In this document: positions 1 through 64,000 of the stretch, piece by piece
How the letters are laid out: every line of letters starts with the position of its first letter
Numbering within the stretch: position 1 is the stretch's first letter
NCBI RefSeq assembly: GCF_000829465.1
Contig: NZ_JXAL01000001.1
Location: 372,001-436,000, forward strand
Direction of reading: 5' to 3'
Length of the DNA: 64,000 bases
Source of the DNA: Cohnella kolymensis
Lineage (GTDB): Bacteria > Bacillota > Bacilli > Paenibacillales > Paenibacillaceae
Notes under the pieces: model-generated
Told to the model about the DNA's origin: nothing
Database searches by the model: none
What the model saw: only the letters and a program-made list of their open reading frames with translations
Translations under genes and position numbers: made by a program

Positions 1-3000
1 CCCAATAGTAGCCTGCATAGCGGATTGGGTTTTCTTTGACGAGTTCGGTTGTGATGTCTTCGGTTGGTTCGGTTTCTTCGGTCAGGACGGTAGAGAGATC
101 TAGGGTTACAGTTTCAGTAGATTCCTCTTCTATTGGAGCCGTGCTTTCTGTTGTTGCTCCTCCTTTGGACTCTTTACCTTTTGCGTTGCCATTGCCCTTG
201 CCGTTACCCGGATGGTAGTCCGGTACGATGTTGCCGCTGTCGTCTTCCGGTCCTTGAACGGAGCCGGGGCTGCCGTTGCCTGTGCCAAGATCGCCCATCC
301 AGCCGATGCCTTCGCGGACGCGTTCGCCGTAGCGGTTGTACATGCGGGTTACAACGCCCCATGCGTCATACTCATAGCGGGCTGCGACGTTGCCGTCTTT
401 GTCCGTGAGAGCCATGACGTCTCCGTGACCGTTGTATACGTACCAGAACGTTTCGCCTTTGAACGTGATAGAAAGCGGGCGTTCATTGGCATCGTAGGTA
501 TACGACTTCGTTACTTCGCCGGCTGCATTGCTTTCTTCGGTGATGACCCAGGTGTCGCCTTTGTATTTGTAGTTCGTCGTGTCCTGCGCATTGCCGTTGT
601 GGTTGATCTGCGTTTTGCTGCTGCGGCGGCCGAGCATATCGTACGTGTATTGCTCGCCGAAGCCGTCCGGGAAAGTGACTTTGGTCAGTTGTCCAAGGGC
701 ATTCCATACGAACTTGCTGCGTCCGTCTGTAAGCAAGTTTCCTTGGTCGTCGTACTCGTAATCGTAGTCCTCGTAGCGGATCAAGTTCTCCCGGTGGACG
801 AGCTGGTTACGGTCGTTGTATTTGTAATTCGTGCCGATAATCGTATATCCTTTGCCGACCTCGCGAATCCGCTCGAAAAGCTTGTCATGTCCGCCCGGCG
901 GCAGGTTGACTTCACCGTTGACGATATTGTCGATGGCAGCAAGAATGTGCTCGATTTGCCCCGTCTCAAACATCGTTTCAATATCAATGTCGCCGAATTG
1001 CTCACCGAGTTTCTTCCACAAACCGAGTTTCTTGCCATTGCCTTTCTCCAGCGCCTTCTGCCAACCTTTGCTGCAGTCGCCTGACGCGCCGCCGTTGCCG
1101 TTACCATTGCCGTTTCCATTTCCTTTGTCATGTCCATTGCCGTGACCATTTCCGTTTCCGTCACCGCCATTGCCACCGGCATTGCCACTATCTGCACCGC
1201 CTACATTGCCACCGCCATTGCCGTTACCTCCGGCGTTGTCGTTACCATTTCCACCGCCATTACTGTTGTCGTTTTTGGCGATTAAATCCGTTGTAGGTGC
1301 GGCTACTTTAACAGAGGGGGTGGCTGCGCTCTTGTCTTTGCCGTTGCCATTTCCGTTCCCATTATCTTTGTCGTGTCCGTTCGCGTTGCCGTTATTTCCT
1401 TTGTCCTTCGGTCCGCATACCGGTGCTTCACCCGGTTCGGATGGATCTTTAGGCTTCGGTTTCTTCATACCGAAAGAGGCCAGCACCATCTCGACCAGCT
1501 CGTCCGTCGTGATCACCTTCTGCAGATCTTCCTTCGTGCCCTGGATAATGGTCTTCCGAACGATCCTGTTGCCGGCCCCGTCGTACTCGTAGAGCATGAC
1601 ATCGCCGTCTACTGTCTCCACCCGGCTGAGCTGCTCGCGATCGTTATAGGCATAGCCGGAAGAATGGCCCTCATCTTGAACGCCGGTAATGAATTCCCGC
1701 GCATTATAGTCGTACACACTGGAATGCAGCGGTACATCTACTTTCGTGGTCTTTTGGGTTCCGATCAGATGGCCCGGTTTATAATCAACCGAAGTAACAG
1801 TACCATTCGGATACTGAATTGACTTCACATAACCGTCGGCATCGTATTGATACTCGTACTTATACCCTTTGCTGTCGGTATAACTCTTCGGTCGGCCACT
1901 CGCATCAAGTTCAAACTCGGTACGCTCGCCGTTTATAGTTTCAGCGACTTTTTCCCCGTTTTCGTTATATTCAACGACCACCGTATCGCCGTTCGGGTAA
2001 GTGGTTTGCTTCAATTGGTTGTTGTCGTAGTAGTCGTATTCAATCGTGCCGTTCTTGTCCGTGCGGGTAAGCATGTTGCCGGCATTGTCAAACGTATAGG
2101 CATACCAAGTGCCGTCATTGAAATCCTCACGGGTTTTGCGATTCATATAGTCGTATTGGTACCTCGTCGTCAGGCCGCCCGGTTTGCTTTCGAACACAAC
2201 ATTGCCATTCGGATCATACTGATATTCGAAAACATCTTGTCCTGACTCCCCGCGAACCACCACTTTCTGAAGACGGCGGCCGAGTTCGTCATAATCGTAA
2301 TTCGTCGTCTGCGAATTACCGTCCTTTTGGCTCGTACGATTCAGTTCAGCATCGTAGGTGTAATCCGTCTTCAGTTCACCGACGGCCGCCTGTGGTTCGA
2401 TGACGGAAGTCAGACTATCCCGTGTATCGTAGTCATATCTGACAGCTCCATATACCGGGCGATCTTCTTCCAGTTTGTTTCCTGCAGAATCATAGCGATA
2501 GGAGAAAATGCCTTCACTCGGAGTTTGCTTGTGAGTCATATGTCCCACGGTATCGTAACCGTATTGAGTTGCTTCCCCTAAGCGGTTAAACTGGGTCTCC
2601 ATCCGTCCATCCAGATCCAGGCTGAAACGCTGAATGTGCCCGAGCGCATCTTTCTCTTGCGTCATATTGCCGCGATAGTCATAGAGCCACTCTGTATCAC
2701 GGGCCAGCGGGCGGCGCTCGGCTGTGACGAACCCTGCATCGCTGTACTCGAATTTCACCCACTGCCCGACCGGATCGGTCTGCATCGTCTGCTGACCTTC
2801 GGTATCATAAGCATACGTCGTTGCATGACCATTGCCGTCTACGGAAGCCACCATCAGCCCGCGCGGATCATACTTGTAGTCATTCACAATTTGATCGCCG
2901 GACATGGATGGGTTCGCGTAATGAATCTCTTGAAGAAGATTGCTGCCGGCATCGAATACGGAACGAATGATGTTTCCGTTCGGATCTTTCTCCAGCACAA

Positions 3001-6000
3001 CGTTACCCGAGCCGTCGTAAACATAATGGATTAAGGCACTGATATTGCCCGAGCTTAAGTCGGCTGTGCCTTCTTTGTAATTGATGATATCGGTTGTCTG
3101 CCCCGCGAGATCGTAACGGTATTCCGTAATGTTGTTCAACGCGTCAAAAGAAAGCACCTGGTTTCCGAGCGTGTCGTACACCGTTTGCTGCTGACCGCCA
3201 TCCGGCTGCACAACCTTGATTTGGCGGCCCATAGAGTCATAGGAGTAAGCTGTAACCCGCACCTCAATAGAGCCATTGCCGAGAGCGTTTTGTTCCGTTA
3301 TCTGCTTTAAAAGGCCATGCTCATCATATGCATACTCCGTCACAAGCCCCGTGGAAGAAGTCTGCTGTTCCAGATCACCTTCCGGAGAATAGCGATAGGT
3401 CGTCGTCGCCCATTCACTGTCGTTTAACTGTCGCCGCTCTTCCAGCATATTGCCCCAAGCATCCACTTTATAGAGGAACTTTTGCACGGCGCCAGACTGG
3501 TCTACAGCTTCGATCCTCTCGGAGACGCGGCCATAGGCATCGGTTTTCGTTTCGATGACTTGTCCTTCTTCTTTCACCGATTTCACTTCGTGACCGAAGG
3601 CGTCATAGGTCGTCGTACTCTCCTCGTCGGATTCTGACACAGCAAGTATTAAATGCCCCGCAGGGTCAAAAGATTCCTTGCGAGTATAGACCACTGATTT
3701 CCCGGTCTCATCCAACGCAGGAGTCATCGTTTCAACCGTACGTCCGGTATAGCGATACTCTGTCTTATCGTCATTACCGTCGGTGAAGCTAAGCATACGC
3801 CCCAGCTTGTCGAACGAATATTGCTGTTTCTGCAGCGTCTCATGGCCTTCGTACAGGCTGTCCGCGCTGCCCGAAGCCAGCGGGGTCCCGTTCCACTGCG
3901 GGATCGGACCGCCTACTGAGGCTTCCAATACTTGGCCGATGCCGTCATAGACATATCTCATCCACGAATCGTTCGGACGTTTCTCCTCAATGAGGCGCCC
4001 TGCACTATCGTAACGATTGGTGGTGACAGCCGCTTGCTCCGATATACCATTGGCGCTTATCGAGATATTACTTGGGAATACCGGCTTAACAAACTGCTTT
4101 TGTTCAACGATGCGATCCAACAGATCGTAAACATACTCGGTTCGTCCGCCGTCGGCTGCAATGACAGCTTTCTGGCGGCCCGCATCATCGTACTCAATTG
4201 TTGTCGCATAGTTGCCCGGCGTTACAATGGTCTTCACGTGCTGCCCGGCTTTGTTATACTGTGTCTCTTTCGTCTCTCCTCGAGAATCGGTTTGTTTGAC
4301 AAGAAGACCACGGCTGTCGTAAAGATAGGATTCTTCCAATTTTCCAGCTGTGTCTTCTTCAAGAGGAATCGTGACTTTGGACAAGACATTCCCCATACCG
4401 TCCAACTTATAAGTCGTTTTGGTCAAGCCATCCGACTCTTCAATCAGGTTCCCACCATCGTCATATTTGTAGGTACGAGTAATGGATTGGGACTCGTCAT
4501 TCTTGTCTTTCTGAACGGCTTTGGTCACTCTGCCCCATGGATCATATTCATAATCTTCTACAAGCCCTGTCGGGCCTTCTCGGTGCAGCAGCCAGCTAAC
4601 CTCATTAAACTGCGATGAAGTCACTGCCTCATCCGGCGTACCCGCATCCGTCGTTTCCCTCAATACGTTGCCGTGCAGATCGTTCTCGTAGGACACACGT
4701 GTGCCGTCAGAGGTAAGAAAACCTGTTTCGTCATACGTGTAGTCGAACGTGTTCCCGTTGGCATCGATCCTCTTTTCAAGCAGCCCTTTATCGTTAAAAT
4801 GTTCCTCCGTAATAAGAGTCTGTTCGTCGTTCACTCCCGCAGGGTGCACCACAACTTGCGTCGTCTTTCTGCTCCAAAATCTGCGTGGGTGATCCGGATC
4901 GTACGTATACTCATACTCGGCATTATAGCCCAACGGGCCTGTCTCGCTTACTAAATCGTGTAAATCATTATAGGTGTATCGCATGATACGACCTGAGGCG
5001 CTCTGCTGAGCAATTATGTTATCGAAGTCGTCATATCGATAGCGTACTTCACGGTTAAGCGCATCGACCGATCGCACCAGATTATTCGCGCTGTACTCGA
5101 ACGATGTCTTCGCTTCTGCCGTACCGTCCGGCGTGTCCACCTGCTCCACTTTTTCAGTGAGACGGTCGGCATCATTCCAACGCAGCGTATACTTGCCAAG
5201 GGGGTTTAACACAGTTGCTTGACGCGTTCCGTACTCAGCACCAACGAACTCCTCGACATGATCCTGTTTGCGCATCGCACTCATCCGAGTCACACGATTA
5301 TGGTCGTCATACGTCCACAGAGTCGTGACTGATTCGTCGGTTTCGCCTTCCTGTTCCCTTTCGTTATTGCCGTTATCGATGACTTTCGTAATCCGGTGCA
5401 GATCATCGTAAACAAAACGAGTCATTTTCTGGGATGGCTCCCGATACCCGACGAAATCGCCTTTCTGGTTATACATGAAGAAAAGTTTTCGTTTCGGACT
5501 GCCCGTTTGGCTGCCGATTCCGTTCAAATCCGTAATAATCGTCGATTTCAAATCGCCCGTCGCTTCGTCGTAGCCGAATTCCACCTCATGATTGTTGGTG
5601 TCTTCAGCCTTCTTGATGCGGTATTCCAAGCCATGATAATTGCGCCATTGCTCCCATCTGACATGGAGTCCGTTGACATGGCGATCCTGAACCAACCAGA
5701 AACGGCCATCCTCGTAAAACCGGTAGAGAAGCTGGTCCGGCCATTCCATGATGAAGACGTCGGTATTTTCCGGATTCCCCTCTATGGGGTCGAGAGTGAG
5801 CTTCGGAAAGTGCTGCCTCTGTCCGTTCGCATAGGTGGCATAACCGCCGTCTTCCGGTTTGAACCAATAGACCGTGCCGTCAAAGCCTTGCCAAGTGATG
5901 TTGCCGTCAACCCATTTGTTCAAACGGGAATCCAGGCTGAAGTTCCATCCGTAGCCGAGCTGTCCCTTGACCCGGTTTTGGTGGTTATATGTAAGGAAAA

Positions 6001-7075
6001 TGTCGAGGTCGATACCAGGCCCTTCTTGAGTGAATGCTTTAAACGACTGCATCCCGTTACCGGTCGTTAAGTTAATACGCGTTGTTTGACCGGCCACTAC
6101 GGCTTCCGCGTTGGGAACGTAAGCTTCAGCTCCCGTTCCTGTGATATAAGGGTACAGCGGGAGAGTTTCTTCCTTCTTGTTGCCTGCCACGTCTTCCACC
6201 GTTATGTTTAACTGTTCCGCCTCACCCGGCTGGAACGGCAACGGCAGTCCTGATCGGGCTGGTCGTCCAGCTTTCCGAGCCTTGTGCGGAGCCAATGGTG
6301 GTGACTTTCTTCAATCCACCCACCATATCCCGTGTTTCTATCGCAAGCCGGTTGTTACCCAGCGGGTGAACGCCCAGCACTTCGGGCGCAGTACGGTCGA
6401 GCAGCACCATTTGGGATTGTCCGTTATAAGCAGGTGCGGTCTTCGGTACTGGTTCCTTCCCCTCTTCCACAATGAAAGTAATAGTCGGCGCGTCCGCTTC
6501 TAATGTCCAGTAATAGAAGCCGTCAGGCAATGGAGCGTTGCTGCCATCCGTACCTTTCCAAACAAAGGAGCTGGCGTGCGAGTCGCTAAGAAGCGTATAT
6601 TCTTTCTTCGTAGTGACTTCCTTAAGTTTCACGGTTACGGAATACCGGGTCGGCGATCCGCCTTCGGCGTTCCCTCTTGCTCGCTAATCCATGTAGCCAG
6701 CATATCGGTCCATGACAGCGTCATCTGCTTCTGAGCTACAGGGAATATATTGGATGTTTCATTCATGCTGAAATAAGAGCTGGCATAACCAAGCCGGTCA
6801 GCCCCCATATCGGGACGCTCCTCTAGCACCTGATCCCCTGAAAAAGAGTAATATTGAGGAGTCTCCGTCTTATTGGGATCGTCCACCCATGGTTCTTCCT
6901 TAAGATCTTGTACTGCTGCGGCCACCTTCACCTGCAACGCTTTCCCACCCTCAACAAGAGCGGTGCCTACCCGGTCTGCCGCCTCGGCCCATACTGCAGC
7001 CGGGGCTAATCCGAGCATTAAAGAACCCAACAACATGAAAGCCAAGCTTCTAGACCAAACTCTTCCTTTCATCAT
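1..7075 (-). CDS. Secreted RHS/YD-repeat wall-associated protein, 3' end outside the window, two frameshifts
   Basis: Large surface or secreted protein of the RHS/YD family. It opens with a signal peptide ending in AVWAEA (about 30 residues), then a domain around GYGWNFSLDSRL typical of the region before YD repeats. From about 5400 down to 1600 come tens of YD repeats such as NTFDYTYDE and TEYRYDLAG. Near 1400-1090 the repeats are interrupted by an Asn/Gly-rich low-complexity insert, then resume to the RHS-core-like NPIRYAGYYWD at the left edge. Any C-terminal toxin would lie just outside. Start chosen at the ATG at 7075 (or 7072), after GGGGGAT. The reading frame shifts near 6672 (probable missing G) and back near 6243, so about 140 residues between are out of frame. 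These are probably sequence errors. The gene follows a c-di-GMP riboswitch. Target and toxicity are unknown. Confidence 0.9.
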
Positions 7076-7102
7076 GCACCCCATATCCCCCGAAAAAAAA
7101 GC

Positions 7103-7129
7103 AAAAAACCGCAGCGCCTAAGCGTGCGG
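7103..7129 (-). terminator. Intrinsic terminator in the RHS leader (riboswitch expression platform)
   Basis: On the minus strand the leader reads CCGCACGC, loop, GCGCTGCGG, then six T. It sits between the c-di-GMP aptamer and the RHS start codon, as expected for a transcription-attenuating expression platform. A second perfect hairpin, ACGCAA-TTTT-TTGCGT at about 7131-7146, lies just upstream and may take part in the switch. Confidence 0.75.
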
Positions 7130-7149
7130 CAACGCAAAAAATTGCGTGC

Positions 7150-7232
7150 TTCTCACTACTTCGGCGGTCTGGCGATCCGACGTGGGACCCATGACTTTGC
7201 GCCCCTATCTCGCGATAGGTTTGCCTTTTTCG
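7150..7232 (-). ncRNA. c-di-GMP-I (GEMM-I) riboswitch aptamer
   Basis: Minus-strand reading shows the hallmark order of class I c-di-GMP aptamers: GGCAAACC, a TATC/GATA stem closed by the GNRA loop GCGA, then GGGGCGCAAAG, and a second arm ending GGATCGCCAGACCGCCGAAG. It lies about 75 nt before the start of the RHS gene and is followed by a terminator hairpin. Known members of the family bind cyclic di-GMP and often control surface or motility genes. Whether binding turns this gene on or off cannot be read from sequence alone. Confidence 0.92.
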
Positions 7233-7278
7233 GTATTATTTTTGTTCGATCAAGAAAAATATGTAATTTATATTCCTT

Positions 7279-7306
7279 ATTATAACAATTGACTAGTCTA
7301 ATAGAA
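7279..7306 (-). promoter_or_regulatory. Probable promoter of the riboswitch/RHS transcript
   Basis: A perfect TATAAT -10 box on the minus strand (7279-7284) lies in a very AT-rich stretch about 47 bp upstream of the aptamer. The -35 is weak (TTCTAT, 16 bp spacing). Confidence 0.5.
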
Positions 7307-7382
7307 TCAATTTTTACATAATTTTGTTGTATTTTGTATAATTTAAGTCTTTAGAACTATAACCTTGCGCATAAATTACCAC

Positions 7383-7409
7383 AAAAAAAGAAGCCGCCGA
7401 AGCAGCTTC
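7383..7409 (-). terminator. Terminator after the IclR gene
   Basis: Minus strand GAAGCTG-CTTCGG-CGGCTTC followed by seven T, 25 bp after the IclR stop codon. Confidence 0.85.
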
Positions 7410-7433
7410 CTTGATAGATTTACTACCATCAAT

Positions 7434-8176
7434 TTATCCTAGCATTGCGCCCATCCTGCGAGCGGCTTCCACAATAGCGGGCGCATGTTCATGCATGCGG
7501 TCGGGCGTCAGCCGATTGGAAGGGCCTGATACCGACAATGCGGCAACAAGCTTCCCAGCCCGATTAAAGATTGGGGCGGACACTGCCGCGGCTCCCGGCT
7601 CGCGCTCTTCGAAGCTTGTGGCGTAACCGGCGGCGACGATCTCATCCAACTGGCTTTGGAAGGCATCCCGGTCCACCGTCTGCGGCCATTCCGGATCGTT
7701 CATCACAGCATCCCGTTCAACCGCATCCGCGAAAGCCAATAACACCTTGCTGGACGCCCCGACGAACAAAGGCATTCGCGCTCCGACGGCGGCTACCCTT
7801 CGGATCGCCTGCGTGCTTTGGACCGCTTGTATTCTAACCCTCTCACTGCGGTCTCTTATATATAACTAATCGTTTCGCTCAACTGGTCGCGCAGCCGTTC
7901 CATTTCAGGAAGCAGAGCAACAGAGGGATCATCCGAGCGAGACAGATGTGCGGACAGTTCGAGCACGCTGAGTCCGAGTCTGTATTTGTCCGTTCCTGGA
8001 TCCCGTATGACAAAAGCCTTATTTTCCAACGTGGCTAGAAGACGGTGTACTGTGCTTTTGTGCAAGCCGACCCTCCCGGCCAATTCCGTTAAGCCCCACT
8101 CGCCTCCTGAGGCAAAACAAAGCAGCACATCGAGCGCTCTTTCCACGGCTCGAACCGTCCGCTTCTCCTCTTCCAT
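7434..8176 (-). CDS. IclR-family transcriptional regulator (one frameshift)
   Basis: About 248 residues once a single frameshift is repaired. The first part (8176-7856) holds the winged helix-turn-helix with LTELAGRVGLHKSTVHRLL. The second part (to 7434) holds the IclR effector domain with MPLFVGASSKVLLAFA. At about 7865 the frame breaks inside a TTATATATAA run; adding one T gives the continuous SETISLYIRDRSERVRIQ expected for the family. Start is the ATG at 8176, seven bases after GGGGGGACC. It is divergent from the hydrolase gene, so it may regulate that gene or itself. The effector is unknown. Confidence 0.85.
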
Positions 8177-8393
8177 CAACGGTCCCCCCTTTGCGTGTAA
8201 GTTTCACTCCATGAAACCCTGTTACACACAGTATAACGCAATCTGTCTCTCTCGTAAACTTTGGAAGCGCTTTATTACAATTCGATTACATACCCTTTAC
8301 AATTCGTTTTGAAACATTGACGCTATAGGTCTTGGGCTCTACTATAAGAATCAATACTTTACCAGAGTTGCAAAAAAGCGAGGCGATCATTGA

Positions 8394-9425
8394 TTGACAA
8401 CGTTGTCGACCCCTCTTCCACTCGGCGGTTCAGGCACAATTCCGACAACAGTCGAAAACTCTGAATCTAGCACAGCCCAGTCGCTCGGACGGCTCGTTCT
8501 GCATCTGTCTCTAGCCGCCGCCTCCTTACTCGTCGCAATCTTCTTGGCCTTTCATGGCTATATCGCTTGGTCGCTCTCTCATCCCAAAGTCGCTGCGCTC
8601 AGCTCCAATCCGAAACTCGCCAAAAATCTCGATTACTCCGAAGTCACTTTTCCCAGCGCTGATCGCCGCACATTAGTGGACGGCTGGTGGATTCCCGCTA
8701 TCGGAAGTCACAAGACGGTTGTACTCAGCCACGGTTACGGAGCGAATCGCGAAGAAGCCTGGGTTCCTATGTATGATCTGGCAGACCTCTTGCACGGCCT
8801 CAAATATAACGTGCTTATGTTTGATTATGGATTTGCCAACAACAAACGCCCCGTTCCTGCCACCGGCGGCCGGACCGAATCGAAGCAGCTTGTCGGCGCG
8901 CTGAAGTTTGCACGTCAGCAGGGCAGCGAGCAGCTTATCGTATGGGGATTCTCCATGGGGGCGGGCACGGCGCTGCAGGCCGCTTTACAATCGGAGCCGA
9001 TCGACGCAATGATTCTGGACAGCACTTTTTTACCGGATGACAATACTGTCTATTACAATATCAGCCAGCAGGTGAAGCTTCCGAAATACCCTTCCGTCTC
9101 TCTCATTCGCTGGTTTTTCCCTATGATGAGCGGCACACGGATGGAGCAGATTCCTTCTGCCAAAGTGCAGCATACATCCTTTGACTTTCCGATCTTGCTA
9201 ATCCACGGTACTGCGGACAACAAAGCCCCGGCCTATCTCTCGGAGAATGTCGCCAAATCACAGAAGAATGCTTTATCTAATCTCTGGGTCGTACCCGACG
9301 CGATACATGAAATGATTTTCCGCACTCATCCGGAAGAATACGTACAGCGCACGACAGCATTCCTTAAGCATGTTGACGAAGATTTTACAGCAAAAAATTT
9401 ATCAACGGAATGGGTTCAAATTTGA
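8394..9425 (+). CDS. Membrane-anchored alpha/beta hydrolase
   Basis: 343-residue serine hydrolase of the alpha/beta fold. One transmembrane segment (about residues 33-55, LHLSLAAASLLVAIFLAF) anchors an extracellular catalytic domain. Visible motifs are the oxyanion region LSHGYGANREE, the nucleophile elbow GFSMGAG, an acid in ILLIHGTADNKAP and a final His in VVPDAIHEM. The start is TTG with GAGG ten bases upstream. The substrate is not predictable. Relatives are annotated as S9-like peptidases or acyl esterases. Confidence 0.82.
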   Translation: MTTLSTPLPLGGSGTIPTTVENSESSTAQSLGRLVLHLSLAAASLLVAIFLAFHGYIAWSLSHPKVAALSSNPKLAKNLDYSEVTFPSADRRTLVDGWWIPAIGSHKTVVLSHGYGANREEAWVPMYDLADLLHGLKYNVLMFDYGFANNKRPVPATGGRTESKQLVGALKFARQQGSEQLIVWGFSMGAGTALQAALQSEPIDAMILDSTFLPDDNTVYYNISQQVKLPKYPSVSLIRWFFPMMSGTRMEQIPSAKVQHTSFDFPILLIHGTADNKAPAYLSENVAKSQKNALSNLWVVPDAIHEMIFRTHPEEYVQRTTAFLKHVDEDFTAKNLSTEWVQI

Positions 9426-9440
9426 TCGCGGTTATAGAAC

Positions 9441-9503
9441 AAACCCTCTCTCGCATACGTTGGGTACGAAGGTTACCTGATGCAAGCGACCGGGAGGGTT
9501 TTT
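9441..9503 (+). other. Long-range inverted repeat covering the ribosome binding site of the next gene
   Basis: AAACCCTC (9441-9448) is exactly complementary to GAGGGTTT (9494-9501), followed by more T. The right arm contains the GGGAGGG Shine-Dalgarno of the superoxide dismutase gene. It could be a terminator for the hydrolase gene or a structure that hides the ribosome binding site. The 45-base loop makes either reading uncertain. Confidence 0.35.
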
Positions 9504-9506
9504 ATT

Positions 9507-10982
9507 ATGCTGCCTGTATATGGTGCGATGATGCCGCTGAGATTGTTAGAGGAAATCGTATTCCGGAAAACGCAAGAGATGGAGCACACCGTTGTCATTA
9601 GAGATTTGATTCCGCAATTAGAGCCGCCTTATGTGCAGCTGATGCTGGATTGGCAAAATGTTTTCGTTAAAACGTCGGAGCTGGCGCAAGCCGGCATGCG
9701 TGCAGCATCGACCGTTCCCGGATACCCGCTGCCGCCGGAGTGGTCGGCTTTCATGCCGCGGCTGGTCAATGAATCTCTGTTGCAATCGCATGAATTCATT
9801 CGCCAGCTTCAGCTTTTGCAGGAACAGAGTCCGGCCGTACATGACCTTTCGGCGGCGCCGATGGTATTGTCTCACATCCGCCGGGAATCGGAGTATTTCA
9901 TATCGGTGATCGAAGATCTGCAATCTTCCGCAGCATTACCTTGGATGAGGCTCTCCGAGGACCCGGATGACAGCCCGGAAAGCTATGGCGGCCCCGAACC
10001 GGCGGATGGGGCTATGCGGCAGGATCGGTCGGACGAGGTTGAATCGAGCGAGGTTCAGCCGACAAGCGGGATGCTGCCTGTTGAGCCTCAGCTTGCCCAG
10101 CAGGCGGAGCAGGGGCGCGAACAAGGCGAGCACACGACGACGATATGGGGGCAGATGCACAGCTTTAAAGTGCAGCCGGATCCAGCCGATGAGGGACAGT
10201 GGAACCAACCTCAAGCGGATCGGGCTCCTTCGGATCAAGTGCAAGAGGATCAGGATAATCCCGGCAGCGAATCGGATTCTGATCAACCCCTTCGACCGGA
10301 AGGAACATGGTCTGAGCCTATGGGCGACTTATGGTTGGGATCCGCTTCCCAAAGCGCCGTCCCGATCGGAGGTCATCGGCTTCCCCCGCTTCCATACTCA
10401 TACAAAGCATTGGAACCTTGGATAGATGAGAAAACAATGCGCATTCACCACGACAAACACCACCAAAGCTATGTAGACGGCTTGAATAAAGCGGAAAAAA
10501 AGCTGGAGGAAGCCCGGCGCTCCGGTGATTTCGAGCTGGTGAAGCATTGGGAGCGGGAATTGGCTTTTCACGGGGCGGGGCATTACCTTCATACGATTTT
10601 CTGGGAGGCTATGTCCCCAAGAGGCGGCGGTCAGACAAGCGGCGGATTGCTGAATGAAATTAACCGCAGCTTCGGGAGCTATAATGCTTTCAAGAAGCAG
10701 TTTACTGAGGCTGCCAACAACGTCGAGGGCGGCGGCTGGGCGATATTGGTCTGGTCCCCTCGAAGCCATCGTCTCGAAATTCTAACGGCCGAGAAGCACC
10801 AGAATTGGTCGCAATGGGACGTCGTGCCCCTGCTCCCGCTGGACGTTTGGGAACACGCCTATTATCTCAAGCATCAGAACGAACGCCCCGCCTACACGCG
10901 CGATTGGTGGAACGTCGTCAATTGGCCGTACGTCGCTGACCGCTTCGCCAAAGCCCGTACTCTGAAGTGGGCACCTCATTGA
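9507..10982 (+). CDS. Fe/Mn superoxide dismutase with long N-terminal helical extension
   Basis: 491 residues. The C-terminal half (from about residue 290, LPPLPYSYKALEPWIDEKTM) is a complete iron/manganese superoxide dismutase with ligand-bearing motifs IHHDKHH, GAGHYLHTIFW and LDVWEHAYYLKHQNERP. The first ~145 residues are helical with Glu/His-rich motifs (MEHTVVIRDL, RRESEYFISVIEDL), resembling the DUF2935/ferritin-like type. About 140 acidic, Gln/Asp/Ser-rich residues link the two. The start at 9507 is set by GGGAGGG eight bases upstream. No signal peptide is seen. It resembles the extended SodF/SodA2-type enzymes of Bacilli; the N-terminal role is unknown. A normal SodA is at 18.8 kb. 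Confidence 0.88.
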   Translation: MLPVYGAMMPLRLLEEIVFRKTQEMEHTVVIRDLIPQLEPPYVQLMLDWQNVFVKTSELAQAGMRAASTVPGYPLPPEWSAFMPRLVNESLLQSHEFIRQLQLLQEQSPAVHDLSAAPMVLSHIRRESEYFISVIEDLQSSAALPWMRLSEDPDDSPESYGGPEPADGAMRQDRSDEVESSEVQPTSGMLPVEPQLAQQAEQGREQGEHTTTIWGQMHSFKVQPDPADEGQWNQPQADRAPSDQVQEDQDNPGSESDSDQPLRPEGTWSEPMGDLWLGSASQSAVPIGGHRLPPLPYSYKALEPWIDEKTMRIHHDKHHQSYVDGLNKAEKKLEEARRSGDFELVKHWERELAFHGAGHYLHTIFWEAMSPRGGGQTSGGLLNEINRSFGSYNAFKKQFTEAANNVEGGGWAILVWSPRSHRLEILTAEKHQNWSQWDVVPLLPLDVWEHAYYLKHQNERPAYTRDWWNVVNWPYVADRFAKARTLKWAPH

Positions 10983-10991
10983 GACAATAAA

Positions 10992-11028
10992 GCAGCCAGC
11001 CAAGCCCAACGGGGGCATGGCTGGCTGC
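10992..11028. terminator. Bidirectional terminator hairpin
   Basis: GCAGCCAGCCA pairs with TGGCTGGCTGC (11-bp arms) between two convergent genes. T-rich sequence follows on both strands. Confidence 0.8.
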
Positions 11029-11037
11029 ATATACATT

Positions 11038-12112
11038 TTACAAGCTCCAATCCAGCTTCACTTCGCCGCCGATGCGGGAAGATTCATAGATTGCGTCGAT
11101 GATGAGGTTGCTGCGCAGGCCGGTTTCCGCAGAGGTCCATGGAGTTTTGCCTTCGCGGATACACTCCAGGAAATGACGGCTTAGCCGGATGCGGGAGTTT
11201 TCTGGATCCTCCGGAGCCTCCAACGGGATGTCAACGGGCTGATCGAAGCGCTCAGTCAGGTATTTCCCCTGTCCGCCGCGCAGCACCGCACCGCCGTCCG
11301 AGCCCATCAGGTGCAAGAACGGCACGCTGTCGGTGTCCATATGGACAGCCCAACTGACTTCCAGAGTTAAAGAGCTGCCGTCCTCCATCTTGATAATGGC
11401 CGTAGCCAAATCCTCGACGTCATAGATGCCGTTCCAATCGGGTTTACCCCACGTGCCGATCCCTTTCTTGCGGGGACCGAATTCCGCATAGGTCGATCCG
11501 TATACCGACACCGGCTTCGGCTCTCCCATGAGGAAGAACGCCAAATCCAACATATGCACACCGATATCGATCAGCGGGCCGCCCCCGGATTGCGCATGCT
11601 GGGTGAACCACGTTCCCCAGCCGGAATCCCTTACGGCGGTACCACCCTGTTTTGGCCGTGTAGATCTTGCCGAGCTCGCCGCGGTCAATCTGCTCTTTCA
11701 CTTGCAGTGACAAGGGCTCCCACCGCATTTGATGGGCGACCATAACCGTCAAACCCGTGCGCCGCTGCGCTCTTACGATCTCTTTGGCAGCCTCGGAGTT
11801 CAATCCCATCGGTTTCTCCACAAGCACGTGCTTGCCGTGATCCAAAGCCAATATCGCCAATGAAGCGTGCGCCTGATTCGGCACTGCGACGATTACCGCA
11901 TCCACATCTTCTCGGCGGATCAGCTCATCGGGTGTCGCGGCAACGACCGGAATACCGTACTGCTGCGCTCTCTGCTCGGCAAGAGGCAGATAAGCGTCCG
12001 TCACCGCCACGAATTCGCATTGATCCTTTAACGCACCGAACTCTTGGAGGTGAACATTCCCGATATTGCCGGCGCCGATCAGACCGATGCGTATTTTCTC
12101 CTTGGAACTCAT
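11038..12112 (-). CDS. Gfo/Idh/MocA-family NAD(P)-dependent oxidoreductase (one frameshift)
   Basis: About 358 residues after repair. The N-terminal Rossmann domain has IGLIGAGNIGNVHLQEF and the family's VEKPMGLN motif. The C-terminal domain includes GGGPLIDIGVHMLDLAFFLMG, with the usual Asp/His of this fold. The two halves are in different frames; dropping one G from the CCC/GGG run at 11628-11630 joins them as WYRRKDSGWGTWFTQ. The family oxidises or reduces sugars, inositols and related cyclitols; substrate not predictable. Start ATG at 12112 follows GGAGG. It stands alone, next to folE but with its own direction of reading and a clear gap. Confidence 0.87.
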
Positions 12113-12231
12113 ATTTCAAAGACCTCCAATCATCGTCTCCTGGAATTTAACTGATAACGCTATATTAGTTCATTACCCATAGATAGACGATGACCGATCT
12201 AGTCTAGTTTCTCTGCATATTTGTCGCAAAT

Positions 12232-12263
12232 AAAAAAACAGCCATCCTTGAAAGGATCGGCTG
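12232..12263 (-). terminator. Terminator after folE
   Basis: Minus strand CAGCCGATCC-TTTCAA-GGATGGCTG followed by seven T, 16 bp after the folE stop. Confidence 0.88.
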
Positions 12264-12278
12264 CAACTATTATCGAAA

Positions 12279-12872
12279 TTATCGGTTCAGCAGCTCCAAA
12301 AACTCCGAACGCAATGCCGGGTTTTGGCGGAATTGGCCCCGCACGGCCGACGTGACCGTGTTGCTGCCATACTTCTTCACTCCGCGTGCGCACATGCAGA
12401 GATGCTCTCCTTCGACAACCACCATAACTCCGTGAGGCCGAAGCACCTCTTCCAAAGTGTCGGCAATTTGCGAAGTGATCCGCTCTTGCACCTGCAAGCG
12501 CCGGGTAACCGCGTCTACAAGACGGGCAAGCTTGCTCAAGCCGGCAACTTTGCCGCTCGGTATGTAGCCGACATGAGCCTTGCCGAAGAAAGGCGCCATA
12601 TGGTGCTCGCACTGACTATAGTAAACGATGTCCTTAACGATAACGAGCTCTTCATGCTGCTCATCGAAGGTTACACCCAGCACCGACCTCGGATCTACGT
12701 CATACCCGCCGAATATTTCTTCGTACATCCGTGTCACGCGGGCAGGCGTTTCCAGCAAGCCTTCGCGCTCTACATTTTCGCCGATCAGCTTAAGAATTTC
12801 CCGAACATGATGCTCAATCTTTTCGCGATTCTGTCCAACCTGCGTATTTACGTAATCCTTGGTACCCGCCAC
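12279..12872 (-). CDS. folE: GTP cyclohydrolase I
   Basis: 197 residues, the usual length. Converts GTP to 7,8-dihydroneopterin triphosphate, the first step of folate synthesis, and also feeds the queuosine precursor pathway represented elsewhere in the window by queF and queG. Zinc and active-site residues are visible in [40 protein letters not shown] and HLCMCARGV. Start is GTG with GAGGGGG seven bases upstream. It appears monocistronic. Confidence 0.97.
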
Positions 12873-12946
12873 CGTATTGCCCCCTCGCTCAAACCCTGCT
12901 ATGACGACTGTGCGCGATCAGAGATCGCCGGCAATCAGTCGCATTA

Positions 12947-13177
12947 TTATCTACGAGATTTAGGTTTATTGCCCGGATTTTGGTTTTTCATCATTTGCTG
13001 TGCGCGCTGCAGCTGCTGCTTGTTCATGTTGTAGCCCATCTGCTTCGCCATCTTTGCCATCATGTCAGGATCGTTCTGCATTTTCGTCATTTGATTACGC
13101 AAGTAAAATACCCCGACGATAAAACCAACAATCAGGCCGACGATCAGCGTCAGGATCGGAATTAACCAACTCCACAT
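12947..13177 (-). CDS. yneF: YneF-family small membrane protein (UPF0154)
   Basis: 76 residues. One N-terminal transmembrane helix (LIPILTLIVGLIVGFIVGVF) is followed by a charged cytoplasmic tail containing the family signature MTKMQNDPDMMAKMAKQMGYN. The ATG at 13177 is preferred over the TTG six bases upstream because GGAGGG lies nine bases before it. Function is not established for this family. Not coupled to the neighbouring folE or HD-GYP genes. Confidence 0.9.
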   Translation of the reverse strand: MWSWLIPILTLIVGLIVGFIVGVFYLRNQMTKMQNDPDMMAKMAKQMGYNMNKQQLQRAQQMMKNQNPGNKPKSRR

Positions 13178-13301
13178 CTGCAAGTCCCTCCGAGAATTTC
13201 ATAATAATACCCTGTCTACGCCTCAGTGCGTTAGAACAGGGCTGTTGTACTATGATAGCATGACCGAAATGGAGGCGCAAACCGCTTCGCGCACTCCCTG
13301 A

Positions 13302-14324
13302 CTACGATAAAACGGCATCGATGAAAAGAGTAGGATGCTGCGCCAAATCGATTTCTTTGGCAGCCACGACTTCCTCGCCTTGTTTGTCGATTACGCGAAC
13401 GATCGGGCGGCCCGGCAGCCCTCTGTGCTGGCCGACGACAACGCCGGTCTGGCGGTTGGAGAGACGCACGGAAATTCCGTTAGGATACACCGACACGATA
13501 CGCATAAAATGAACGAGCACCTCGTGATCCAGCTCCCTGCCGGACATCGCATTCATTCGTTCGCATGCCTCATGCGGCAATAACGGTTTAAGATCCTCAG
13601 CATTAAACAGCAGATTGTCATAGGTGTTTGCTGCCGCAGCGATTTTGGCATAGAGATGAATCTCTTCACCGGTCAGTCCGCGGGGAAATCCCGAGCCATC
13701 TACAGCCTCATGATGTTGAAACGCAATGTGAGCGATGAGCAGGCTGTACTCCCGCTTGTTCTTGAGAAGCTCGAATCCCCGCCAAGAGTGATGCATCTTT
13801 CCTTCTTGTATTTCCGGGGCGTTCAGCTTCCCGATGTCATGCAGCAAGGTGCCGATGGCCAATTCTTTTAATTGAACCATATTCAAGCCGAACTCAAGAC
13901 CCAAAAGAGAAGACATCATGCATACGTTCATCGCGTGGATGAACATGGCGTTATCCTCAGTACGGATGTCCGACAGCTGTACGAGAACGCCCTGGTTTTT
14001 CAGAACATCGTCCAGCAGTTGATCGATTGTCTGACCGATGGACTTCGTGCTGAACTGTTTGCCGGAGCGAAGGGTTTCGAATGTCTCGGACATTTGGCGG
14101 ATCACCGCCCGCTTCGTATCATCGGAGAGCACTTCATCCACTGTGATATCGCGAAACATCGGATCATCCAGATATACTGTAGTAACGCCAAGGCGTTTTA
14201 ACGTACTGATCATATAAACGGTCAGCTGCACTCCCATAGACAACAAAACCGTACCGTTCGCCGAAAAAATCGTCCTGCCGAGCGTTTGTCCCGGTTCCAC
14301 AGTCTCTATGTCTACCAATTTCAT
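13302..14324 (-). CDS. HD-GYP domain cyclic-di-GMP phosphodiesterase
   Basis: 340 residues. The HD-GYP domain lies at about residues 120-290 with HAMNVCM, LLHDIGKLNAPEIQEG, AHIAFQHHEAVDGSGFPRGL and the metal/GYP region that hydrolyses c-di-GMP to pGpG or GMP. The N-terminal ~110 residues begin with VEPGQTLGRTIFSANG, a segment common in Bacillus/Paenibacillus HD-GYP proteins. There is no transmembrane segment, so it is cytoplasmic. The signature reads GFPRG instead of GYP, a common variant. GGGAGAG precedes the ATG. Its product affects the ligand of the riboswitch at 7.2 kb, although the two are not adjacent. Confidence 0.9.
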   Translation of the reverse strand: MKLVDIETVEPGQTLGRTIFSANGTVLLSMGVQLTVYMISTLKRLGVTTVYLDDPMFRDITVDEVLSDDTKRAVIRQMSETFETLRSGKQFSTKSIGQTIDQLLDDVLKNQGVLVQLSDIRTEDNAMFIHAMNVCMMSSLLGLEFGLNMVQLKELAIGTLLHDIGKLNAPEIQEGKMHHSWRGFELLKNKREYSLLIAHIAFQHHEAVDGSGFPRGLTGEEIHLYAKIAAAANTYDNLLFNAEDLKPLLPHEACERMNAMSGRELDHEVLVHFMRIVSVYPNGISVRLSNRQTGVVVGQHRGLPGRPIVRVIDKQGEEVVAAKEIDLAQHPTLFIDAVLS

Positions 14325-14454
14325 ATATGATCTCTCCCGAGTAACATCTCATTGTCCTACTAGTATTTCGGAAATTATGAGGTGGAAATGAATGCAATTG
14401 AAGCGGAGAAGATAAATAAAATATAGCAGATTCGAGCCGATTAGGCATATTTAC

Positions 14455-15000
14455 TCAAAAGAGGCGTTCTTTCAAGTGCCAGCAGCGTTTCCTTGATAAT
14501 CCGGGCGAGTAACCGACCATACTTCCATTTGCCCCGATCACTCGATGACATGGAACAACGATAGGAACGGGGTTTTTATTATTGGCCCCGCCGACCGCTC
14601 TTGCCGCTTTAGGTTCGCCGATTGCAACAGCAATATCCTGGTACGCCGCTGTCTGACCGTAAGGGACATCCAGCAGCGCTTTCCAAACCTTAAGTTGAAA
14701 CGGCGTTCCTTTTAGCTCCAGAGGAAGGCTGAAGGTTGTCGTATTTCCTTGGAAATACTCATTCAGCTGCCGCACCGCCTCAATAAGCAATTCGTCATTG
14801 TCATCTCTTACGAATCCGGCTTTGGGCCACCATTTGTTTCCCCATTTAAAAAGTGCCGTATCGCGAACTTGCGAGCTGCCGAAATCAATTCGAGCGATCC
14901 CTCGCTGGCTTCGGCAAATGCTTAGGGTGCCGACAGCACTTTCCATTTCCGTCCACTTCAGCTCCGTCGGAGCTTGAAGAGGCGATTCATTGTGCCTCAT
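14455..15000 (-). CDS. ogt: Methylated-DNA--protein-cysteine methyltransferase
   Basis: 181 residues. Removes methyl groups from O6-methylguanine by suicide transfer to its own cysteine. The active site IVVPCHRVIG and the helix-turn-helix region GTPFQLKVWKALLDVPYG are clear. The C-terminus GYSPGLSRKRCWHLKE replaces the more usual GYxxGLxRKxxLLxxE. Start ATG overlaps the queG stop by four bases (ATGA) and GGGGGAGG lies upstream, so it is translationally coupled to queG. Confidence 0.93.
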   Translation of the reverse strand: MRHNESPLQAPTELKWTEMESAVGTLSICRSQRGIARIDFGSSQVRDTALFKWGNKWWPKAGFVRDDNDELLIEAVRQLNEYFQGNTTTFSLPLELKGTPFQLKVWKALLDVPYGQTAAYQDIAVAIGEPKAARAVGGANNKNPVPIVVPCHRVIGANGSMVGYSPGLSRKRCWHLKERLF

Positions 15001-16184
15001 TGACCTCCCCCTTGCTGTCGTTTCTCGGCAATCGATAATAGAGCGCGCTCAATCGCAGCTTTAACCTCGTCATCCTCTTCAGATAACGATGCGGATTGTA
15101 GACATTGCTCTGCCTGTTCACCGCCGATCCGTCCGAGCGCCCACGCGGCGGTTGCACGCAACACCGGCCGTGGATCCTCCCGCAGCATGCGGTTTATATC
15201 CGGAACGGATTCGGTATCGCGGAAGTTGCCGAGCGCAATGAGCGCATTTCGCTGAATGGGTTTGCGCCCGCGCCAGGATGCTGAACTTTCCCCGAACTTC
15301 TCTTTGAATTCTCGATTTCCCATGGTCAGAAGCGGCCGCAGAAGCGGCTTTGCCGTTTCGGGATCTGGAAGCAGCTCCACGTGGTGTCTCACATCGACTC
15401 CCCGGTTATGAGGACATACGATTTGACAAGTATCGCAGCCATACAGACGGTTTCCGATTTTGACCATCAGCTCGTCTTCAACGATACCTTTGGTCTGGGT
15501 GACGTAAGAGATACATCTTTGCGCATTCAGCTCCCCGGGACCAACCAACGCCCCGGTAGGACAGGCATCGATGCAAATGGTACAGTCTCCACAGCCCTCT
15601 TCCACCGGCTTGTCCGCCGGCAGCGGCAGGTTGGTGATCATTTCGCCGAGGTATACCCATGAACCCCATTCTGGCGTGATGATTGCGGCGTTCTTGCCGC
15701 TCCAGCCGATACCCGCACGTTCCGCCACTGCGCGGTCGGATAGAGCTCCCGTATCCACCATGGATAACAGCCGCGCATCCGGCACCCTGTCATAAAGCCA
15801 GCGGGCGAGCTTATCCAGACGAGCCCTTAATGCATCATGGTAATCCTGGCCCCACGCGGAACGCGAAAGAATCCCCCGCCGCTTGCCGGGTTCGGAGACC
15901 GGCGCGCCTTTCAATTTAGAAGGATACGCGACGGCAATGGCGATAATGGAACGCGGCTCGGAGAACAGCAAGGCCGGATCTGTCCTTTTGTCCAGATCCG
16001 GCTCTTCAAAGCCCGATTCGCGTCCCAGCTCCCGATGACGAATAAGGCGATCCTTCAGCTCCATGAAAGGGTCCGCCGTCGTCACTCTGATTTTGTCAAT
16101 GCCGAGCATCGGTGCTGCGGCGATCATTTCTTCTTTTAACTCCCGCCAATAAGCGGTGTCTCGTTCATTCACCGCAACGGCCAT
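14997..16184 (-). CDS. queG: Epoxyqueuosine reductase
   Basis: 395 residues. Cobalamin-dependent 4Fe-4S enzyme that reduces epoxyqueuosine to queuosine in tRNA. Two iron-sulfur motifs are seen: CGDCTICIDACPTGAL and CDTCQIVCPHN. The B12/substrate region includes VDTGALSDRAVAERAGIGW. The C-terminal ~100 residues form HEAT-like repeats (LIALGNFRDTESVPDINRML, AAWALGRIGGEQAEQCL) as in the Bacillus enzyme. It lies 24 bp after rnhA and overlaps ogt. The rest of the pathway in this window (queF and the precursor transporter) is 30 kb away. Confidence 0.96.
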   Translation of the reverse strand: MAVAVNERDTAYWRELKEEMIAAAPMLGIDKIRVTTADPFMELKDRLIRHRELGRESGFEEPDLDKRTDPALLFSEPRSIIAIAVAYPSKLKGAPVSEPGKRRGILSRSAWGQDYHDALRARLDKLARWLYDRVPDARLLSMVDTGALSDRAVAERAGIGWSGKNAAIITPEWGSWVYLGEMITNLPLPADKPVEEGCGDCTICIDACPTGALVGPGELNAQRCISYVTQTKGIVEDELMVKIGNRLYGCDTCQIVCPHNRGVDVRHHVELLPDPETAKPLLRPLLTMGNREFKEKFGESSASWRGRKPIQRNALIALGNFRDTESVPDINRMLREDPRPVLRATAAWALGRIGGEQAEQCLQSASLSEEDDEVKAAIERALLSIAEKRQQGGGQ

Positions 16185-16208
16185 ATTAGATCCCTCCCGG
16201 GCTGTCGA

Positions 16209-16646
16209 TTACGACAACCGGGCAATCGCTTCGCGCGCCATAAGGTCGCAATGATTGTTGAGTTCGTTGTCGCTGTGCCCTTTTACTTTAATGTATTCCA
16301 CTTGATGCATGTTCATCAGCTCGGCGAGTTTTTCCCAAAGATCCCGATTCTCGACAGGCTTGTTCTGGCTGTTCCGCCATCCGTTGCGGATCCACCCTTT
16401 CATCCAGCCCTGTTGAAAGCAGTTGACCAAGTAAGCCGAGTCGCTGTGCAGCTTCACCTTGCAAGGTTCTTTCAGCCGCTTCAACGCTTCGATCGCTGCC
16501 GTAAGCTCCATGCGGTTATTCGTAGTTAATGTCTCGGCGCCTGAAATGTCCTTGCGCTTATCTCCGAACATGAGCACCGCGCCCCAGCCGCCCGGACCCG
16601 GATTACCGGAGCAGGCTCCATCTGTGTAGACGATAACTTCTTTCAC
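16209..16646 (-). CDS. rnhA: Ribonuclease HI
   Basis: 145 residues. Cleaves RNA in RNA-DNA hybrids. Catalytic acids are visible in VYTDGACSGNPGPGGWG (Asp), NNRMELTAAIEAL (Glu), LHSDSAYLV (Asp) and HCDLMAREA (Asp). The basic protrusion GWMKGWIRNGWRNSQNKP identifies the E. coli-like RNase HI rather than RNase HII/HIII. Start is GTG after AAAGAGGGA. It follows lepB by 21 bp in the same operon. Confidence 0.96.
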   Translation of the reverse strand: MKEVIVYTDGACSGNPGPGGWGAVLMFGDKRKDISGAETLTTNNRMELTAAIEALKRLKEPCKVKLHSDSAYLVNCFQQGWMKGWIRNGWRNSQNKPVENRDLWEKLAELMNMHQVEYIKVKGHSDNELNNHCDLMAREAIARLS

Positions 16647-16667
16647 TGCGGATTCCCTCTTTCCCAG

Positions 16668-17258
16668 CTACAGCCATGCCCAGCGCGTAATCGGCCATAA
16701 GATCACATCCGCGCGGCCTTTGATGATATTTTCCGATATTTCTTTGAAATGGCGACTGTCCCTGCTCGCGCCTTGGCGGCGGTTGTCTCCCATTACAAAA
16801 TAGTGTCCGGGACTTACCTTGAAAGCCGGAACATCTTCATATTCGATCTTCGAATCGGTATAAGGCTCAATTGTAAGCTGCCCATTGCGATAGAGCTGCC
16901 CGTTCCGGATCTCCAGCGTGTCCCCGGGCACTCCGATAATCCTTTTCACGAGATATTGCTTGTCGTCAGGACCCGGATCTTTGAAAATAACAATGTCTCC
17001 GCGCTCTGGCTTGCCGAATTCGTATACGATTTTATTAATGAACAGCCATTCTTTCTCGTACAACGTAGGTTCCATGGAGTAGCTTTTCACCGTGGACAGC
17101 TGGAATACGAACGCCCTTAAAAGCAGTACGATTACGAGAGCCACAATTAACGCTATGGCCCAATCCCACAATTCCTTGCGCCAACCGGTCATCCGCGGTT
17201 TGTCGGTCCCGCGCGCTCTTCCCCTCGGAGGGGAGGAGGAATCCGTTTGATTGATCAT
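16668..17258 (-). CDS. lepB: Type I signal peptidase
   Basis: 196 residues, Gram-positive SipS/SipT type with one N-terminal membrane segment (WDWAIALIVALVIVLLLRAF). The catalytic Ser is in SYSMEPTL and the Lys in YLVKRIIGVPGD. The family boxes YFVMGDNRRQGASRDSR follow. It cleaves signal peptides of exported proteins on the outer face of the membrane. The N-terminus is Arg/Pro-rich, which is common in this group. The ATG overlaps the upstream stop by four bases. Confidence 0.96.
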   Translation of the reverse strand: MINQTDSSSPPRGRARGTDKPRMTGWRKELWDWAIALIVALVIVLLLRAFVFQLSTVKSYSMEPTLYEKEWLFINKIVYEFGKPERGDIVIFKDPGPDDKQYLVKRIIGVPGDTLEIRNGQLYRNGQLTIEPYTDSKIEYEDVPAFKVSPGHYFVMGDNRRQGASRDSRHFKEISENIIKGRADVILWPITRWAWL

Positions 17259-17836
17259 GGGTGCTGTCTCTCTCCTTCACGGCTCAGCTGTTGTTTCCAC
17301 TGCTCATAATAGCTTCTTATGGCATCATCACCGAAAGGAGAACTCTGTCTGGCTATCGTGTCCTGCAGGGTCGCAAGACCCGCTTCCACTTGAGCCTGCA
17401 CGGCTTCGCTGTAGCGATACGTGTCCTTGTGGCGGAGAAACTCATCCCGGTCAAGTTCAAGCACAGTGCCGTTCGGCAAGAGGACGACATCCAGGTCATA
17501 ATCGATATAAGTCAACACATCTGCGTAACGGTACGGAGGTGACGCCAGGTTACAGTAATACCGGATACCCTTGTCTTCGAGCAAAGCAACGACATTAAAC
17601 CATTGATCCTGCATGAAAAAGGATACGGCGGGTATGCGGCTGACCCACTGCTTGCCGTCTGCTTCAACAATCGTGGTTTGGTCGTTCAAAAAAACCCACA
17701 TCGATTCCGATGCATGCTGCGGGTATAACCTTCCCTCAGGCACCTGCCAATTTTCCAGCCACATCCGATGGAGAGAGCCGTCATGCTTGAAGCTTTTGAT
17801 TATACAACGCTGGTACGACTGATCTGCATTGGCCAT
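17255..17836 (-). CDS. DUF402/UPF0374 protein, nucleoside tri-/diphosphate phosphatase type
   Basis: 193 residues. Matches the Bacillus YgaC/Staphylococcus Ntdp family: SFKHDGSLHRMW near the start, then WFNVVALLEDKGIRYYCN and YIDYDLDVVLLPNGTVLELD carrying the conserved acidic residues that bind metal in DUF402 proteins. Family members hydrolyse nucleoside tri- and diphosphates. Start ATG at 17836 is preferred because GGAGG lies nine bases upstream; the frame is open 63 bases further. It is first in the run with lepB, rnhA, queG and ogt. Confidence 0.88.
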   Translation of the reverse strand: MANADQSYQRCIIKSFKHDGSLHRMWLENWQVPEGRLYPQHASESMWVFLNDQTTIVEADGKQWVSRIPAVSFFMQDQWFNVVALLEDKGIRYYCNLASPPYRYADVLTYIDYDLDVVLLPNGTVLELDRDEFLRHKDTYRYSEAVQAQVEAGLATLQDTIARQSSPFGDDAIRSYYEQWKQQLSREGERQHP

Positions 17837-17907
17837 GACGGCATGCCTCCGGTGTAATCCTTCAAGATGTTGCCGCGTAAGGCGTGCGGCAGTGCACATT
17901 TACTATA

Positions 17908-17953
17908 AGAAAAGCATATCTCCCCGCCAAAAGCAATGGCGCACAAGATATGC
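17908..17953 (-). terminator. Terminator after the GNAT gene
   Basis: Minus strand GGCATATCT ... AGATATGC followed by TTTTCTTA, in the gap between the GNAT gene and the ntdP-lepB operon. Confidence 0.7.
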
Positions 17954-17981
17954 CTTCAATGAGTCCTTACAATCGCATTGC

Positions 17982-18404
17982 TTAGCCTGCCACAATCGAC
18001 AACGGCTGCGACATACGAGCGAAATCGAGCTGTCTTGAACCGAGCGATTCATAGAACGGACGAAGCAATTCGTTATGCTTGTCCCCTGCGATCATGACCT
18101 TCAGCACATTGCGTTGACGGAAGCGGTTGTCCATGTTGGCTACCAATGCTCGTCCAACACCTTGGCGCTGAAATTGCTCCTTCACGGCAATGCGATATAC
18201 ATAACCCTTCTGCTGATCAATCGTTCCGATTAGGACGCCGGCAAGTGTACCGGCCTGTTCCGCGACCAGGACCAGATCACTGTCCCAAGAAAGCTGCCGC
18301 GCAAATGGACCCATCGTCTCCTCGCAGCACTCCTCCGATAACACTTCTTTCAGAAGTTCGGAAACGGACCGGTAGTCCGATAATTGAAAAGAACGAATTT
18401 GCAT
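17982..18404 (-). CDS. GNAT-family N-acetyltransferase
   Basis: 140 residues with the acetyl-CoA binding signature VKEQFQRQGVGRALV and the preceding beta strand YVYRIA. The N-terminus is MQIRSFQLSDYRSVSELLKE, typical of RimI-like GNATs. The acceptor is unknown. The start has GGGGG nine bases upstream. It is single-gene, ended by its own terminator. Confidence 0.88.
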   Translation of the reverse strand: MQIRSFQLSDYRSVSELLKEVLSEECCEETMGPFARQLSWDSDLVLVAEQAGTLAGVLIGTIDQQKGYVYRIAVKEQFQRQGVGRALVANMDNRFRQRNVLKVMIAGDKHNELLRPFYESLGSRQLDFARMSQPLSIVAG

Positions 18405-18650
18405 GTCAGAAGTCCCCCAAGCAGAAAGTTTACATTCGCTTAACGTATGTTTAATTTTACGACAATTTATTGAAATATCTAGTTCTTTTTTAACAAAAAT
18501 CTAAATTTATTTTATGTAAATATTAGATATTACTATGAAAACGCTTTAAAGTGGTGATTATGGCATGATCCTGATACTTAATGGATGATTATCGCTTTTT
18601 TTCGTGAATTTTGGCTTGTTCCTCCTTCGATTCGTTTAGCGCAAAAACTT

Positions 18651-18681
18651 TTTGGGTAATAATAAAAAAGTTGTACCCAAA
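18651..18681 (+). promoter_or_regulatory. Inverted repeat upstream of sodA
   Basis: TTTGGGTA and TACCCAAA, exactly complementary 8-bp arms, are separated by 15 A/T-rich bases. It lies about 50 bp upstream of the sodA -35 box and 245 bp from the GNAT start. It may be an operator or the hairpin of a short transcript. No known regulator site was recognised. The rest of 18405-18730 is AT-rich and shows nothing else. Confidence 0.4.
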
Positions 18682-18730
18682 CGTGGATTTGTCGAAACAG
18701 GCGCACGATTCGACTTTAGAAACATCCTCG

Positions 18731-18759
18731 TTGATTTACTATAAAAAATAAGGGATAAT
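18731..18759 (+). promoter_or_regulatory. Sigma-A-type promoter of sodA
   Basis: TTGATT, 17 bp, GATAAT. A leader of about 40 nt follows, ending with the AGGAGG ribosome binding site before sodA. Confidence 0.75.
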
Positions 18760-18805
18760 ACATTGAGAGCTACATAAGAAAAATCAATTTAGGAGGTTTT
18801 CTTTA

Positions 18806-19416
18806 ATGGCACATGAATTACCAGCGCTCCCGTATCCGTTCAATGCATTGGAGCCGCACATCGACGCTCAGACGATGGAGATCCATCACGACCGTCACCA
18901 CAACACTTACGTAACAAACTTGAACAAAGCACTTCAGGATTCCGCTCCGAATTTGCTGGACAAGAGCGTTGAAGATCTCATTTCCGACCTTAACGCAGTT
19001 CCTGAAAACATCCGCACTGCCGTTCGCAACAACGGCGGCGGTCATGCCAACACACGTTGTTCTGGCAGATCATGAGCCCGAACGGCGGCGGACAGCCATC
19101 CGGCGCTTTGGCGGATGCGATTAACAGCGAGTTCGGAAGCTTTGATAAGTTCAAGGAACAATTCGCAGCAGCAGCGACAACCCGCTTCGGCTCCGGCTGG
19201 GGATGGCTGGCTGCCAAGAACGGCAAGCTGAAGATTTACAGCCTGCCGAACCAAGACAACCCGATCATGGAAGGCGACACGCCGCTTCTGGGTCTGGATG
19301 TATGGGAACATTCCTACTACCTGAAATATCAGAACAAACGCCCTGATTACATCGCAGCGTTCTGGAACGTCGTCAACTGGAACGAAGTAAGCAGACGTTT
19401 CGAAGCAGCGAAGTAA
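18806..19416 (+). CDS. sodA: Manganese/iron superoxide dismutase (one frameshift)
   Basis: About 203 residues after repair, the standard SodA length. Converts superoxide to hydrogen peroxide and oxygen in the cytoplasm. Metal ligands are in [20 protein letters not shown] and [17 protein letters not shown]. At about 19051 one C is missing: GCCAACACACG should read GCCAACCACACG, which gives [20 protein letters not shown]. It has its own promoter, an AGGAGG ribosome binding site and a terminator. It is the second superoxide dismutase of the window, without the long extension of the gene at 9.5 kb. Confidence 0.94.
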
Positions 19417-19422
19417 TTGTAA

Positions 19423-19466
19423 ACACCGCTCGAATCCCGAACGTGGGATGCGAGCGGTGTTTTTTT
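19423..19466 (+). terminator. Terminator after sodA
   Basis: ACACCGCTCG ... CGAGCGGTGT followed by six T, directly after the sodA stop. Confidence 0.92.
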
Positions 19467-19563
19467 ATGTGTGTGGTAACACTTTTGTGGCTCTCTCTAG
19501 CCATTTGACACTCCTGCAGCACATTGACCCCCTCTAACCATTCGAAGCCTACTCCAGCCCCGC

Positions 19564-19765
19564 GTTAGTCTACTTTCCGTACTATCTCCGCCTTTTGCTC
19601 CCACTCTAGCCCTCAGTTAGTCTATTTTCCATACTATCTCCGCCGTCTGCCCCTCCTCTAGCCCTCAGTTAGTCTATTTTTTAGACTATCTCCGCCATTT
19701 TCCCTTACTCTAGACCCGCGTTAGTCTATTTTTTGTATTATTTCCGCCATCTGCCCCTCCTATCT
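19564..19765. repeat. Tandem array, 52-bp period, four units (family A)
   Basis: Four units start with GTTAGTCTA at 19564, 19616, 19668 and 19720, an exact 52-bp spacing. Each unit has a palindromic core (one copy reads AGTCTA-TTTTT-TAGACT) followed by ATCTCCGCC and a C-rich linker ending CTCTAGCCC. The same family occurs in the opposite orientation at 39.1 kb. It lies between convergent sodA and mutY. 19467-19560 is C-rich but shows no gene. Confidence 0.9.
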
Positions 19766-19797
19766 CCCCCTCCTCTAGCTGTCCGTCTTTCCAAAAT

Positions 19798-19815
19798 AAA
19801 AAACCGCGTCAGCGG
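19798..19815 (-). terminator. Terminator after mutY
   Basis: Minus strand CCGC-TGAC-GCGG followed by six T, about 25 bp beyond the mutY stop. Confidence 0.7.
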
Positions 19816-19837
19816 CTGCAAAAAAAACGGCGCACTG

Positions 19838-20953
19838 TCACGGTTTAGATGGCTTGTACATGCCAATAAAGTATTGCGTTAACACTTTGCGAAAAACATT
19901 CGGCCACACATAGTTTTCAAAATCATCCGGTCCGACCCATTGATAATGCGGCGGCAAGATCGCACTCTCTTCAGCCTGAAGCACGGCACTCATCACCCGG
20001 ATGTTCCAGTGCAGGTGAGTGAACGTATGCTGCGCATCGCCTATATGATCCACAGCCTTTATCATTAAGCCTTCCTGCGCGAATTCCTGCTCAAGCCACG
20101 AACAGCCGGATTCCACCGAGTCCCACACGGACTGACCGGGAGCTTCCAGATGAGGCAATTCCCACATCCGTGCTAAAAGTCCGGTCTTAGGACGCTGCCT
20201 GACAAGAACTTTACCGGATCGGATGCCCGTTCCCTCCACTAACGCAGCTAGTCTAAGTACGAATTTAGGCGGCTTCGCTTTTGTTTTTACCGGCAGTTCC
20301 GACTGGCGCCCCTGCAATCTCGCCGAGCACATTTCCCGTACAGGGCAGGTCGGGCATGCTGGAGACTTCGGAGTACAGATCATGGCTCCTAGTTCCATCA
20401 AGGCTTGGTTGAAATCCGCAGCTTTGCCATGGGGAATAAGCTCTTTTGCCACCCCCTCGATGCGGACGCGCGTGGCCGGGCGGGCGATGTCATCTTCCAG
20501 TCCAAAAAACCTGGAAAGAACCCGCATCACATTCCCATCCACCGCAGGCTCCGGCTGATCAAATGCAATGCTTAAAATCGCGCCCGCGGTGTAAGGTCCG
20601 ACCCCTTTTAAACCCGATACTTCTTCTTTCAGTCTGGGAACTTCGCCTCCGTACCGGTCCACCACTTCCCGCACGGCAGATTGCAGGTTGCGCGCCCGGG
20701 AGTAGTAGCCCAATCCTTCCCAATGCTTGAGCACCTCTTCTTCGGGCGCTTCGGCCAATTGCCGGACGGAAGGAAACCGGTCGACAAAACGGTTGAAATA
20801 AGGAATGACCGTATCCACACGAGTCTGTTGCAGCATGATTTCGGACACCCAGATATGGTATGGGTCCCGTGTCCGCCGCCAAGGCAGATCCCGGCGCTCC
20901 TTCTCGTACCAACGAACGAGCTCGCTGCTGAAATAATGCTTGTTGTTACTCAC
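19838..20953 (-). CDS. mutY: A/G-specific adenine DNA glycosylase
   Basis: 371 residues. Removes adenine mispaired with 8-oxoguanine. The HhH-GPD domain includes MLQQTRVDTVIPYFNRFV and LKGVGPYTAGAILSIAF; the catalytic Asp is in PAVDGNVMRVLSR. The 4Fe-4S loop CTPKSPACPTCPVREMC follows, then a C-terminal NUDIX-like 8-oxoG recognition domain with MWELPHLE. The start is GTG overlapping the AraC stop by four bases (GTGA), so it is translationally coupled to a regulator, which is an unusual partner. Confidence 0.96.
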   Translation of the reverse strand: MSNNKHYFSSELVRWYEKERRDLPWRRTRDPYHIWVSEIMLQQTRVDTVIPYFNRFVDRFPSVRQLAEAPEEEVLKHWEGLGYYSRARNLQSAVREVVDRYGGEVPRLKEEVSGLKGVGPYTAGAILSIAFDQPEPAVDGNVMRVLSRFFGLEDDIARPATRVRIEGVAKELIPHGKAADFNQALMELGAMICTPKSPACPTCPVREMCSARLQGRQSELPVKTKAKPPKFVLRLAALVEGTGIRSGKVLVRQRPKTGLLARMWELPHLEAPGQSVWDSVESGCSWLEQEFAQEGLMIKAVDHIGDAQHTFTHLHWNIRVMSAVLQAEESAILPPHYQWVGPDDFENYVWPNVFRKVLTQYFIGMYKPSKP

Positions 20954-21822
20954 TTAAGGCCGCTCCCTCCCTTAAGCTGAGCGCCGGAAGAGCCGGCTGC
21001 CGCCTGTTTGCGGTATCGGCTGGGTGTCAATCCGGTCTGGGCTTTGAACATGCGCGAAAAATAATAGATTTGCATACCCACCCGACACGCGACGTCAGAC
21101 ACATTACACTCCGGCTGCAAAAGCAGAGCCTTGGCTGTTTCCATCCGCCGCTGGTTCACATACTGTATCGGTGAGCAGCCCAAAATCCCCTTGAAGAACA
21201 CGATGAAGTAGTTCGGATGCAGAAAAACCTGTTTAGCCAAATCTTCCACCGTAATGTTATCCGCCAAATGCTCGTCTATATATTTAAGTACAATATCAAT
21301 CTTTTGCAAATCCTGGGTCGGAGATCCTTCCTGAATAATACCGGGCAAATGCTCCAAAAACACGCTGACCAGCTCCAGCATGCAGGCTTTGATACGCAGC
21401 CTTGAAGTTAAGTGATCCCGCGCCATCTGCTCGATTAACTGGTCGAAGAGCGCCGAAGTTGATTGAAAATCGGACACCTGAAGGTAAAATGGAATCTTCA
21501 GCGTGCGGTACAAGTCGCGATCCCCGTATGTTCCCCGAAAATGACACCATTGTATCGTCAGCGAAGCATCCGGTTCTACGGAAATTCGATGTGACATTCC
21601 GGACAGCAGAATACAGAACATTCCCTTCACGAGAGGAATCTCCTTACCCTGCACGATCAAGCGCCCTTCTCCTTCTCTGACGAAAAGAAACCGGTCGCAA
21701 TCATATGTAATTTCGCGTTCTTTCAGAGAGGAGCGGCTGACCTGCGTTTCAGAAGCAGCTGCAACTTCAATCTGCATGTGCTCCAAATGTTTCATCATGA
21801 TAGTCAAATAAGTCGTCGTCAT
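20950..21822 (-). CDS. AraC-family transcriptional regulator
   Basis: 290 residues. A cupin-like sensing domain in the first ~140 residues (CDRFLFVREGEGRLIVQGKEI) is followed by two AraC helix-turn-helix motifs (VEDLAKQVFLHPNYFIVFFK and VSDVACRVGMQIYYFSRMFK). The start at 21822 is preferred because GGGGAGC is seven bases upstream; 18 further codons are open. Related regulators respond to sugars. It is co-transcribed with mutY, with no transporter or sugar enzyme beside it, so its target is unclear. Confidence 0.88.
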   Translation of the reverse strand: MTTTYLTIMMKHLEHMQIEVAAASETQVSRSSLKEREITYDCDRFLFVREGEGRLIVQGKEIPLVKGMFCILLSGMSHRISVEPDASLTIQWCHFRGTYGDRDLYRTLKIPFYLQVSDFQSTSALFDQLIEQMARDHLTSRLRIKACMLELVSVFLEHLPGIIQEGSPTQDLQKIDIVLKYIDEHLADNITVEDLAKQVFLHPNYFIVFFKGILGCSPIQYVNQRRMETAKALLLQPECNVSDVACRVGMQIYYFSRMFKAQTGLTPSRYRKQAAAGSSGAQLKGGSGLK

Positions 21823-21985
21823 GTAGAGTGCTCCCCGTGTTCTTGCGAGAAATAACGTTTCCCATATACCATCCATTATACGTTAGTAGACCTACAAGCG
21901 TAAATTTGCAAAAAGATATTTTGTTATCCAAATTATGTATATACAAAAAGCCCGATTGGTTGGCTCTCTATGCGGGCTGGCGAGA

Positions 21986-22375
21986 CTATGACTCGATGAT
22001 CGCGGTGGCCGCGGCCAAAGAGCGTTCGTGACTGATGGCTACGTGTATATGAAATGTTTTGTCCGTCCATTGCAGCCTGCTGACGGCTGCTTCGGACAAG
22101 GTGCAGTGCGGTTTACCTTGACGATCAGATAACAACTCAATGTCTTGAAAACCGACGACTCTGCCAATGCCGCATCCTAAAGCTTTAGCGGCAGCTTCTT
22201 TGGCGGCGAACCTGCCGGCGATAAACTCCAATGCGCGGCGCGCAGGCAGCGCCGACCATCTGGAACGTTCCTGCACCGTCAGTATTCTGGCCGCGAAGCG
22301 TTCCTTGCTTGGCCCTGCCATTATGCCCGCGATGCGCTCCAACTCGACGACGTCCAACCCGACTCCGACAATCAT
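21986..22375 (-). CDS. acpS: Holo-[acyl-carrier-protein] synthase
   Basis: 129 residues. Transfers 4'-phosphopantetheine from CoA to acyl carrier protein. The Mg-binding Asp is in GVGLDVVELERI and the Glu/Lys in GRFAAKEAAAKALGCGIG, both diagnostic. It starts six bases after nadE. No separate promoter is seen, so it is probably co-transcribed with nadE. Confidence 0.96.
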   Translation of the reverse strand: MIVGVGLDVVELERIAGIMAGPSKERFAARILTVQERSRWSALPARRALEFIAGRFAAKEAAAKALGCGIGRVVGFQDIELLSDRQGKPHCTLSEAAVSRLQWTDKTFHIHVAISHERSLAAATAIIES

Positions 22376-22381
22376 ACCGTC

Positions 22382-23191
22382 TTAAATGCCGGGGATAGGC
22401 ACGCGCTTATGCTGTGTACGTCGGTAATGTTTCTCCAAAGTTTCGCGCGCCTTCGGATCGATTTCTTTACCTTCCAAATAATCGCTGTTGTCGTCATAGC
22501 TGACTCCCAATTCGCCTTCATCCGTTTGGCCTTCCCACAACCCGGCAGTCGGCGCTTTATTGAGTACTGACTCGGGAACGCCAAGGCGCTTGCCGATCTG
22601 GCTGATTTGACGTTTGTTCAAGCTGCTCAGCGGCGTGATGTCGACAGCTCCGTCACCCCATTTGGTGAAGAAACCGGTCAACGCTTCAGATGCATGGTCG
22701 GTGCCCACTACCAGCAGATTCAGGTCAAAAGCCAGCGCATATTGAACGACCATCCGAGTGCGCGCTTTTACATTGCCCTTGCCTCCACGGCTTAGGTGGC
22801 GCGACATATCCATTGCTTTGAATGCGTACTCCGTTTCCAGCACAATCTCATCCACCGCTTCAGCGATGTTCGTTTCCACTTTATATTTCAGATCGAACGC
22901 ATCCGCGACGGCATAGCTATGTTCGATATCCTCTTGCTCTTCATAGGGCTGGAAGACACCGAGCGTCATATATTCCTTACCGGTTTCCTGCGACAGCTCG
23001 TCCGTCGCCCGCTTGCATAATCCGGTGGCCACAGCGCTGTCGAGGCCTCCGCTTATCGCAATCAGCAGCCCTGATGTACCTGATTGCTTGATATAATCCT
23101 TAAGGAAGTCCACCCGCCGCTTGATCTCCTCATCCACATCGATCGTCGGCTTGACACCCAGCTTTGCAATAATTTCCTGCTGCAAAGACAT
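22382..23191 (-). CDS. nadE: Ammonia-dependent NAD+ synthetase
   Basis: 269 residues, the length of the Bacillus NH3-dependent enzyme, with no glutaminase domain. The ATP pyrophosphatase P-loop is LIAISGGLDSAVATGLCKRA. KGNVKARTRMVVQYALA and VVGTDHASEALTGFFTKWGD are the NaAD and product-binding regions. Makes NAD+ from deamido-NAD+. AGGAGGAATGAGAG precedes the ATG. A tandem repeat array lies directly upstream. Confidence 0.97.
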   Translation of the reverse strand: MSLQQEIIAKLGVKPTIDVDEEIKRRVDFLKDYIKQSGTSGLLIAISGGLDSAVATGLCKRATDELSQETGKEYMTLGVFQPYEEQEDIEHSYAVADAFDLKYKVETNIAEAVDEIVLETEYAFKAMDMSRHLSRGGKGNVKARTRMVVQYALAFDLNLLVVGTDHASEALTGFFTKWGDGAVDITPLSSLNKRQISQIGKRLGVPESVLNKAPTAGLWEGQTDEGELGVSYDDNSDYLEGKEIDPKARETLEKHYRRTQHKRVPIPGI

Positions 23192-23249
23192 CTCTCATTC
23201 CTCCTATGGTTGCGGGGGCAAGATGCTGTTGAGCCCCTCTTATATTTAC

Positions 23250-23385
23250 GTATGTAAGGCGGTTTTGCAGCCTTACAGCTCGGTTCGCGAGCGGTTTGCA
23301 TCCTGTAAGGCTGATAGTTAGCCTTACAGCTCGGTCGCGAGCGGTTTGCATCCCTGTAAGTCCGGTCGTCAGCTTTACAGCGCAA
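23250..23385. repeat. Tandem array, 51-bp period, about three units (family D)
   Basis: TGTAAG recurs at 23253, 23304 and 23355 and TTACAGC at 23273, 23324 and 23375, both at 51 bp. The core is a palindrome (GTAAGGCT-GATAGTT-AGCCTTAC). The linker contains a second small palindrome (GCTCG/CGAGC) and GGTTTGCATCC. It lies in the ~300-bp gap upstream of nadE and after the bacilliredoxin terminator. Confidence 0.88.
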
Positions 23386-23436
23386 TCCGCAGGCGCATTC
23401 GCACCGGCCTGGCAGCAACCCGGCTTGTCCGCCTTA

Positions 23437-23484
23437 TAAAAACATCCCGTGGGCTCGGTCATACTGACCGAACGTCCGGGATGT
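23437..23484 (-). terminator. Terminator after the bacilliredoxin gene
   Basis: Minus strand ACATCCCG ... CGGGATGT followed by TTTTA, with an inner GTTCGGTCA/TGACCGAGC stem. Confidence 0.82.
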
Positions 23485-23491
23485 GAGAGTC

Positions 23492-23926
23492 TTACCGGCA
23501 GAAGCGGTCAAAAGCAGCCGTGAGGTCGGCGGCAATGTCGGCAGCGCTGCGGTTCTCGATCTGGTGTCTTTCGATAAAATGGACAAGCTCGCCGTCCTTG
23601 ATCAAGGCAATGGACGGTGAGGAAGGAGGATAAGGTGCGAGATATTCGCGGGCCTTGGCAGTTGCTTCCTTATCTTGTCCGGCGAATACGGTGAACCCGT
23701 GATCCGGCAATACATCGTGCTGCAGCGCTTGTGCAACGCCTGGGCGCGCTTGGCCTGCAGCGCAGCCGCATACGGAGTTGACGACAAGCAGCGAAGTGCC
23801 CGAAGCCGTAGGAAGAGTCTCTTCCACTTCCTCAGGAGTTCTCAATTCTTTAATACCCAGCCGGGTCAGTTCATCACGCATCGGTTGAACCATGTCCAGC
23901 ATATATCTTTCGAAAGACATCGACAT
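23492..23926 (-). CDS. Bacilliredoxin, BrxA/BrxB family
   Basis: 144 residues, YphP/YqiW family. Reduces mixed disulfides between proteins and bacillithiol. The active-site CGC motif is in LLVVNSVCGCAAGQARPG. The family's FAGQDKEAT and PSIALIKDGELVHFIERH follow. The partner reductase YpdA (Bdr) is at 42.3 kb. GAGGG lies eight bases before the ATG. BrxA and BrxB cannot be told apart here. Confidence 0.93.
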   Translation of the reverse strand: MSMSFERYMLDMVQPMRDELTRLGIKELRTPEEVEETLPTASGTSLLVVNSVCGCAAGQARPGVAQALQHDVLPDHGFTVFAGQDKEATAKAREYLAPYPPSSPSIALIKDGELVHFIERHQIENRSAADIAADLTAAFDRFCR

Positions 23927-24006
23927 ATAGTGCCCTCGCTTTCAGGAGTTCTTTATTCGCGGTGTTTCCGCTTCTTATTATTATACGCCGCGCTGCAAGC
24001 TCCGTC

Positions 24007-24078
24007 AAAAAAAGGAAGCCCGGCGATTGACTTCGGAGCATCTGCAGTTAACCCCCTGCATCTCCGCCGTCACCGGGC
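24007..24078 (-). terminator. Long terminator hairpin after the DUF3905 gene
   Basis: Minus strand GCCCGGTGACGGCGGAGATG and an imperfect complement ending CGCCGGGC, then CC and seven T. Interior mismatches make the stem long but interrupted. Confidence 0.8.
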
Positions 24079-24084
24079 ATTCAT

Positions 24085-24501
24085 CTATGGCTCGTCATGT
24101 ACTTCGGGCACAGGGAAAAATTCATCGTCGTCCGGATCCGAGTCTATCGATGTCTGACGGACGGGATGCATGAATATCGCAGAGGCCGGAGCTATTCCAC
24201 GCTCGAACAGATCGCGATTCTCCTGTGTGCGAAAGCCCACGTCCTTATAGGGATGCACCCATTGATCGCCGGACATGATGGAAGGATCCGTATCTCGGCT
24301 CCACTGTTCCAACGGCGAATCAGGCGACGCGTAATCGTGATCGCCGATCCATACACCGTAATCGTTGACGAACGGCTCACGCGGTCCCGGCTTGTCGCGG
24401 AAATCCGCTCGAAAGTCGATCTCGAACGGATCCAATTGCGGGTCGTCGCGGCCTTGGGCAGGTTCATTGCCGGCATCATACCTGTTCGGATCGTTAGTCA
24501 T
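24085..24501 (-). CDS. DUF3905 family protein
   Basis: 138 residues, soluble, strongly acidic and rich in Asp/Pro. Recognisable family core: WSRDTDPSIMSGDQWVHPYK then DVGFRTQENRDLFERG. It is found in spore-forming Bacilli; no function is established. The ATG at 24501 is chosen because AGAGGA lies nine bases upstream; a GTG lies directly before it. Single gene with its own terminator. Confidence 0.75.
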   Translation of the reverse strand: MTNDPNRYDAGNEPAQGRDDPQLDPFEIDFRADFRDKPGPREPFVNDYGVWIGDHDYASPDSPLEQWSRDTDPSIMSGDQWVHPYKDVGFRTQENRDLFERGIAPASAIFMHPVRQTSIDSDPDDDEFFPVPEVHDEP

Positions 24502-24656
24502 CACACGGCATCCTCTGCCTGTCCATTATGTTCTCGGACTAACCGGTCCGTCGAGTTTCTTATCGTATGCCGGGGACCGCGGATCAGACGGGCTGGCATG
24601 GAACACCCTCCTTATCTGGTTGGATCTTCCTATAGTGTGCACCGGATCGCAGCCAA

Positions 24657-26318
24657 TTACACAGCGATGGCCTCCGGTTTATTGAAGGATACGATAAAAG
24701 TAGTGCCCTTACCCACCATCGACTCTACGCGGATTTTGCCGTTATGGCGTTCCACGATGCTGAGGCACAATGCCAAACCCAGCCCCGTACCGCTCGCTTT
24801 CGTCGTATAGAAAGGCTCGAACAGGCGCTCAAGAGTCTCTGCCGGCATGCCTACACCATTATCTATAACACGCAGCTCTACGGAATCCGCCAAATTCCGT
24901 GTCTCAATGCGCAGAACGCCGCCTTTATCGTTCATCGCTTCCATGCCGTTGCGGGCCAAATTAAGAATTAACTGTTTGATTTCCTTACAGTTAAAGTCCA
25001 ACCAGTCTATGTTCTGACACATCTGCAGTTCAATGGTTTGACCCCTCATGTTCGCGTCTGCCCAAATTAACGGCAGAAGCTCACTGAGCAGATTATGAAG
25101 GTTCGCCGGCTCTTTTTCGATAATACGATTCTGAGCGAGTGACAAGAAGTCGTTAATAATGGCATTTGCCCGGTCCAGTTCTTCCAATACGATGCGAAAA
25201 TAATACTGTTGATCTTCCGAGCCGCGTTCATTCAGGAGCTGCACGAACCCGCGTATGACGGCCATCGGATTGCGAATTTCGTGCGTGATGCTAGCCGCCA
25301 TTTGGCCGACGAGGCTGAGTCTCTCCATCCGGCCGATTTCGTCTTTCAGCAGCTGCAGCTCCGTCACGTCGTGCCCGATAAACAAAATACCTTCCGAACT
25401 GCCGGCAGCAGCATCCTTCACAGGACAACATACGGTGTAGAAGCTTCGCCCGCGCGTCGTGACCATTTCGGTCACCCGCTCTTCCCCTTGCATAACCCTG
25501 CCGACCGGACAAGATTCAAACTGCATATCGATTTTTTCTACCAGATACCCGAAGCTTTCATTGATCACATCAATCCGGTTAACCGGCGACATCAGCTTCA
25601 GAGTGAGATCGTTGACATGTGTGACGAGCCCTTTATCATTCAGGAACACGACTATTAAAGGGGTATTGTCGATAAACTGCTGAAGTCTGCGAACTTCATT
25701 GCCGTAGCTTAATGAAACGTCGCGAACCTCCGCCTGCATCTGCACCCTCTCGAAAGCCATTTCGGTGAAATGGACGGCGGTGCCGGATACAAATAGAACA
25801 GCGAGTCCATAGACCATCGTCAGAAAAATATGAAATAAAATGGTGTTGAATTCGGAATCGGCAATGCTGTACAAATAGGAGAAAAACGCCAACAGCAGCA
25901 TCATTATGCACAGGGTATATGTAAGTTTGATACGACCGCTGCGTGAGCTTCGTCGGAACGCGGCGATGCGGGAAAATAAAACGGGCAGAAAAATAGCTGT
26001 ATCGATATAAAAGATAATATAGTCCAATTCAGTGGACAGTTCGCCGGTGCGAAGGATGACATACACGATCGAGAGGGCAGCGGCAGAAGGAATGCCGCCG
26101 TACAGAGAACCGATCAGCAGGGGAACAAACCGGAAATCAATATGCTGGCCTTGCTCTGTTACTGTGGAGTAATGCATGGTCAGCACCATGGAGAGGGCGC
26201 ACAAAACAGCCAGAAATACGTTTGCATAACGGGTCCGCTCAGCCCTGTCGTGCCAAACCAGGAACAAAAATACAGGAAACAAAGCGATGAGAATCTGGAG
26301 CATCGTGTCTTTCCACAA
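24657..26318 (-). CDS. Membrane-bound sensor histidine kinase, KinB/5TM type
   Basis: About 553 residues. Five to six membrane helices fill the first ~200 residues (MLQILIALFPVFLFLVW, FVPLLIGSLYGGIPSAAALS), matching 5TM-LYT sensors. A PAS domain follows (DNTPLIVVFLNDKGLVTHVN). Then come HisKA with ASITHEIRNPMAVIRGFVQL (phospho-accepting His) and an HATPase with NLARNGMEAM, DNGVGMP and GTGLGLALCLSIVERHNG. The organisation fits phosphorelay kinases such as sporulation KinB. No response regulator is adjacent, which also fits. The start is uncertain: TTG at 26318 is best spaced from GGGGG; GTG at 26327 is possible. Confidence 0.9.
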   Translation of the reverse strand: MWKDTMLQILIALFPVFLFLVWHDRAERTRYANVFLAVLCALSMVLTMHYSTVTEQGQHIDFRFVPLLIGSLYGGIPSAAALSIVYVILRTGELSTELDYIIFYIDTAIFLPVLFSRIAAFRRSSRSGRIKLTYTLCIMMLLLAFFSYLYSIADSEFNTILFHIFLTMVYGLAVLFVSGTAVHFTEMAFERVQMQAEVRDVSLSYGNEVRRLQQFIDNTPLIVVFLNDKGLVTHVNDLTLKLMSPVNRIDVINESFGYLVEKIDMQFESCPVGRVMQGEERVTEMVTTRGRSFYTVCCPVKDAAAGSSEGILFIGHDVTELQLLKDEIGRMERLSLVGQMAASITHEIRNPMAVIRGFVQLLNERGSEDQQYYFRIVLEELDRANAIINDFLSLAQNRIIEKEPANLHNLLSELLPLIWADANMRGQTIELQMCQNIDWLDFNCKEIKQLILNLARNGMEAMNDKGGVLRIETRNLADSVELRVIDNGVGMPAETLERLFEPFYTTKASGTGLGLALCLSIVERHNGKIRVESMVGKGTTFIVSFNKPEAIAV

Positions 26319-26408
26319 GTGTCGCACCCCCTGGGAGCATATCGCAACATGTCGGATTTACAAGAAATTTACACCTAAATTAAAGCATAATTTTCCAACG
26401 GTTACAAA

Positions 26409-26449
26409 TAAAAAAGCCCGCGAGGACCCATTTGTAATGTGTCTCACGG
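26409..26449 (-). terminator. Terminator after the mannoside operon
   Basis: Minus strand CCGTGAG ... CTCGCGGGC followed by six T, 30 bp after the GH130 stop. Confidence 0.8.
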
Positions 26450-26478
26450 ATTCTTTTATGGATAACTCACGGCGCTTG

Positions 26479-27540
26479 TCAAATCTCCGTCAAACTGTCC
26501 AAAATCTCCTGCAGACTAAGCTCCGCACAAGCCATGGACGTATCCGCCACCCCGTAGTACATTTTGACGATGTCCCCTTCTACCAAAGCGCCGCAAGAGA
26601 ACACGACATCCCCGAAGAAACCGTTCCTCTCATATTCAGCTTCCGGCTCCAGTATCGGCTTGAGAGATCGCGCAACGACATGGGAAGGGTCGTCGAGATC
26701 GAGCAGAACGGCTCCCATACAGTATCGATGCTCTTTCGAGGCTCCATGGTACAGCTCCAGCCACCCTTTATCCGTACGGATCGGCACGGCGCCCCCGCCG
26801 ATTCTGCCCCAGTCCCACATCGCTTCCCGCAGGCCGATCAAATGCTTATGATTGCCCCAGTGGATCAGATTTTCCGACTCCGCAATCCATATTTCCGGCG
26901 AGCCGATGCTCTTCATCGTTGGGCGGTGGAGAGCGTAATATTTGCCGTTCACCTTCTCCGGGAAGATGAGCACATCCTTGTTGTCGGGACAGAAAATCAT
27001 GCCGTGACGCCGGGCACTTTCAAAATCCTTGGTGGAAACCATCGATACCCCGATTCCGTTCGGAGAAACAACGGAAAAGTAAATATAATAGGTATCCCCG
27101 ATTTGCGTAACTCGCGGATCTTCAATTCCGAATACCTCCGACTTGTCCGACGGATAAATAAACGGCTGATCATCGACAGTGAATCGTCTGCCATCCTTAC
27201 TTCGCGCTATGCGGATATAGGAGATGGAAGTCAAATAGGCAAAGCCGACATTTTGCGTAACGTCTTTCACGACTCGCGGATCGGCAAACTCGTATCGCAC
27301 ATCGTCCTTGCGAAGACGGATCAATTCGAGCGTTCCCGTGTCGGGATTATAGATCGGCGCTTGCACGATATTCGGATCATCGCTGATCGGACGTTCCGCG
27401 ACCCGAAGAAACATCAGCACTTCGTCCTTATATTTGGCGATGCCCGCATTAAAAGTTCCGATCACTTCAAATCCCTCATGAAACGGTTTGACATCCGCCG
27501 GTGTTACGATCGGATTTTCCTCATATCGATAAATCCTCAT
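26479..27540 (-). CDS. Glycoside hydrolase family 130 phosphorylase (beta-mannoside type)
   Basis: 353 residues, five-bladed beta-propeller family. GH130 enzymes split beta-mannosides with phosphate, releasing mannose 1-phosphate. Visible motifs: NPIVTPADVKP, FNAGIAKYKDEVLMFLRVAE, FGIEDPRVTQIGDTYYIYFS (catalytic Asp region), WDWGRIGGGAVPI and LYHGASKEHRYCMGAVLLD. The ATG overlaps the solute-binding-protein stop by four bases, so it is the last gene of an lplB-lplC-SBP-GH130 operon. This suggests import and phosphorolysis of mannobiose or beta-mannosyl-GlcNAc-type sugars. The exact substrate cannot be assigned. Confidence 0.93.
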   Translation of the reverse strand: MRIYRYEENPIVTPADVKPFHEGFEVIGTFNAGIAKYKDEVLMFLRVAERPISDDPNIVQAPIYNPDTGTLELIRLRKDDVRYEFADPRVVKDVTQNVGFAYLTSISYIRIARSKDGRRFTVDDQPFIYPSDKSEVFGIEDPRVTQIGDTYYIYFSVVSPNGIGVSMVSTKDFESARRHGMIFCPDNKDVLIFPEKVNGKYYALHRPTMKSIGSPEIWIAESENLIHWGNHKHLIGLREAMWDWGRIGGGAVPIRTDKGWLELYHGASKEHRYCMGAVLLDLDDPSHVVARSLKPILEPEAEYERNGFFGDVVFSCGALVEGDIVKMYYGVADTSMACAELSLQEILDSLTEI

Positions 27541-29058
27541 TTTGATGATTCCTTATATGCATCGAGTTGTTTTTGATATTCCTGGATTACTTTATCGATT
27601 CCCGCAGCTTTCAGCTTATCCAGAGCGCCTTTTATACTGCTGTCATAGTCCTTGACTCCGCGATAGATCGGCAGTACGTCAGACACATACACAGCCTGCA
27701 CATTCCCCATCTCCGCCTTCACCGGTGTCGGATCGAAGAAGAAGTCGGCGGCGAAGAAGTTTTTCGCTTCCGTGTCCGCTACATAGAGCTTTTTGCTGGC
27801 GCCGGTGAGCGTCTGGTCTACCCGGATGAAGTTGAGATTTCCGATCATCCAATCATCCTGTATATATAAAGGCATATTCGTCGCCGGGTCGATTACCGAT
27901 TCCACGCCTTTGTCCCCGACCTTTTTGTAAGTCTTGCCTTCAATTCCATACATGAAGAGATCATAGTTTTCCTGGTTATCATAGAGCCAGTTCAGGAATT
28001 TCACGGATTCTGCCGGGTGTTTGCTGTTGGCTGCCACGACATTGATATTTTTGGCGTTGACCATGCGATAGCGAGGTTTTTCCGGATTCAGGCGAATGAG
28101 CTCAATGTCTTCATCTTTGATATCCGGATAGGTTTTCTGGATACCGGTAAACTTGTTCGGCGTGCCCAGCATGAATACGAATTTACCTTCGTCGATCTGC
28201 TGCTTCACTTGCTCCTGCTTCACGGTGAGCACATCCGGATGAATCAATTTCTTCTGGTAAGCTTGTTTGAACCAGGAGGCATCCTGCTTGAACTCGTCCG
28301 TTTCCACCCAGTTTTTGACCACGCCGTCCTGGCCGATGTATGCGATGTTGTCGCGAACGGTGAACGGATAAGTATCGTACGTGCGCTGGAAAATATCCGC
28401 CGGGCCGCCGACTCCTCCGCGAATCGGAACGGTAAGCTTCATGTTCAGCTTGCTGTTCACTTGCTCCATGGCGTTCATCAGATCATCGCGATTTTTTATA
28501 TCACCGGTCACACCCGCTTTATTAAGCAGGTACTTATTGATAGTGAGCGAGCCGTCCACCGCGGATTCGTACCAGTATGCCGGCACACCGTAAATCTTGC
28601 CTTCTTTTTTCACGCTGCTCCAGACGGAATCCGGTATCACCTTTTTCAAATTCGGGCCGTATTGGTCGACCTCTGCCGTAATGTCTTTCAGCGCGCCCCG
28701 GCCGGCGTAGTTCGCCAGTCCGACAAGGTCATTCATGACATGGAACATATCGAAGTCTTCTTTGGTCGAGAGCTTCAGATTGATTTTTTGCTCCCATGCG
28801 CCCCAGTCGATGTACTCTTTCTCGATGTTAATATTCAGTCCATCCGCGACCAATTTCTCGTTGACCGCTTTTTGAACCGTAGGCCATTCCTTCGGCTGTG
28901 TCCCCGGAAGCACATATTTGATCGTGACGACTTCCCCGCTGCCGCTGCTGCTCGTTCCCGAAGCCGCTCCCCCGTTGTCCCCGACCGCTCCATAGCAGCC
29001 TGAAAGCATCGCAATCAACATAAAACTGGACAATACAAGCACCGATATTTTTTTTCAA
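27537..29058 (-). CDS. Extracellular sugar-binding lipoprotein of an Lpl-type ABC transporter (start frameshift)
   Basis: About 506 residues. The lipoprotein signal LIAMLSGC has Cys near residue 20. Mature protein is a family 1 solute-binding protein of the Paenibacillus LplA type (WGAWEQKINLKLSTKEDFDM, GRGALKDITAEVDQYG). An apparent GTG start at 29042 gives a poor signal peptide. The TTG at 29058 has GGAGAGGG upstream, and reading seven instead of eight A in the 29048-29055 run yields MKKISVLVLSS. It therefore appears that one extra A was introduced. Delivers oligosaccharide to LplB/LplC. No ATPase is encoded nearby, as usual when a shared MsmX-type ATPase is used. Confidence 0.9.
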
Positions 29059-29093
29059 ATGGACCCTCTCCTTATAATGGATTGAAATGATTT

Positions 29094-29972
29094 CTAGCCT
29101 TTAACTGAGCCTACAACCAGACCTTTGACGAAGTACCTTTGCAGATACGGGTAAAGGAACACAATCGGACCGATCGTCATTATGACCGTAGCCATCTTGG
29201 CCGATTCGGCCGGCATCGTATAACCGGAGTTCGCTCCGGTCGGCAGCATCTCCAGCATCTGAATGTTCGAACGGAGCTGGAACAGGATATACTGCAGCGG
29301 ATACAGGTTTTTGTTGTCCACCAGCATGATGGCGTTAAACCAATCGTTCCAATAACTGAGCGCGTAGAAAAGCGACACCGTTGCCAGAACGGGCATGCTG
29401 AGCGGCATATAAATCTGGAACGCAATCCGCAGATCGTTGGCTCCGTCTATGTAAGCCGATTCGCGAAGTGCGCCCGGCAGGCTCTCCATGAAATTTTTGA
29501 CGAGAAACATATTAAAGGCGTTAAACATGAGCATAGGCACAATGAGAGCAAGCAAGTTATCTTTCAGCCCCAATTGCACGTTCATTAAGTACCAGGGAAC
29601 AATCCCCCCTTGGAAAAGCATCGTGATGAAGAAATAGAGCGCGAGGAAATTGCGGTACCTCACATTCGGATTGGACAACGGGTAAGCGGCGAGCGCCGTT
29701 ATGATCAACGCCAATAGGGTGCCGACGACGGTAACCGTGATAGAAACCAGATAACCTTTGAAAATAATCGCGCTGTTCACAAAAATCGTGCGGTAGCCGT
29801 CGAGCGACCATTTTTCCGGAAACAGGCTGTACCCGTTCTTCATAATGCTTTCCTCAGCCGAGAATGACACGATCAGCGTAAGCAGGACAGGAAGCAAGCA
29901 GGCCACCGAGAACAATGTCAAAATGGTATAAATAACGATCGTACCCGCACGGGAGCTATGACGATTACGCAT
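29094..29972 (-). CDS. Sugar ABC transporter permease, LplC-like
   Basis: About 292 residues and six membrane helices. The EAA loop that contacts the ATPase is ALRESAYIDGANDLRIAFQI. The C-terminus GLVVGSVKG is typical of LplC/YtcP permeases. The ATG at 29972 overlaps the lplB stop (TGATG), which favours it over the TTG one codon upstream. It is the second gene of the operon and pairs with the LplB-like subunit. Confidence 0.92.
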   Translation of the reverse strand: MRNRHSSRAGTIVIYTILTLFSVACLLPVLLTLIVSFSAEESIMKNGYSLFPEKWSLDGYRTIFVNSAIIFKGYLVSITVTVVGTLLALIITALAAYPLSNPNVRYRNFLALYFFITMLFQGGIVPWYLMNVQLGLKDNLLALIVPMLMFNAFNMFLVKNFMESLPGALRESAYIDGANDLRIAFQIYMPLSMPVLATVSLFYALSYWNDWFNAIMLVDNKNLYPLQYILFQLRSNIQMLEMLPTGANSGYTMPAESAKMATVIMTIGPIVFLYPYLQRYFVKGLVVGSVKG

Positions 29973-30952
29973 CAATACAGCGCCCCCTCTTTGAAATATC
30001 TCCGCGTTATCCAGTTCGCCGTGAATACGAGCACGAGCCCGACAGTCGACTGGAATAAACCGACCGCTGCGGCATTGGACGGGTCGCCGATCTGGCGCAA
30101 AGAGCGGAATACATAAGTATCGATAACGTCCGTCGTGGGATATAACACCCCGTTATCCCCGATGATCGCGTAGATCATCCCGAAGTCGCCGTAAAAGATT
30201 TTTCCTAGATTGAGCAGCGTGAGAATAACGATCGCGGGAGCGATGAGCGGGAGTGTAATCCGAAACATTTTCTGCCACCTGGTAGCTCCGTCGATATCGG
30301 CGGATTCGTACAGAGACTGGTCGATGCCGGCGATTGCCGCAAGATAGATGATCGAACTCATGCCCGCCTCTTTCCATACTTTCATCCCGACCAGAATGGA
30401 CGGCCAAGCCTCCGGCTTGGAATACCAGTTCACGGGTTCTCCGCCGAAGGCGGTTATCATCTGGTTAATGATGCCGTAATCCATAGTGAAAAAGCTGTAC
30501 ATCATGTAACTGACGATAATCCAGGACAGGAAGCTCGGGAAAATCATCGTCGTCTGCGCGAATTTGATGAATAACCGGCTGCGGATTTCATTGAACAGCA
30601 AGGCAATTGCGACCGCGAAGAAAGTAACAAAGAGTAGAAAGAGGAGGTTCAATTTAATGGTGTTTAAAGTCACCACAACCGCCTCGCTGGAGTTGAAGAA
30701 GAACTTGAAGTTGTCAAAGCCGATCCATTCGCTGTTCAGCAGCCCTTTGGTGTAATCGAATCTCTGAAATGCAATGAGCAAGTATGGATATGCCGCGTAC
30801 GAGAATAGAAACACATAGACCGCCGCGGGAAGCACGAGCAGATAGGAGTAACGGTTTCTTATCAGCTCGCGGAAAAAGCCGATTCTTTTCGCGGGTCTGA
30901 GCGGCCTTGGTGGAGTATGTGCGTCTCTCTGTGTCTGTGGAACCGTTTGCAT
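29972..30952 (-). CDS. Sugar ABC transporter permease, LplB-like
   Basis: About 326 residues, six membrane helices after a basic N-terminus. EAA loop: SLYESADIDGATRWQKMFRI. The segment DVIDTYVFRSLRQIGDPSNA and the end ITRRYFKEGALY are typical of LplB permeases. The ATG at 30952 is preferred over 30967 because GGGGTGG lies just before it; the choice is uncertain. First gene of the operon, transcribed away from the divergent flavoprotein gene. Confidence 0.92.
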   Translation of the reverse strand: MQTVPQTQRDAHTPPRPLRPAKRIGFFRELIRNRYSYLLVLPAAVYVFLFSYAAYPYLLIAFQRFDYTKGLLNSEWIGFDNFKFFFNSSEAVVVTLNTIKLNLLFLLFVTFFAVAIALLFNEIRSRLFIKFAQTTMIFPSFLSWIIVSYMMYSFFTMDYGIINQMITAFGGEPVNWYSKPEAWPSILVGMKVWKEAGMSSIIYLAAIAGIDQSLYESADIDGATRWQKMFRITLPLIAPAIVILTLLNLGKIFYGDFGMIYAIIGDNGVLYPTTDVIDTYVFRSLRQIGDPSNAAAVGLFQSTVGLVLVFTANWITRRYFKEGALY

Positions 30953-30978
30953 TGAGGACCACCCCATATTTATGATTC

Positions 30979-31064
30979 AAAAAAGCGACTAAGCCCGCAG
31001 GTTCACGCGCTTAATCGCCTAGTTGTCACCCCGCAACGCACGATTGTGCGGAAAAGGGCGATTC
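30979..31064 (-). promoter_or_regulatory. Leader of the lplB operon with terminator and competing anti-terminator pairing
   Basis: Minus strand: GCGATTAAGC ... GCTTAGTCGC followed by six T forms a terminator (30979-31018) only a few bases before lplB. An upstream AATCGCC (within 31057-31064) is exactly complementary to the terminator's GGCGATT. The two pairings exclude each other. Between them sits a CGCAC-AATC-GTGCG hairpin. This layout is that of an attenuator. No known riboswitch class was recognised. Confidence 0.5.
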
Positions 31065-31122
31065 ACCGTACTCTCTTATTAAACTTCTGCGGAACATTTG
31101 AAACAGGCTGAACTCTTGGATT

Positions 31123-31150
31123 TTGTAGTCCGTTTACGCCGTGGTAGAAT
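31123..31150 (+). promoter_or_regulatory. Promoter of the flavoprotein gene
   Basis: TTGTAG, 16 bp, TAGAAT, 42 bp before the start codon at 31193. Confidence 0.6.
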
Positions 31151-31192
31151 TTATAGAGGTTAAAAATGACGGTGTACTGAGGAGTTACTGCA

Positions 31193-32464
31193 ATGATGTA
31201 CGATGTGATCGTGGTTGGCGGGGGACCCGCGGGCCTTATGGCCTGTGTGGCGGCAAGCGCGGATGGAAGCCGCGTTCTGCTCGTCGACAAGGGCGACAAG
31301 CTGGGCCGCAAGCTCGGGATCTCGGGAGGCGGGCGCTGCAACGTGACGAACGCCAAAGAAATGGACGAGCTGATTAAACATATACCGGGTAACGGCCGCT
31401 TTCTGTACAGCGCTCTTTCGATGTTCGGCAACCGTCAGATCATGGCGTTCTTCGAAGGTTTAGGAATCGAGCTGAAGGAAGAAGACAACGGCAGAATGTT
31501 CCCTGTGTCGGATAAAGCATCGACTGTAGTTAATGCGCTGATCAATAAAGTACGTGAACAAGGTGTGGAGATCCGGACCGATTCGCCGGTAGAGGAAGTG
31601 TTGTTCGAGGACGGCCGGGTGGCGGGAGTACGGCTTAGAACCGGGGAAGCGGTACGAAGTCGGGCGGTCATTCTCGCAGTCGGCGGGAAATCCGTGCCCA
31701 AAACCGGCTCGACCGGCGACGGTTACGCCTGGGCGGAGAAAGCGGGCCACACCATTACAGAGCTGTATCCGACGGAAGTTCCGATTACATCGGGTGAAAG
31801 CTGGATCCGCAATCGCGAGCTGCAAGGGCTGTCTTTGCGGGATGTGGAATTAACGGTCTATAACGGCAAAGGTAAAGCGGTGATCTCGCACAAAGGGGAT
31901 ATGATTTTCACGCACTTCGGCTTGTCCGGTCCGGCGGCTCTGCGCTGCAGCGGTTTTGTCGTTCGCACCCTGCGCGATGGCCGGGGACCGGTTGAGGTCG
32001 GCATCGATTTGTTTCCCGGCACTTCGGAGGGTGCGTTGTTGGAGGAATGGTTGGGATTGGCGCGGACAGAGCCTCGCAAAGCTTTAAGGAACCTGCTGCG
32101 CCAAAAGCTGCCGGAGCGGTTAGTGCCTTTGATTCTGCGGTTAGCGGAAGCAGACGGCGACACAGACGGCGCCAACGTGTCGAAGGCTTCGTGGCAGAAA
32201 ATTGCGGGCTTATGCCATTCGTTGCGAGTTTCAGCGAACGGGACGCTTAGCATTGAAGAGGCTTTCATTACCGGCGGCGGGGTTCATGTGAAAGAGGTCG
32301 ATCCGAGAACGATGCAGTCGAAGCTCATGCCGGGTTTGTTTTTCTGCGGCGAGATACTGGATATTCACGGATACACCGGCGGGTACAACATCACCTCCGC
32401 CTTCGCCACCGGCCATTGCGCCGGCACCGCCGCCGCGGAGCTGAGCCGCGCTCAGCAGGACTGA
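31193..32464 (+). CDS. HI0933/YtfP-family FAD-dependent oxidoreductase
   Basis: 423 residues. The N-terminal FAD-binding motif is DVIVVGGGPAGLMACVAA; the family signature GRKLGISGGGRCNVTNA follows. A middle domain begins near residue 190 and the C-terminal FAD motif GLFFCGEILDIHGYTGGYN closes it. The family (B. subtilis YtfP, E. coli YhiN) is annotated as a flavoprotein without an agreed reaction. GAGGAG lies eight bases before the ATG. It is divergent from the lpl operon and shows no coupling to it. Confidence 0.92.
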   Translation: MMYDVIVVGGGPAGLMACVAASADGSRVLLVDKGDKLGRKLGISGGGRCNVTNAKEMDELIKHIPGNGRFLYSALSMFGNRQIMAFFEGLGIELKEEDNGRMFPVSDKASTVVNALINKVREQGVEIRTDSPVEEVLFEDGRVAGVRLRTGEAVRSRAVILAVGGKSVPKTGSTGDGYAWAEKAGHTITELYPTEVPITSGESWIRNRELQGLSLRDVELTVYNGKGKAVISHKGDMIFTHFGLSGPAALRCSGFVVRTLRDGRGPVEVGIDLFPGTSEGALLEEWLGLARTEPRKALRNLLRQKLPERLVPLILRLAEADGDTDGANVSKASWQKIAGLCHSLRVSANGTLSIEEAFITGGGVHVKEVDPRTMQSKLMPGLFFCGEILDIHGYTGGYNITSAFATGHCAGTAAAELSRAQQD

Positions 32465-32476
32465 CTGCTTTTGGGT

Positions 32477-32660
32477 TTAGCGGGAAATCCTCCTGCTAAT
32501 TTCCTCTACTCAGGCTGTTACGGCACATTAGATGGAAATCCTCCCGATAATTCAGCTGGAAACAGCCATTCCAAGCAATTGACAGCCAATTAGATGGCGA
32601 TTTTCCAGTTACTTTGTCCGGGCACGGTGCCACGAATAAATTAGCTGGAGGTTTTCCAGT
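32477..32660. repeat. Tandem array, about 51-bp period, four units (family B)
   Basis: TTAG[CAT][TG]GG recurs at 32477, 32528, 32590 and 32641, spaced 51, 62 and 51 bp. The core is a weak palindrome such as AGCTGGAGGTTTTCCAGTT. It starts 13 bp after the flavoprotein stop and merges into family C on its right. Confidence 0.75.
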
Positions 32661-32704
32661 TGATTGTGCGCTAAGCTGCTGCAGCCACTAACGCGTGCGC
32701 TCGA

Positions 32705-32905
32705 GCCCACCGATGACCGGTTTTTCAGACTAACTCATCCTTCCGCACCTCCTCGAGCCTCGAGATAACCCGTTTTTCCGGTTAACTCAGCCTTGTCCGC
32801 CGCCTCGAGCCCAGAGATAGCCGGCTTTTCCGGTTAACCAAGCCTTCCGCGCCTCCTCGAACCCCGAGATAACCAGTTTTTCCGGTTAACTCAGCCTTGC
32901 TCGCC
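32705..32905. repeat. Tandem array, 52-bp period, four units (family C)
   Basis: TAAC anchors at 32731, 32783, 32835 and 32887 have exact 52-bp spacing. The core is GAGATAACC-loop-GGTTAACTC and the linker contains CTCGAGCCC or CTCGAACCC. The skeleton is the same as in family A (19.6 and 39.1 kb) but with a different stem. Lies between convergent genes. Confidence 0.9.
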
Positions 32906-32913
32906 CCCCCTAA

Positions 32914-32957
32914 CAAAAAAAGCTCCAATTCCTGGCGATCCCAGGACTAGAGCTTTT
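32914..32957. terminator. Bidirectional terminator
   Basis: AAAAGCTC ... GAGCTTTT arms with an inner CCTGG-CGAT-CCAGG stem; A tract on the left and T tract on the right. Serves the convergent genes on both sides. Confidence 0.85.
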
Positions 32958-32980
32958 AGAAGTAACGATAATGATATTTG

Positions 32981-33394
32981 CTATGTAGCTTGAAAATGAT
33001 CATATGGCTCGTCGTCCCGCCTGAAATCATCGCCATTTGCCGTTGCTGTCGGGCGGGCATCATCCGACCAATTGCCGTCTTGCGCGGCGATATCCGCATC
33101 ACGGTAATCCTCCTGCCAATCCTCGTTCACCGTATGTGCCGGAATTGGGATGCTGTCCAAACAGTAAGCGGCATTTGTGATATCCACAACTTCAGCCGGC
33201 GCATGCTCCACCAGCTGGCCGCCGCAGCTTTGCACGATCTCGAGCGCGGAGGTCAAATCCTCGTTCTCGACATGAATATGAACACGTGCTCCCTCATGCC
33301 GCTGCGGTTCATAACCCAATTCTTCCAGTGTATCTGCGGCTCTCCTTGCGGCAGAGTCTTCGGGAAACTTGAACATCAAGGCTGCATGATTCAT
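32981..33394 (-). CDS. Uncharacterised small protein
   Basis: 137 residues, soluble. The first ~70 residues look like a compact alpha/beta domain (MNHAALMFKFPEDSAARRAA, ARVHIHVENEDLTSALEIVQ), and the rest is an acidic, probably disordered tail (ANGDDFRRDDEPYDHF). It has no signal peptide or membrane segment. GGAG lies ten bases before the ATG and it has a good terminator, so it is probably real. Not recognised; no function proposed. Confidence 0.7.
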   Translation of the reverse strand: MNHAALMFKFPEDSAARRAADTLEELGYEPQRHEGARVHIHVENEDLTSALEIVQSCGGQLVEHAPAEVVDITNAAYCLDSIPIPAHTVNEDWQEDYRDADIAAQDGNWSDDARPTATANGDDFRRDDEPYDHFQAT

Positions 33395-33524
33395 AGATAA
33401 TCGACTCCGTTTCCAGATATTCGGTTAACATCCCGGATAGCATACCCCGTTGCGGACACTCCCTATGCGTCCGCCAACTGATCCGATAGATACAACACTC
33501 ACTTCGACAACATCTACGACTAAG

Positions 33525-34394
33525 CTATCGGTCCTTACTCTTCATTCCAATCATGCGAAGCGCGGCACGTTCGATCCAGCTCCAAGGAAGATAGTTTTTG
33601 GCCGCTATCATTTTCTTCTCTCCGCTTCCCGGTAAATACCGGAGCTTCGGCTTGGGGTCGTTTAGAGCCCGGTATATCGTTTGAGCAACCTTAATCGGAT
33701 CCCCGCCGACGGTAGCGGATTGCTTCAGCATGGGCTCGATGCGCTTATACAGTTCATAATAAGGTGATCCGGGCTCCGGGAGAGCGATGGCATCCATACT
33801 TTTACGCCAGATGGCTGTCCGGTACGGACCCGGCTGTACAATGCTCACTTGGATGCCCAAGCCTGCAAGCTCCAATCGGAGAGACTCACCTAGGCCCTCG
33901 AGCGCATGCTTGGAGGCGACATAGGGACTCAGTGCTGGAAACCCGATGCGGCCGCTGACGCTGCTCACCAGTACGATCCGTCCGGATTGCTGCCGCCGCA
34001 TGGTTGGGAGAACCGCTTGGATCACTGCAACCGCGCCGAAAAAATTCGTCTCAAATTGTTCACGCCATAAGCTCAATGGTATCTCTTCAGCAAAGCCGCC
34101 TGCAGCATAACCTGCGTTATTCAGCAACGCATCGATTTGTCCCGACTGCTCCATGACTCGGTTAACCGCTTCATGGATTTGCTCCTGTTTGGTGACGTCC
34201 AAAAGTACGGGCCTTACCTTGTTATGTACCCCGCCATCCCGCGCAGTACTCATCAACTCCTCAGCACGCGCCATGTCCCGAACACCGGCGTATACGACCC
34301 ATCCTTTTTCCGCTAATAAAATCGAAGTCAGCAACCCGAAACCGCTGGAAGCCCCCGTCACCAAAGCGACTTTCTCCTGCAGCCCGTCACTCAC
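33525..34394 (-). CDS. Short-chain dehydrogenase/reductase
   Basis: 289 residues, classical SDR. NAD(P) motif VALVTGASSGFGLLTSILLA, NNAGYAAGG, catalytic Ser in VLVSSVSGRIG and YxxxK in YVASKHALEGLGESLR. The C-terminal ~40 residues are longer than in minimal SDRs and rich in basic residues. The GTG start has GGAGGGGG upstream. Substrate unknown. Lies downstream of xylB but separated by a terminator, so it is not part of the xyl operon. Confidence 0.9.
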   Translation of the reverse strand: MSDGLQEKVALVTGASSGFGLLTSILLAEKGWVVYAGVRDMARAEELMSTARDGGVHNKVRPVLLDVTKQEQIHEAVNRVMEQSGQIDALLNNAGYAAGGFAEEIPLSLWREQFETNFFGAVAVIQAVLPTMRRQQSGRIVLVSSVSGRIGFPALSPYVASKHALEGLGESLRLELAGLGIQVSIVQPGPYRTAIWRKSMDAIALPEPGSPYYELYKRIEPMLKQSATVGGDPIKVAQTIYRALNDPKPKLRYLPGSGEKKMIAAKNYLPWSWIERAALRMIGMKSKDR

Positions 34395-34415
34395 ACTGCC
34401 ACCCCCTCCATTAAA

Positions 34416-34460
34416 TAAGAAGAGCCTCCTCCCGGTTTGCGGCCGGGAACTGCGGAGGCT
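34416..34460 (-). terminator. Terminator after xylB
   Basis: Minus strand GCCTCCGCAGTTCCCGGCC ... CGGGAGGAGGC followed by TCTTCTTATTT. Separates xylAB from the SDR gene. Confidence 0.82.
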
Positions 34461-34478
34461 GTTGTTCTGTATTGCCGT

Positions 34479-35975
34479 TTAACTGCGGAAAGATTGCAGC
34501 GATTGGTTAACGGCCTTAGTCTGGTAATAAATCTGTTGATAGATACGGAACAATTGCCCGTAACGCTGGCTTGCTTTTTCATTAGGAGTATACACTTTTG
34601 CTTTCTTGACGAAAACCTCTCCGCACGCATCAAGGCTCGGGAACCAGCCGCAGCCGGCAGCAGCCAGCATCGCCGCTCCAAGACCCGGACCCTGCTCGTT
34701 CTCCAAAGCCACCACGTCAGCCCGGAAGATATCGGCCTGCATTTGCAGCCAAACCGGGTTTTTGGCCCCCCCGCCGATGGAAACGATCGTATCGATCTGC
34801 TTGCCTACCGCCCGGAAAATATCGACCGATTCGTTCAGCGAGAAGGTGATCCCCTCCATAACCGCACGTGCAAAGTGCGCGCGCGTATGGCTGCCATCGA
34901 TGCCGATGAAGCTGCCGCGAATGACGGAATCGGCATGCGGCGTTCGTTCCCCGACGAGATAAGGTGTGAAGAGAAGCCCCTCCGCTCCCGGAGAAATATG
35001 TTCTACTCCTTGCAGCAGCGAGTCGTAGGATTCCCCTTTCGCAAACGTGTGGCGGAACCAGCTGAGCGAGTAGCCGGCAGCCAGCGTAACGCCCATCGCA
35101 TAGAACGCGTCCGCTTTGGCGTGATTGAAGAAATGCACTTGTCCCTTGTAGTCGGAACCGGCATCCTCTTCATAAGTCAAAATGACACCCGACGTTCCTA
35201 TGCTGCAGAGGGTATGACCCGGTGACAAAATGCCTGCGCCTACAGCGCCGCAAGCGTTGTCGGCTCCGCCGGCGAATACTTTCGTCGCCTGGGATAGTCC
35301 GGTCAATGAGGCCGCTTCCGATGTGAGTGTTCCGGCGAGTCCACCCGCTTCAATGAGCGGCGGACAGAACCCGAATGAAATCTCGAACGCGGACAGAACC
35401 TCCGGGCTCCATCGTTTATTTGCCACATCCAGCATCAACGTGCCGGCGGCGTCGGATAGATCCACATGTATTTCGCCGGTCAGACGGTAGCGCACATAGT
35501 CTTTCGGCAGTAAAAACCTGACGGCTTGTCTGAAAATGTTCGGCTCGTGCTCGCGTACCCAAAGAATTTTGGGCAGCGTAAAGCCTTCGAGCGCAGGATT
35601 GCGTGTAATGGATAATAACGTGTCTTCGAGCTTCCGCTCGATTTCGCGGCACTGCTCGGTGGTGCGCGTGTCATTCCACAGTATGGCTCTGCGGATCGGT
35701 TTATGATTCTCGTCCAACAGGACAAGACCATGCATTTGACCGGAAAAGCTGATGCCCTCGATGTCTTGCGGATTCACACCCGAGCCGGACAACAGATCAT
35801 TAAGAGAACCGAGAGTGCCCTCGACCCAATCATCGGCATTCTGTTCGCTCCAGCCGGATTTATCATGATAAAGCGGATATTCCCGCGTTGACTCGGCTTT
35901 AACCGTGCCGTCTTGTGCGACAAGCAGAGTCTTCACCGCGCTGGTTCCCAAATCCACGCCGATCACATACTTCAT
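34479..35975 (-). CDS. xylB: Xylulokinase
   Basis: 498 residues, FGGY carbohydrate kinase. Phosphorylates D-xylulose to xylulose 5-phosphate. N-terminal ATPase motif YVIGVDLGTSAVKTLLVAQD; GISFSGQMHGLVLLDENH and ILWNDTRTTEQC bind substrate; the C-terminal FGGY motif region IVSIGGGAKNPVWLQMQADI is clear. The ATG overlaps the repaired xylA stop by four bases (ATGA). Controlled with xylA from the operator at 37349-37374. Confidence 0.97.
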   Translation of the reverse strand: MKYVIGVDLGTSAVKTLLVAQDGTVKAESTREYPLYHDKSGWSEQNADDWVEGTLGSLNDLLSGSGVNPQDIEGISFSGQMHGLVLLDENHKPIRRAILWNDTRTTEQCREIERKLEDTLLSITRNPALEGFTLPKILWVREHEPNIFRQAVRFLLPKDYVRYRLTGEIHVDLSDAAGTLMLDVANKRWSPEVLSAFEISFGFCPPLIEAGGLAGTLTSEAASLTGLSQATKVFAGGADNACGAVGAGILSPGHTLCSIGTSGVILTYEEDAGSDYKGQVHFFNHAKADAFYAMGVTLAAGYSLSWFRHTFAKGESYDSLLQGVEHISPGAEGLLFTPYLVGERTPHADSVIRGSFIGIDGSHTRAHFARAVMEGITFSLNESVDIFRAVGKQIDTIVSIGGGAKNPVWLQMQADIFRADVVALENEQGPGLGAAMLAAAGCGWFPSLDACGEVFVKKAKVYTPNEKASQRYGQLFRIYQQIYYQTKAVNQSLQSFRS

Positions 35976-37284
35976 ACGCTGAAAATGATATCGTTCAAAG
36001 CAGATTTGAGCTGCTCGAGGCGGCCCGACTCATTTTAATCGGCTTGGCTTGCAATGCGTAGGCTTCCAGCGACTTCAGAGTGGCTTTACCGGAGACGATA
36101 TCCGCGCCGATGCCTTCTTGGAAGCTGCGATAACGGTTTTCGACGATTTCGTCGAGCACGCGCTCATCGATGAGCTTGGCTGCAGCTTTCAAGCCGCGGG
36201 CGAATGTATCCATACCGGCAATGTGAGCGAAGAACAAATCTTCGTCCTCGAAGGAGGAACGGCGAACCTTCGCATCGAAGTTGATGCCGCCGCGGCCGAG
36301 ACCGTCGTTCTTAAGTACTTCGAACATGGCTAGTGTGGTGGATACGAGATCCGTAGGGAACTCATCGGTATCCCATCCGAGCAGCAGATCGCCTTGGTTG
36401 GCATCGATGGAACCGAGGATTCCGTTAATGCGGGCTGTGCGCAGTTCATGCTCGAACGTATGGCCGGCCAGTGTCGCATGATTAGCCTCAAGGTTGAGCT
36501 TGAACTTGTCCTTCAGGTCATAGCTTTGCAAGAACGCAAGTGCCGTAGCCGCGTCATAATCATATTGATGCTTGGTCGGCTCCTTGGGCTTCGGCTCGAT
36601 GAGGAACTGCGCATCGAAGCCGATTTCTTTCGCATAATCCACAGCCATATGAAGGAAACGCGCCAGATTGTCCTGCTCCAGCTTGAGGTCGGTGTTAAGC
36701 AGCGATTCATAGCCTTCTCGGCCGCCCCAGAACACGTAGTTCTCCGCTCCGAGCTCTTTGCCGATTTCCAAACCTTTTTTAACGGATGCAGCTGCATATG
36801 CGAACACATCTGCATTGTTGGATGTGCTTGCGCCATGTACATACCGAGGGTTGCTGAACATATTCACGGTGTTCCAAAGCAGCCTTTTGCCGGTCGACTT
36901 CTGGTAATCCTTCAGCATAGCGACGATAACGTCGAGATTTTTGTTCGTCTCTGCGAGCGTTGCGCCTTCCGGCGCGATATCGGCATCGTGGAAGCAGTAG
37001 AAATTGACGTTCATTTTCTCAAGAAACTCGAAATTCGCTTCAACGCGCGCTTTCGATCTGTCGAGCGGGGACAGGGAGTCCCAGCTGCGGACGGCCGTGC
37101 CTACGCCGAACGGGTCGGCGCCGCTTGCGTTAAAAGTATGCCAGTAAGCGACCGCGAAACGCAGATGCTCTTCCATCGTTTTGCCGAATACCGTCTCTTG
37201 CGGGTTATAATGTTTGAATGCAAAAGGGTTTTTGGAGCTGCGGCCCTCATACTGAATCTTGGGCACATTAGGAAATTTACTCAT
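35972..37284 (-). CDS. xylA: Xylose isomerase (one frameshift near the C-terminus)
   Basis: About 437 residues after repair. Converts D-xylose to D-xylulose. Metal and substrate residues are visible in [47 protein letters not shown] and [20 protein letters not shown]. At 36033-36036 a TTTT run (AAAA on the coding strand) is one base short. Restoring it gives [18 protein letters not shown] and a stop that overlaps xylB by four bases; without it the protein ends in an unrelated tail. Start ATG at 37284 follows GGAGGAATTTTGCA; ten more codons upstream are open but lack a ribosome binding site. Confidence 0.96.
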
Positions 37285-37348
37285 TGCAAAATTCCTCCTT
37301 GTAAGCGGTATCAATTAATTGCGTGACTCAAGGATAGCATGGTGGTAC

Positions 37349-37374
37349 TTAGTTTGTCTATCCAATAAACAAAG
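37349..37374. promoter_or_regulatory. XylR operator (xylO) between xylA and xylR
   Basis: TTAGTTTGTCTATCC followed by AATAAACAAAG is an imperfect inverted repeat closely resembling Bacillus xyl operators (TTAGTTTGTTT...AACAAACTAA). It lies about 65 bp from each start codon, between divergent xylA and xylR. A -10-like TATCCT for xylA (minus strand) lies next to it, so XylR bound here would block xylAB and probably itself. Confidence 0.85.
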
Positions 37375-37435
37375 TCGCCGACCTTCGTTTATGATATGAT
37401 TGGCGTACTAGTTACATGAGGGGTATAGGGAACTT

Positions 37436-38596
37436 ATGAGCGCACCGACGGGGGATCAGGCTTTAATAAAAAGAATGAATACGGCGATTGTCTTGGAGTC
37501 CATTCTGCGGGGGGCTCCCCTTTCGCGTGCGCAAATATCGGAACGGAGCGGGTTGAATAAAGCCACGGTGTCGAGTCTCGTTCAGGATTTGATCGATAGC
37601 TCTCTGGTGAGGGAAATCGGGCGGGGCCAATCCAGCGGCGGACGCAAGCCGGTCATGCTCGAATTCATCGCAACGTCCGGATATGCAATCGGCATTGACC
37701 TGGGCGTGAATTACATTCGAGGGGTATTGACCGATTTACAAGGTGCGATTGTGGCCGAAAGAACTTCCGCGCTTCGTCATTCCAAGCCGGAACCTGTGCT
37801 GGAAGAGCTGTGCCGGTGCATTGCCGAATTGATTGCCGAGGCGCCGAAGTGCGCGTACGGCATCGTCGGGATCGGCGTTGGAGTTCCGGGGCTTGTCGAC
37901 GACAACGGCTCGCTGTTATTCGCGCCTAACCTGAAATGGCGGGACGTACCATTAAAACGGCTTCTGTCGGATCAATTCTGTTTACCCGTTACGATCGACA
38001 ATGAAGCCAATGCCGGCGCGCTGGGCGAACAAAAATACGGCGCCGGCCGGCAGATTCCCAACCTCGTCTATGTGAGTGTCGGCATGGGGATCGGAACGGG
38101 ACTCGTTCTGAATAAGTTACTATATAAAGGCGCATCCGGCTTCTCAGGTGAAATGGGACATATTTCGGTGGAAGCTCATGGTAAGCCGTGCAGCTGCGGC
38201 AACCAGGGATGCTGGGAAATGTACGCCTCGGAGCTGGCGTTGCTGGAAAGCGCGCGTCCGCTCGGGTTTGACGATCTGGAAAGCTTGCTTGCTGCGGCGG
38301 CCTCAGGGCGGGAGGATGTTCTCGAGCTGTTTCAGGGCATCGGCGAGTACTTGGGTATAGGCATTGCCAATATCGTTAATGTGTTTAACCCCGATGCCGT
38401 CATCATCGGCAATCGCATGAGCCAAGCGAGGCCTTGGATTGAGGAAACGCTGCGCCAAACGGTGATCCGGCGGGCGCTTGGCTTCCACCTGCGCAACGTG
38501 CATCTACTTTTCGCCGAATTGGGTGAGCGTTCTGCCATGATGGGAGCTGCCGAAATGGCCATTGCCGGCTTTTTCGCCCGATTAAAAACGGTTTGA
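37436..38596 (+). CDS. xylR: Xylose-responsive ROK-family repressor
   Basis: 386 residues. The N-terminal winged helix LSRAQISERSGLNKATVSSLVQDL is followed by the ROK sugar-binding domain: AIGIDLGVNYIRGVLTDL, GVGVPGLVDDNG, VTIDNEANAGALGE and the zinc motif CSCGNQGCWE. Divergent from xylA, with the operator between them. Expected to leave DNA when xylose binds. Matches B. subtilis XylR in length and order. Confidence 0.95.
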   Translation: MSAPTGDQALIKRMNTAIVLESILRGAPLSRAQISERSGLNKATVSSLVQDLIDSSLVREIGRGQSSGGRKPVMLEFIATSGYAIGIDLGVNYIRGVLTDLQGAIVAERTSALRHSKPEPVLEELCRCIAELIAEAPKCAYGIVGIGVGVPGLVDDNGSLLFAPNLKWRDVPLKRLLSDQFCLPVTIDNEANAGALGEQKYGAGRQIPNLVYVSVGMGIGTGLVLNKLLYKGASGFSGEMGHISVEAHGKPCSCGNQGCWEMYASELALLESARPLGFDDLESLLAAAASGREDVLELFQGIGEYLGIGIANIVNVFNPDAVIIGNRMSQARPWIEETLRQTVIRRALGFHLRNVHLLFAELGERSAMMGAAEMAIAGFFARLKTV

Positions 38597-38704
38597 ATGA
38601 AATCGTTTTATGCTGCAAGAAATTTATGGTATAAATAATTATATGTTTATATGAAAATTCAATTAACTAGATGAACGATTCACTGCGGAAAAGAGGTTTC
38701 AACG

Positions 38705-39025
38705 ATGCATGATAAATTGGCGGATATGGCTGAGCTTCTGAAGCTGCTTGGGGATCGGATGCGTCTGGCGATCCTGGGCTTACTGCAGGAGCGCGAGCTG
38801 TGTGTGGGAGATATTGTGGAATTGCTGGGCACAAGCCAACCGAATGCAAGCCAGCATCTGCGGAAACTCAAAAGTGCCGGGCTCGTAAGAGAATACAAGC
38901 GCGGGCAATGGGTGTATTACTCGTTAAACCTGAACGATTTCCCGGATTTGCGAATCTTCTTGTCCCAGCTGCCCGGGCGCAAAGAACGGCTGATTTCCCT
39001 CGCCGAATTACCGGACAGAAAATGA
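38705..39025 (+). CDS. ArsR-family winged-helix regulator
   Basis: 106 residues. LLKLLGDRMRLAILGLLQER and the recognition helix SQPNASQHLRKLKSAGLV identify the family. The alpha-3 motif reads ELCVGDIVELLG; only one cysteine is present where arsenic sensors have ELCVC, so a metal site of that type is unlikely. Single gene. A 52-bp repeat array follows it. Confidence 0.9.
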   Translation: MHDKLADMAELLKLLGDRMRLAILGLLQERELCVGDIVELLGTSQPNASQHLRKLKSAGLVREYKRGQWVYYSLNLNDFPDLRIFLSQLPGRKERLISLAELPDRK

Positions 39026-39126
39026 ATGGTTTCAGACCGAATGATTGATGGTGCAAGTGTGATGCATTTCAACGTTAATTCAAGTTTCAGCGGCGGATGA
39101 ACGTATTAGCGTCAGGGTGCCTCGGC

Positions 39127-39350
39127 AGGCGGAGTTAGTACATAAACTAGACTAACTCTGTGCTCGAACCCGCTCGACAGGCGGAGATCGTACATAAATT
39201 AGACTAACTCGGTGCTGGAACCCACTCTGCAGGCGGAGATAGTCCAAAAACTAGACTAACTCCGTGCTCGAACCCGCTCCACAGGCGGAGATAGTACGCA
39301 AAATAGACTAACTAGATACTCGAACCCGCTCGGCGACGGCAGATAGTATG
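39127..39350. repeat. Tandem array, 52-bp period, four units (family A, reverse orientation)
   Basis: TAGACTAAC recurs at 39148, 39200, 39252 and 39304, an exact 52-bp spacing. Units read GGCGGAGATAGT, loop, TAGACTAACTC, then a linker with GTGCTCGAACCCGCTC. The first unit has perfect outer arms GAGTTAGT/ACTAACTC. This is the reverse complement of the array at 19.6 kb. Between convergent genes; the remainder of 39026-39126 shows no gene. Confidence 0.9.
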
Positions 39351-39379
39351 ATTTACATCGTTGCACACCGGATTACATG

Positions 39380-39408
39380 AAAACTGCCCCCATGTCTGGG
39401 GGCAGTTT
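39380..39408 (-). terminator. Terminator of the His-rich secreted protein gene
   Basis: AAACTGCCCCCA-GACA-TGGGGGCAGTTT on the minus strand, four bases after the stop codon. Confidence 0.85.
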
Positions 39409-39412
39409 CACT

Positions 39413-40156
39413 TTAATGTCCGCCGTGGCGGCCTTTGTGGCCGAAGCCTTTGCCGTTGACGATCTTTTCTGCAATCACCTGGGCATCGACGAGCTTCTTA
39501 TCCGCCTGGGCCTGCGTCAACTTGCCGTCCTTGACCGCTTGATTAACCGCGGAAGTGATCGCAGCTTTTTGCGCTTCGATCAGCTTCTGTACGTCCACCT
39601 TCTGTTCTGCGGCAAGATCGGCCAGCGATTTGCCGTCTCTTAAACCCTGCTTGATCTCGTCGGTCGTTAGGCCGAGAACTTTAGACATTGCGGTGAAATC
39701 CTTGTACACATGAATTCCGCCATGGCCCACTTCACGCAAATGAGGCTGCGAGTCGATGATTTTATCCAGATTGTCGGCGAAATTCTTTTTGTGCTCTGCT
39801 ACCCGCTTGTTGAAGGCGTCGGTCATCGTTTTCTTCAAGGCCTCGCGAGATACTCCCTGCTCCTGAGCAATTTGGGCCAATGTTTTGCCTGCTTGAACCT
39901 TTTCCTTAAAAGCCGCCTCATCCAACTTCAATAAATCCAGCACTTCTTGCGATACGAATCCATGCCTGCCATGTTTCCCATGTTCCCAGCGGCCGTCCAT
40001 CGCAGAACTCTCAACAGCCGTTACACTTGAACTTGTCCCTGCAGTTGATGTCCCTGCGGCCGATGACTCTACAGCGGTTGTCGCCGCATACGCGCTGAGC
40101 GGAATCATTACCGCAAGAGCCGTTGTAATACCGATCAACTTGACGTACTTTGTCAT
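39413..40156 (-). CDS. Secreted protein with two related helical repeats and His/Gly-rich flanks
   Basis: 247 residues. A signal peptide ends at AYAA (about residue 25), then a Ser/Thr/Ala-rich segment. Two related ~45-residue segments follow: VLDLLKLDEAAFKEKVQAGK... and MSKVLGLTTDEIKQGLRDGK..., each going on to LA-IA/LA-EQ-V. The repeats are bordered by GRWEHGKHGRHGF before and GFGHKGRHGGH at the very end, which could bind metal. GGGAGG precedes the ATG. Similar repeat proteins occur in Bacilli without known function. Confidence 0.75.
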   Translation of the reverse strand: MTKYVKLIGITTALAVMIPLSAYAATTAVESSAAGTSTAGTSSSVTAVESSAMDGRWEHGKHGRHGFVSQEVLDLLKLDEAAFKEKVQAGKTLAQIAQEQGVSREALKKTMTDAFNKRVAEHKKNFADNLDKIIDSQPHLREVGHGGIHVYKDFTAMSKVLGLTTDEIKQGLRDGKSLADLAAEQKVDVQKLIEAQKAAITSAVNQAVKDGKLTQAQADKKLVDAQVIAEKIVNGKGFGHKGRHGGH

Positions 40157-40268
40157 TTGATACTACCTCCCTGCTTATGTATGGTCTTACTATACCCATT
40201 ATTGTGTTGTTTCCTTAAAATGGGATAAATAACACATTAACCGCAGATTAGAATTTACCCTTCTAACG

Positions 40269-40314
40269 AAAAAATCGCCTTGCAGCGCGCACAACGGCAT
40301 TCCGCAAGGCGATT
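40269..40314 (-). terminator. Terminator after the Fsr-like transporter gene
   Basis: Minus strand AATCGCCTTGC ... GCAAGGCGATT followed by six T, three bases after the stop. Confidence 0.9.
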
Positions 40315-40316
40315 CT

Positions 40317-41540
40317 CTATATTTTCGGCCGGTCGCTCGGCAGCAACATCGCAAACAGCCCGCAAAGTGGAAGCACACTGCAAAACCACATTACCGGCTG
40401 CAGGCCGAACACGTCTGCGGCTTTTCCCAGAACAACGGCTCCGATCGCCCCCATCCCGAAGGCCAAGCCGGTCGTCAGCCCCGACGCCATCCCGACTTTC
40501 GCGGGCATGAGAAACTGGGCATACACGACAGCGACGGAAAATCCGGAAAGAACGACGAATCCAAGCACTGTGATAAGCGGATACACCCAGAACAACGGCA
40601 GATGCGGCAGTATGAGTGAGAACGGCGCCGCTCCGGATATCGAGAACACGATCATATTTCTTAGCCCGAACCGGTCTGCCAGCACGCCCCCGAAATAAGT
40701 ACCCAGCACACCGGCAGCTAGAAAAAGAAACACCGGGATTTGAGCTTGCTGAACGGTGAGCCCGTAGTGCTCTTGCAAGAAAAACTGATAATAACTGCTG
40801 ATCCCGGAATGATACCAAGAGCGTGCGAACACGAGAAAAACCAACACTCCCATTGCGAATTTTACCCGGGGATGATTCGCCACAGTGAATACAGTGCTTC
40901 CATCCGGCGATGCCGCGTCGGATCGCTTAAGTTCCCACTCCGCAAGCTTCGACTTGTACCAAGGCAGAAGGCCGAACGAGACGGCGATCGCAAAAGCTGC
41001 AAGCAGCGTGCCCCATATGGCGCCGGACTGTCCGAGCGGAACGAAGATGAACACCGTCATGAGCGGAGCCAGCGAGCTGCCCGCGTTACCGCCGACCTGA
41101 AACACCGACTGCGCAAATCCGCGCTTGCTGCCTGCCGCAAAATATACAACTCTCGATCCTTCAGGGTGAAAAATCGCGGAACCGAATCCGATAAACATGA
41201 CCGCAAACAAAACGTACCAGAAGCTTGGGGCGAAAGCGATCCCGACCATACCCAGAAGACTCAGCGACATCGCTATCGGAAGCAGGTTGGATCGTGAACG
41301 CTTGTCCGAATAAGCTCCGACAGCGGGCTGCATGACCGATGAGGTCATATTCAGCATAAATCCGATCCATCCCACTTGAGCATAAGACAGGTCCAGCGTT
41401 TTTTCGAGAATCGGATACATTGCCGGAATGACGGCCTGCATCGAGTCGTTCATCATATGAATGAGGCTGATCGACAGCAATACAGGCAGCACGGCTGCCG
41501 TCGATGCCGCCGTCCGGGTTTGGGCAACTGAAGAAGCCAA
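40317..41540 (-). CDS. MFS transporter, fosmidomycin-resistance (Fsr) type
   Basis: 407 residues, twelve predicted membrane helices. The segment LLSISLIHMMNDSMQAVIPA and YPILEKTLDLSYAQVGWIGF are typical of the Fsr group; GAYSDKRSRSNLLPIAM is the loop 2-3 motif. Known relatives export fosmidomycin or other drugs, but the substrate here is unknown. Start is TTG with GGGGGAACG upstream. It is divergent from the PadR gene, which could regulate it. Confidence 0.88.
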   Translation of the reverse strand: MASSVAQTRTAASTAAVLPVLLSISLIHMMNDSMQAVIPAMYPILEKTLDLSYAQVGWIGFMLNMTSSVMQPAVGAYSDKRSRSNLLPIAMSLSLLGMVGIAFAPSFWYVLFAVMFIGFGSAIFHPEGSRVVYFAAGSKRGFAQSVFQVGGNAGSSLAPLMTVFIFVPLGQSGAIWGTLLAAFAIAVSFGLLPWYKSKLAEWELKRSDAASPDGSTVFTVANHPRVKFAMGVLVFLVFARSWYHSGISSYYQFFLQEHYGLTVQQAQIPVFLFLAAGVLGTYFGGVLADRFGLRNMIVFSISGAAPFSLILPHLPLFWVYPLITVLGFVVLSGFSVAVVYAQFLMPAKVGMASGLTTGLAFGMGAIGAVVLGKAADVFGLQPVMWFCSVLPLCGLFAMLLPSDRPKI

Positions 41541-41663
41541 TTTCGTTCCCCCTTGATGAATGTTGATAATATGTCTGTATTTACATATAATAAGGAGTAA
41601 AAACCAATCATACTACTCTGGCATTTCGGTGTCAAAGCGTACAAATCGACAGGAGAACTGAAA

Positions 41664-42205
41664 ATGAACACTCTCTCTTACGGGTTGCTGAGTTTTCTAA
41701 CCCAGTCATCCTTTTCCGGATATGATCTGATGCTCAAAATACAACCTTTCTGGCCCGCCAAGCACAGCCAAATTTATCCGTTGCTGGCCAATCTCGAGAA
41801 AGAAGAATATGTTCGATATGAGCACGTCGCTCAGAGCGATAAGCCGGATAAAAAGGTTTACTCCCTCACCGAGAAAGGAACGCAGGCGCTCCAACAATGG
41901 CTCGCCGAGCCGGCCTCAGATCCGGTAACCCGCGACGAGCTGATGTTGAAAGCTTACTGCCTGTCGCTTGTTGAACCGCGAATTGCGAGGAAGCTGTTCA
42001 CCGGCCGGTTGGAGCACTACCGAGCCAAAATGCGAAGCTTTGAGGAGAAGATTACGCAACTGGAGCAGCGGGGCGGCTTAACGCCGGAGACATCCCTGTC
42101 TACGCTTCCCCTCTGTTCGGTCCGTATATCTTACTGCACAAGGCAATGTCTAATTGCCGGTCCAATATCGAATGGTGCGAGTGGGTGCTTCGGCTTCTGC
42201 CGTGA
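41664..42205 (+). CDS. PadR-family transcriptional regulator (one frameshift)
   Basis: About 180 residues after repair. The winged helix is MNTLSYGLLSFLTQSSFSGYDLM with HSQIYPLLANLEKEEYV and KKVYSLTEKGTQALQQWL. The C-terminal Vir domain carries the dimer helices. At about 42089 one G is missing from GGAGGACATC. Restoring it gives PEDIPVYASPLFGPYILL and a stop at 42205; the unrepaired reading ends in an unrelated Cys-rich tail. AGGAGAAC precedes the ATG. Lies 63 bp before ypdA on the same strand and divergent from the Fsr transporter. Confidence 0.87.
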
Positions 42206-42268
42206 ATTTTAGACATTCCGATTGAACGTGCTACAATAATTGTTAAAAAAAGCAACAGGAGAACAAAT

Positions 42269-43282
42269 ATGAACGAGCAAAAGTTGGAAAGTACAGAAGA
42301 AGTGATCATTATCGGAGCGGGTCCTTGCGGGTTATCCGCAGCGTTGGAGCTTCAAGCCATCGGAATAAATCCTCTGCTCCTCGAGAAAAATGCCGTTGTT
42401 CATTCTATCTATCAATATCCGACCTATATGCAGTTTTTCAGCACCGCGCAGCTTCTCGAGATTGGCGGAATCCAGTTCTCGACACCGAATGAGAAGCCGA
42501 CGCGCCGCGAAGCGCTGCAGTATTACCGTGATGTTGCGCTCCGTCGGGAGCTGCGTATCCGCGCATACGAAGAGGCTGTTTCCCTGTCGCGTACGGAGAA
42601 GGGAATGTTCCGCGTGGAGACAGCCGATCGTTTCGGAGGCGTGCGCATTTACGAGGCTCGTTTCGTAGTTGTCGCGACAGGGTATTTCGATCATCCGAAC
42701 ATGCTTGGAATTCCAGGTGAGGATCTGCCTAAAGTAAACCACTTCTTCGAAGAGGCGCATCCTTATACGGGAATGAAGGTAGCCATTATCGGGGGCAGCA
42801 ATTCGGCGGTCGACGCAGCGATGGAAATTCTCCGTGTCGGCGCCGACATCACGGTGGTCTATCGAGGGGAAGACTATTCGCCAAGTATCAAGCCGTGGGT
42901 CAGGCCGCTTTTCGAGAGCAATGTAGATAAAGGCAGGATCAAGATGCTGTTCGGATCGCGTGTCATCCGGATCGAAGAGCGCACCGTCACCGTGGAATCC
43001 GCTACGGCGGACAGTTCCCCGATGGTCCTCGAAAATGATTTTGTCCTGGCATTGACCGGGTTCCGCCCCGAGCGGAGTCTGCTGACGAATGCAGGTGCGG
43101 AAGTCAACGCCGAGTCGACGGTTCCGGCCTTCGATCCGGCTACCATGGAGACGAATGTCCAGGGGCTCTACATTGCTGGAGTCATTGCAGCCGGACGCGC
43201 GGCCAACGAAATCTTCATCGAGAGCGGACGCTTTCACGGGGCACTCATCGCCAACCACATCAAGGAACTGATCCAGCGCTAA
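42269..43282 (+). CDS. ypdA: YpdA-family bacillithiol disulfide reductase
   Basis: 337 residues. Flavoprotein that uses NADPH to reduce bacillithiol disulfide (also called Bdr). FAD motif EEVIIIGAGPCGLSAALEL; family stretch YPTYMQFFSTAQLLEIGG; NADPH motif KVAIIGGSNSAVDAAMEI; C-terminal GLYIAGVIAAGRAANEIFIE. There is no thioredoxin-reductase CxxC, as expected for YpdA. The bacilliredoxin partner is at 23.5 kb. CAGGAGAAC lies before the ATG. Confidence 0.95.
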   Translation: MNEQKLESTEEVIIIGAGPCGLSAALELQAIGINPLLLEKNAVVHSIYQYPTYMQFFSTAQLLEIGGIQFSTPNEKPTRREALQYYRDVALRRELRIRAYEEAVSLSRTEKGMFRVETADRFGGVRIYEARFVVVATGYFDHPNMLGIPGEDLPKVNHFFEEAHPYTGMKVAIIGGSNSAVDAAMEILRVGADITVVYRGEDYSPSIKPWVRPLFESNVDKGRIKMLFGSRVIRIEERTVTVESATADSSPMVLENDFVLALTGFRPERSLLTNAGAEVNAESTVPAFDPATMETNVQGLYIAGVIAAGRAANEIFIESGRFHGALIANHIKELIQR

Positions 43283-43300
43283 ATTAAGCACGACATCGAG

Positions 43301-43348
43301 AAGGGATAGCTCGTCAGAATTACATCTGATGGTCTATCCCTTTATTTT
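43301..43348 (+). terminator. Terminator after ypdA, overlapping the convergent MFS gene
   Basis: AAGGGATAG ... CTATCCCTT followed by TATTTTT. Its right half lies inside the last codons of the MFS gene on the other strand. Confidence 0.8.
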
Positions 43349-44567
43349 TCACAACTACGGACAAACGTACCGCTTCTCCCAGCCTATAAAAGACGATAGC
43401 ACCCAACCCTACAACCGACATCGTCAAAAACAGCACCGTCCCGTTGTAATGACTAAGCAGGATGCCGCCGATCCAGGGTCCAAGGAAATGCCCGAACTGG
43501 CTGAACGACTTTGCCCCATAATACGTTCCCCGCATACCGTCCGGCGATATCCGGTCGATCAGCACATTTTCCGCAGGGTAGCACAGCATCTCACCAAATG
43601 TAAATACGATCATCGACACAATAAACGTGATCCATCCGGAAGATAACGCAAAGCCGGCATTGCCTAAAGAGTAAAAGAATATGCCTGCGGTTAACACAGT
43701 TAGAGGGGAGTAACGGCCGGACCATTTCGTAAAAGGAATCTGCATAACCACAACGGTGACCGCGTTCACACTCATCATTACGGCGAAAAGAGCGACACCA
43801 TCCGCCAGCTTGCCCCCGACATACTGGGATAGAGTTACCGTCATCTGCGAGTAGCCGACAGCGGTAACAAGCCCGCCCAGCAGGTAATATCTCAGCACCG
43901 AGTCGCGTCTCACTACGTTCCATGCGTGGCGGAACGTGCTGCCGGGGTTCCCGTTCCCTGCGATCTTGTTGATTCCGTATTTATTTAGAAGCAAATAGGT
44001 AGACAAAGCATAAACCAGATAGATACAGCCGGTAATGATAAAAGGAAGGGTACTGTCCAAAGCCGCAAAAACCGCTCCCAGCAGCGGTCCCACGGAAACT
44101 CCGATATTAATGGCCAAATATCGGAGCGAGAATACGTTAAAACGCTTCTCTTTCTCCGTCAAATCCGCCATAAGCGCTTGAGATACAGGCTCATAGAATG
44201 AACGGCAAAGTCCATTCACGAGACTGAGCAGCAGGAACAGGACGGCGCTTTTTACCAGCGCAAAGCCGAGAAACACCGCGCCCCAACCGAACAGCGCTCC
44301 GAGCAGAATTCGTCTGCGGCCGAGCAGGTCTGAAAGTGTGCCTCCGATAAACCCTCCCGCCGTGCCGGCTAATGAGCCTGCTCCAATGACCAGGCCGATC
44401 ATGACCGGGTCCATCTCGGTATTCTTCGCGAGATAAATGGCGAGAAACGGCATGCTCATTGACGCTGCAGCTCTCGCAAGGATGGTTCCAAGCAGCAAAT
44501 AATGAACGACCGGATGATAAGATTTTGCAAATAAAAGAAGTTGGTTATACCATTTACTGTTCGCCAT
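43320..44567 (-). CDS. MFS transporter
   Basis: 415 residues, twelve predicted membrane helices. Loop 2-3 motif GGTLSDLLGRRRILLGALFG and the C-terminal half's CYPAENVLIDRISPDGMRGT and GAKSFSQFGHFLGPWIGG resemble the MdtH/YdeE branch of drug exporters. Start at 44567 (MANSKWYNQ) is chosen because GGAG lies nine bases upstream; 15 more codons are open. Substrate unknown. Confidence 0.88.
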   Translation of the reverse strand: MANSKWYNQLLLFAKSYHPVVHYLLLGTILARAAASMSMPFLAIYLAKNTEMDPVMIGLVIGAGSLAGTAGGFIGGTLSDLLGRRRILLGALFGWGAVFLGFALVKSAVLFLLLSLVNGLCRSFYEPVSQALMADLTEKEKRFNVFSLRYLAINIGVSVGPLLGAVFAALDSTLPFIITGCIYLVYALSTYLLLNKYGINKIAGNGNPGSTFRHAWNVVRRDSVLRYYLLGGLVTAVGYSQMTVTLSQYVGGKLADGVALFAVMMSVNAVTVVVMQIPFTKWSGRYSPLTVLTAGIFFYSLGNAGFALSSGWITFIVSMIVFTFGEMLCYPAENVLIDRISPDGMRGTYYGAKSFSQFGHFLGPWIGGILLSHYNGTVLFLTMSVVGLGAIVFYRLGEAVRLSVVVKNKGIDHQM

Positions 44568-44663
44568 CGATGACTGCTCCACTCTAGTAACTGTTGGATA
44601 GCTTGCATCCAAAAGTATAAACCAGAATCATCCCGCTTGTAAGCCTCTATGCCATGAGAGTAT

Positions 44664-44695
44664 AGAAAGAAGGCCTGTTGCCGGGGCAACAGGCC
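44664..44695 (-). terminator. Perfect hairpin, terminator of the queF-transporter operon
   Basis: GGCCTGTTGCC and GGCAACAGGCC form 11-bp perfect arms with a two-base loop; minus strand continues TTCTTTCT. Separated from the transporter stop by the family E repeats. Confidence 0.75.
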
Positions 44696-44701
44696 GCTGT
44701 G

Positions 44702-44890
44702 TATGCGGACAAAACGGGCTTATCAGCCGGTGTTTGTTAACAATATCCCGCGGATAAAGACAAAACAGGCTTATCAGCATGCATTTGACTTGATATTATC
44801 TTTCATCCCTATCTGATACGCCCAATATGTCCTTAAACGCAGCAATAGTTTATCTATATCCCGTGCATGCGGACAAAACGGGCTTATCAT
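44702..44890. repeat. Degenerate tandem array, about 51-bp period (family E)
   Basis: GGACAAAACGGGCTTATCA or a close copy occurs at about 44707, 44758 and 44871; the first two are 51 bp apart and the third about 113 bp further. An inverted degenerate copy (CTGATACGCCCAATATGTCC) lies at 44813-44832. Cores show weak GATAA/TTATC symmetry. Located between two same-strand genes. Confidence 0.75.
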
Positions 44891-44914
44891 AATTACCGCG
44901 TAATATGGCGGCCA

Positions 44915-45466
44915 TCAATTTACCTTGACCGGTTGAGCCAATACCCTTGCCGGCAACAATTGAATGATCAATGTACCGATTAGTTGCATGACGACTTTGA
45001 CGACGATTTGGCCGGCGATTGCATAACCGACAACATCCCAAGGCAGGATGTTAGCGCCGATCGGTGACATGCCGACAATGACGAAAATCACGCTGTCCAG
45101 AACGCCGCCCGCCACTCCGCTGTAAAGCACTCTCAGCGACATTGGCAGCTTAAGCCTCGTATAGATTTCAGTGTCCGTCGTTTCCGAAAACATGAACGTG
45201 AGCGCAGAAGCAAATACGATCCATAATGTGTCTCCTAGAACGGAGGAAGTAACAGCAGACAAGACCATGGCCACGGCTATAATGACGTACACATTTTTAC
45301 GGCCTACCGCATTTTGTACGAGATCCCGGAAAATAAACGTGGCGCCGATCAGGAATGAGCCCGCAGGAACGATGAGCGAACCGAATTTAATCGGGTCATT
45401 CGAAGCCGTAACGACATTGGCGAAAACGATGGCTAGCAAATAAAGCATTACATATAAGATTTTCAA
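44915..45466 (-). CDS. Queuosine-precursor transporter, YhhQ/VUT family
   Basis: 183 residues, six predicted membrane helices. Family COG1738: VFANVVTASNDPIKFGSLIVPA, FIFRDLVQNAVGRKN and VLYSGVAGGVLDSVIFVIVG are typical. YhhQ-type proteins import preQ0/preQ1. It starts 14 bp after queF under the same preQ1 riboswitch, which supports this role directly. Start ATG at 45466. Confidence 0.93.
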   Translation of the reverse strand: MKILYVMLYLLAIVFANVVTASNDPIKFGSLIVPAGSFLIGATFIFRDLVQNAVGRKNVYVIIAVAMVLSAVTSSVLGDTLWIVFASALTFMFSETTDTEIYTRLKLPMSLRVLYSGVAGGVLDSVIFVIVGMSPIGANILPWDVVGYAIAGQIVVKVVMQLIGTLIIQLLPARVLAQPVKVN

Positions 45467-45480
45467 TTGTGCGCGCCCCC

Positions 45481-45971
45481 TTATCGATTGTCGACTTTCT
45501 CAGGATAAAGGTCGTGGTTCATCAGGCGATGCTCCGCCATTCGCTCATACTTGGTGCCCGGCTGTCCCCAATTGCAATAGGGATCGATGGAAATCCCGCC
45601 GCGCGGAGTGAATTTCCCCCAAACTTCAATATAACGGGGATTCATGAGGGCAATGAGATCGTTCATGATAATGTTCATGCAGTCCTCATGGAAATCGCCG
45701 TGATTCCGGAAGCTGAACAGATACAGCTTCAGAGACTTGCTCTCCACCATCTTCACATCCGGAATATACGAGATATAGATCGTAGCGAAGTCCGGCTGGC
45801 CTGTGATCGGACAGAGACTCGTAAACTCCGGGCAGTTGAACTTGACGAAATAGTCGCGTCCCTGATGCTTGTTGTCGAAAGATCCAGCACCCCGGGATCG
45901 TAGTCGAACGTATACTTGGTTCCTTGATTGCCGAGGAGCGTAATGTCCTGCATTTCTTCTTTGGTGCGCAT
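45481..45971 (-). CDS. queF: NADPH-dependent 7-cyano-7-deazaguanine reductase (one frameshift)
   Basis: About 164 residues after repair, the short unimodular QueF. Reduces preQ0 to preQ1. The N-terminal part has [20 protein letters not shown]. At about 45879 one T is missing from CTTTTCGAC. Restoring it gives [20 protein letters not shown], with the catalytic Cys, then [14 protein letters not shown]. The C-terminal part holds [19 protein letters not shown] with the QueF Glu/His region. A preQ1 riboswitch precedes it and GGGAG lies inside a terminator hairpin. Confidence 0.95.
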
Positions 45972-46007
45972 AAAAAAAATCTCCCTTCTAGAATAGAAGA
46001 AAGAGAT
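45972..46007 (-). terminator. Terminator hairpin containing the queF ribosome binding site
   Basis: Minus strand ATCTCTTTCTTCTA-TTC-TAGAAGGGAGAT followed by eight T and then ATG. The right arm contains the GGGAG Shine-Dalgarno, so folding would both end transcription and hide the ribosome binding site. Confidence 0.7.
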
Positions 46008-46113
46008 CGCGGCAGAACATGCTCTAAAGAACGTGAAAAAAACGGCACCACGCTTAAGGCCAAAGCTGCAGCGGCTAAGGCTGCAGCAGGCCTGTAAGAA
46101 ACGTGTTCGTTTT

Positions 46114-46148
46114 CCTTAGTTTTTTATAGAGGGAGTTCGCGAACCTCT
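46114..46148 (-). ncRNA. preQ1-I riboswitch
   Basis: Minus strand AGAGGTTCGCGAACTCCCTC then TATAAAAAACTAAGG. It has the class I preQ1 signature: an AGAGG/CCTCT stem, loop with TTC, and the A-rich tail AAAAAACTAAGG that forms the pseudoknot. Lies 142 nt before queF, with additional hairpins (for example GGCCTGCTGCAGC/GCTGCAGCTTTGGCC) between. Confidence 0.92.
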
Positions 46149-46150
46149 CC

Positions 46151-46186
46151 TGAGACCGGCCGACGATCAACTGGTGCCGGGCCTCA
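46151..46186 (-). terminator. GC-rich hairpin just upstream of the preQ1 riboswitch
   Basis: Minus strand TGAG-x-CCGGC ... GGCCGGTCTCA, located between the melA stop and the riboswitch. It has no T tract. It may end melA transcription or be part of the leader. Confidence 0.4.
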
Positions 46187-46214
46187 GACTATCTTCTTTA
46201 ATTGTCTATCCGTA

Positions 46215-47519
46215 CTATACCATATGGAACTTGGGCAGCCAATCCCCGTGCGCTTCCAATAAATCGTCGCATAAGGATACGATATCGTCCATCGAGAGCT
46301 CCGCCGCCGTATGCGGATCCAGCATAGCCGCGTGGTAAATATGCTCCCGCTTGCCGGTAATGGCCGCTTCGATCGTCAGCAGCTGTGTATTGATATTCGT
46401 GCGGTTAAGCGCCGCGCACTGCGGAGGCAGATTGCCGACGTATGTAGGTGTCACGCCATTGCGGTCGACAAGGCAAGGCACTTCCACGCACGCTTCTCGC
46501 GGCAGGTTGGTGATAAGTCCGGTATTCATGACGTTGCCCCCGATTTTGAAAGGCACATTCGTCTGCATAGCTTCGAAAATGTATGATGCGTACTCGTGTG
46601 ACCGTTCGTGCTCTAAACCGGTGTTGTTCACCAGCTCTTCTCGCATCTTTTTCCAATTGGAGATCTGCTCGATACACCGCCGCGGGTATTCGTCCAATGG
46701 TATATTGAATCGCTCGATGAGTTCGGGGTAATTGCGTTTGATGAAATACGGATGATACTCTGCATTGTGTTCCGACGATTCTGTAATGTAATAACCGAAT
46801 TTGAGCATCATTTCATATCGGACCATGTCCCAATGCTTCTCTTTCTGCTTGTCCGCCGCGCGTTTTTTGATTTCCGGATATAGGTCTTCTCCATCCTTCG
46901 TCACTTCCAGAAGCCAAGCCATATGGTTAATTCCGGCGATTTTGGCCTGCACGCCCGTCTGATCCAACCCCAAGCTGTCGAACAACCCGGGGATGCATGC
47001 CTGCACGCTGTGGCACAAGCCGACCGTCTTCACGCCTCCGTAAGTGTTCATGACATTCGTTAATACGGCCATTGGGTTGGTGTAGTTCAGGAACCAGGCA
47101 TCGGGACACACCTCACGGATGTCTTCGGCGAAATCCAGCATGACCGGTATCGTCCTAAGATTCCGAAAAATGCCGCCGATCCCCACAGTGTCCGCGATTG
47201 TCTGCCTCAGACCGTATTTTTTCGGAACTTCGAAATCGGTAATCGTGCAGGGGTCGTAGCCGCCGACTTGAATGGCATTCACCACATATTTGGCACCCCG
47301 AAGCGCTTCTTTACGATCGGAATAAGCCTTAACGATACATGTGCTGCCGGAAGTCGCCTTGATGTTATGGAGCATGTTCTCGGAATCTTTGAGCCTCTCA
47401 CTATCGATGTCGTACAACGCCAATTCAAATCCTTGCAAAGCCGGAGTCAGCATGCAATCTCCAAGCACGTTTTTCGCGAAAACCGTACTCCCTGCGCCGA
47501 GGAAAGTAATTTTAGACAA
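46215..47519 (-). CDS. melA: Glycoside hydrolase family 4 alpha-galactosidase
   Basis: 434 residues. NAD- and metal-dependent GH4 enzyme. SKITFLGAGSTVFAKNVLGD binds NAD; VNAIQVGGYDPCTITDFEVP, WFLNYTNPMAVLTNVM, VGLCHSVQACIPGL (Cys/His metal ligands) and AGINHMAWLLEV are the family signatures, and their pattern fits the MelA subgroup rather than 6-phospho-glucosidases. Start is TTG at 47519, eight bases after GGAGG; the frame is open further upstream. No transporter is adjacent. Confidence 0.93.
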   Translation of the reverse strand: MSKITFLGAGSTVFAKNVLGDCMLTPALQGFELALYDIDSERLKDSENMLHNIKATSGSTCIVKAYSDRKEALRGAKYVVNAIQVGGYDPCTITDFEVPKKYGLRQTIADTVGIGGIFRNLRTIPVMLDFAEDIREVCPDAWFLNYTNPMAVLTNVMNTYGGVKTVGLCHSVQACIPGLFDSLGLDQTGVQAKIAGINHMAWLLEVTKDGEDLYPEIKKRAADKQKEKHWDMVRYEMMLKFGYYITESSEHNAEYHPYFIKRNYPELIERFNIPLDEYPRRCIEQISNWKKMREELVNNTGLEHERSHEYASYIFEAMQTNVPFKIGGNVMNTGLITNLPREACVEVPCLVDRNGVTPTYVGNLPPQCAALNRTNINTQLLTIEAAITGKREHIYHAAMLDPHTAAELSMDDIVSLCDDLLEAHGDWLPKFHMV

Positions 47520-47690
47520 GAATAACGCCTCCGTATGAAAAGGGTGACTGCTATCCCTAATGTACTTTATGCCGGGCTCAAAAAGTATAGATCGAACACG
47601 CAACTATATGGACATTTGACGTTTTTTTGCTAATGTAGAGGGAAAAGAAACTGCGCGGGTGAGTATATGAATCCGGATCATCGGTATGTA

Positions 47691-48614
47691 TTAGCGTGCG
47701 GTGGTGAGCTCCGGTGCCGGTACTCTCTTGCTGCTCTCTGTACTGATCCAGACGAGGCCCGCTGCCATACAAAGTGTGCCGGCAAGCTGCCAGCCCGAGA
47801 TGCTCTCCCGGAAGAAAGCGAACCCGACAACCATAGCAGACGCCGGAACAACGTAGCGGAAAAAGTTCGAGCGTGTGGCGCCAATTTTTAACATACAAGT
47901 GTTCCAGACACTAAAAGCGATGAAGGTACAAAACAGCGCATTATAAGCAATGGCGGTGTAGTGTCCCGCTGTAAGCTGTGCCCAGTCCACTTTCCCCCAA
48001 GAGCCGATTGTCATCGGGATCATGAACAGAGATCCGAACATGATTACCCAAGTGCTGACCCGAAGGGCGGAATATTGCTTCATCAACGGCATACATGCGA
48101 CATTGTATATGCCTCCGATGATACCGGTGGACAGAGCAATAAGATTACCGACCATATTGTCCGACGACAAGCTCATGCCTTGTCCTCCGCCGACGATAAT
48201 CAGACTGACCCCGGCCATCGCTGCGGCAGCGCCGACGGCAAGCCGCGCCGAGAACTTTTCCTTAAAGAACAATGGTGCGAAAAGAGCCGCAAAGATCGGC
48301 CAAGGCGCAATACTGAGCAATGACGCATTGGCCAGTGTTGTATATTTAATGGAATACATAACGGTCATCTCCAGCAGAGTGACACCGAACAAACCGATTA
48401 ACGCGAGCTTTAGCGCGACCTTCCACGGAATGCCGACACTGCCTTCTGTGATTTTCAGGAGCACAAAAAACAATGGCGCAGCCAAGCCGAAACGAAGAAA
48501 ATTGAACAACATCGGATCAAAAGTATCCATCGCCAGGCGCTGAACGCCGAAATTGGCTCCCCAGATCGCCGCCACGAGCACCAGGCCCAAGTAGTACATC
48601 CATTTTGTCGTCAT
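47691..48614 (-). CDS. EamA/DMT-superfamily transporter
   Basis: 307 residues, ten predicted membrane helices in two EamA repeats. First repeat VLVAAIWGANFGVQRLAMDTF with FLRFGLAAPLFFVLL; second repeat begins at GNLIALSTGIIGGIYNVACM. Substrate unknown; relatives export amino acids or metabolites. It follows the HxlR gene by 39 bp on the same strand, so both are probably co-transcribed. Confidence 0.87.
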   Translation of the reverse strand: MTTKWMYYLGLVLVAAIWGANFGVQRLAMDTFDPMLFNFLRFGLAAPLFFVLLKITEGSVGIPWKVALKLALIGLFGVTLLEMTVMYSIKYTTLANASLLSIAPWPIFAALFAPLFFKEKFSARLAVGAAAAMAGVSLIIVGGGQGMSLSSDNMVGNLIALSTGIIGGIYNVACMPLMKQYSALRVSTWVIMFGSLFMIPMTIGSWGKVDWAQLTAGHYTAIAYNALFCTFIAFSVWNTCMLKIGATRSNFFRYVVPASAMVVGFAFFRESISGWQLAGTLCMAAGLVWISTESSKRVPAPELTTAR

Positions 48615-48653
48615 CAGTCAATGTCTGCTCCATTCCATTGTCATATCACAATC

Positions 48654-48986
48654 TTAGCGGGGCGTTCGCGCCACAGGCTCAACCCAAGCTTGCGACCATT
48701 TGGTGATCTCCGCAAACACCGGCTCCAGCGCCATGCCTTTGTCCGTCAGCGAATACTCTATGCGAACCGGGGTTTCCGGAAACACCTCTCGCCGTACAAT
48801 TCCTTCTTGCTCCAAATCCTTTAGCCGTTCAGACAGCAGTCTTCCGCTGATGCTCGGAAGCGCCGCTTCTATTTCGCTGAATCGCTGGGTCCCCTTCAAT
48901 AGCTGAAAAATGATCAGACCCGCCCAACGCTTGCTCACGATTTGCATGCCCTTCTCAAAACGGGGGCAAAGTAACGCCTGTTCCAT
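48654..48986 (-). CDS. HxlR-family transcriptional regulator
   Basis: 110 residues. CPRFEKGMQIVSKRWAGLII, QRFSEIEAALPSISGRLLSERLK and EYSLTDKGMALEPVFAEI define the HxlR winged helix. The ATG at 48986 is favoured because GAGG lies six bases before it; a GTG nine bases upstream is alternative. It diverges from catE and precedes an exporter, suggesting control of both by quinone or aldehyde stress, as seen for other HxlR proteins. That is inference. Confidence 0.9.
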   Translation of the reverse strand: MEQALLCPRFEKGMQIVSKRWAGLIIFQLLKGTQRFSEIEAALPSISGRLLSERLKDLEQEGIVRREVFPETPVRIEYSLTDKGMALEPVFAEITKWSQAWVEPVARTPR

Positions 48987-49134
48987 GGCATTCACCTCAA
49001 CTTACACATTATAACAAAAATATGCATTAAACAAGGTTACTCGGCATAATCACTTTACTTGACACTACTAATGCAATATTTTATAGTTGGTTACGAAAAG
49101 TAATTATTAATTTTCATTTAGGAGGAACAGCGAT

Positions 49135-49996
49135 ATGCCTCATTCCATACACCCGGACACCAGCCTTGGCGAAGTTAAGCTGAAGGTTAAGAATCTCGAA
49201 CGGTCGGCGCGATTTTATGAAGACGTTGTGGGACTAAAAGTATTAAAACAAGACAGCAGCACCGTATACTTTACTACCGACGGACAAAAACCGCTGCTCA
49301 TTCTGGAAGCTCATCCGGACTCGGTTATTTTGCCCCAAAGAACGACCACCGGTCTTTACCATTTTGCGATTCTCTTGCCGGATCGAAAACATCTTGGACT
49401 TGCGCTGCGCAATCTGATCCAAGCGCAGATTCATATCGGGCAGGCGGATCATCTCGTCAGCGAAGCCCTGTACATCTCGGATCCGGAAGGCAACGGCATT
49501 GAAATTTACCGCGATCGCCCTCGCGACACTTGGAAACGCGACGCGCAAGGAAATTACGAGATGGCCACGGATCCGATCGAATGGGAGAGCTTGCTGGAGG
49601 AAGCCGGTGACGACTCGTGGAGCGGTCTTCCGCCGGAAACGATAATCGGCCATGTCCACCTGCACGTTGCCGATCTGAAAAGCTCGAACGAATTTTACAC
49701 CCGCTTGCTCGGATTTGATATCGTCGGCAACTATGCGGCTTCTCCGCTTTGTTCGTATCTGCAGGCGGCTACCACCACCATTTGGGGCTAAACATATGGC
49801 TGGAGCCGGCGCCCCTAATCCACCTGCCCATGCGACCGGCTTGGACTACTACACGATCATGTTCCCGAACCGGACCGAACGCGATGACGTCGTGCAGCGT
49901 CTTCAAGAGGCCGGGGTTTCGACGTACGAGCAAAACTCGGCCTTGTTCGTGAATGACCCTTCTAACAATCGAATCAAGTTGGCTGTTGAAGCCTAA
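49135..49996 (+). CDS. catE: Catechol-2,3-dioxygenase-like VOC protein, CatE type (two frameshifts)
   Basis: About 287 residues after repair. Extradiol dioxygenase fold with two glyoxalase/VOC modules. First module: LGEVKLKVKNLERSARFYED ... YISDPEGNGIEIYRDRP. Second: IGHVHLHVADLKSSNEFYTR, then, after adding a base near 49742, ALFVSAGGYHHHLGLNIW. A second missing base (G near 49803) restores GAGAPNPPAHATGLDYYTIM and FVNDPSNNRIKLAVEA. His/Glu metal ligands are in these stretches. AGGAGG precedes the ATG. Matches Bacillus CatE in architecture; divergent from an HxlR regulator, as CatE genes are from CatR-like genes. Confidence 0.9.
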
Positions 49997-50009
49997 GGAG
50001 GTTTATGTA

Positions 50010-50726
50010 ATGTCTTTAAAAGGAAAACGTGTTGTCGTTGTCGGAGGTACTTCAGGGATCGGATTAGCCACTGCCAAAGCTTTTGCCGAGGAGTCGGCTC
50101 AGGTCATCATAGCGAGTCGCTCGGCATCCAAACTTGCCGATGCCAAACGTACGCTGGGTGACCAAGTGGAAGGCTATGAGCTTGATTTCCGCGATGAAGG
50201 GAAGCTGACGGAGTTTTTCACCAAGGTCGGCAATTTCGATCACCTTGTCATCACCGCAGGAGACGGCGCTATGGGACCGTTCAGCGAACTGCCTGTCAAC
50301 GCTGTAAAAGAAGCTTTCGACAGCAAATTCTGGGGGCAATACGTAACGGCTAAAGCGGCTGTTCCTTACTTGAACAAAGCCGGCTCAATCACGCTCACTT
50401 CCGGTGTATACGGCATTCGGCCGCCAAAAGGTGCTTCTACTCTAGCGTCCATCAATTCCGCCATCGAAGGATTGGTACGCGGACTTGCCGTCGATCTTGC
50501 TCCAATCCGGGTGAACGTCGTTTCCCCTGGGATCGTGGATACGCCGATCTACGCGGGCATGCCGGATGCGCAGCGGGACGCCATGTTTGACGGTATCGCC
50601 GGGCAACTGCCTGTCGGACGTATCGCCCAGCCTGTGGATATCGGTCAATCATATGTCTATTTGGCGAAAAACGGCTTTACTACCGGTACATCAGTGCTCG
50701 TCGACGGCGGCGCTCACCTGGTGTAA
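50010..50726 (+). CDS. Short-chain dehydrogenase/reductase
   Basis: 238 residues, classical SDR. KRVVVVGGTSGIGLATAKAF binds NAD(P). The active-site segment is SITLTSGVYGIRPPKGASTL; the usual YxxxK tyrosine is not obvious, as in divergent SDRs lacking it (here ASTLASINSAIEGLVRGLAV). VNVVSPGIVDTPIYAGM follows. Start at 50010 follows GGAGG by eight bases, 13 bp after catE, so they are co-transcribed. Catalytic activity is uncertain because of the missing tyrosine. Confidence 0.88.
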   Translation: MSLKGKRVVVVGGTSGIGLATAKAFAEESAQVIIASRSASKLADAKRTLGDQVEGYELDFRDEGKLTEFFTKVGNFDHLVITAGDGAMGPFSELPVNAVKEAFDSKFWGQYVTAKAAVPYLNKAGSITLTSGVYGIRPPKGASTLASINSAIEGLVRGLAVDLAPIRVNVVSPGIVDTPIYAGMPDAQRDAMFDGIAGQLPVGRIAQPVDIGQSYVYLAKNGFTTGTSVLVDGGAHLV

Positions 50727-50740
50727 GCCGACTGAACATT

Positions 50741-50781
50741 AAAAACCTCACCGTCCTCCGTTAAGGATGGTGAGGTTTTTT
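50741..50781. terminator. Bidirectional terminator
   Basis: AAAAACCTCACC and GGTGAGGTTTTTT flank a short loop between the SDR gene and the convergent LtaS-like gene, whose last codons it overlaps. Confidence 0.9.
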
Positions 50782-52641
50782 CCTGCTTTCGGCGAACCGG
50801 TTGAGATCCCCGTAAATCACTTTGTCCGAGAACTTCAGATGCGTCTGGGCTTGTTGTTTCAACGGCTCACAGAACGCGCCGTCTATCTTTTCACCTGTTC
50901 TCTTGTTGTAGCATTTGCCATTCGTGTATACGAAATTTTCAGTAATGAAGCTGCCGTCCCGCAGCACTGCAAAATCAGGCTTGTTAAGAGCGAACAGATC
51001 ATGCCCGAACCCCAGCCCCCGCAGTGAAATGTTCCCCGCCAAATGCAGAATGGTCGGCTTCACATCCACTTGTCCGGACACCGAGCTTATCCTTTTACCC
51101 TTCACGCCCGGAATGTGAATGATCAACGGAACCCGCTGCAGCTGCACATGGTCAACGGCGCTCAGCTTCTCCTTGCCAAGAAACATGGCCATCGCTTTTC
51201 GATGTTTCTTGGATATGCCGTAATGATCGCCATACAGAATGAATATCGAATTCTCATACAGGCCGGCCGCCTTCACCGAGTCGAAGAATTGCTTCAGCGC
51301 CTCATCCATGTATCTCACTGTCGTAACGTATCGGTTTAGCGTTTTGGAGTTGGAGTTGTATTGCGGAATCAGTCTGTCCTCCTCCTCCAATGTAAACGGA
51401 TAATGATTGGTCAGGGTGATCAGCTTTGCATAGAACGGCTGCGGCAGCACACGGACTTTCTCCACCGACTGCTCGAAGAACGGAATATCCTTCAGTCCCC
51501 AGCCGACGGAGTTTTCCGCAGTTACTTCATAATCCTCTGCGGAGAAAAACCGTTCATAGCCCAGCGTTTTATACATTTGTTCGCGGTTCCAGAATGTCTT
51601 GTCATTCGCATGCAAAGCAACCGGGTAGTACCCGTTTTCCTTCAGCTGCTTGGGTATGGAGTAATACTTGTTATGGCTGTGGGTGAAAAAAACCGCTCCG
51701 CTCGGCAGCGGATAGAGCATGTTATCGACAGTAAACTCAGCGTCCGATGTTTTGCCTTGGCCTGTCTGATGGTAGAACTGATCGAAATAAAAGCTCTCTT
51801 TAATTAGGCTGTTCAGGAACGGAGTCAGCTCGTAGCCGAGCATCTCCCGCTCCAGCATGACGCTTTGCAGAGACTCCATGGATACGATAAAAATATTGCG
51901 TTCCTTCGCCAAACCGAACATTTTCGGATTCAATTTATCCTTGGGTTCAGCGTCCAGATAGGCTTTCACCACCGCTAAATCTTCACTGTTGGACAGCACC
52001 GTTCTCGTTTCCATCCTGGTGGTCACAACCGCATCATAGACCAGGTAATTGAAGGCTCCGATACTTTTCACAACCATTTGGCGGTCAAAGGTTCTGGTCA
52101 GCAATCCGGGACGGACGATCTCCACCATGCATAGATTCAGCAAAAATAGAGTTACAGCAAAACCGATCGTAAACAAGCTTTGGGTGCGCCTCACCGAAAC
52201 GATGCGATAATTCCTCATACGCATCATGATCAGAAGCAATGCGGTATCGGCGAACACGAAAATATCAGAAACGCGCAGAAGGTCGAAAATACTCGCCCCC
52301 AATTGCCATATATGGGTCGTCTCCCGCATGATCGAGAAGGTGATGAAGTCGTTGAAGAAGCGATAATACAGCATGTTTGCCAACAACATCAAACCCGACA
52401 CCGCGCTGACAATGATCACCGCCCTATGCGGGCGGTCCTTCAGAAGCAACAGGCTTAGGCCAAGCAGCACGAGTATGGAACTGGCCGGGCTAATGAAAAG
52501 AATAAGTTCCTGGTACCAACCGGTGACGGGCAATTCAAACTGCAAACGATGCGTTAAGTAAGTTTTCAGCCAAATCAGGCAAACAGCCAGAAACAAAAAT
52601 CGACTCTGTGTCCCGCCTGCTAAGCGCGCTAGAAATTTCAA
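50761..52641 (-). CDS. Lipoteichoic acid synthase-like phosphoglycerol transferase
   Basis: 626 residues. Five membrane helices (about residues 10-200) precede an extracellular sulfatase-fold domain. The LtaS catalytic threonine lies in QTGQGKTSDAEFTVDNM; metal ligands are in NIFIVSMESLQS (Glu) and FILYGDHYGISKK (Asp/His). LtaS family members polymerise glycerol phosphate from phosphatidylglycerol. Start is TTG at 52641, with GAGGGGG about eight bases upstream; an ATG at 52683 is also open. It is divergent from the YkoS-like gene at 52807. Confidence 0.92.
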   Translation of the reverse strand: MKFLARLAGGTQSRFLFLAVCLIWLKTYLTHRLQFELPVTGWYQELILFISPASSILVLLGLSLLLLKDRPHRAVIIVSAVSGLMLLANMLYYRFFNDFITFSIMRETTHIWQLGASIFDLLRVSDIFVFADTALLLIMMRMRNYRIVSVRRTQSLFTIGFAVTLFLLNLCMVEIVRPGLLTRTFDRQMVVKSIGAFNYLVYDAVVTTRMETRTVLSNSEDLAVVKAYLDAEPKDKLNPKMFGLAKERNIFIVSMESLQSVMLEREMLGYELTPFLNSLIKESFYFDQFYHQTGQGKTSDAEFTVDNMLYPLPSGAVFFTHSHNKYYSIPKQLKENGYYPVALHANDKTFWNREQMYKTLGYERFFSAEDYEVTAENSVGWGLKDIPFFEQSVEKVRVLPQPFYAKLITLTNHYPFTLEEEDRLIPQYNSNSKTLNRYVTTVRYMDEALKQFFDSVKAAGLYENSIFILYGDHYGISKKHRKAMAMFLGKEKLSAVDHVQLQRVPLIIHIPGVKGKRISSVSGQVDVKPTILHLAGNISLRGLGFGHDLFALNKPDFAVLRDGSFITENFVYTNGKCYNKRTGEKIDGAFCEPLKQQAQTHLKFSDKVIYGDLNRFAESRKKPHHP

Positions 52642-52806
52642 GGATCGATCCCCCTCAAATGAACTAGCATTTAGGCTTAACACATTTTGCCAAATTATTC
52701 AGCTGTTCGGATCGTGCCGGTCTGTAAGACGATAGTCGTATTTTATTTACTAAATACAGGAATAATAGAGCCCTCAGCATATCCTGACACTGCTTATGGA
52801 GGGACC

Positions 52807-54499
52807 ATGCCTCAATCGACACAACCGGCCGCCGAACGAAAAGCGATTATACTGGCCTTATTATTATTGGCGATTTACGTTTCCCCGCTGTTCATTCTAG
52901 GTGAAGATGCCCATATTCGGGTACATGATAATCTGGATTCCAACATCGCTTGGTACAAGGTGCTTGTACGGAGCGGCGAATGGTTCGGCGGAGTGAATGC
53001 TTCCATCGAGCAAGTGATCGGCGGCTTGCCGCGCAACGCCTTCGGCACCGAATTCAGTGGAATTGTACTGCTTCATGCCCTTTTCCCGTCCATGATCGCT
53101 TATGCGCTGAGCCAGACCATCACGCGTATATTTGCTTTTATCGGCATGTACCTGCTGCTGAAAAACCATTTCGTAACGAAGCCGGAACATTGGGCGATTC
53201 GTGTTTTCGTCGCGCTCGCTTTCGCGCTGACCCCCTTCTGGCCGTCAGGTATGCTGAGCACACTCGGGATGCCGCTGGCGCTTTGGGCTTTCCTCAACAT
53301 TCGCTCCCGTCGCTCCGGTTGGGTGGAGTGGGTTGCCTTGGGATTGCTGCCGCTGTACTCAAGTCTTGTGCTCGGCTTTTTTTTCTTTTTGGTCGCTATA
53401 GGAATACTCTGGCTCCGCGATGTGATGGTCAGGCGAGATTGGAACCCTATGTTTCTCGGCAGCATTGCTTTCATGACCGGCATGTTCCTTCTGGTCGAGT
53501 ACCGGCTTGTTTACTCACTGGTGCTGAACGATGAACCGACCAGCCGGAATGAGTTTGTCTCCTCCCGGTTAAATTTATGGCGCAGCGTCAAGCTCACCTT
53601 CACCAATTTCATCTTGGGACACAACCACGTCGCAACCGTGCATACATTGGTCATTTTACCGGTGACCCTGATCGTCTTCTACTTAGTGGCAGCACAAAAA
53701 AAAGCGAGGCGGAACGGAAAGCCTGTTTCTCGTTCTCCTCGGCATTAATCTGGCATTGTCCGCCTGGTATGCGTTCTGGTTCAATCAGGCTTGGCATCCG
53801 TTAAAAGAACAGTTCAGCCTGCTTAACACGTTTAACTTTGCGCGGTTTCACTTTCTTAGGCCGCTCGTCATCTATCTGGGGTTTGCTCTGGCTTGTCTGA
53901 TTTTATGGAAAATGGGCCGAGCAGGACGGCGCGCTGCCATGGCGGCACTGGCGCTTCAAATTGCGGTGCTTTTCTGTACGAATGAGGAGCTCGTCTACCG
54001 CAAGACAGCCGCGCCCAGCGTCCGTGAGTTTTATGCCGAACGGCAATTTGCCGGCATACGTGCCGCCATCGGATTGCCGCCGGACACGTACCGGGTGGCA
54101 AGTATCGGCCTGCACCCGGCGATTCCGCAATATAACGGCTTCTACACGCTGGATACGTATAACAACTTTTACCCACTAGCTTATAAGCACCGTTTTCGCA
54201 CAATCATTGCCCAAGAACTCGACAAGAACGAACAGTTGAAAACGTATTTCGATACCTGGGGCGGAAGGTGTTATATTTTCGTCAATGAACTGGGCAAGAA
54301 ATATGATTTCCGCAAGGACTCGCACAAACGTATTCATCATCTGCAGCTCAACACCCGAGCCTTCAAGGAGATGGGCGGGAGATACATTTTCTCATCCGTG
54401 GAAATTATGAATGCCGAGGGCAACAGACTGGAGCTGTTCGGTGTATTCGAGGACGAGCAATCGGCATGGCGAATTTACGTTTATAAGGTCACTTTGTAA
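52807..54499 (+). CDS. DUF6044/YkoS-like multi-pass membrane protein (one frameshift)
   Basis: About 563 residues after repair. Around twelve membrane segments with a large C-terminal soluble part. N-terminal YVSPLFILGEDAHIRVHDNL and the loop around NASIEQVIGGLPRNAFGTE match the YfhO/YkoS-type putative glycosyltransferases of Bacillus. The frame breaks at the run of eight A at 53696-53703; seven A give KKRGGTESLFLVLLGINL and join to the second half (TYRVASIGLHPAIPQYNGFY). ATG at 52807 has GGAGGG only a few bases upstream, so the start is uncertain. Its last 19 bp overlap the epimerase gene on the other strand. Confidence 0.8.
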
Positions 54500-55464
54500 T
54501 ACTCCTTGTACCAGTTCACGAAATGGGAGAGACCGGTCTCCAGGCCGGTGGATGGTTCGAAGCCGAGCTCTTGCCTTGTTAATGAGATATCCGCAAAAGT
54601 ATCTGCCACGTCGCCCGCAGGCATCACATCGAGCTTGAGAATCGCTTCCTTGCCGAGCAGTCTTTCAAGAATCTGAATAAAGCGCAGCAGCTCGACCGGC
54701 TTGCTGTTCCCGAAGTTATAGATGGCGGCCGGCACCGGTTTGTCGACGGTTGCTGACGGCGGGTGCGACAGCACCTTTTCGATCCCCAGAATCACATCGT
54801 CCACATACGTAAAATCTCTTTTGGATTTCCCGTAGTTGTACACCGTGATCGGTTCCCCCAGCAGGATGCTTTTCGTAAATTTGAAATAGGCCATATCCGG
54901 TCTTCCCCAAGGGCCGTACACCGTAAAAAAACGCATGCCGGTGGTGGGCAGGCCGAAGCTGCTGCTGTAGGCGTGCGCGATGAGCTCATTCGCCTTCTTG
55001 GTCGCCGCGTACAAGCTTGCCGGGCGGTCCGTGCGGTCTTCAACGGAAAAAGGGGTGCCCGGACGATTTCCGTACACTGAACTGGAAGAGGCATAAATGA
55101 AGTGCTTCACCCGTTGGAGGCGTGAGGCTTCGATCATCGTGGAGAAACCTTGTAAATTGGACGATACGTATTGTTCGGGATGAGTCAGACTGTGACGGAC
55201 GCCGGCTTGAGCGGCCAGGTGAATGACAGTGTCCGCACTATGCTGCTCTAGAACGCGCGCAACGGCATTTAAGTCCGTGACATCGGCTTGATGAAAGGTG
55301 AACGACGAGGAGTCACTGAGCAGCTGCAAACGGCCGCGCTTAAGACCGGTGTCATAGTAGTCGTTCAGATTATCGACACCTGCGACGGTATAACCTTTGC
55401 GCAGCAGGTGACGTGACAGATGAAATCCGATAAAGCCGGCGGCGCCGGTTATTACAATGCTCAC
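54481..55464 (-). CDS. NAD-dependent nucleotide-sugar epimerase (UDP-glucuronate 4-epimerase-like)
   Basis: 327 residues, extended SDR. MSIVITGAAGFIGFHLSRHL binds NAD; catalytic Ser region YASSSSVYGNRPGTPF and YxxxK in SLYAATKKANELIAHAYS. The segment FFTVYGPWGRPDMAYFKFT is typical of UDP-glucuronate/UDP-galacturonate 4-epimerases. The adjacent UDP-glucose dehydrogenase makes that substrate. GTG start, AAGGAGG nine bases upstream. Last gene of the FTR1-glycan operon. Confidence 0.9.
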   Translation of the reverse strand: MSIVITGAAGFIGFHLSRHLLRKGYTVAGVDNLNDYYDTGLKRGRLQLLSDSSSFTFHQADVTDLNAVARVLEQHSADTVIHLAAQAGVRHSLTHPEQYVSSNLQGFSTMIEASRLQRVKHFIYASSSSVYGNRPGTPFSVEDRTDRPASLYAATKKANELIAHAYSSSFGLPTTGMRFFTVYGPWGRPDMAYFKFTKSILLGEPITVYNYGKSKRDFTYVDDVILGIEKVLSHPPSATVDKPVPAAIYNFGNSKPVELLRFIQILERLLGKEAILKLDVMPAGDVADTFADISLTRQELGFEPSTGLETGLSHFVNWYKEYYKVTL

Positions 55465-55490
55465 ATTCCCGCGCCTCCTTTCTCTCTGAA

Positions 55491-56797
55491 TCAGCGCTCC
55501 GGACGTCCGATCGAATAATAACGCAATCCGGCATCCTCACTTCGGATTGATCGAAGACGTTTCTCCCATCTACAAGTATCGGCTGCTTCATGATTTGGGC
55601 AAGCTCCGTCAGCGGGTAAGAGCGGAATTCATCCCATTCCGTTAACAGGCACAGCGCATCCGCTCCGGCTGCGGCCTCCGCTGCCGTGCCGCACCACTTC
55701 ACCGAGCTGCCGGGCATTGCGGCCTTCATAGCCTGAACGGCTGCCGGGTCATAAGCTTGCACAACGGAACCGGCACGCAGCAGCTCTTGAATGATCGTAT
55801 GCGCAGCTGCTTCCCGAATGTCGTCGGTGTCCGGCTTATAGGAGAGCCCCCACACTCCCGCCACCTTGCCTTCCAAGCTGCCGAGCGCAGAGCTCAGCTT
55901 ATCGAGGATGCGATAGGGCTGCCCGCGGTTCACTTCATCCACGGCTTGCAGAATGCGCAAGTCCGCGCCGGCTTCCCTTGCGCTGCCGATGAGCGCCGTC
56001 GTATCCTTCGGCAAGCAGGAGCCGCCGAAGCCGATCCCTGCCTGCAGGGAGGAATGCCCGATTCGATGGTCCAGTCCCATTCCGTATGCAACCTGCCCGA
56101 TATCCGCACCCATTTTTTCGCATAAATTCGCAATTTCGTTGATGAACGATATTTTAGTCGCCAGAAAAGCGTTAGAGGCGTATTTTATCATTTCCGCACT
56201 TGTCCGATCCGTACGTACGACATTGCCGGCAAAACCGCGATACAATTCCGTTAATATGTTCCATGCTCGATCGCTGTCGGTTCCGATGATGACCCTGTCC
56301 GGGTGCAGGGTGTCCCTGATGGCCGAGCCCTCACGCAGAAATTCAGGCACCGAGACGATATCACAAGCTGCTCCCGCAAGGTCTCGCATCGTTCCTGCCA
56401 AACGTTCAGTGGTGCCGACAGGCACGGTGCTTTTGATCGCGACGATCTTGTAATCTCCGCTTTTCCTGATACCCTGAGCAGCTTCCGCCGCTGCCGCTTC
56501 GAGGAAAGACAGGTCAGGCGATTGATCCGCACGAAGCGGGGTTCCCACCGTCAAGAAAATAACGTCCGATTGGCCGGCTGCCTGCGGAGTGTCTGATGTA
56601 AAAGATAACCGCCCAAGCTGGGCGGTTTTCTCTACAAGTTCTTGTAAGCCGGGTTCATAAAAAGGAATGTCACCGCTGCGCAGCCGGTTAACCCTGTCGG
56701 TATCCGCGTCTACGCACACTACCTGGTGCCCCGCCTCCGCAAAACATGCGGCTGTTGTCATGCCGACATAACCGGCCCCTATCACCGCAAGCCTCAA
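55491..56797 (-). CDS. UDP-glucose 6-dehydrogenase (frameshift at the C-terminus)
   Basis: About 435 residues after repair. Oxidises UDP-glucose to UDP-glucuronate. RLAVIGAGYVGMTTAACFAE binds NAD; EFLREGSAIRDTLHPDRVII and the catalytic Cys in GFGGSCLPKDTTALIGSA are clear; VWGLSYKPDTDDIREA follows. Near 55534 one A is missing from GAGGAATGCC. Restoring it gives NAGLRYYSIGRPER and a stop at 55491, leaving 26 bp before the epimerase. The unrepaired frame instead reads into that gene. TTG start overlaps the GT2 stop by four bases (TTGA). Confidence 0.95.
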
Positions 56798-57552
56798 TGG
56801 AATGGCGCCCCTTTCGTAAGGTGTTCGTATAGCACAAGCACCTTGTCGTGCTCCCCGCGCTTAGGCTTACGGGCCATTTCCCTGACAATGGCAGGAAGCA
56901 CCCGGCTCATATAGGGCCAGAAGCGGATGAACGAAGTGCCCGTCGTTCTTGTTTTATAGGGAATCGGCACCTCGGCCATGCGAAAACCTTGGCGTACCAG
57001 GTTAAGCGTCATGACCTGCGCATAGTTGTAATCGTGTATAATGTCCAGCCTTTGCAGCGCCGCCCGTGAGAATGCGCGAAGCCCGGTCTGTCCGTCCGTG
57101 ATTTTCCTGCGCAGCAGCATCATTTGCAGCAGTGTAAACGTATAGTTTCCAAGCCGGCGATGGAGCTTCATTCCCTGAATCCGGCCGGCAAACCGGGAGG
57201 CGAGCACGTAATCAGCCGATCCGGTGAGGACAGGCTCGACGACCTGCGGAATGTGATCCGCCGGATACTCGTCGTCTGCGTCGATCATGACGGCAACATC
57301 CGCGCCAAGCCTGTAAGCTTCACGCAGCCCTTCGCGTACCGCGGCTCCAAGCCCGCGCCGCTCCGGGGAGGAAATGACGTAGTCCGCGCCTTCCAGGAAG
57401 GACACGTCCGGAGTACGGTCGGTTGAACCATCGTTCACAACAAGTACTTGCACGTCGACTTCGGGATTGAACGCGCGCGGGACCTTGCGGATCACTTGTC
57501 CAACTGAAGATTCTTCGTTCAAAGCGGGAATGACGACAATCAGTTTCAACAT
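56794..57552 (-). CDS. Family 2 glycosyltransferase, polyprenyl-phosphate sugar transferase type
   Basis: 252 residues, GT-A fold. VVIPALNEESSVGQVIRKVP and VLVVNDGSTDRTPDV bind the nucleotide; DADDEYPADHIPQVV holds the DxD; SRFAGRIQGMKLHRRLGN and DGQTGLRAFSR follow. The size and the absence of C-terminal membrane helices fit dolichol/undecaprenyl-phosphate sugar synthases (DPM1-like). Such enzymes load a sugar on a lipid carrier for transfer outside the membrane, as in B. subtilis YkcC/CsbB systems. It pairs well with the GT39-like gene at 60.0-61.6 kb. Confidence 0.88.
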   Translation of the reverse strand: MLKLIVVIPALNEESSVGQVIRKVPRAFNPEVDVQVLVVNDGSTDRTPDVSFLEGADYVISSPERRGLGAAVREGLREAYRLGADVAVMIDADDEYPADHIPQVVEPVLTGSADYVLASRFAGRIQGMKLHRRLGNYTFTLLQMMLLRRKITDGQTGLRAFSRAALQRLDIIHDYNYAQVMTLNLVRQGFRMAEVPIPYKTRTTGTSFIRFWPYMSRVLPAIVREMARKPKRGEHDKVLVLYEHLTKGAPFH

Positions 57553-57556
57553 GAGG

Positions 57557-59029
57557 CTATCCCACTTTCTCTGTATGCTTGTCCGATGATCCCGCTTCGA
57601 GGGCCTCCATTAACACAGGGCCCCTGGAATGGGACGGAAGCGGCACACCGAGCAGAGCTGCAATCGTCGGCGCCAGAGACACAATACTCCGCGGCTCCTG
57701 CACCCGCTCTCCCTTGCGGATGCCCGGACCATGCAAAAGAAACGGCACATATCTTTCACCGGTGTCCAAATGGCCATGCCCGCCGATGCCGTTGCCCTGT
57801 CCATGGTCAGCCATAACCGCAATCGCGGTGCCTTCCATGAGCCCTTCTTCCTCCAGCCATTCGCAATAATCGCGAATGAGCGCATCGGATTCCTTAATTT
57901 TGTCTAGATATTCCTGATAAAGAACTCCGCGGCTGTGCCCGGTCTGATCGACTGCGATCATCTGAATGACGAATAAATCCGGGAGCTCGCGTTTCATAAT
58001 CGTTTTGGCGTGTGCCATGATCTTATGATCGACCACATCGTTCTTCTCGACAGCCGTAAAGCTTTCCACGTAGCTGCCGAACGCGTCGATCAGATGCGCG
58101 CATCCGAACAGAATGCCTTTCCGTCCGGTTTCTTTCAGTGTGTCGAATATACTTTCAACCCGTACTCCCAGCTTCCAGACCATGTTGGATCTGATTCCGT
58201 GCTCGCGCGGATATGTACCGGTGAACATCGACGAGAAGCACACCACAGTCCTGGCCGGATATACGGTTTCCATTCGGTCGTAATAAACGCCGGTTTCCAT
58301 CAGCTGATGAAGAAATGGAGCGTCGGCCTCTTCAAAACGCTCCTTGCGGCAGCCGTCAATGACGAATACGATCATCCGCTTGGCGGCAGGGGTGTCATCC
58401 AGATGGATAGGGGCCGTGTAGCTCGGGTATTCTCGCGGTTTCCATGTAAACAGCAATCTATGTATAACCCAGCTGTACATGCCGATGCAGGCGCTTAGAA
58501 TAAGAAACCCGGCTACCGAACCGGCTGAGGTCTGCGCGCTGAATAGACGGTAACTCCAATCGAGTGTAACCAATAGCGTAAACACTTTAGGCAGCTGTTC
58601 GAAGACATTTCCGCTTGTGGAGTCGGAGTTTTTCAAAAAAAGCTTCCAGATCCTCGTGAAGTTCCACCAGGTCGTACCGATCCGCAAATGGTAATAAAGC
58701 GTTCCCCAGAAGAACACCGTAAAAAAAGCATACAGCCCGAATGCCCAAATCCACATGCCGATATCGAAAGAACCGCCGTATAGGAGGCCGCTGGCCAGCA
58801 GCGGCCCGAAAAGAAACCACCGCAAGTGAAGCGGATAATCATAAACATAAAAAATGACAAACAAAGGTAGATTTAATAGTATCGCATAAAACAGCGGAAC
58901 GGCTTTCAGCTCTCCGGCCTGCACCAGAAGAAAAACCGCCAACACGAAGACCGGCGTGAATGACTTCCCTTCGTTCAAAACGTTCCAGCAGCGAGCCGCC
59001 GCGATTTCAAACAAGGACGCGGATTTCAA
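57557..59029 (-). CDS. Membrane-bound alkaline-phosphatase-superfamily enzyme (sulfatase/phosphodiesterase type)
   Basis: 490 residues. Four or five membrane helices in the first ~190 residues, then a type I phosphodiesterase/nucleotide pyrophosphatase domain. MIVFVIDGCRKERFEEADAP holds the first metal Asp; YPARTVVCFSSMFTGTYPRE holds the putative nucleophile Thr; VIQMIAVDQTGHSRG and AIAVMADHGQGNGIGGHGH hold further metal ligands. It acts outside the membrane. The start is a TTG overlapping the FTR1 stop by four bases; no strong ribosome binding site is seen. The substrate is unknown; cleaving or transferring a phospho-substituent of a lipid or glycan is plausible. Confidence 0.87.
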   Translation of the reverse strand: MKSASLFEIAAARCWNVLNEGKSFTPVFVLAVFLLVQAGELKAVPLFYAILLNLPLFVIFYVYDYPLHLRWFLFGPLLASGLLYGGSFDIGMWIWAFGLYAFFTVFFWGTLYYHLRIGTTWWNFTRIWKLFLKNSDSTSGNVFEQLPKVFTLLVTLDWSYRLFSAQTSAGSVAGFLILSACIGMYSWVIHRLLFTWKPREYPSYTAPIHLDDTPAAKRMIVFVIDGCRKERFEEADAPFLHQLMETGVYYDRMETVYPARTVVCFSSMFTGTYPREHGIRSNMVWKLGVRVESIFDTLKETGRKGILFGCAHLIDAFGSYVESFTAVEKNDVVDHKIMAHAKTIMKRELPDLFVIQMIAVDQTGHSRGVLYQEYLDKIKESDALIRDYCEWLEEEGLMEGTAIAVMADHGQGNGIGGHGHLDTGERYVPFLLHGPGIRKGERVQEPRSIVSLAPTIAALLGVPLPSHSRGPVLMEALEAGSSDKHTEKVG

Positions 59030-59976
59030 AGGCGGTTCACCGACTTCAACTGCGGGTTGATAGCAGGCGTGCTGCTCTCTTGCACACGGCGGATTTCCGC
59101 CTTTTCGGCTTCATCAGACGCGTTTCTCCTCATGATCAGAACGTATAGAGCAGCGAAGTAACCTACATATACCAATACTTCCTCGAGTGAAGGCATCGCC
59201 GAATATCCGAATAACGCTTTTAGGAAAATACCGACTTCACCTGAGATGAGAGGGCTGTTTCCTGTATCGCGAATGTAATGAGCTTGGTCGATCGGGTGCT
59301 CCGGCATGAACCAGGTAATGTCATACAAATGAGGGATCACGGTACCGATCATATTAATGTCCTGCATCATTCCCACAGCTTGAACGAGCAGTCCCGCTGC
59401 GATCATGACAATCAAAATGCCGGTCCATTTAAAGAAAACGCGCGGCGAAACTTTGCGGCCCCCGCGGAACAGCAGGAAGCTGACAGCGAAAGCGAGCAGG
59501 ATGCCTGTAATGGCTCCCCATCCTTTGAAAGCATTGCCGATGTTGCCGCCTGTGATGGCAGCGAAGAAAAATACGGTTTCCACGCCTTCGCGCAGTACGA
59601 CAAGGAAGGAGTGAAGCACCATGCCGGCGATGTTGCCCGCTGTAACGAACTGGTCCATTTTGCTGACTGACTTGTCTTTCATTTCCTTGGACTGTTTGGC
59701 CATCCAGAAGACCATCTGCGTAAGGAGAATAGTCGAAATGATCATAATGCCGATCTTAAGATACATTTCGCTGCCCATGGAAGCGAATCCGGTTAGGACG
59801 ACCTGGAACAGAAGCGCAACGCCGCAGCTGGCAACGACCGCAAGACCCGCGCCGAGCCACACCCATTTGGTGAATTCCGGGCGCTTGACTTGCCGCAGAT
59901 AAGTGGTGATTACTCCTATAATAAGCAACGCCTCAAGCGCTTCGCGAAAAGTAATTAATAATGCCTGAATCTCCAA
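59026..59976 (-). CDS. FTR1-family high-affinity iron permease
   Basis: 316 residues, seven membrane helices. The two iron-binding RExxE motifs are visible: TFREALEALLIIGV and VLREGVETVFFFAA. EfeU/FTR1 proteins take up iron, using an oxidase or other periplasmic partner. Here two secreted helical proteins are encoded upstream in the same operon, but no EfeB peroxidase or multicopper oxidase is. Start is TTG, eight bases after AAGGAGG. Fur-box-like sites lie before the first gene of the operon. Confidence 0.95.
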   Translation of the reverse strand: MEIQALLITFREALEALLIIGVITTYLRQVKRPEFTKWVWLGAGLAVVASCGVALLFQVVLTGFASMGSEMYLKIGIMIISTILLTQMVFWMAKQSKEMKDKSVSKMDQFVTAGNIAGMVLHSFLVVLREGVETVFFFAAITGGNIGNAFKGWGAITGILLAFAVSFLLFRGGRKVSPRVFFKWTGILIVMIAAGLLVQAVGMMQDINMIGTVIPHLYDITWFMPEHPIDQAHYIRDTGNSPLISGEVGIFLKALFGYSAMPSLEEVLVYVGYFAALYVLIMRRNASDEAEKAEIRRVQESSTPAINPQLKSVNRL

Positions 59977-59994
59977 AAGAGTGTCCTCCTTGGT

Positions 59995-61557
59995 TCATCG
60001 GAGCCCTTCGATGAATCCGGGTTTTTGCTCGTACAGCACGACGCGGTGGTAGGTGGGATACAGCCAGGGGCTCCCTTCAAACGCTATAACTTCATTGAAC
60101 CATGAACCGGCGCTCCGGTCTATCCCTTGAATAAAGGCATTGGTGGCAAAAATATGACGCGGCGGCACGGGGTATTGCAGCAGTTCCATGCGCATATCGC
60201 TCCAATGTCGAAGCCGCCGTACCTGATGTTCCGGGCTTATATAGGAGATAACCCGTTGTTCCTCCCAGGTGAACATGATGCTGTCATCCTTGGGCACTGA
60301 CTCTTTCACGTATTCGGCAAGCTCCAGTACCGGCGGTTTCTTATTATGGGCTTCACGTGCCAACGGGTAAGTCACCGCGGCGGTTCCAACCAGCCATAGC
60401 AGGCTGAAGCAGACGAACAAAGCTTTACTGCCGATCCGGCGGCTAACCGACCGGGGTAAGAAAGTGCAAAAGTGCTCCAGCCCGGTTGCGAGAAGCCACA
60501 GCAGCGGCGGGATAAGCGGCAGGATATGCCGCGGTTTATCGACATTCTGTGCGAAAAACGCCCACAGCAGGTACGGCAGAATCCATAAAAGCAAAAACAA
60601 TGTTCGTCTAGAGTTGCTGACGCTTTGTTTCCTGACCACCCGTGTTACGACCACGGAAAGCAAACCGATCACTCCGATTGCAGCAGCGATCGTGGACAGC
60701 CAGCGCCATCCGGCATACCCGGCCCAGAGCGTCCCGAGCCCTGCACCGCCGATCTGGCGAAGCAAGAAGTAACGCGCTCTCCCCGTGAAAGAGGTGTCGG
60801 CGGAATAGGTCCCGCCCCAGTCCGTGAAATGTCCCTCTGTGAATGCGAACGCCAGCTTCATCAAAGGAGCAACTCCGCCCTCCGATACGGCCAGAGCGCC
60901 TGCCCATGCCGCACACACCAATGCTGCTGCGGCGGCCGACAGAAGCACATTTCTTAAAGCCTGCCGGCGAGGAATCTCCCTGTCACATATAACAACGGCG
61001 GCAGCACCTGCCCACAGGACGGATAAAGGCACGTAGGACACACGAACACCAAGCAGTAAACCAAGGACGACACCGGCGAGAATAAAGGAAACCGTTCGAT
61101 TCCGGACCGCTTCCGGCTCCGGCTGCATCGACCGCCAGATTAACAGCGCGAAAATGCCTGCCAACAATGTTCCCAATGCATCGGACGTAGGCTGTATTCC
61201 CGTAACGACCGGCAGCGGAGCCAACGCATACAGGATGGAAGCCAATCTTGCAGCGGATATCGAGCCAAGCTGACGAAACAGCAGCCAAAGGGGTACAACT
61301 GTAAGTCCTCCGGCAACGGCTGACAACATGGATAATGCCGTGAATGGCTCGCCGACTGCGTAATAGAACAGATGAGCCGCTAAAATATATACCGGATAAC
61401 CGGGAAAATGCGGCTGCATAGCGGATAAATCGAAACGATCCAGCGCGAGAGCGAAATCGATATCATCCCAGCCTGCCGGATACGGCGACATATAGAGGAG
61501 CCGTATGGCAACGGCGAATAACGCCAGCGCCGCGAGTTCCACGCGCCGCCGTTTCAC
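59995..61557 (-). CDS. GT39/PMT-like membrane glycosyltransferase
   Basis: 520 residues, about eleven membrane helices. The first extracytoplasmic loop carries PYPAGWDDIDFALALDRFDL with the catalytic acidic pair expected of GT-C enzymes, then FPGYPVYILAAHLFYYAVG. It resembles ArnT/YkcB-like transferases that take a sugar from a polyprenyl-phosphate donor and add it outside the membrane. The GT2 gene of the same operon could make that donor. GTG start overlaps the upstream stop by four bases; FTR1 follows after 18 bp. Confidence 0.82.
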   Translation of the reverse strand: MKRRRVELAALALFAVAIRLLYMSPYPAGWDDIDFALALDRFDLSAMQPHFPGYPVYILAAHLFYYAVGEPFTALSMLSAVAGGLTVVPLWLLFRQLGSISAARLASILYALAPLPVVTGIQPTSDALGTLLAGIFALLIWRSMQPEPEAVRNRTVSFILAGVVLGLLLGVRVSYVPLSVLWAGAAAVVICDREIPRRQALRNVLLSAAAAALVCAAWAGALAVSEGGVAPLMKLAFAFTEGHFTDWGGTYSADTSFTGRARYFLLRQIGGAGLGTLWAGYAGWRWLSTIAAAIGVIGLLSVVVTRVVRKQSVSNSRRTLFLLLWILPYLLWAFFAQNVDKPRHILPLIPPLLWLLATGLEHFCTFLPRSVSRRIGSKALFVCFSLLWLVGTAAVTYPLAREAHNKKPPVLELAEYVKESVPKDDSIMFTWEEQRVISYISPEHQVRRLRHWSDMRMELLQYPVPPRHIFATNAFIQGIDRSAGSWFNEVIAFEGSPWLYPTYHRVVLYEQKPGFIEGLR

Positions 61558-62315
61558 GCGCGCTTACGTTTCCTCATCGTATAAGCGACAACGCCGACCA
61601 AAGCCAGCACGATAATAACCAAAGGAATCCAGTTTCTCGGATCCGACAAGTCCGTGGTCCGGTTGCCGTCGCGCTGCTCCGCTTGCCCGCCGGGACTGTC
61701 GCTGTCGGTGAAATGTCCCACTTCAAGGCTTGCTAGCTTGAACCGGTCCTGCAGTGAATTCAAGATGGTGCCTCGGCTGGATTCGAAGAGATCCTTATCC
61801 GCTTCCTTGATTCCAACCCCGAACAGGCCGGGATTTCCTAATGAAGTGAGCGCGTTGTTGAATTCTTTTCTTATCTTCTCATCAAGCGCCGCATCCGTTT
61901 GTTTGACCGTCGGCGACAGCGCTTCATAGGTTGCATTGGCCTTGGCGATCAATGTTTTGTTCTGCGAGTAATTCTCAAAATCGGCAGCAATGGATGCCAT
62001 CCGGCGCGCGATATTAAGCACGAGAATCTTGTGCATATCGCTCAGCACCGCTTGTTTGTCCTTCTCTTCAAGATGAGTGAGCACCGTCTGAGCCGGCTCA
62101 GGCCCCATGTGCATGTCGAGCTCCTGCTTCATCGGATCGAATGCGCCTTTTGCACCCGCAAAATTGGGTGAGGCTCCATTTAATTCTGCAGCCATTTTTT
62201 TGTACGCCTCTGCCAATGGCTCCTCGTTGGGATCTCCGTAAGAATAGGCCTGTACGCTTATCGGAGCAAGCAAGCAGCACACAAGCAGCATGGCAATTGC
62301 AATCGTCGCCTTCAA
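61554..62315 (-). CDS. Secreted helical protein with C-terminal membrane anchor
   Basis: 253 residues. Signal peptide IAIAMLLVCCLLAPISVQA, a helical domain (~190 residues) and a C-terminal membrane helix WIPLVIIVLALVGVVAYTM followed by MRKRKRA, so the domain faces outward. HKILVLNIARRMASIAADFE resembles helical domains found beside or fused to FTR1 permeases. A role in presenting iron to the permease is inference. TTG at 62315 is preferred, eight bases after GAGGAG; GTG at 62324 overlaps that site. Confidence 0.75.
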   Translation of the reverse strand: MKATIAIAMLLVCCLLAPISVQAYSYGDPNEEPLAEAYKKMAAELNGASPNFAGAKGAFDPMKQELDMHMGPEPAQTVLTHLEEKDKQAVLSDMHKILVLNIARRMASIAADFENYSQNKTLIAKANATYEALSPTVKQTDAALDEKIRKEFNNALTSLGNPGLFGVGIKEADKDLFESSRGTILNSLQDRFKLASLEVGHFTDSDSPGGQAEQRDGNRTTDLSDPRNWIPLVIIVLALVGVVAYTMRKRKRA

Positions 62316-62334
62316 ACAGCTCACTCCTCACACA

Positions 62335-63549
62335 TTACTTCCCGAAAGCCGTTAATTTGTTCAAATCAGCTTCAACAGCTTTGTACGTGCCTTCAGCTTC
62401 CGCCTTCTTGCCGGCTTTCACTTGATCCAGCAGCTTCTGGGCATTATCGATCAATGCTTTGGCCGCAGCTTCTCCGCCAAGCGCTTTCGGCAGGTCGCTC
62501 TCGATTACACTGATGAACAACGCGCCTTCGAGAGCAGTAATTGCGGCTTTATCCTTACCCCAATTCTCAAAGGTCTCCTTATACTCCCCTTTTGCTGTAG
62601 CGGCAAATGCACGTACATAGGCCTGGTTGATCGGTTCGCCTTTAACGTTCTTAACATCATTGGCAAGATCGAATTGGCTTTCAATGAAATCAGCCGCTTC
62701 CTTGTCATGTTCCTCTAGATAATTCTTTAAGGATTGGAAGAACGCCCAGCCTTCCGCTTGCTCTACCTTCGCGTCTTTGCTACCCTCTTTAACCGCTTTT
62801 TCTATCTTGTAACCATATCCTTTTTCCGCGCCGGAAGCCAGATAGAATGCTTTCATCAACGATTTGTCGACAAGCTGCTTGCCTAGATTATAAGCCAGGT
62901 TGTCACCCTTCCCGGCCGCTTGCTCCATCTCCGCAAACCCGCTGTCGATCACGCCCAGCAATTGGGTATGATAGGCGGTGTCGCGTTTCTCTACCATGCC
63001 TTTCAAGATACCTTCATATACGGTACGGGCTTCTTTGAGTTCATTATTTACAAATTCTTTATCAGTAAACTTATCATTCGCTTCTTTGAATTCGTGACGC
63101 AGAGTTAAGAATGCCACCTTCTGCAGCAGCTTATCATGAATCTGAGCGACGACCATCGGCTCGAGTGAACCGTCTTTACCTGCCGCTGCAGCCGCCTCCA
63201 GCTGTTGGTTCACTTGGCTTTCCGCTTCAGCATCGCGTGCCTCTACGCTCGGTTTGATTTTAGAGTTATACAGCTCTTGCGATTTGGCCCAATCTACATT
63301 CCCCGCTTCAGCGCCGGCTTTCATTCCATCGACCAGCTCTTTCACAGCAGAGACGAACGCCTCAGTGCCGCCCTCTTCCTTGTCAGCGGCATCCTCACTG
63401 TTGCTTGGCGATGCCGGTGCTGAAGCTGTAGCGCTAGGCTGGCTCGTTTCCGACCCCGATTGCGCAGGCGCCAATTCCTCATTGCCGCATGCGGATAAGA
63501 CGAAGCTTGCTGATATAATTAATGTAAGAGCAGCTTTCCACGATTTCAT
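62335..63549 (-). CDS. Helical lipoprotein, first gene of the FTR1 operon
   Basis: 404 residues. Lipoprotein signal with lipobox FVLSAC (Cys ~21), a Ser/Pro/Ala linker, then a long helical domain rich in Glu/Lys (LTLRHEFKEANDKFTDKEFV, GYKIEKAVKEGSKDAK). Not identifiable as EfeO by motif, but position and secretion suggest a substrate-binding partner for FTR1. GAGGGGAAG precedes the ATG. Fur-like sites lie 32 and 72 bp upstream. Confidence 0.78.
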   Translation of the reverse strand: MKSWKAALTLIISASFVLSACGNEELAPAQSGSETSQPSATASAPASPSNSEDAADKEEGGTEAFVSAVKELVDGMKAGAEAGNVDWAKSQELYNSKIKPSVEARDAEAESQVNQQLEAAAAAGKDGSLEPMVVAQIHDKLLQKVAFLTLRHEFKEANDKFTDKEFVNNELKEARTVYEGILKGMVEKRDTAYHTQLLGVIDSGFAEMEQAAGKGDNLAYNLGKQLVDKSLMKAFYLASGAEKGYGYKIEKAVKEGSKDAKVEQAEGWAFFQSLKNYLEEHDKEAADFIESQFDLANDVKNVKGEPINQAYVRAFAATAKGEYKETFENWGKDKAAITALEGALFISVIESDLPKALGGEAAAKALIDNAQKLLDQVKAGKKAEAEGTYKAVEADLNKLTAFGK

Positions 63550-63580
63550 TAAGTACTTCCCCTCTCAGCTTGTATGTTAT

Positions 63581-63595
63581 TGAGAGCGTTTCTCA
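63581..63595 (-). promoter_or_regulatory. Second, weaker Fur-like inverted repeat
   Basis: TTGAGAGCGTTTCTCAA is palindromic and matches 9 of 14 informative positions of the 15-bp Fur consensus. It lies between the stronger site and the start codon. Confidence 0.4.
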
Positions 63596-63620
63596 ATTAC
63601 AATGTCTATTGTATTGAGAG

Positions 63621-63635
63621 TGAGAATCGTTGTCA
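63621..63635 (-). promoter_or_regulatory. Fur box upstream of the iron-permease operon
   Basis: TGAGAATCGTTGTCA matches the Bacillus Fur box TGATAATNATTATCA at 11 of 14 informative positions and extends to TGAGAATCGTTGTCAATGA. A further half-site-like TTATTGATAAT lies just upstream. Position fits iron-repressed transcription of the operon at 63549-54481. Confidence 0.7.
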
Positions 63636-63676
63636 ATGAAATTATTGATAATGGTCCCGCCTTTTTGTAAGGCACG

Positions 63677-63717
63677 AAAAAACCCGCCCAGATCAATGAA
63701 TTGACCTGACCGGGCTG
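63677..63717 (-). terminator. Terminator after the ferredoxin gene
   Basis: Minus strand AGCCCGGTCAGGTCAATT ... TGATCTGGGCGGGT with six T. Confidence 0.88.
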
Positions 63718-63732
63718 CTTGTATTCTTATTC

Positions 63733-64000
63733 TTAATCTTCCGGCCGTTTGCCCGGCTCCATGCCGGATTCCGATGCCGTCATGACCGGTTTTACTGACA
63801 GGTCGGAACGCACACGAATCTGGCAGGAAAGCCGGATGTTGGATTCCGTAATCCCTTTAGTTTCCCGTATCGCGGCTTCCGCCTCGCCCATCGGCCCGGG
63901 ATCTCCAGCCAAGATCTCCACACGGCACGTGGTGCATCTCGCATTTCCCCCGCAGCGGTGCATGATATCCACACCATTATCCTCGAGCGCGAGCACCAGC
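63733..64000 (-). CDS. 2Fe-2S ferredoxin, 5' end outside the window
   Basis: At least 89 residues; the frame is open to the right edge, so the start is beyond it. The cluster motif CGGNARCTTCRVEILAG with a distal Cys in IRLSCQIRV marks an adrenodoxin/plant-type 2Fe-2S ferredoxin. The C-terminal tail (SESGMEPGKRPED) is acidic and may be unfolded. Its redox partner is not visible. It ends upstream of the Fur-controlled operon and has its own terminator. Confidence 0.88.
   Translation of the reverse strand, partial: LVLALEDNGVDIMHRCGGNARCTTCRVEILAGDPGPMGEAEAAIRETKGITESNIRLSCQIRVRSDLSVKPVMTASESGMEPGKRPED

What the first reader, a model, noticed from the sequence alone, without database searches (positions are those of the whole stretch)
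19564..44890. Five intergenic arrays share a 51-52 bp period despite different sequences
Arrays at 19.56-19.77, 23.25-23.39, 32.48-32.91, 39.13-39.35 and 44.70-44.89 kb all have units of 51 or 52 bp. Each unit is a palindromic core of about 25 bp with a short loop plus a conserved linker of similar length. Anchor positions: 19564/19616/19668/19720; 23253/23304/23355; 32731/32783/32835/32887; 39148/39200/39252/39304; 44709/44760. About 5 turns of B-DNA per unit would put every palindrome on the same helix face. I know of no described element with this rule; the role (protein-binding array, transcription end point, nucleoid anchoring) is open.
Basis: seen in the sequence. Interest (0 to 1): 0.82.

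Follow-up and report, generated by a model that had tools for sequence, protein, structure and literature searches.

The report
Replication-oriented 52-bp repeat arrays in Cohnella
This bacterial window carries short non-coding DNA repeats of a kind already described (about 52 bases per unit, whatever the sequence), and comparison with relatives suggests that units are imperfect palindromes held at a fixed distance and pointed in a preferred direction relative to DNA copying, which makes these puzzling repeats testable.

Summary
The period is real. TRF finds four of the five named arrays at 51 or 52 bp; the fifth rests on one 51-bp interval. They are less independent than claimed: 1 and 4 are one family on opposite strands, 3 is a diverged relative. 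On the 765-kb contig, lags 51/52 stand out (4 and 7 clusters; no other non-harmonic lag exceeds 3). The genus is Cohnella, not Paenibacillus. The rule itself is published: 52-nt constant-size, variable-sequence satellites of Firmicutes (PMC8161180).

What I did not see in the text read: (1) in nine species 131 of 131 core pairs, free to lie 37-67 bp apart, are 51-53 bp apart, though linkers differ between arrays (61 arrays, 7 species). (2) Arrays prefer convergent gene ends and are rare in divergent gaps. (3) They are polar: the T-rich core strand lies opposite the G-rich (leading) strand at 45 of 51 scorable loci (4 mixed), in 17 of 18 convergent gaps, and in 9 of 10 arrays of a closed genome. 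In this window only 1 of 3 scorable arrays obeys. Mechanism is unproven; I favour DNA-level binding-site arrays.

The parts
19548..19758 (+). Array 1, family A, 4.1 units of 52 bp; cores at 19562-19588, 19614-19640, 19666-19692, 19718-19744, between convergent genes (SOD C-terminal domain, left; MutY-like glycosylase, right)
   Evidence: TRF; cores; genes
23252..23386 (.). Array 2, family B: near-symmetric 27-bp cores CTGTAAGKC...GMCTTACAG at 23252-23278, 23303-23329, 23354-23380, spaced 51; between two minus-strand genes (NAD synthase; disulphide isomerase family)
   Evidence: genes
32527..32665 (+). Three copies of another imperfect hairpin (family F), spaced 62 and 51 bp, before array 3
32700..32905 (-). 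Array 3, family D (relative of A): 52 bp, 4.0 units, core GAGTTAACCGG-A5-(C/G)NGGTTATCTC on the minus strand with a T.T mismatch; convergent gap after an HI0933-like flavoprotein gene
   Evidence: genes
39121..39348 (-). Array 4, family A on the minus strand, 4.4 units of 52 bp; convergent gap (ArsR-type regulator, left; 247-aa gene, right)
   Evidence: genes
44699..44889 (+). 'Array 5': three 27-nt copies, spacings 51 and 113; not a regular array
   Evidence: D8; absent from TRF

Best explanation
The arrays are DNA-level multi-site elements. Each unit is one imperfect-dyad site of about 27 bp, repeated at a distance that stays within about 1 bp in most arrays of a species (50, 51 or 52 bp, roughly five helical turns), placed mostly behind genes and pointed in a preferred direction relative to the leading strand. 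Shown: the dyad core, the length rule, the array-specific linkers, the location, the polarity. Inferred: a trans-acting DNA-binding factor reads the core in each species, its neighbouring molecules need a set distance, and its action (spooling, anchoring or clearing DNA between transcription units and replication forks) is directional. Which factor, and what it does, is unknown.
For: Core conserved while linkers are not: in 61 arrays of period 52 (7 of the 9 species) core 1.45 bits per position against 0.27 for the linker; 13 core positions were exact in the search and 17 guided the collection (up to 4 mismatches), but the free positions 10-11 and 17-19 are conserved too. Between arrays linkers mismatch at 0.67 (shuffled 0.72), within an array at 0.158. 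Spacing, free from 37 to 67: 51 (14), 52 (116), 53 (1) of 131 strict pairs; with relaxed cores 236 of 244 same-strand intervals up to 200 bp are 51-53. A different core in a closed genome: 50 bp in 108 of 122 intervals. Family B: position 8 (G/T) and its partner 20 (C/A) vary independently (GC 18, GA 8, TC 10, TA 3; p = 0.72), and B cores pair no better than shuffles (81.8% against 81.4%, 184 of 500), as two half-sites in duplex DNA would. Polarity against GC skew 45:6 with 4 mixed, convergent gaps 17:1. Location: convergent 12 of 91 gaps, same-direction 17 of 599, divergent 2 of 187; on the unselected contig C1 alone 6 of 36, 4 of 243, 0 of 63.
Against: No binding protein is known or was found. 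Several core families coexist in one genome, so one factor would need loose specificity or there are several. A-family cores do co-vary (69.8% paired against 64.2% shuffled, 0 of 500), and so does pair 10/18 of family B (p = 7e-5), as a hairpin would; relatedness inflates this. Period 50 in one species is not a whole five turns. In this window two of the three scorable arrays (32.7 and 39.1 kb) point the other way, as does the one array of G001. In same-direction gaps with lagging-strand genes 5 arrays point with the leading strand and 3 against it, so transcription may set the polarity.
Confidence: 0.42

Rival explanations
1. Replication-born satellites without a host function: a hairpin-forming seed is tandemly duplicated by slippage or template switching on one replication strand, at a unit length set by the replication machinery; arrays survive where they do least harm, between gene 3' ends.
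For: Replication polarity; location in the most tolerant gaps; homogeneous within arrays, different between arrays; 20 of 43 arrays of period 50-53 have a dyad at p <= 0.05 against 0 of 12 other arrays; published partial conservation even between strains of one species (PMC8161180).
Against: Needs an unknown 50-52-nt ruler that works on unrelated cores; does not explain why one core is shared by many loci of a genome whose linkers are unrelated; family C in the same genome keeps no fixed length (44-55).
Confidence: 0.3
2. RNA-level elements: the arrays are transcribed and the hairpins act as 3'-end stabilisers, sponges or small RNAs.
For: Published statement that RNA-seq shows the 52-nt repeats of Bacillus coagulans are transcribed (PMC8161180; passages of PMC8625621); in same-direction gaps the T-strand is antisense to the genes in 26 of 32 arrays; covariation in family A.
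Against: An RNA would not need a spacing fixed to 1 bp; B-family stems as a whole do not co-vary; no Rfam family matches the window's arrays; in convergent gaps, where the flanking genes give no direction, polarity still follows GC skew 17:1.
Confidence: 0.15
3. REP/BIME-like elements moved by a RAYT-type (Y1) transposase.
For: Palindromic units in intergenic, mostly convergent or unidirectional gaps, as reported for REPs (PMC3733652, passages).
Against: No Y1 transposase domain found in the own draft genome (0 matches at E 0.001; 5 of 14 control genomes ring); no GTAG or CGTC tag is apparent at the core edges, where positions are variable.
Confidence: 0.04

Closest known systems
52-nt constant-size tandem repeats (satellites) of Bacillus and other Firmicutes, Subirana & Messeguer 2020/2021 (PMC8161180, parts 1-4 of 5 read; the 2020 J. 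Bacteriol. paper is not held, and is known only through it)
   Same: Non-coding, 51-53 bp, sequence unrelated between species, several families per genome, said to be particularly abundant in Paenibacillus; [quoted passage not shown] strains differ in their arrays
   Different: In the parts read I saw no core/linker split, no free-spacing test, no gene-context count, no replication polarity and no mention of Cohnella
REP / BIME palindromic elements (PMC3733652, passages only)
   Same: Palindromic units repeated in intergenic DNA, preferring convergent and unidirectional gaps
   Different: No tag seen, no RAYT gene found in this genome, head-to-tail arrays of fixed period
Replication-polar sequence signals (KOPS, SRS, Chi; recalled, no call)
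   Same: Orientation biased with respect to the leading strand
   Different: Those are short and dispersed, not palindromes in fixed-period arrays
CRISPR arrays (recalled; the likeness and the differences are also discussed in PMC8161180)
   Same: Conserved core and linkers of near-constant length
   Different: Linkers are repeated within an array, not unique; different lengths

Membership tests
52-nt constant-size satellites of Firmicutes | Non-coding tandem array with unit 51-53 bp | tested here: met
   Arrays 1, 3, 4 (52) and 2 (51); gaps between called genes:
52-nt constant-size satellites of Firmicutes | At least four repeats (the authors' threshold) | tested here: inconclusive
   4.1, 4.0 and 4.4 copies in arrays 1, 3, 4; 2.2 in array 2; array 5 irregular
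52-nt constant-size satellites of Firmicutes | Same size, unrelated sequences across species and families | tested here: met
   31 of 52 non-coding arrays in 2.19 Mb of the own genome and 16 relatives have period 51-52, 34 of 52 have 50-53; 9 more of 50-53 lie in frames my ORF rule called coding (part of the sample was chosen for core matches)
REP/BIME | Palindrome of 20-40 bp in extragenic DNA | tested here: met
   27-bp dyads
REP/BIME | GTAG or CGTC tag beside the palindrome | tested here: not met
   Read from the position table of family A only: edge positions 1-2 and 28-31 are variable (0.2-0.7 bits)
REP/BIME | RAYT (Y1) transposase in the genome | tested here: not met
   0 matches in the own draft genome
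CRISPR | Unique spacers between repeats | tested here: not met
   Within-array linker mismatch only 0.158
CRISPR | cas genes nearby | not tested
   No search made
Known structured RNA (Rfam 15) | Match at the gathering score | tested here: not met
   Two riboswitches elsewhere in the window, none on an array
Replication-polar chromosomal signal | Strand bias with respect to the leading strand | tested here: met
   45:6 loci, 4 mixed; 9:1 in closed genome G009; 10:3 in G012, 10:5 with single hits; in this window 1 of 3

The most novel reading that the evidence does not exclude
The 50-53-bp satellites are a chromosome-wide, replication-polar ruler: sites whose core may drift into any sequence as long as it stays an imperfect, polar dyad, kept a species-specific fixed number of base pairs apart and set between converging genes, read by an unknown protein or machine that travels with or against the replication fork.
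Probability: 0.35. Interest if true: 0.85.

Novelty: new member of a known kind. Interest (0 to 1): 0.6.

Why it matters
The published 52-nt satellites of Firmicutes have a strict length and no explanation. A core with a free linker, a spacing rule that holds when the search allows 37-67 bp, a preference for convergent gene ends, and an orientation tied to the leading strand make them testable: they give a bait (the core), a variable (linker length) and a direction (the replichore). If the polarity holds in a full survey, it links these repeats to replication or to replication-transcription conflict.

Tried and rejected
Coding origin: 52 is not a multiple of 3; open frames through 51-bp arrays are probably a by-product of 51 = 3 x 17. 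Stop-codon insulator (many cores hold TAA/TAG; seen by eye): rejected, because several 51-bp arrays keep one frame open. RAYT/REP: no Y1 gene found. Rfam: nothing on the arrays. Terminators: 16 found against 14.8 expected and 4 against 7.7. Strict helical phasing: a species with 50 and family C with 44-55. Mutational strand bias as the cause of polarity: the T.T mismatch was part of my search pattern, so its frequency in the collected cores is no evidence; but the pattern knows no strand, and a 45:6 ratio would need about 73:27 A to T on the leading strand at both mismatch positions (my arithmetic), whereas array-free intergenic DNA there has an AT skew of 0.038, about 52:48. A stronger local bias inside arrays (their AT skew is 0.237) is not excluded. 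Circular RNA folding of consensus units was less telling (16 of 43 at p <= 0.05) than the dyad score (20 of 43). Site conservation: at the HI0933-like gene 4 of 29 relatives' loci, and at the MutY-like gene 6 of 29, hold a 50-52-bp array of other sequence within 1.5 kb downstream; I did not show that this exceeds the general preference for convergent gaps, nor that all six sit in the same gap. The 3.7-kb identity between contig C5 and C1 that ends inside two arrays may be a duplication or an assembly chimera; the C5 copy was left out of the core counts but is in the array counts.

Biases and dropped rows: own contigs other than C1 (and the first 20 kb of C2-C4) and the G004 and G025 stretches were chosen because they hold core matches; five fetched stretches under 1.8 kb were dropped. 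Arrays of one family are counted separately. Gene calls are my own codon-usage calls, not annotation. Of 69 A arrays, 56 could be placed in a gap. GC skew stands in for the leading strand except in G009, G012 and G006, where dnaA was located and the terminus was taken as the antipode. Orientation in G009 is by best match, in some arrays 1 against 3 mismatches.
Full report
Observation. TRF finds arrays at 19548-19758, 23268-23381, 32700-32905 and 39121-39348 with periods 52, 51, 52, 52. A lag scan 15-299 shows 52 and its multiples in arrays 1, 3 and 4, otherwise only two lags near 1.1 kb, and nothing in three shuffles. Array 5 has three copies of 27 nt at spacings 51 and 113 and TRF does not report it. 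Arrays 1 and 4 are the same family on opposite strands (I1) and array 3 shares their core pattern. On the whole contig (C1, 765 kb) there are 7 clusters at lag 52 and 4 at lag 51, one array counting at both; no other lag from 15 to 259 has more than 3, except the harmonics 104 (5) and 156 (4).

Who it is. The window lies in a 4.34-Mb draft genome of 34 contigs. Relatives G004 and G025, listed as same genus, have contig lengths equal to records of Cohnella sp. AR92 and Cohnella lupini. So the genome is a Cohnella (family Paenibacillaceae). This is inferred; the own record is unnamed.

What was already known. Subirana and Messeguer (PMC8161180; parts 1-4 of 5 read) describe tandem repeats of constant size 52 nt (51-53 in 1886 of 4029 arrays of 176 Bacillus genomes) with species-specific sequences, several families per genome, partial conservation between strains, and particular abundance in Paenibacillus. 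They propose a nucleoid protein or small RNAs and state that RNA-seq shows the repeats of Bacillus coagulans transcribed. Passages of PMC8625621 were seen. The original 2020 paper is not held. The searches listed no paper that I recognised as reporting replication polarity or a core/linker split for these repeats; for most of them I saw only titles and abstract starts, the lists were capped, and subscription journals are mostly missing from the library.

Anatomy. In 2.19 Mb from 17 genomes, 34 of 52 non-coding arrays (score 80 or more, period 15 or more) have period 50-53 (part of this sample was picked for core matches). Of 43 arrays of 50-53 bp tested (score 120 or more), 20 hold a dyad at p <= 0.05, against 0 of 12 other arrays; so a clear dyad is common, not universal. 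Family B cores have fixed outer arms, but position 8 and its partner 20 vary independently (p = 0.72); overall pairing equals shuffles. Position 10/18 does co-vary (p = 7e-5). Family A/D cores (50 distinct, 4 species of this genus) pair more than shuffles and co-vary; positions 4/24 are T.T in 44 of 50, but T.T was in the collecting pattern (up to 4 mismatches allowed). TRF consensus units, found without that pattern, show it independently in the own arrays, G004, G025, G012 and G009 (read by eye).

The length rule, tested without assuming it. A pattern of two neighbouring A cores with a free gap was run against the collection of 84,980 species genomes: 55 stretches in nine species of Cohnella and Paenibacillus (the own genome may be left out there). 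All 131 core pairs lie 51 (14), 52 (116) or 53 (1) bp apart, although 37 to 67 was allowed. Relaxed cores: 236 of 244 same-strand intervals up to 200 bp are 51-53; the rest are 74, 97, 139 (one each) and 102-104 (five). In 61 arrays of period 52 (7 species) the core carries 1.45 bits per position and the linker 0.27; 13 core positions were exact in the search, but free positions such as 10-11 and 17-19 are conserved too. Linkers of different arrays are nearly as different as shuffled ones (0.67 against 0.72), while within an array they differ at 0.158. In the own genome and three relatives, A intervals are 51 (4), 52 (31), 53 (2) plus six at 103-154; own-genome B intervals are 50 (4), 51 (12), 52 (16), 57 (1), 104 (2). 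In the closed genome G009 a different core keeps 50 bp in 108 of 122 intervals. Family C in the own genome has the same kind of array but spacings 44 to 55 (9 intervals) and both strands at 4 of its 7 places on C1, so constant length is not an automatic result of amplification or of the search.

Location. With codon-usage gene calls, 12 of 91 convergent gaps, 17 of 599 same-direction gaps and 2 of 187 divergent gaps of 100 bp or more hold a 50-53-bp array (convergent against rest p = 2e-5); on the unselected contig C1 alone 6 of 36, 4 of 243 and 0 of 63. In the 55 A-core loci the figures are 18 of 28, 27 of 112 and 2 of 40. A cruder gene call gave a weaker result (10 of 107, 15 of 483, 5 of 171; p = 0.005).

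Polarity. The T.T mismatch and the T-rich loop give the A core a direction. In same-direction gaps the T-strand is opposite to the genes in 26 of 32 arrays. Against the GC skew of the locus, arrays masked, 45 loci are opposite, 6 the same, 4 mixed (p = 2e-8; with |skew| 0.04 or more 39:3). In convergent gaps, where the flanking genes give no direction, it is 17:1 against contig skew and 16:2 against the genes beyond the flanks. Loci of one species are not independent of each other. In closed genomes with dnaA located: G009, a different core, 9 arrays opposite to the leading strand and 1 the same, convergent gaps 4 of 4; G012, 10 opposite and 3 the same among arrays with two or more hits (p = 0.09), 10:5 with two single hits; G006, two arrays consistent with each other, single hits 3:1 in the same sense. 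Against a pure replication reading: in same-direction gaps with lagging-strand genes it is 3 opposite to 5 the same. In the own genome 5 of 7 A/D arrays are opposite, and the one G001 array is not; in this window array 1 is opposite, arrays 3 and 4 are not.

Interpretation. A core shared by many loci with unrelated linkers of equal length says that something acts in trans on the core and measures the distance. Independent half-site variation in family B, a tolerance of about 1 bp and rarity in divergent gaps fit DNA binding better than an RNA hairpin. Polarity and gene-end location fit a process tied to the fork, or to the dominant direction of transcription. I put a binding-site array first (0.42), a replication-born satellite with an unknown ruler second (0.30), RNA elements third (0.15).

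Noticed in passing
G000 contig C1 152109-356104 and 749895: A second repeat kind of the same genome (CCTTTTGACGATATCCC...CAGG), spacings 44-55, on both strands at 4 of its 7 places; no fixed length.
   Followed up: partly
window 19604-23381 versus contig C5 end (L044): About 3.7 kb of contig C5 is identical to the window and the identity ends inside arrays 1 and 2; some other contig ends also lie in such arrays. Duplication or assembly chimera.
   Followed up: partly
window 7159-7234 and 46110-46153: c-di-GMP-I-GGC riboswitch and PreQ1 riboswitch on the minus strand (Rfam); the latter lies upstream of minus-strand ORFs that include a Vut_1-family transporter gene at 44915-45466.
   Followed up: no
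L118 (G006) 14620-15932: Three different 51-bp arrays and a 31-bp array within 1.3 kb of one convergent gap.
   Followed up: no
G009:C1 arrays (L263-L272): In the ten places read, this species' period is 50 bp, not 51/52.
   Followed up: yes
window 171-1396: Low-complexity repeats (units of about 12 bp) rich in TTGCC/TTACC/TTTCC patterns (D2).
   Followed up: no
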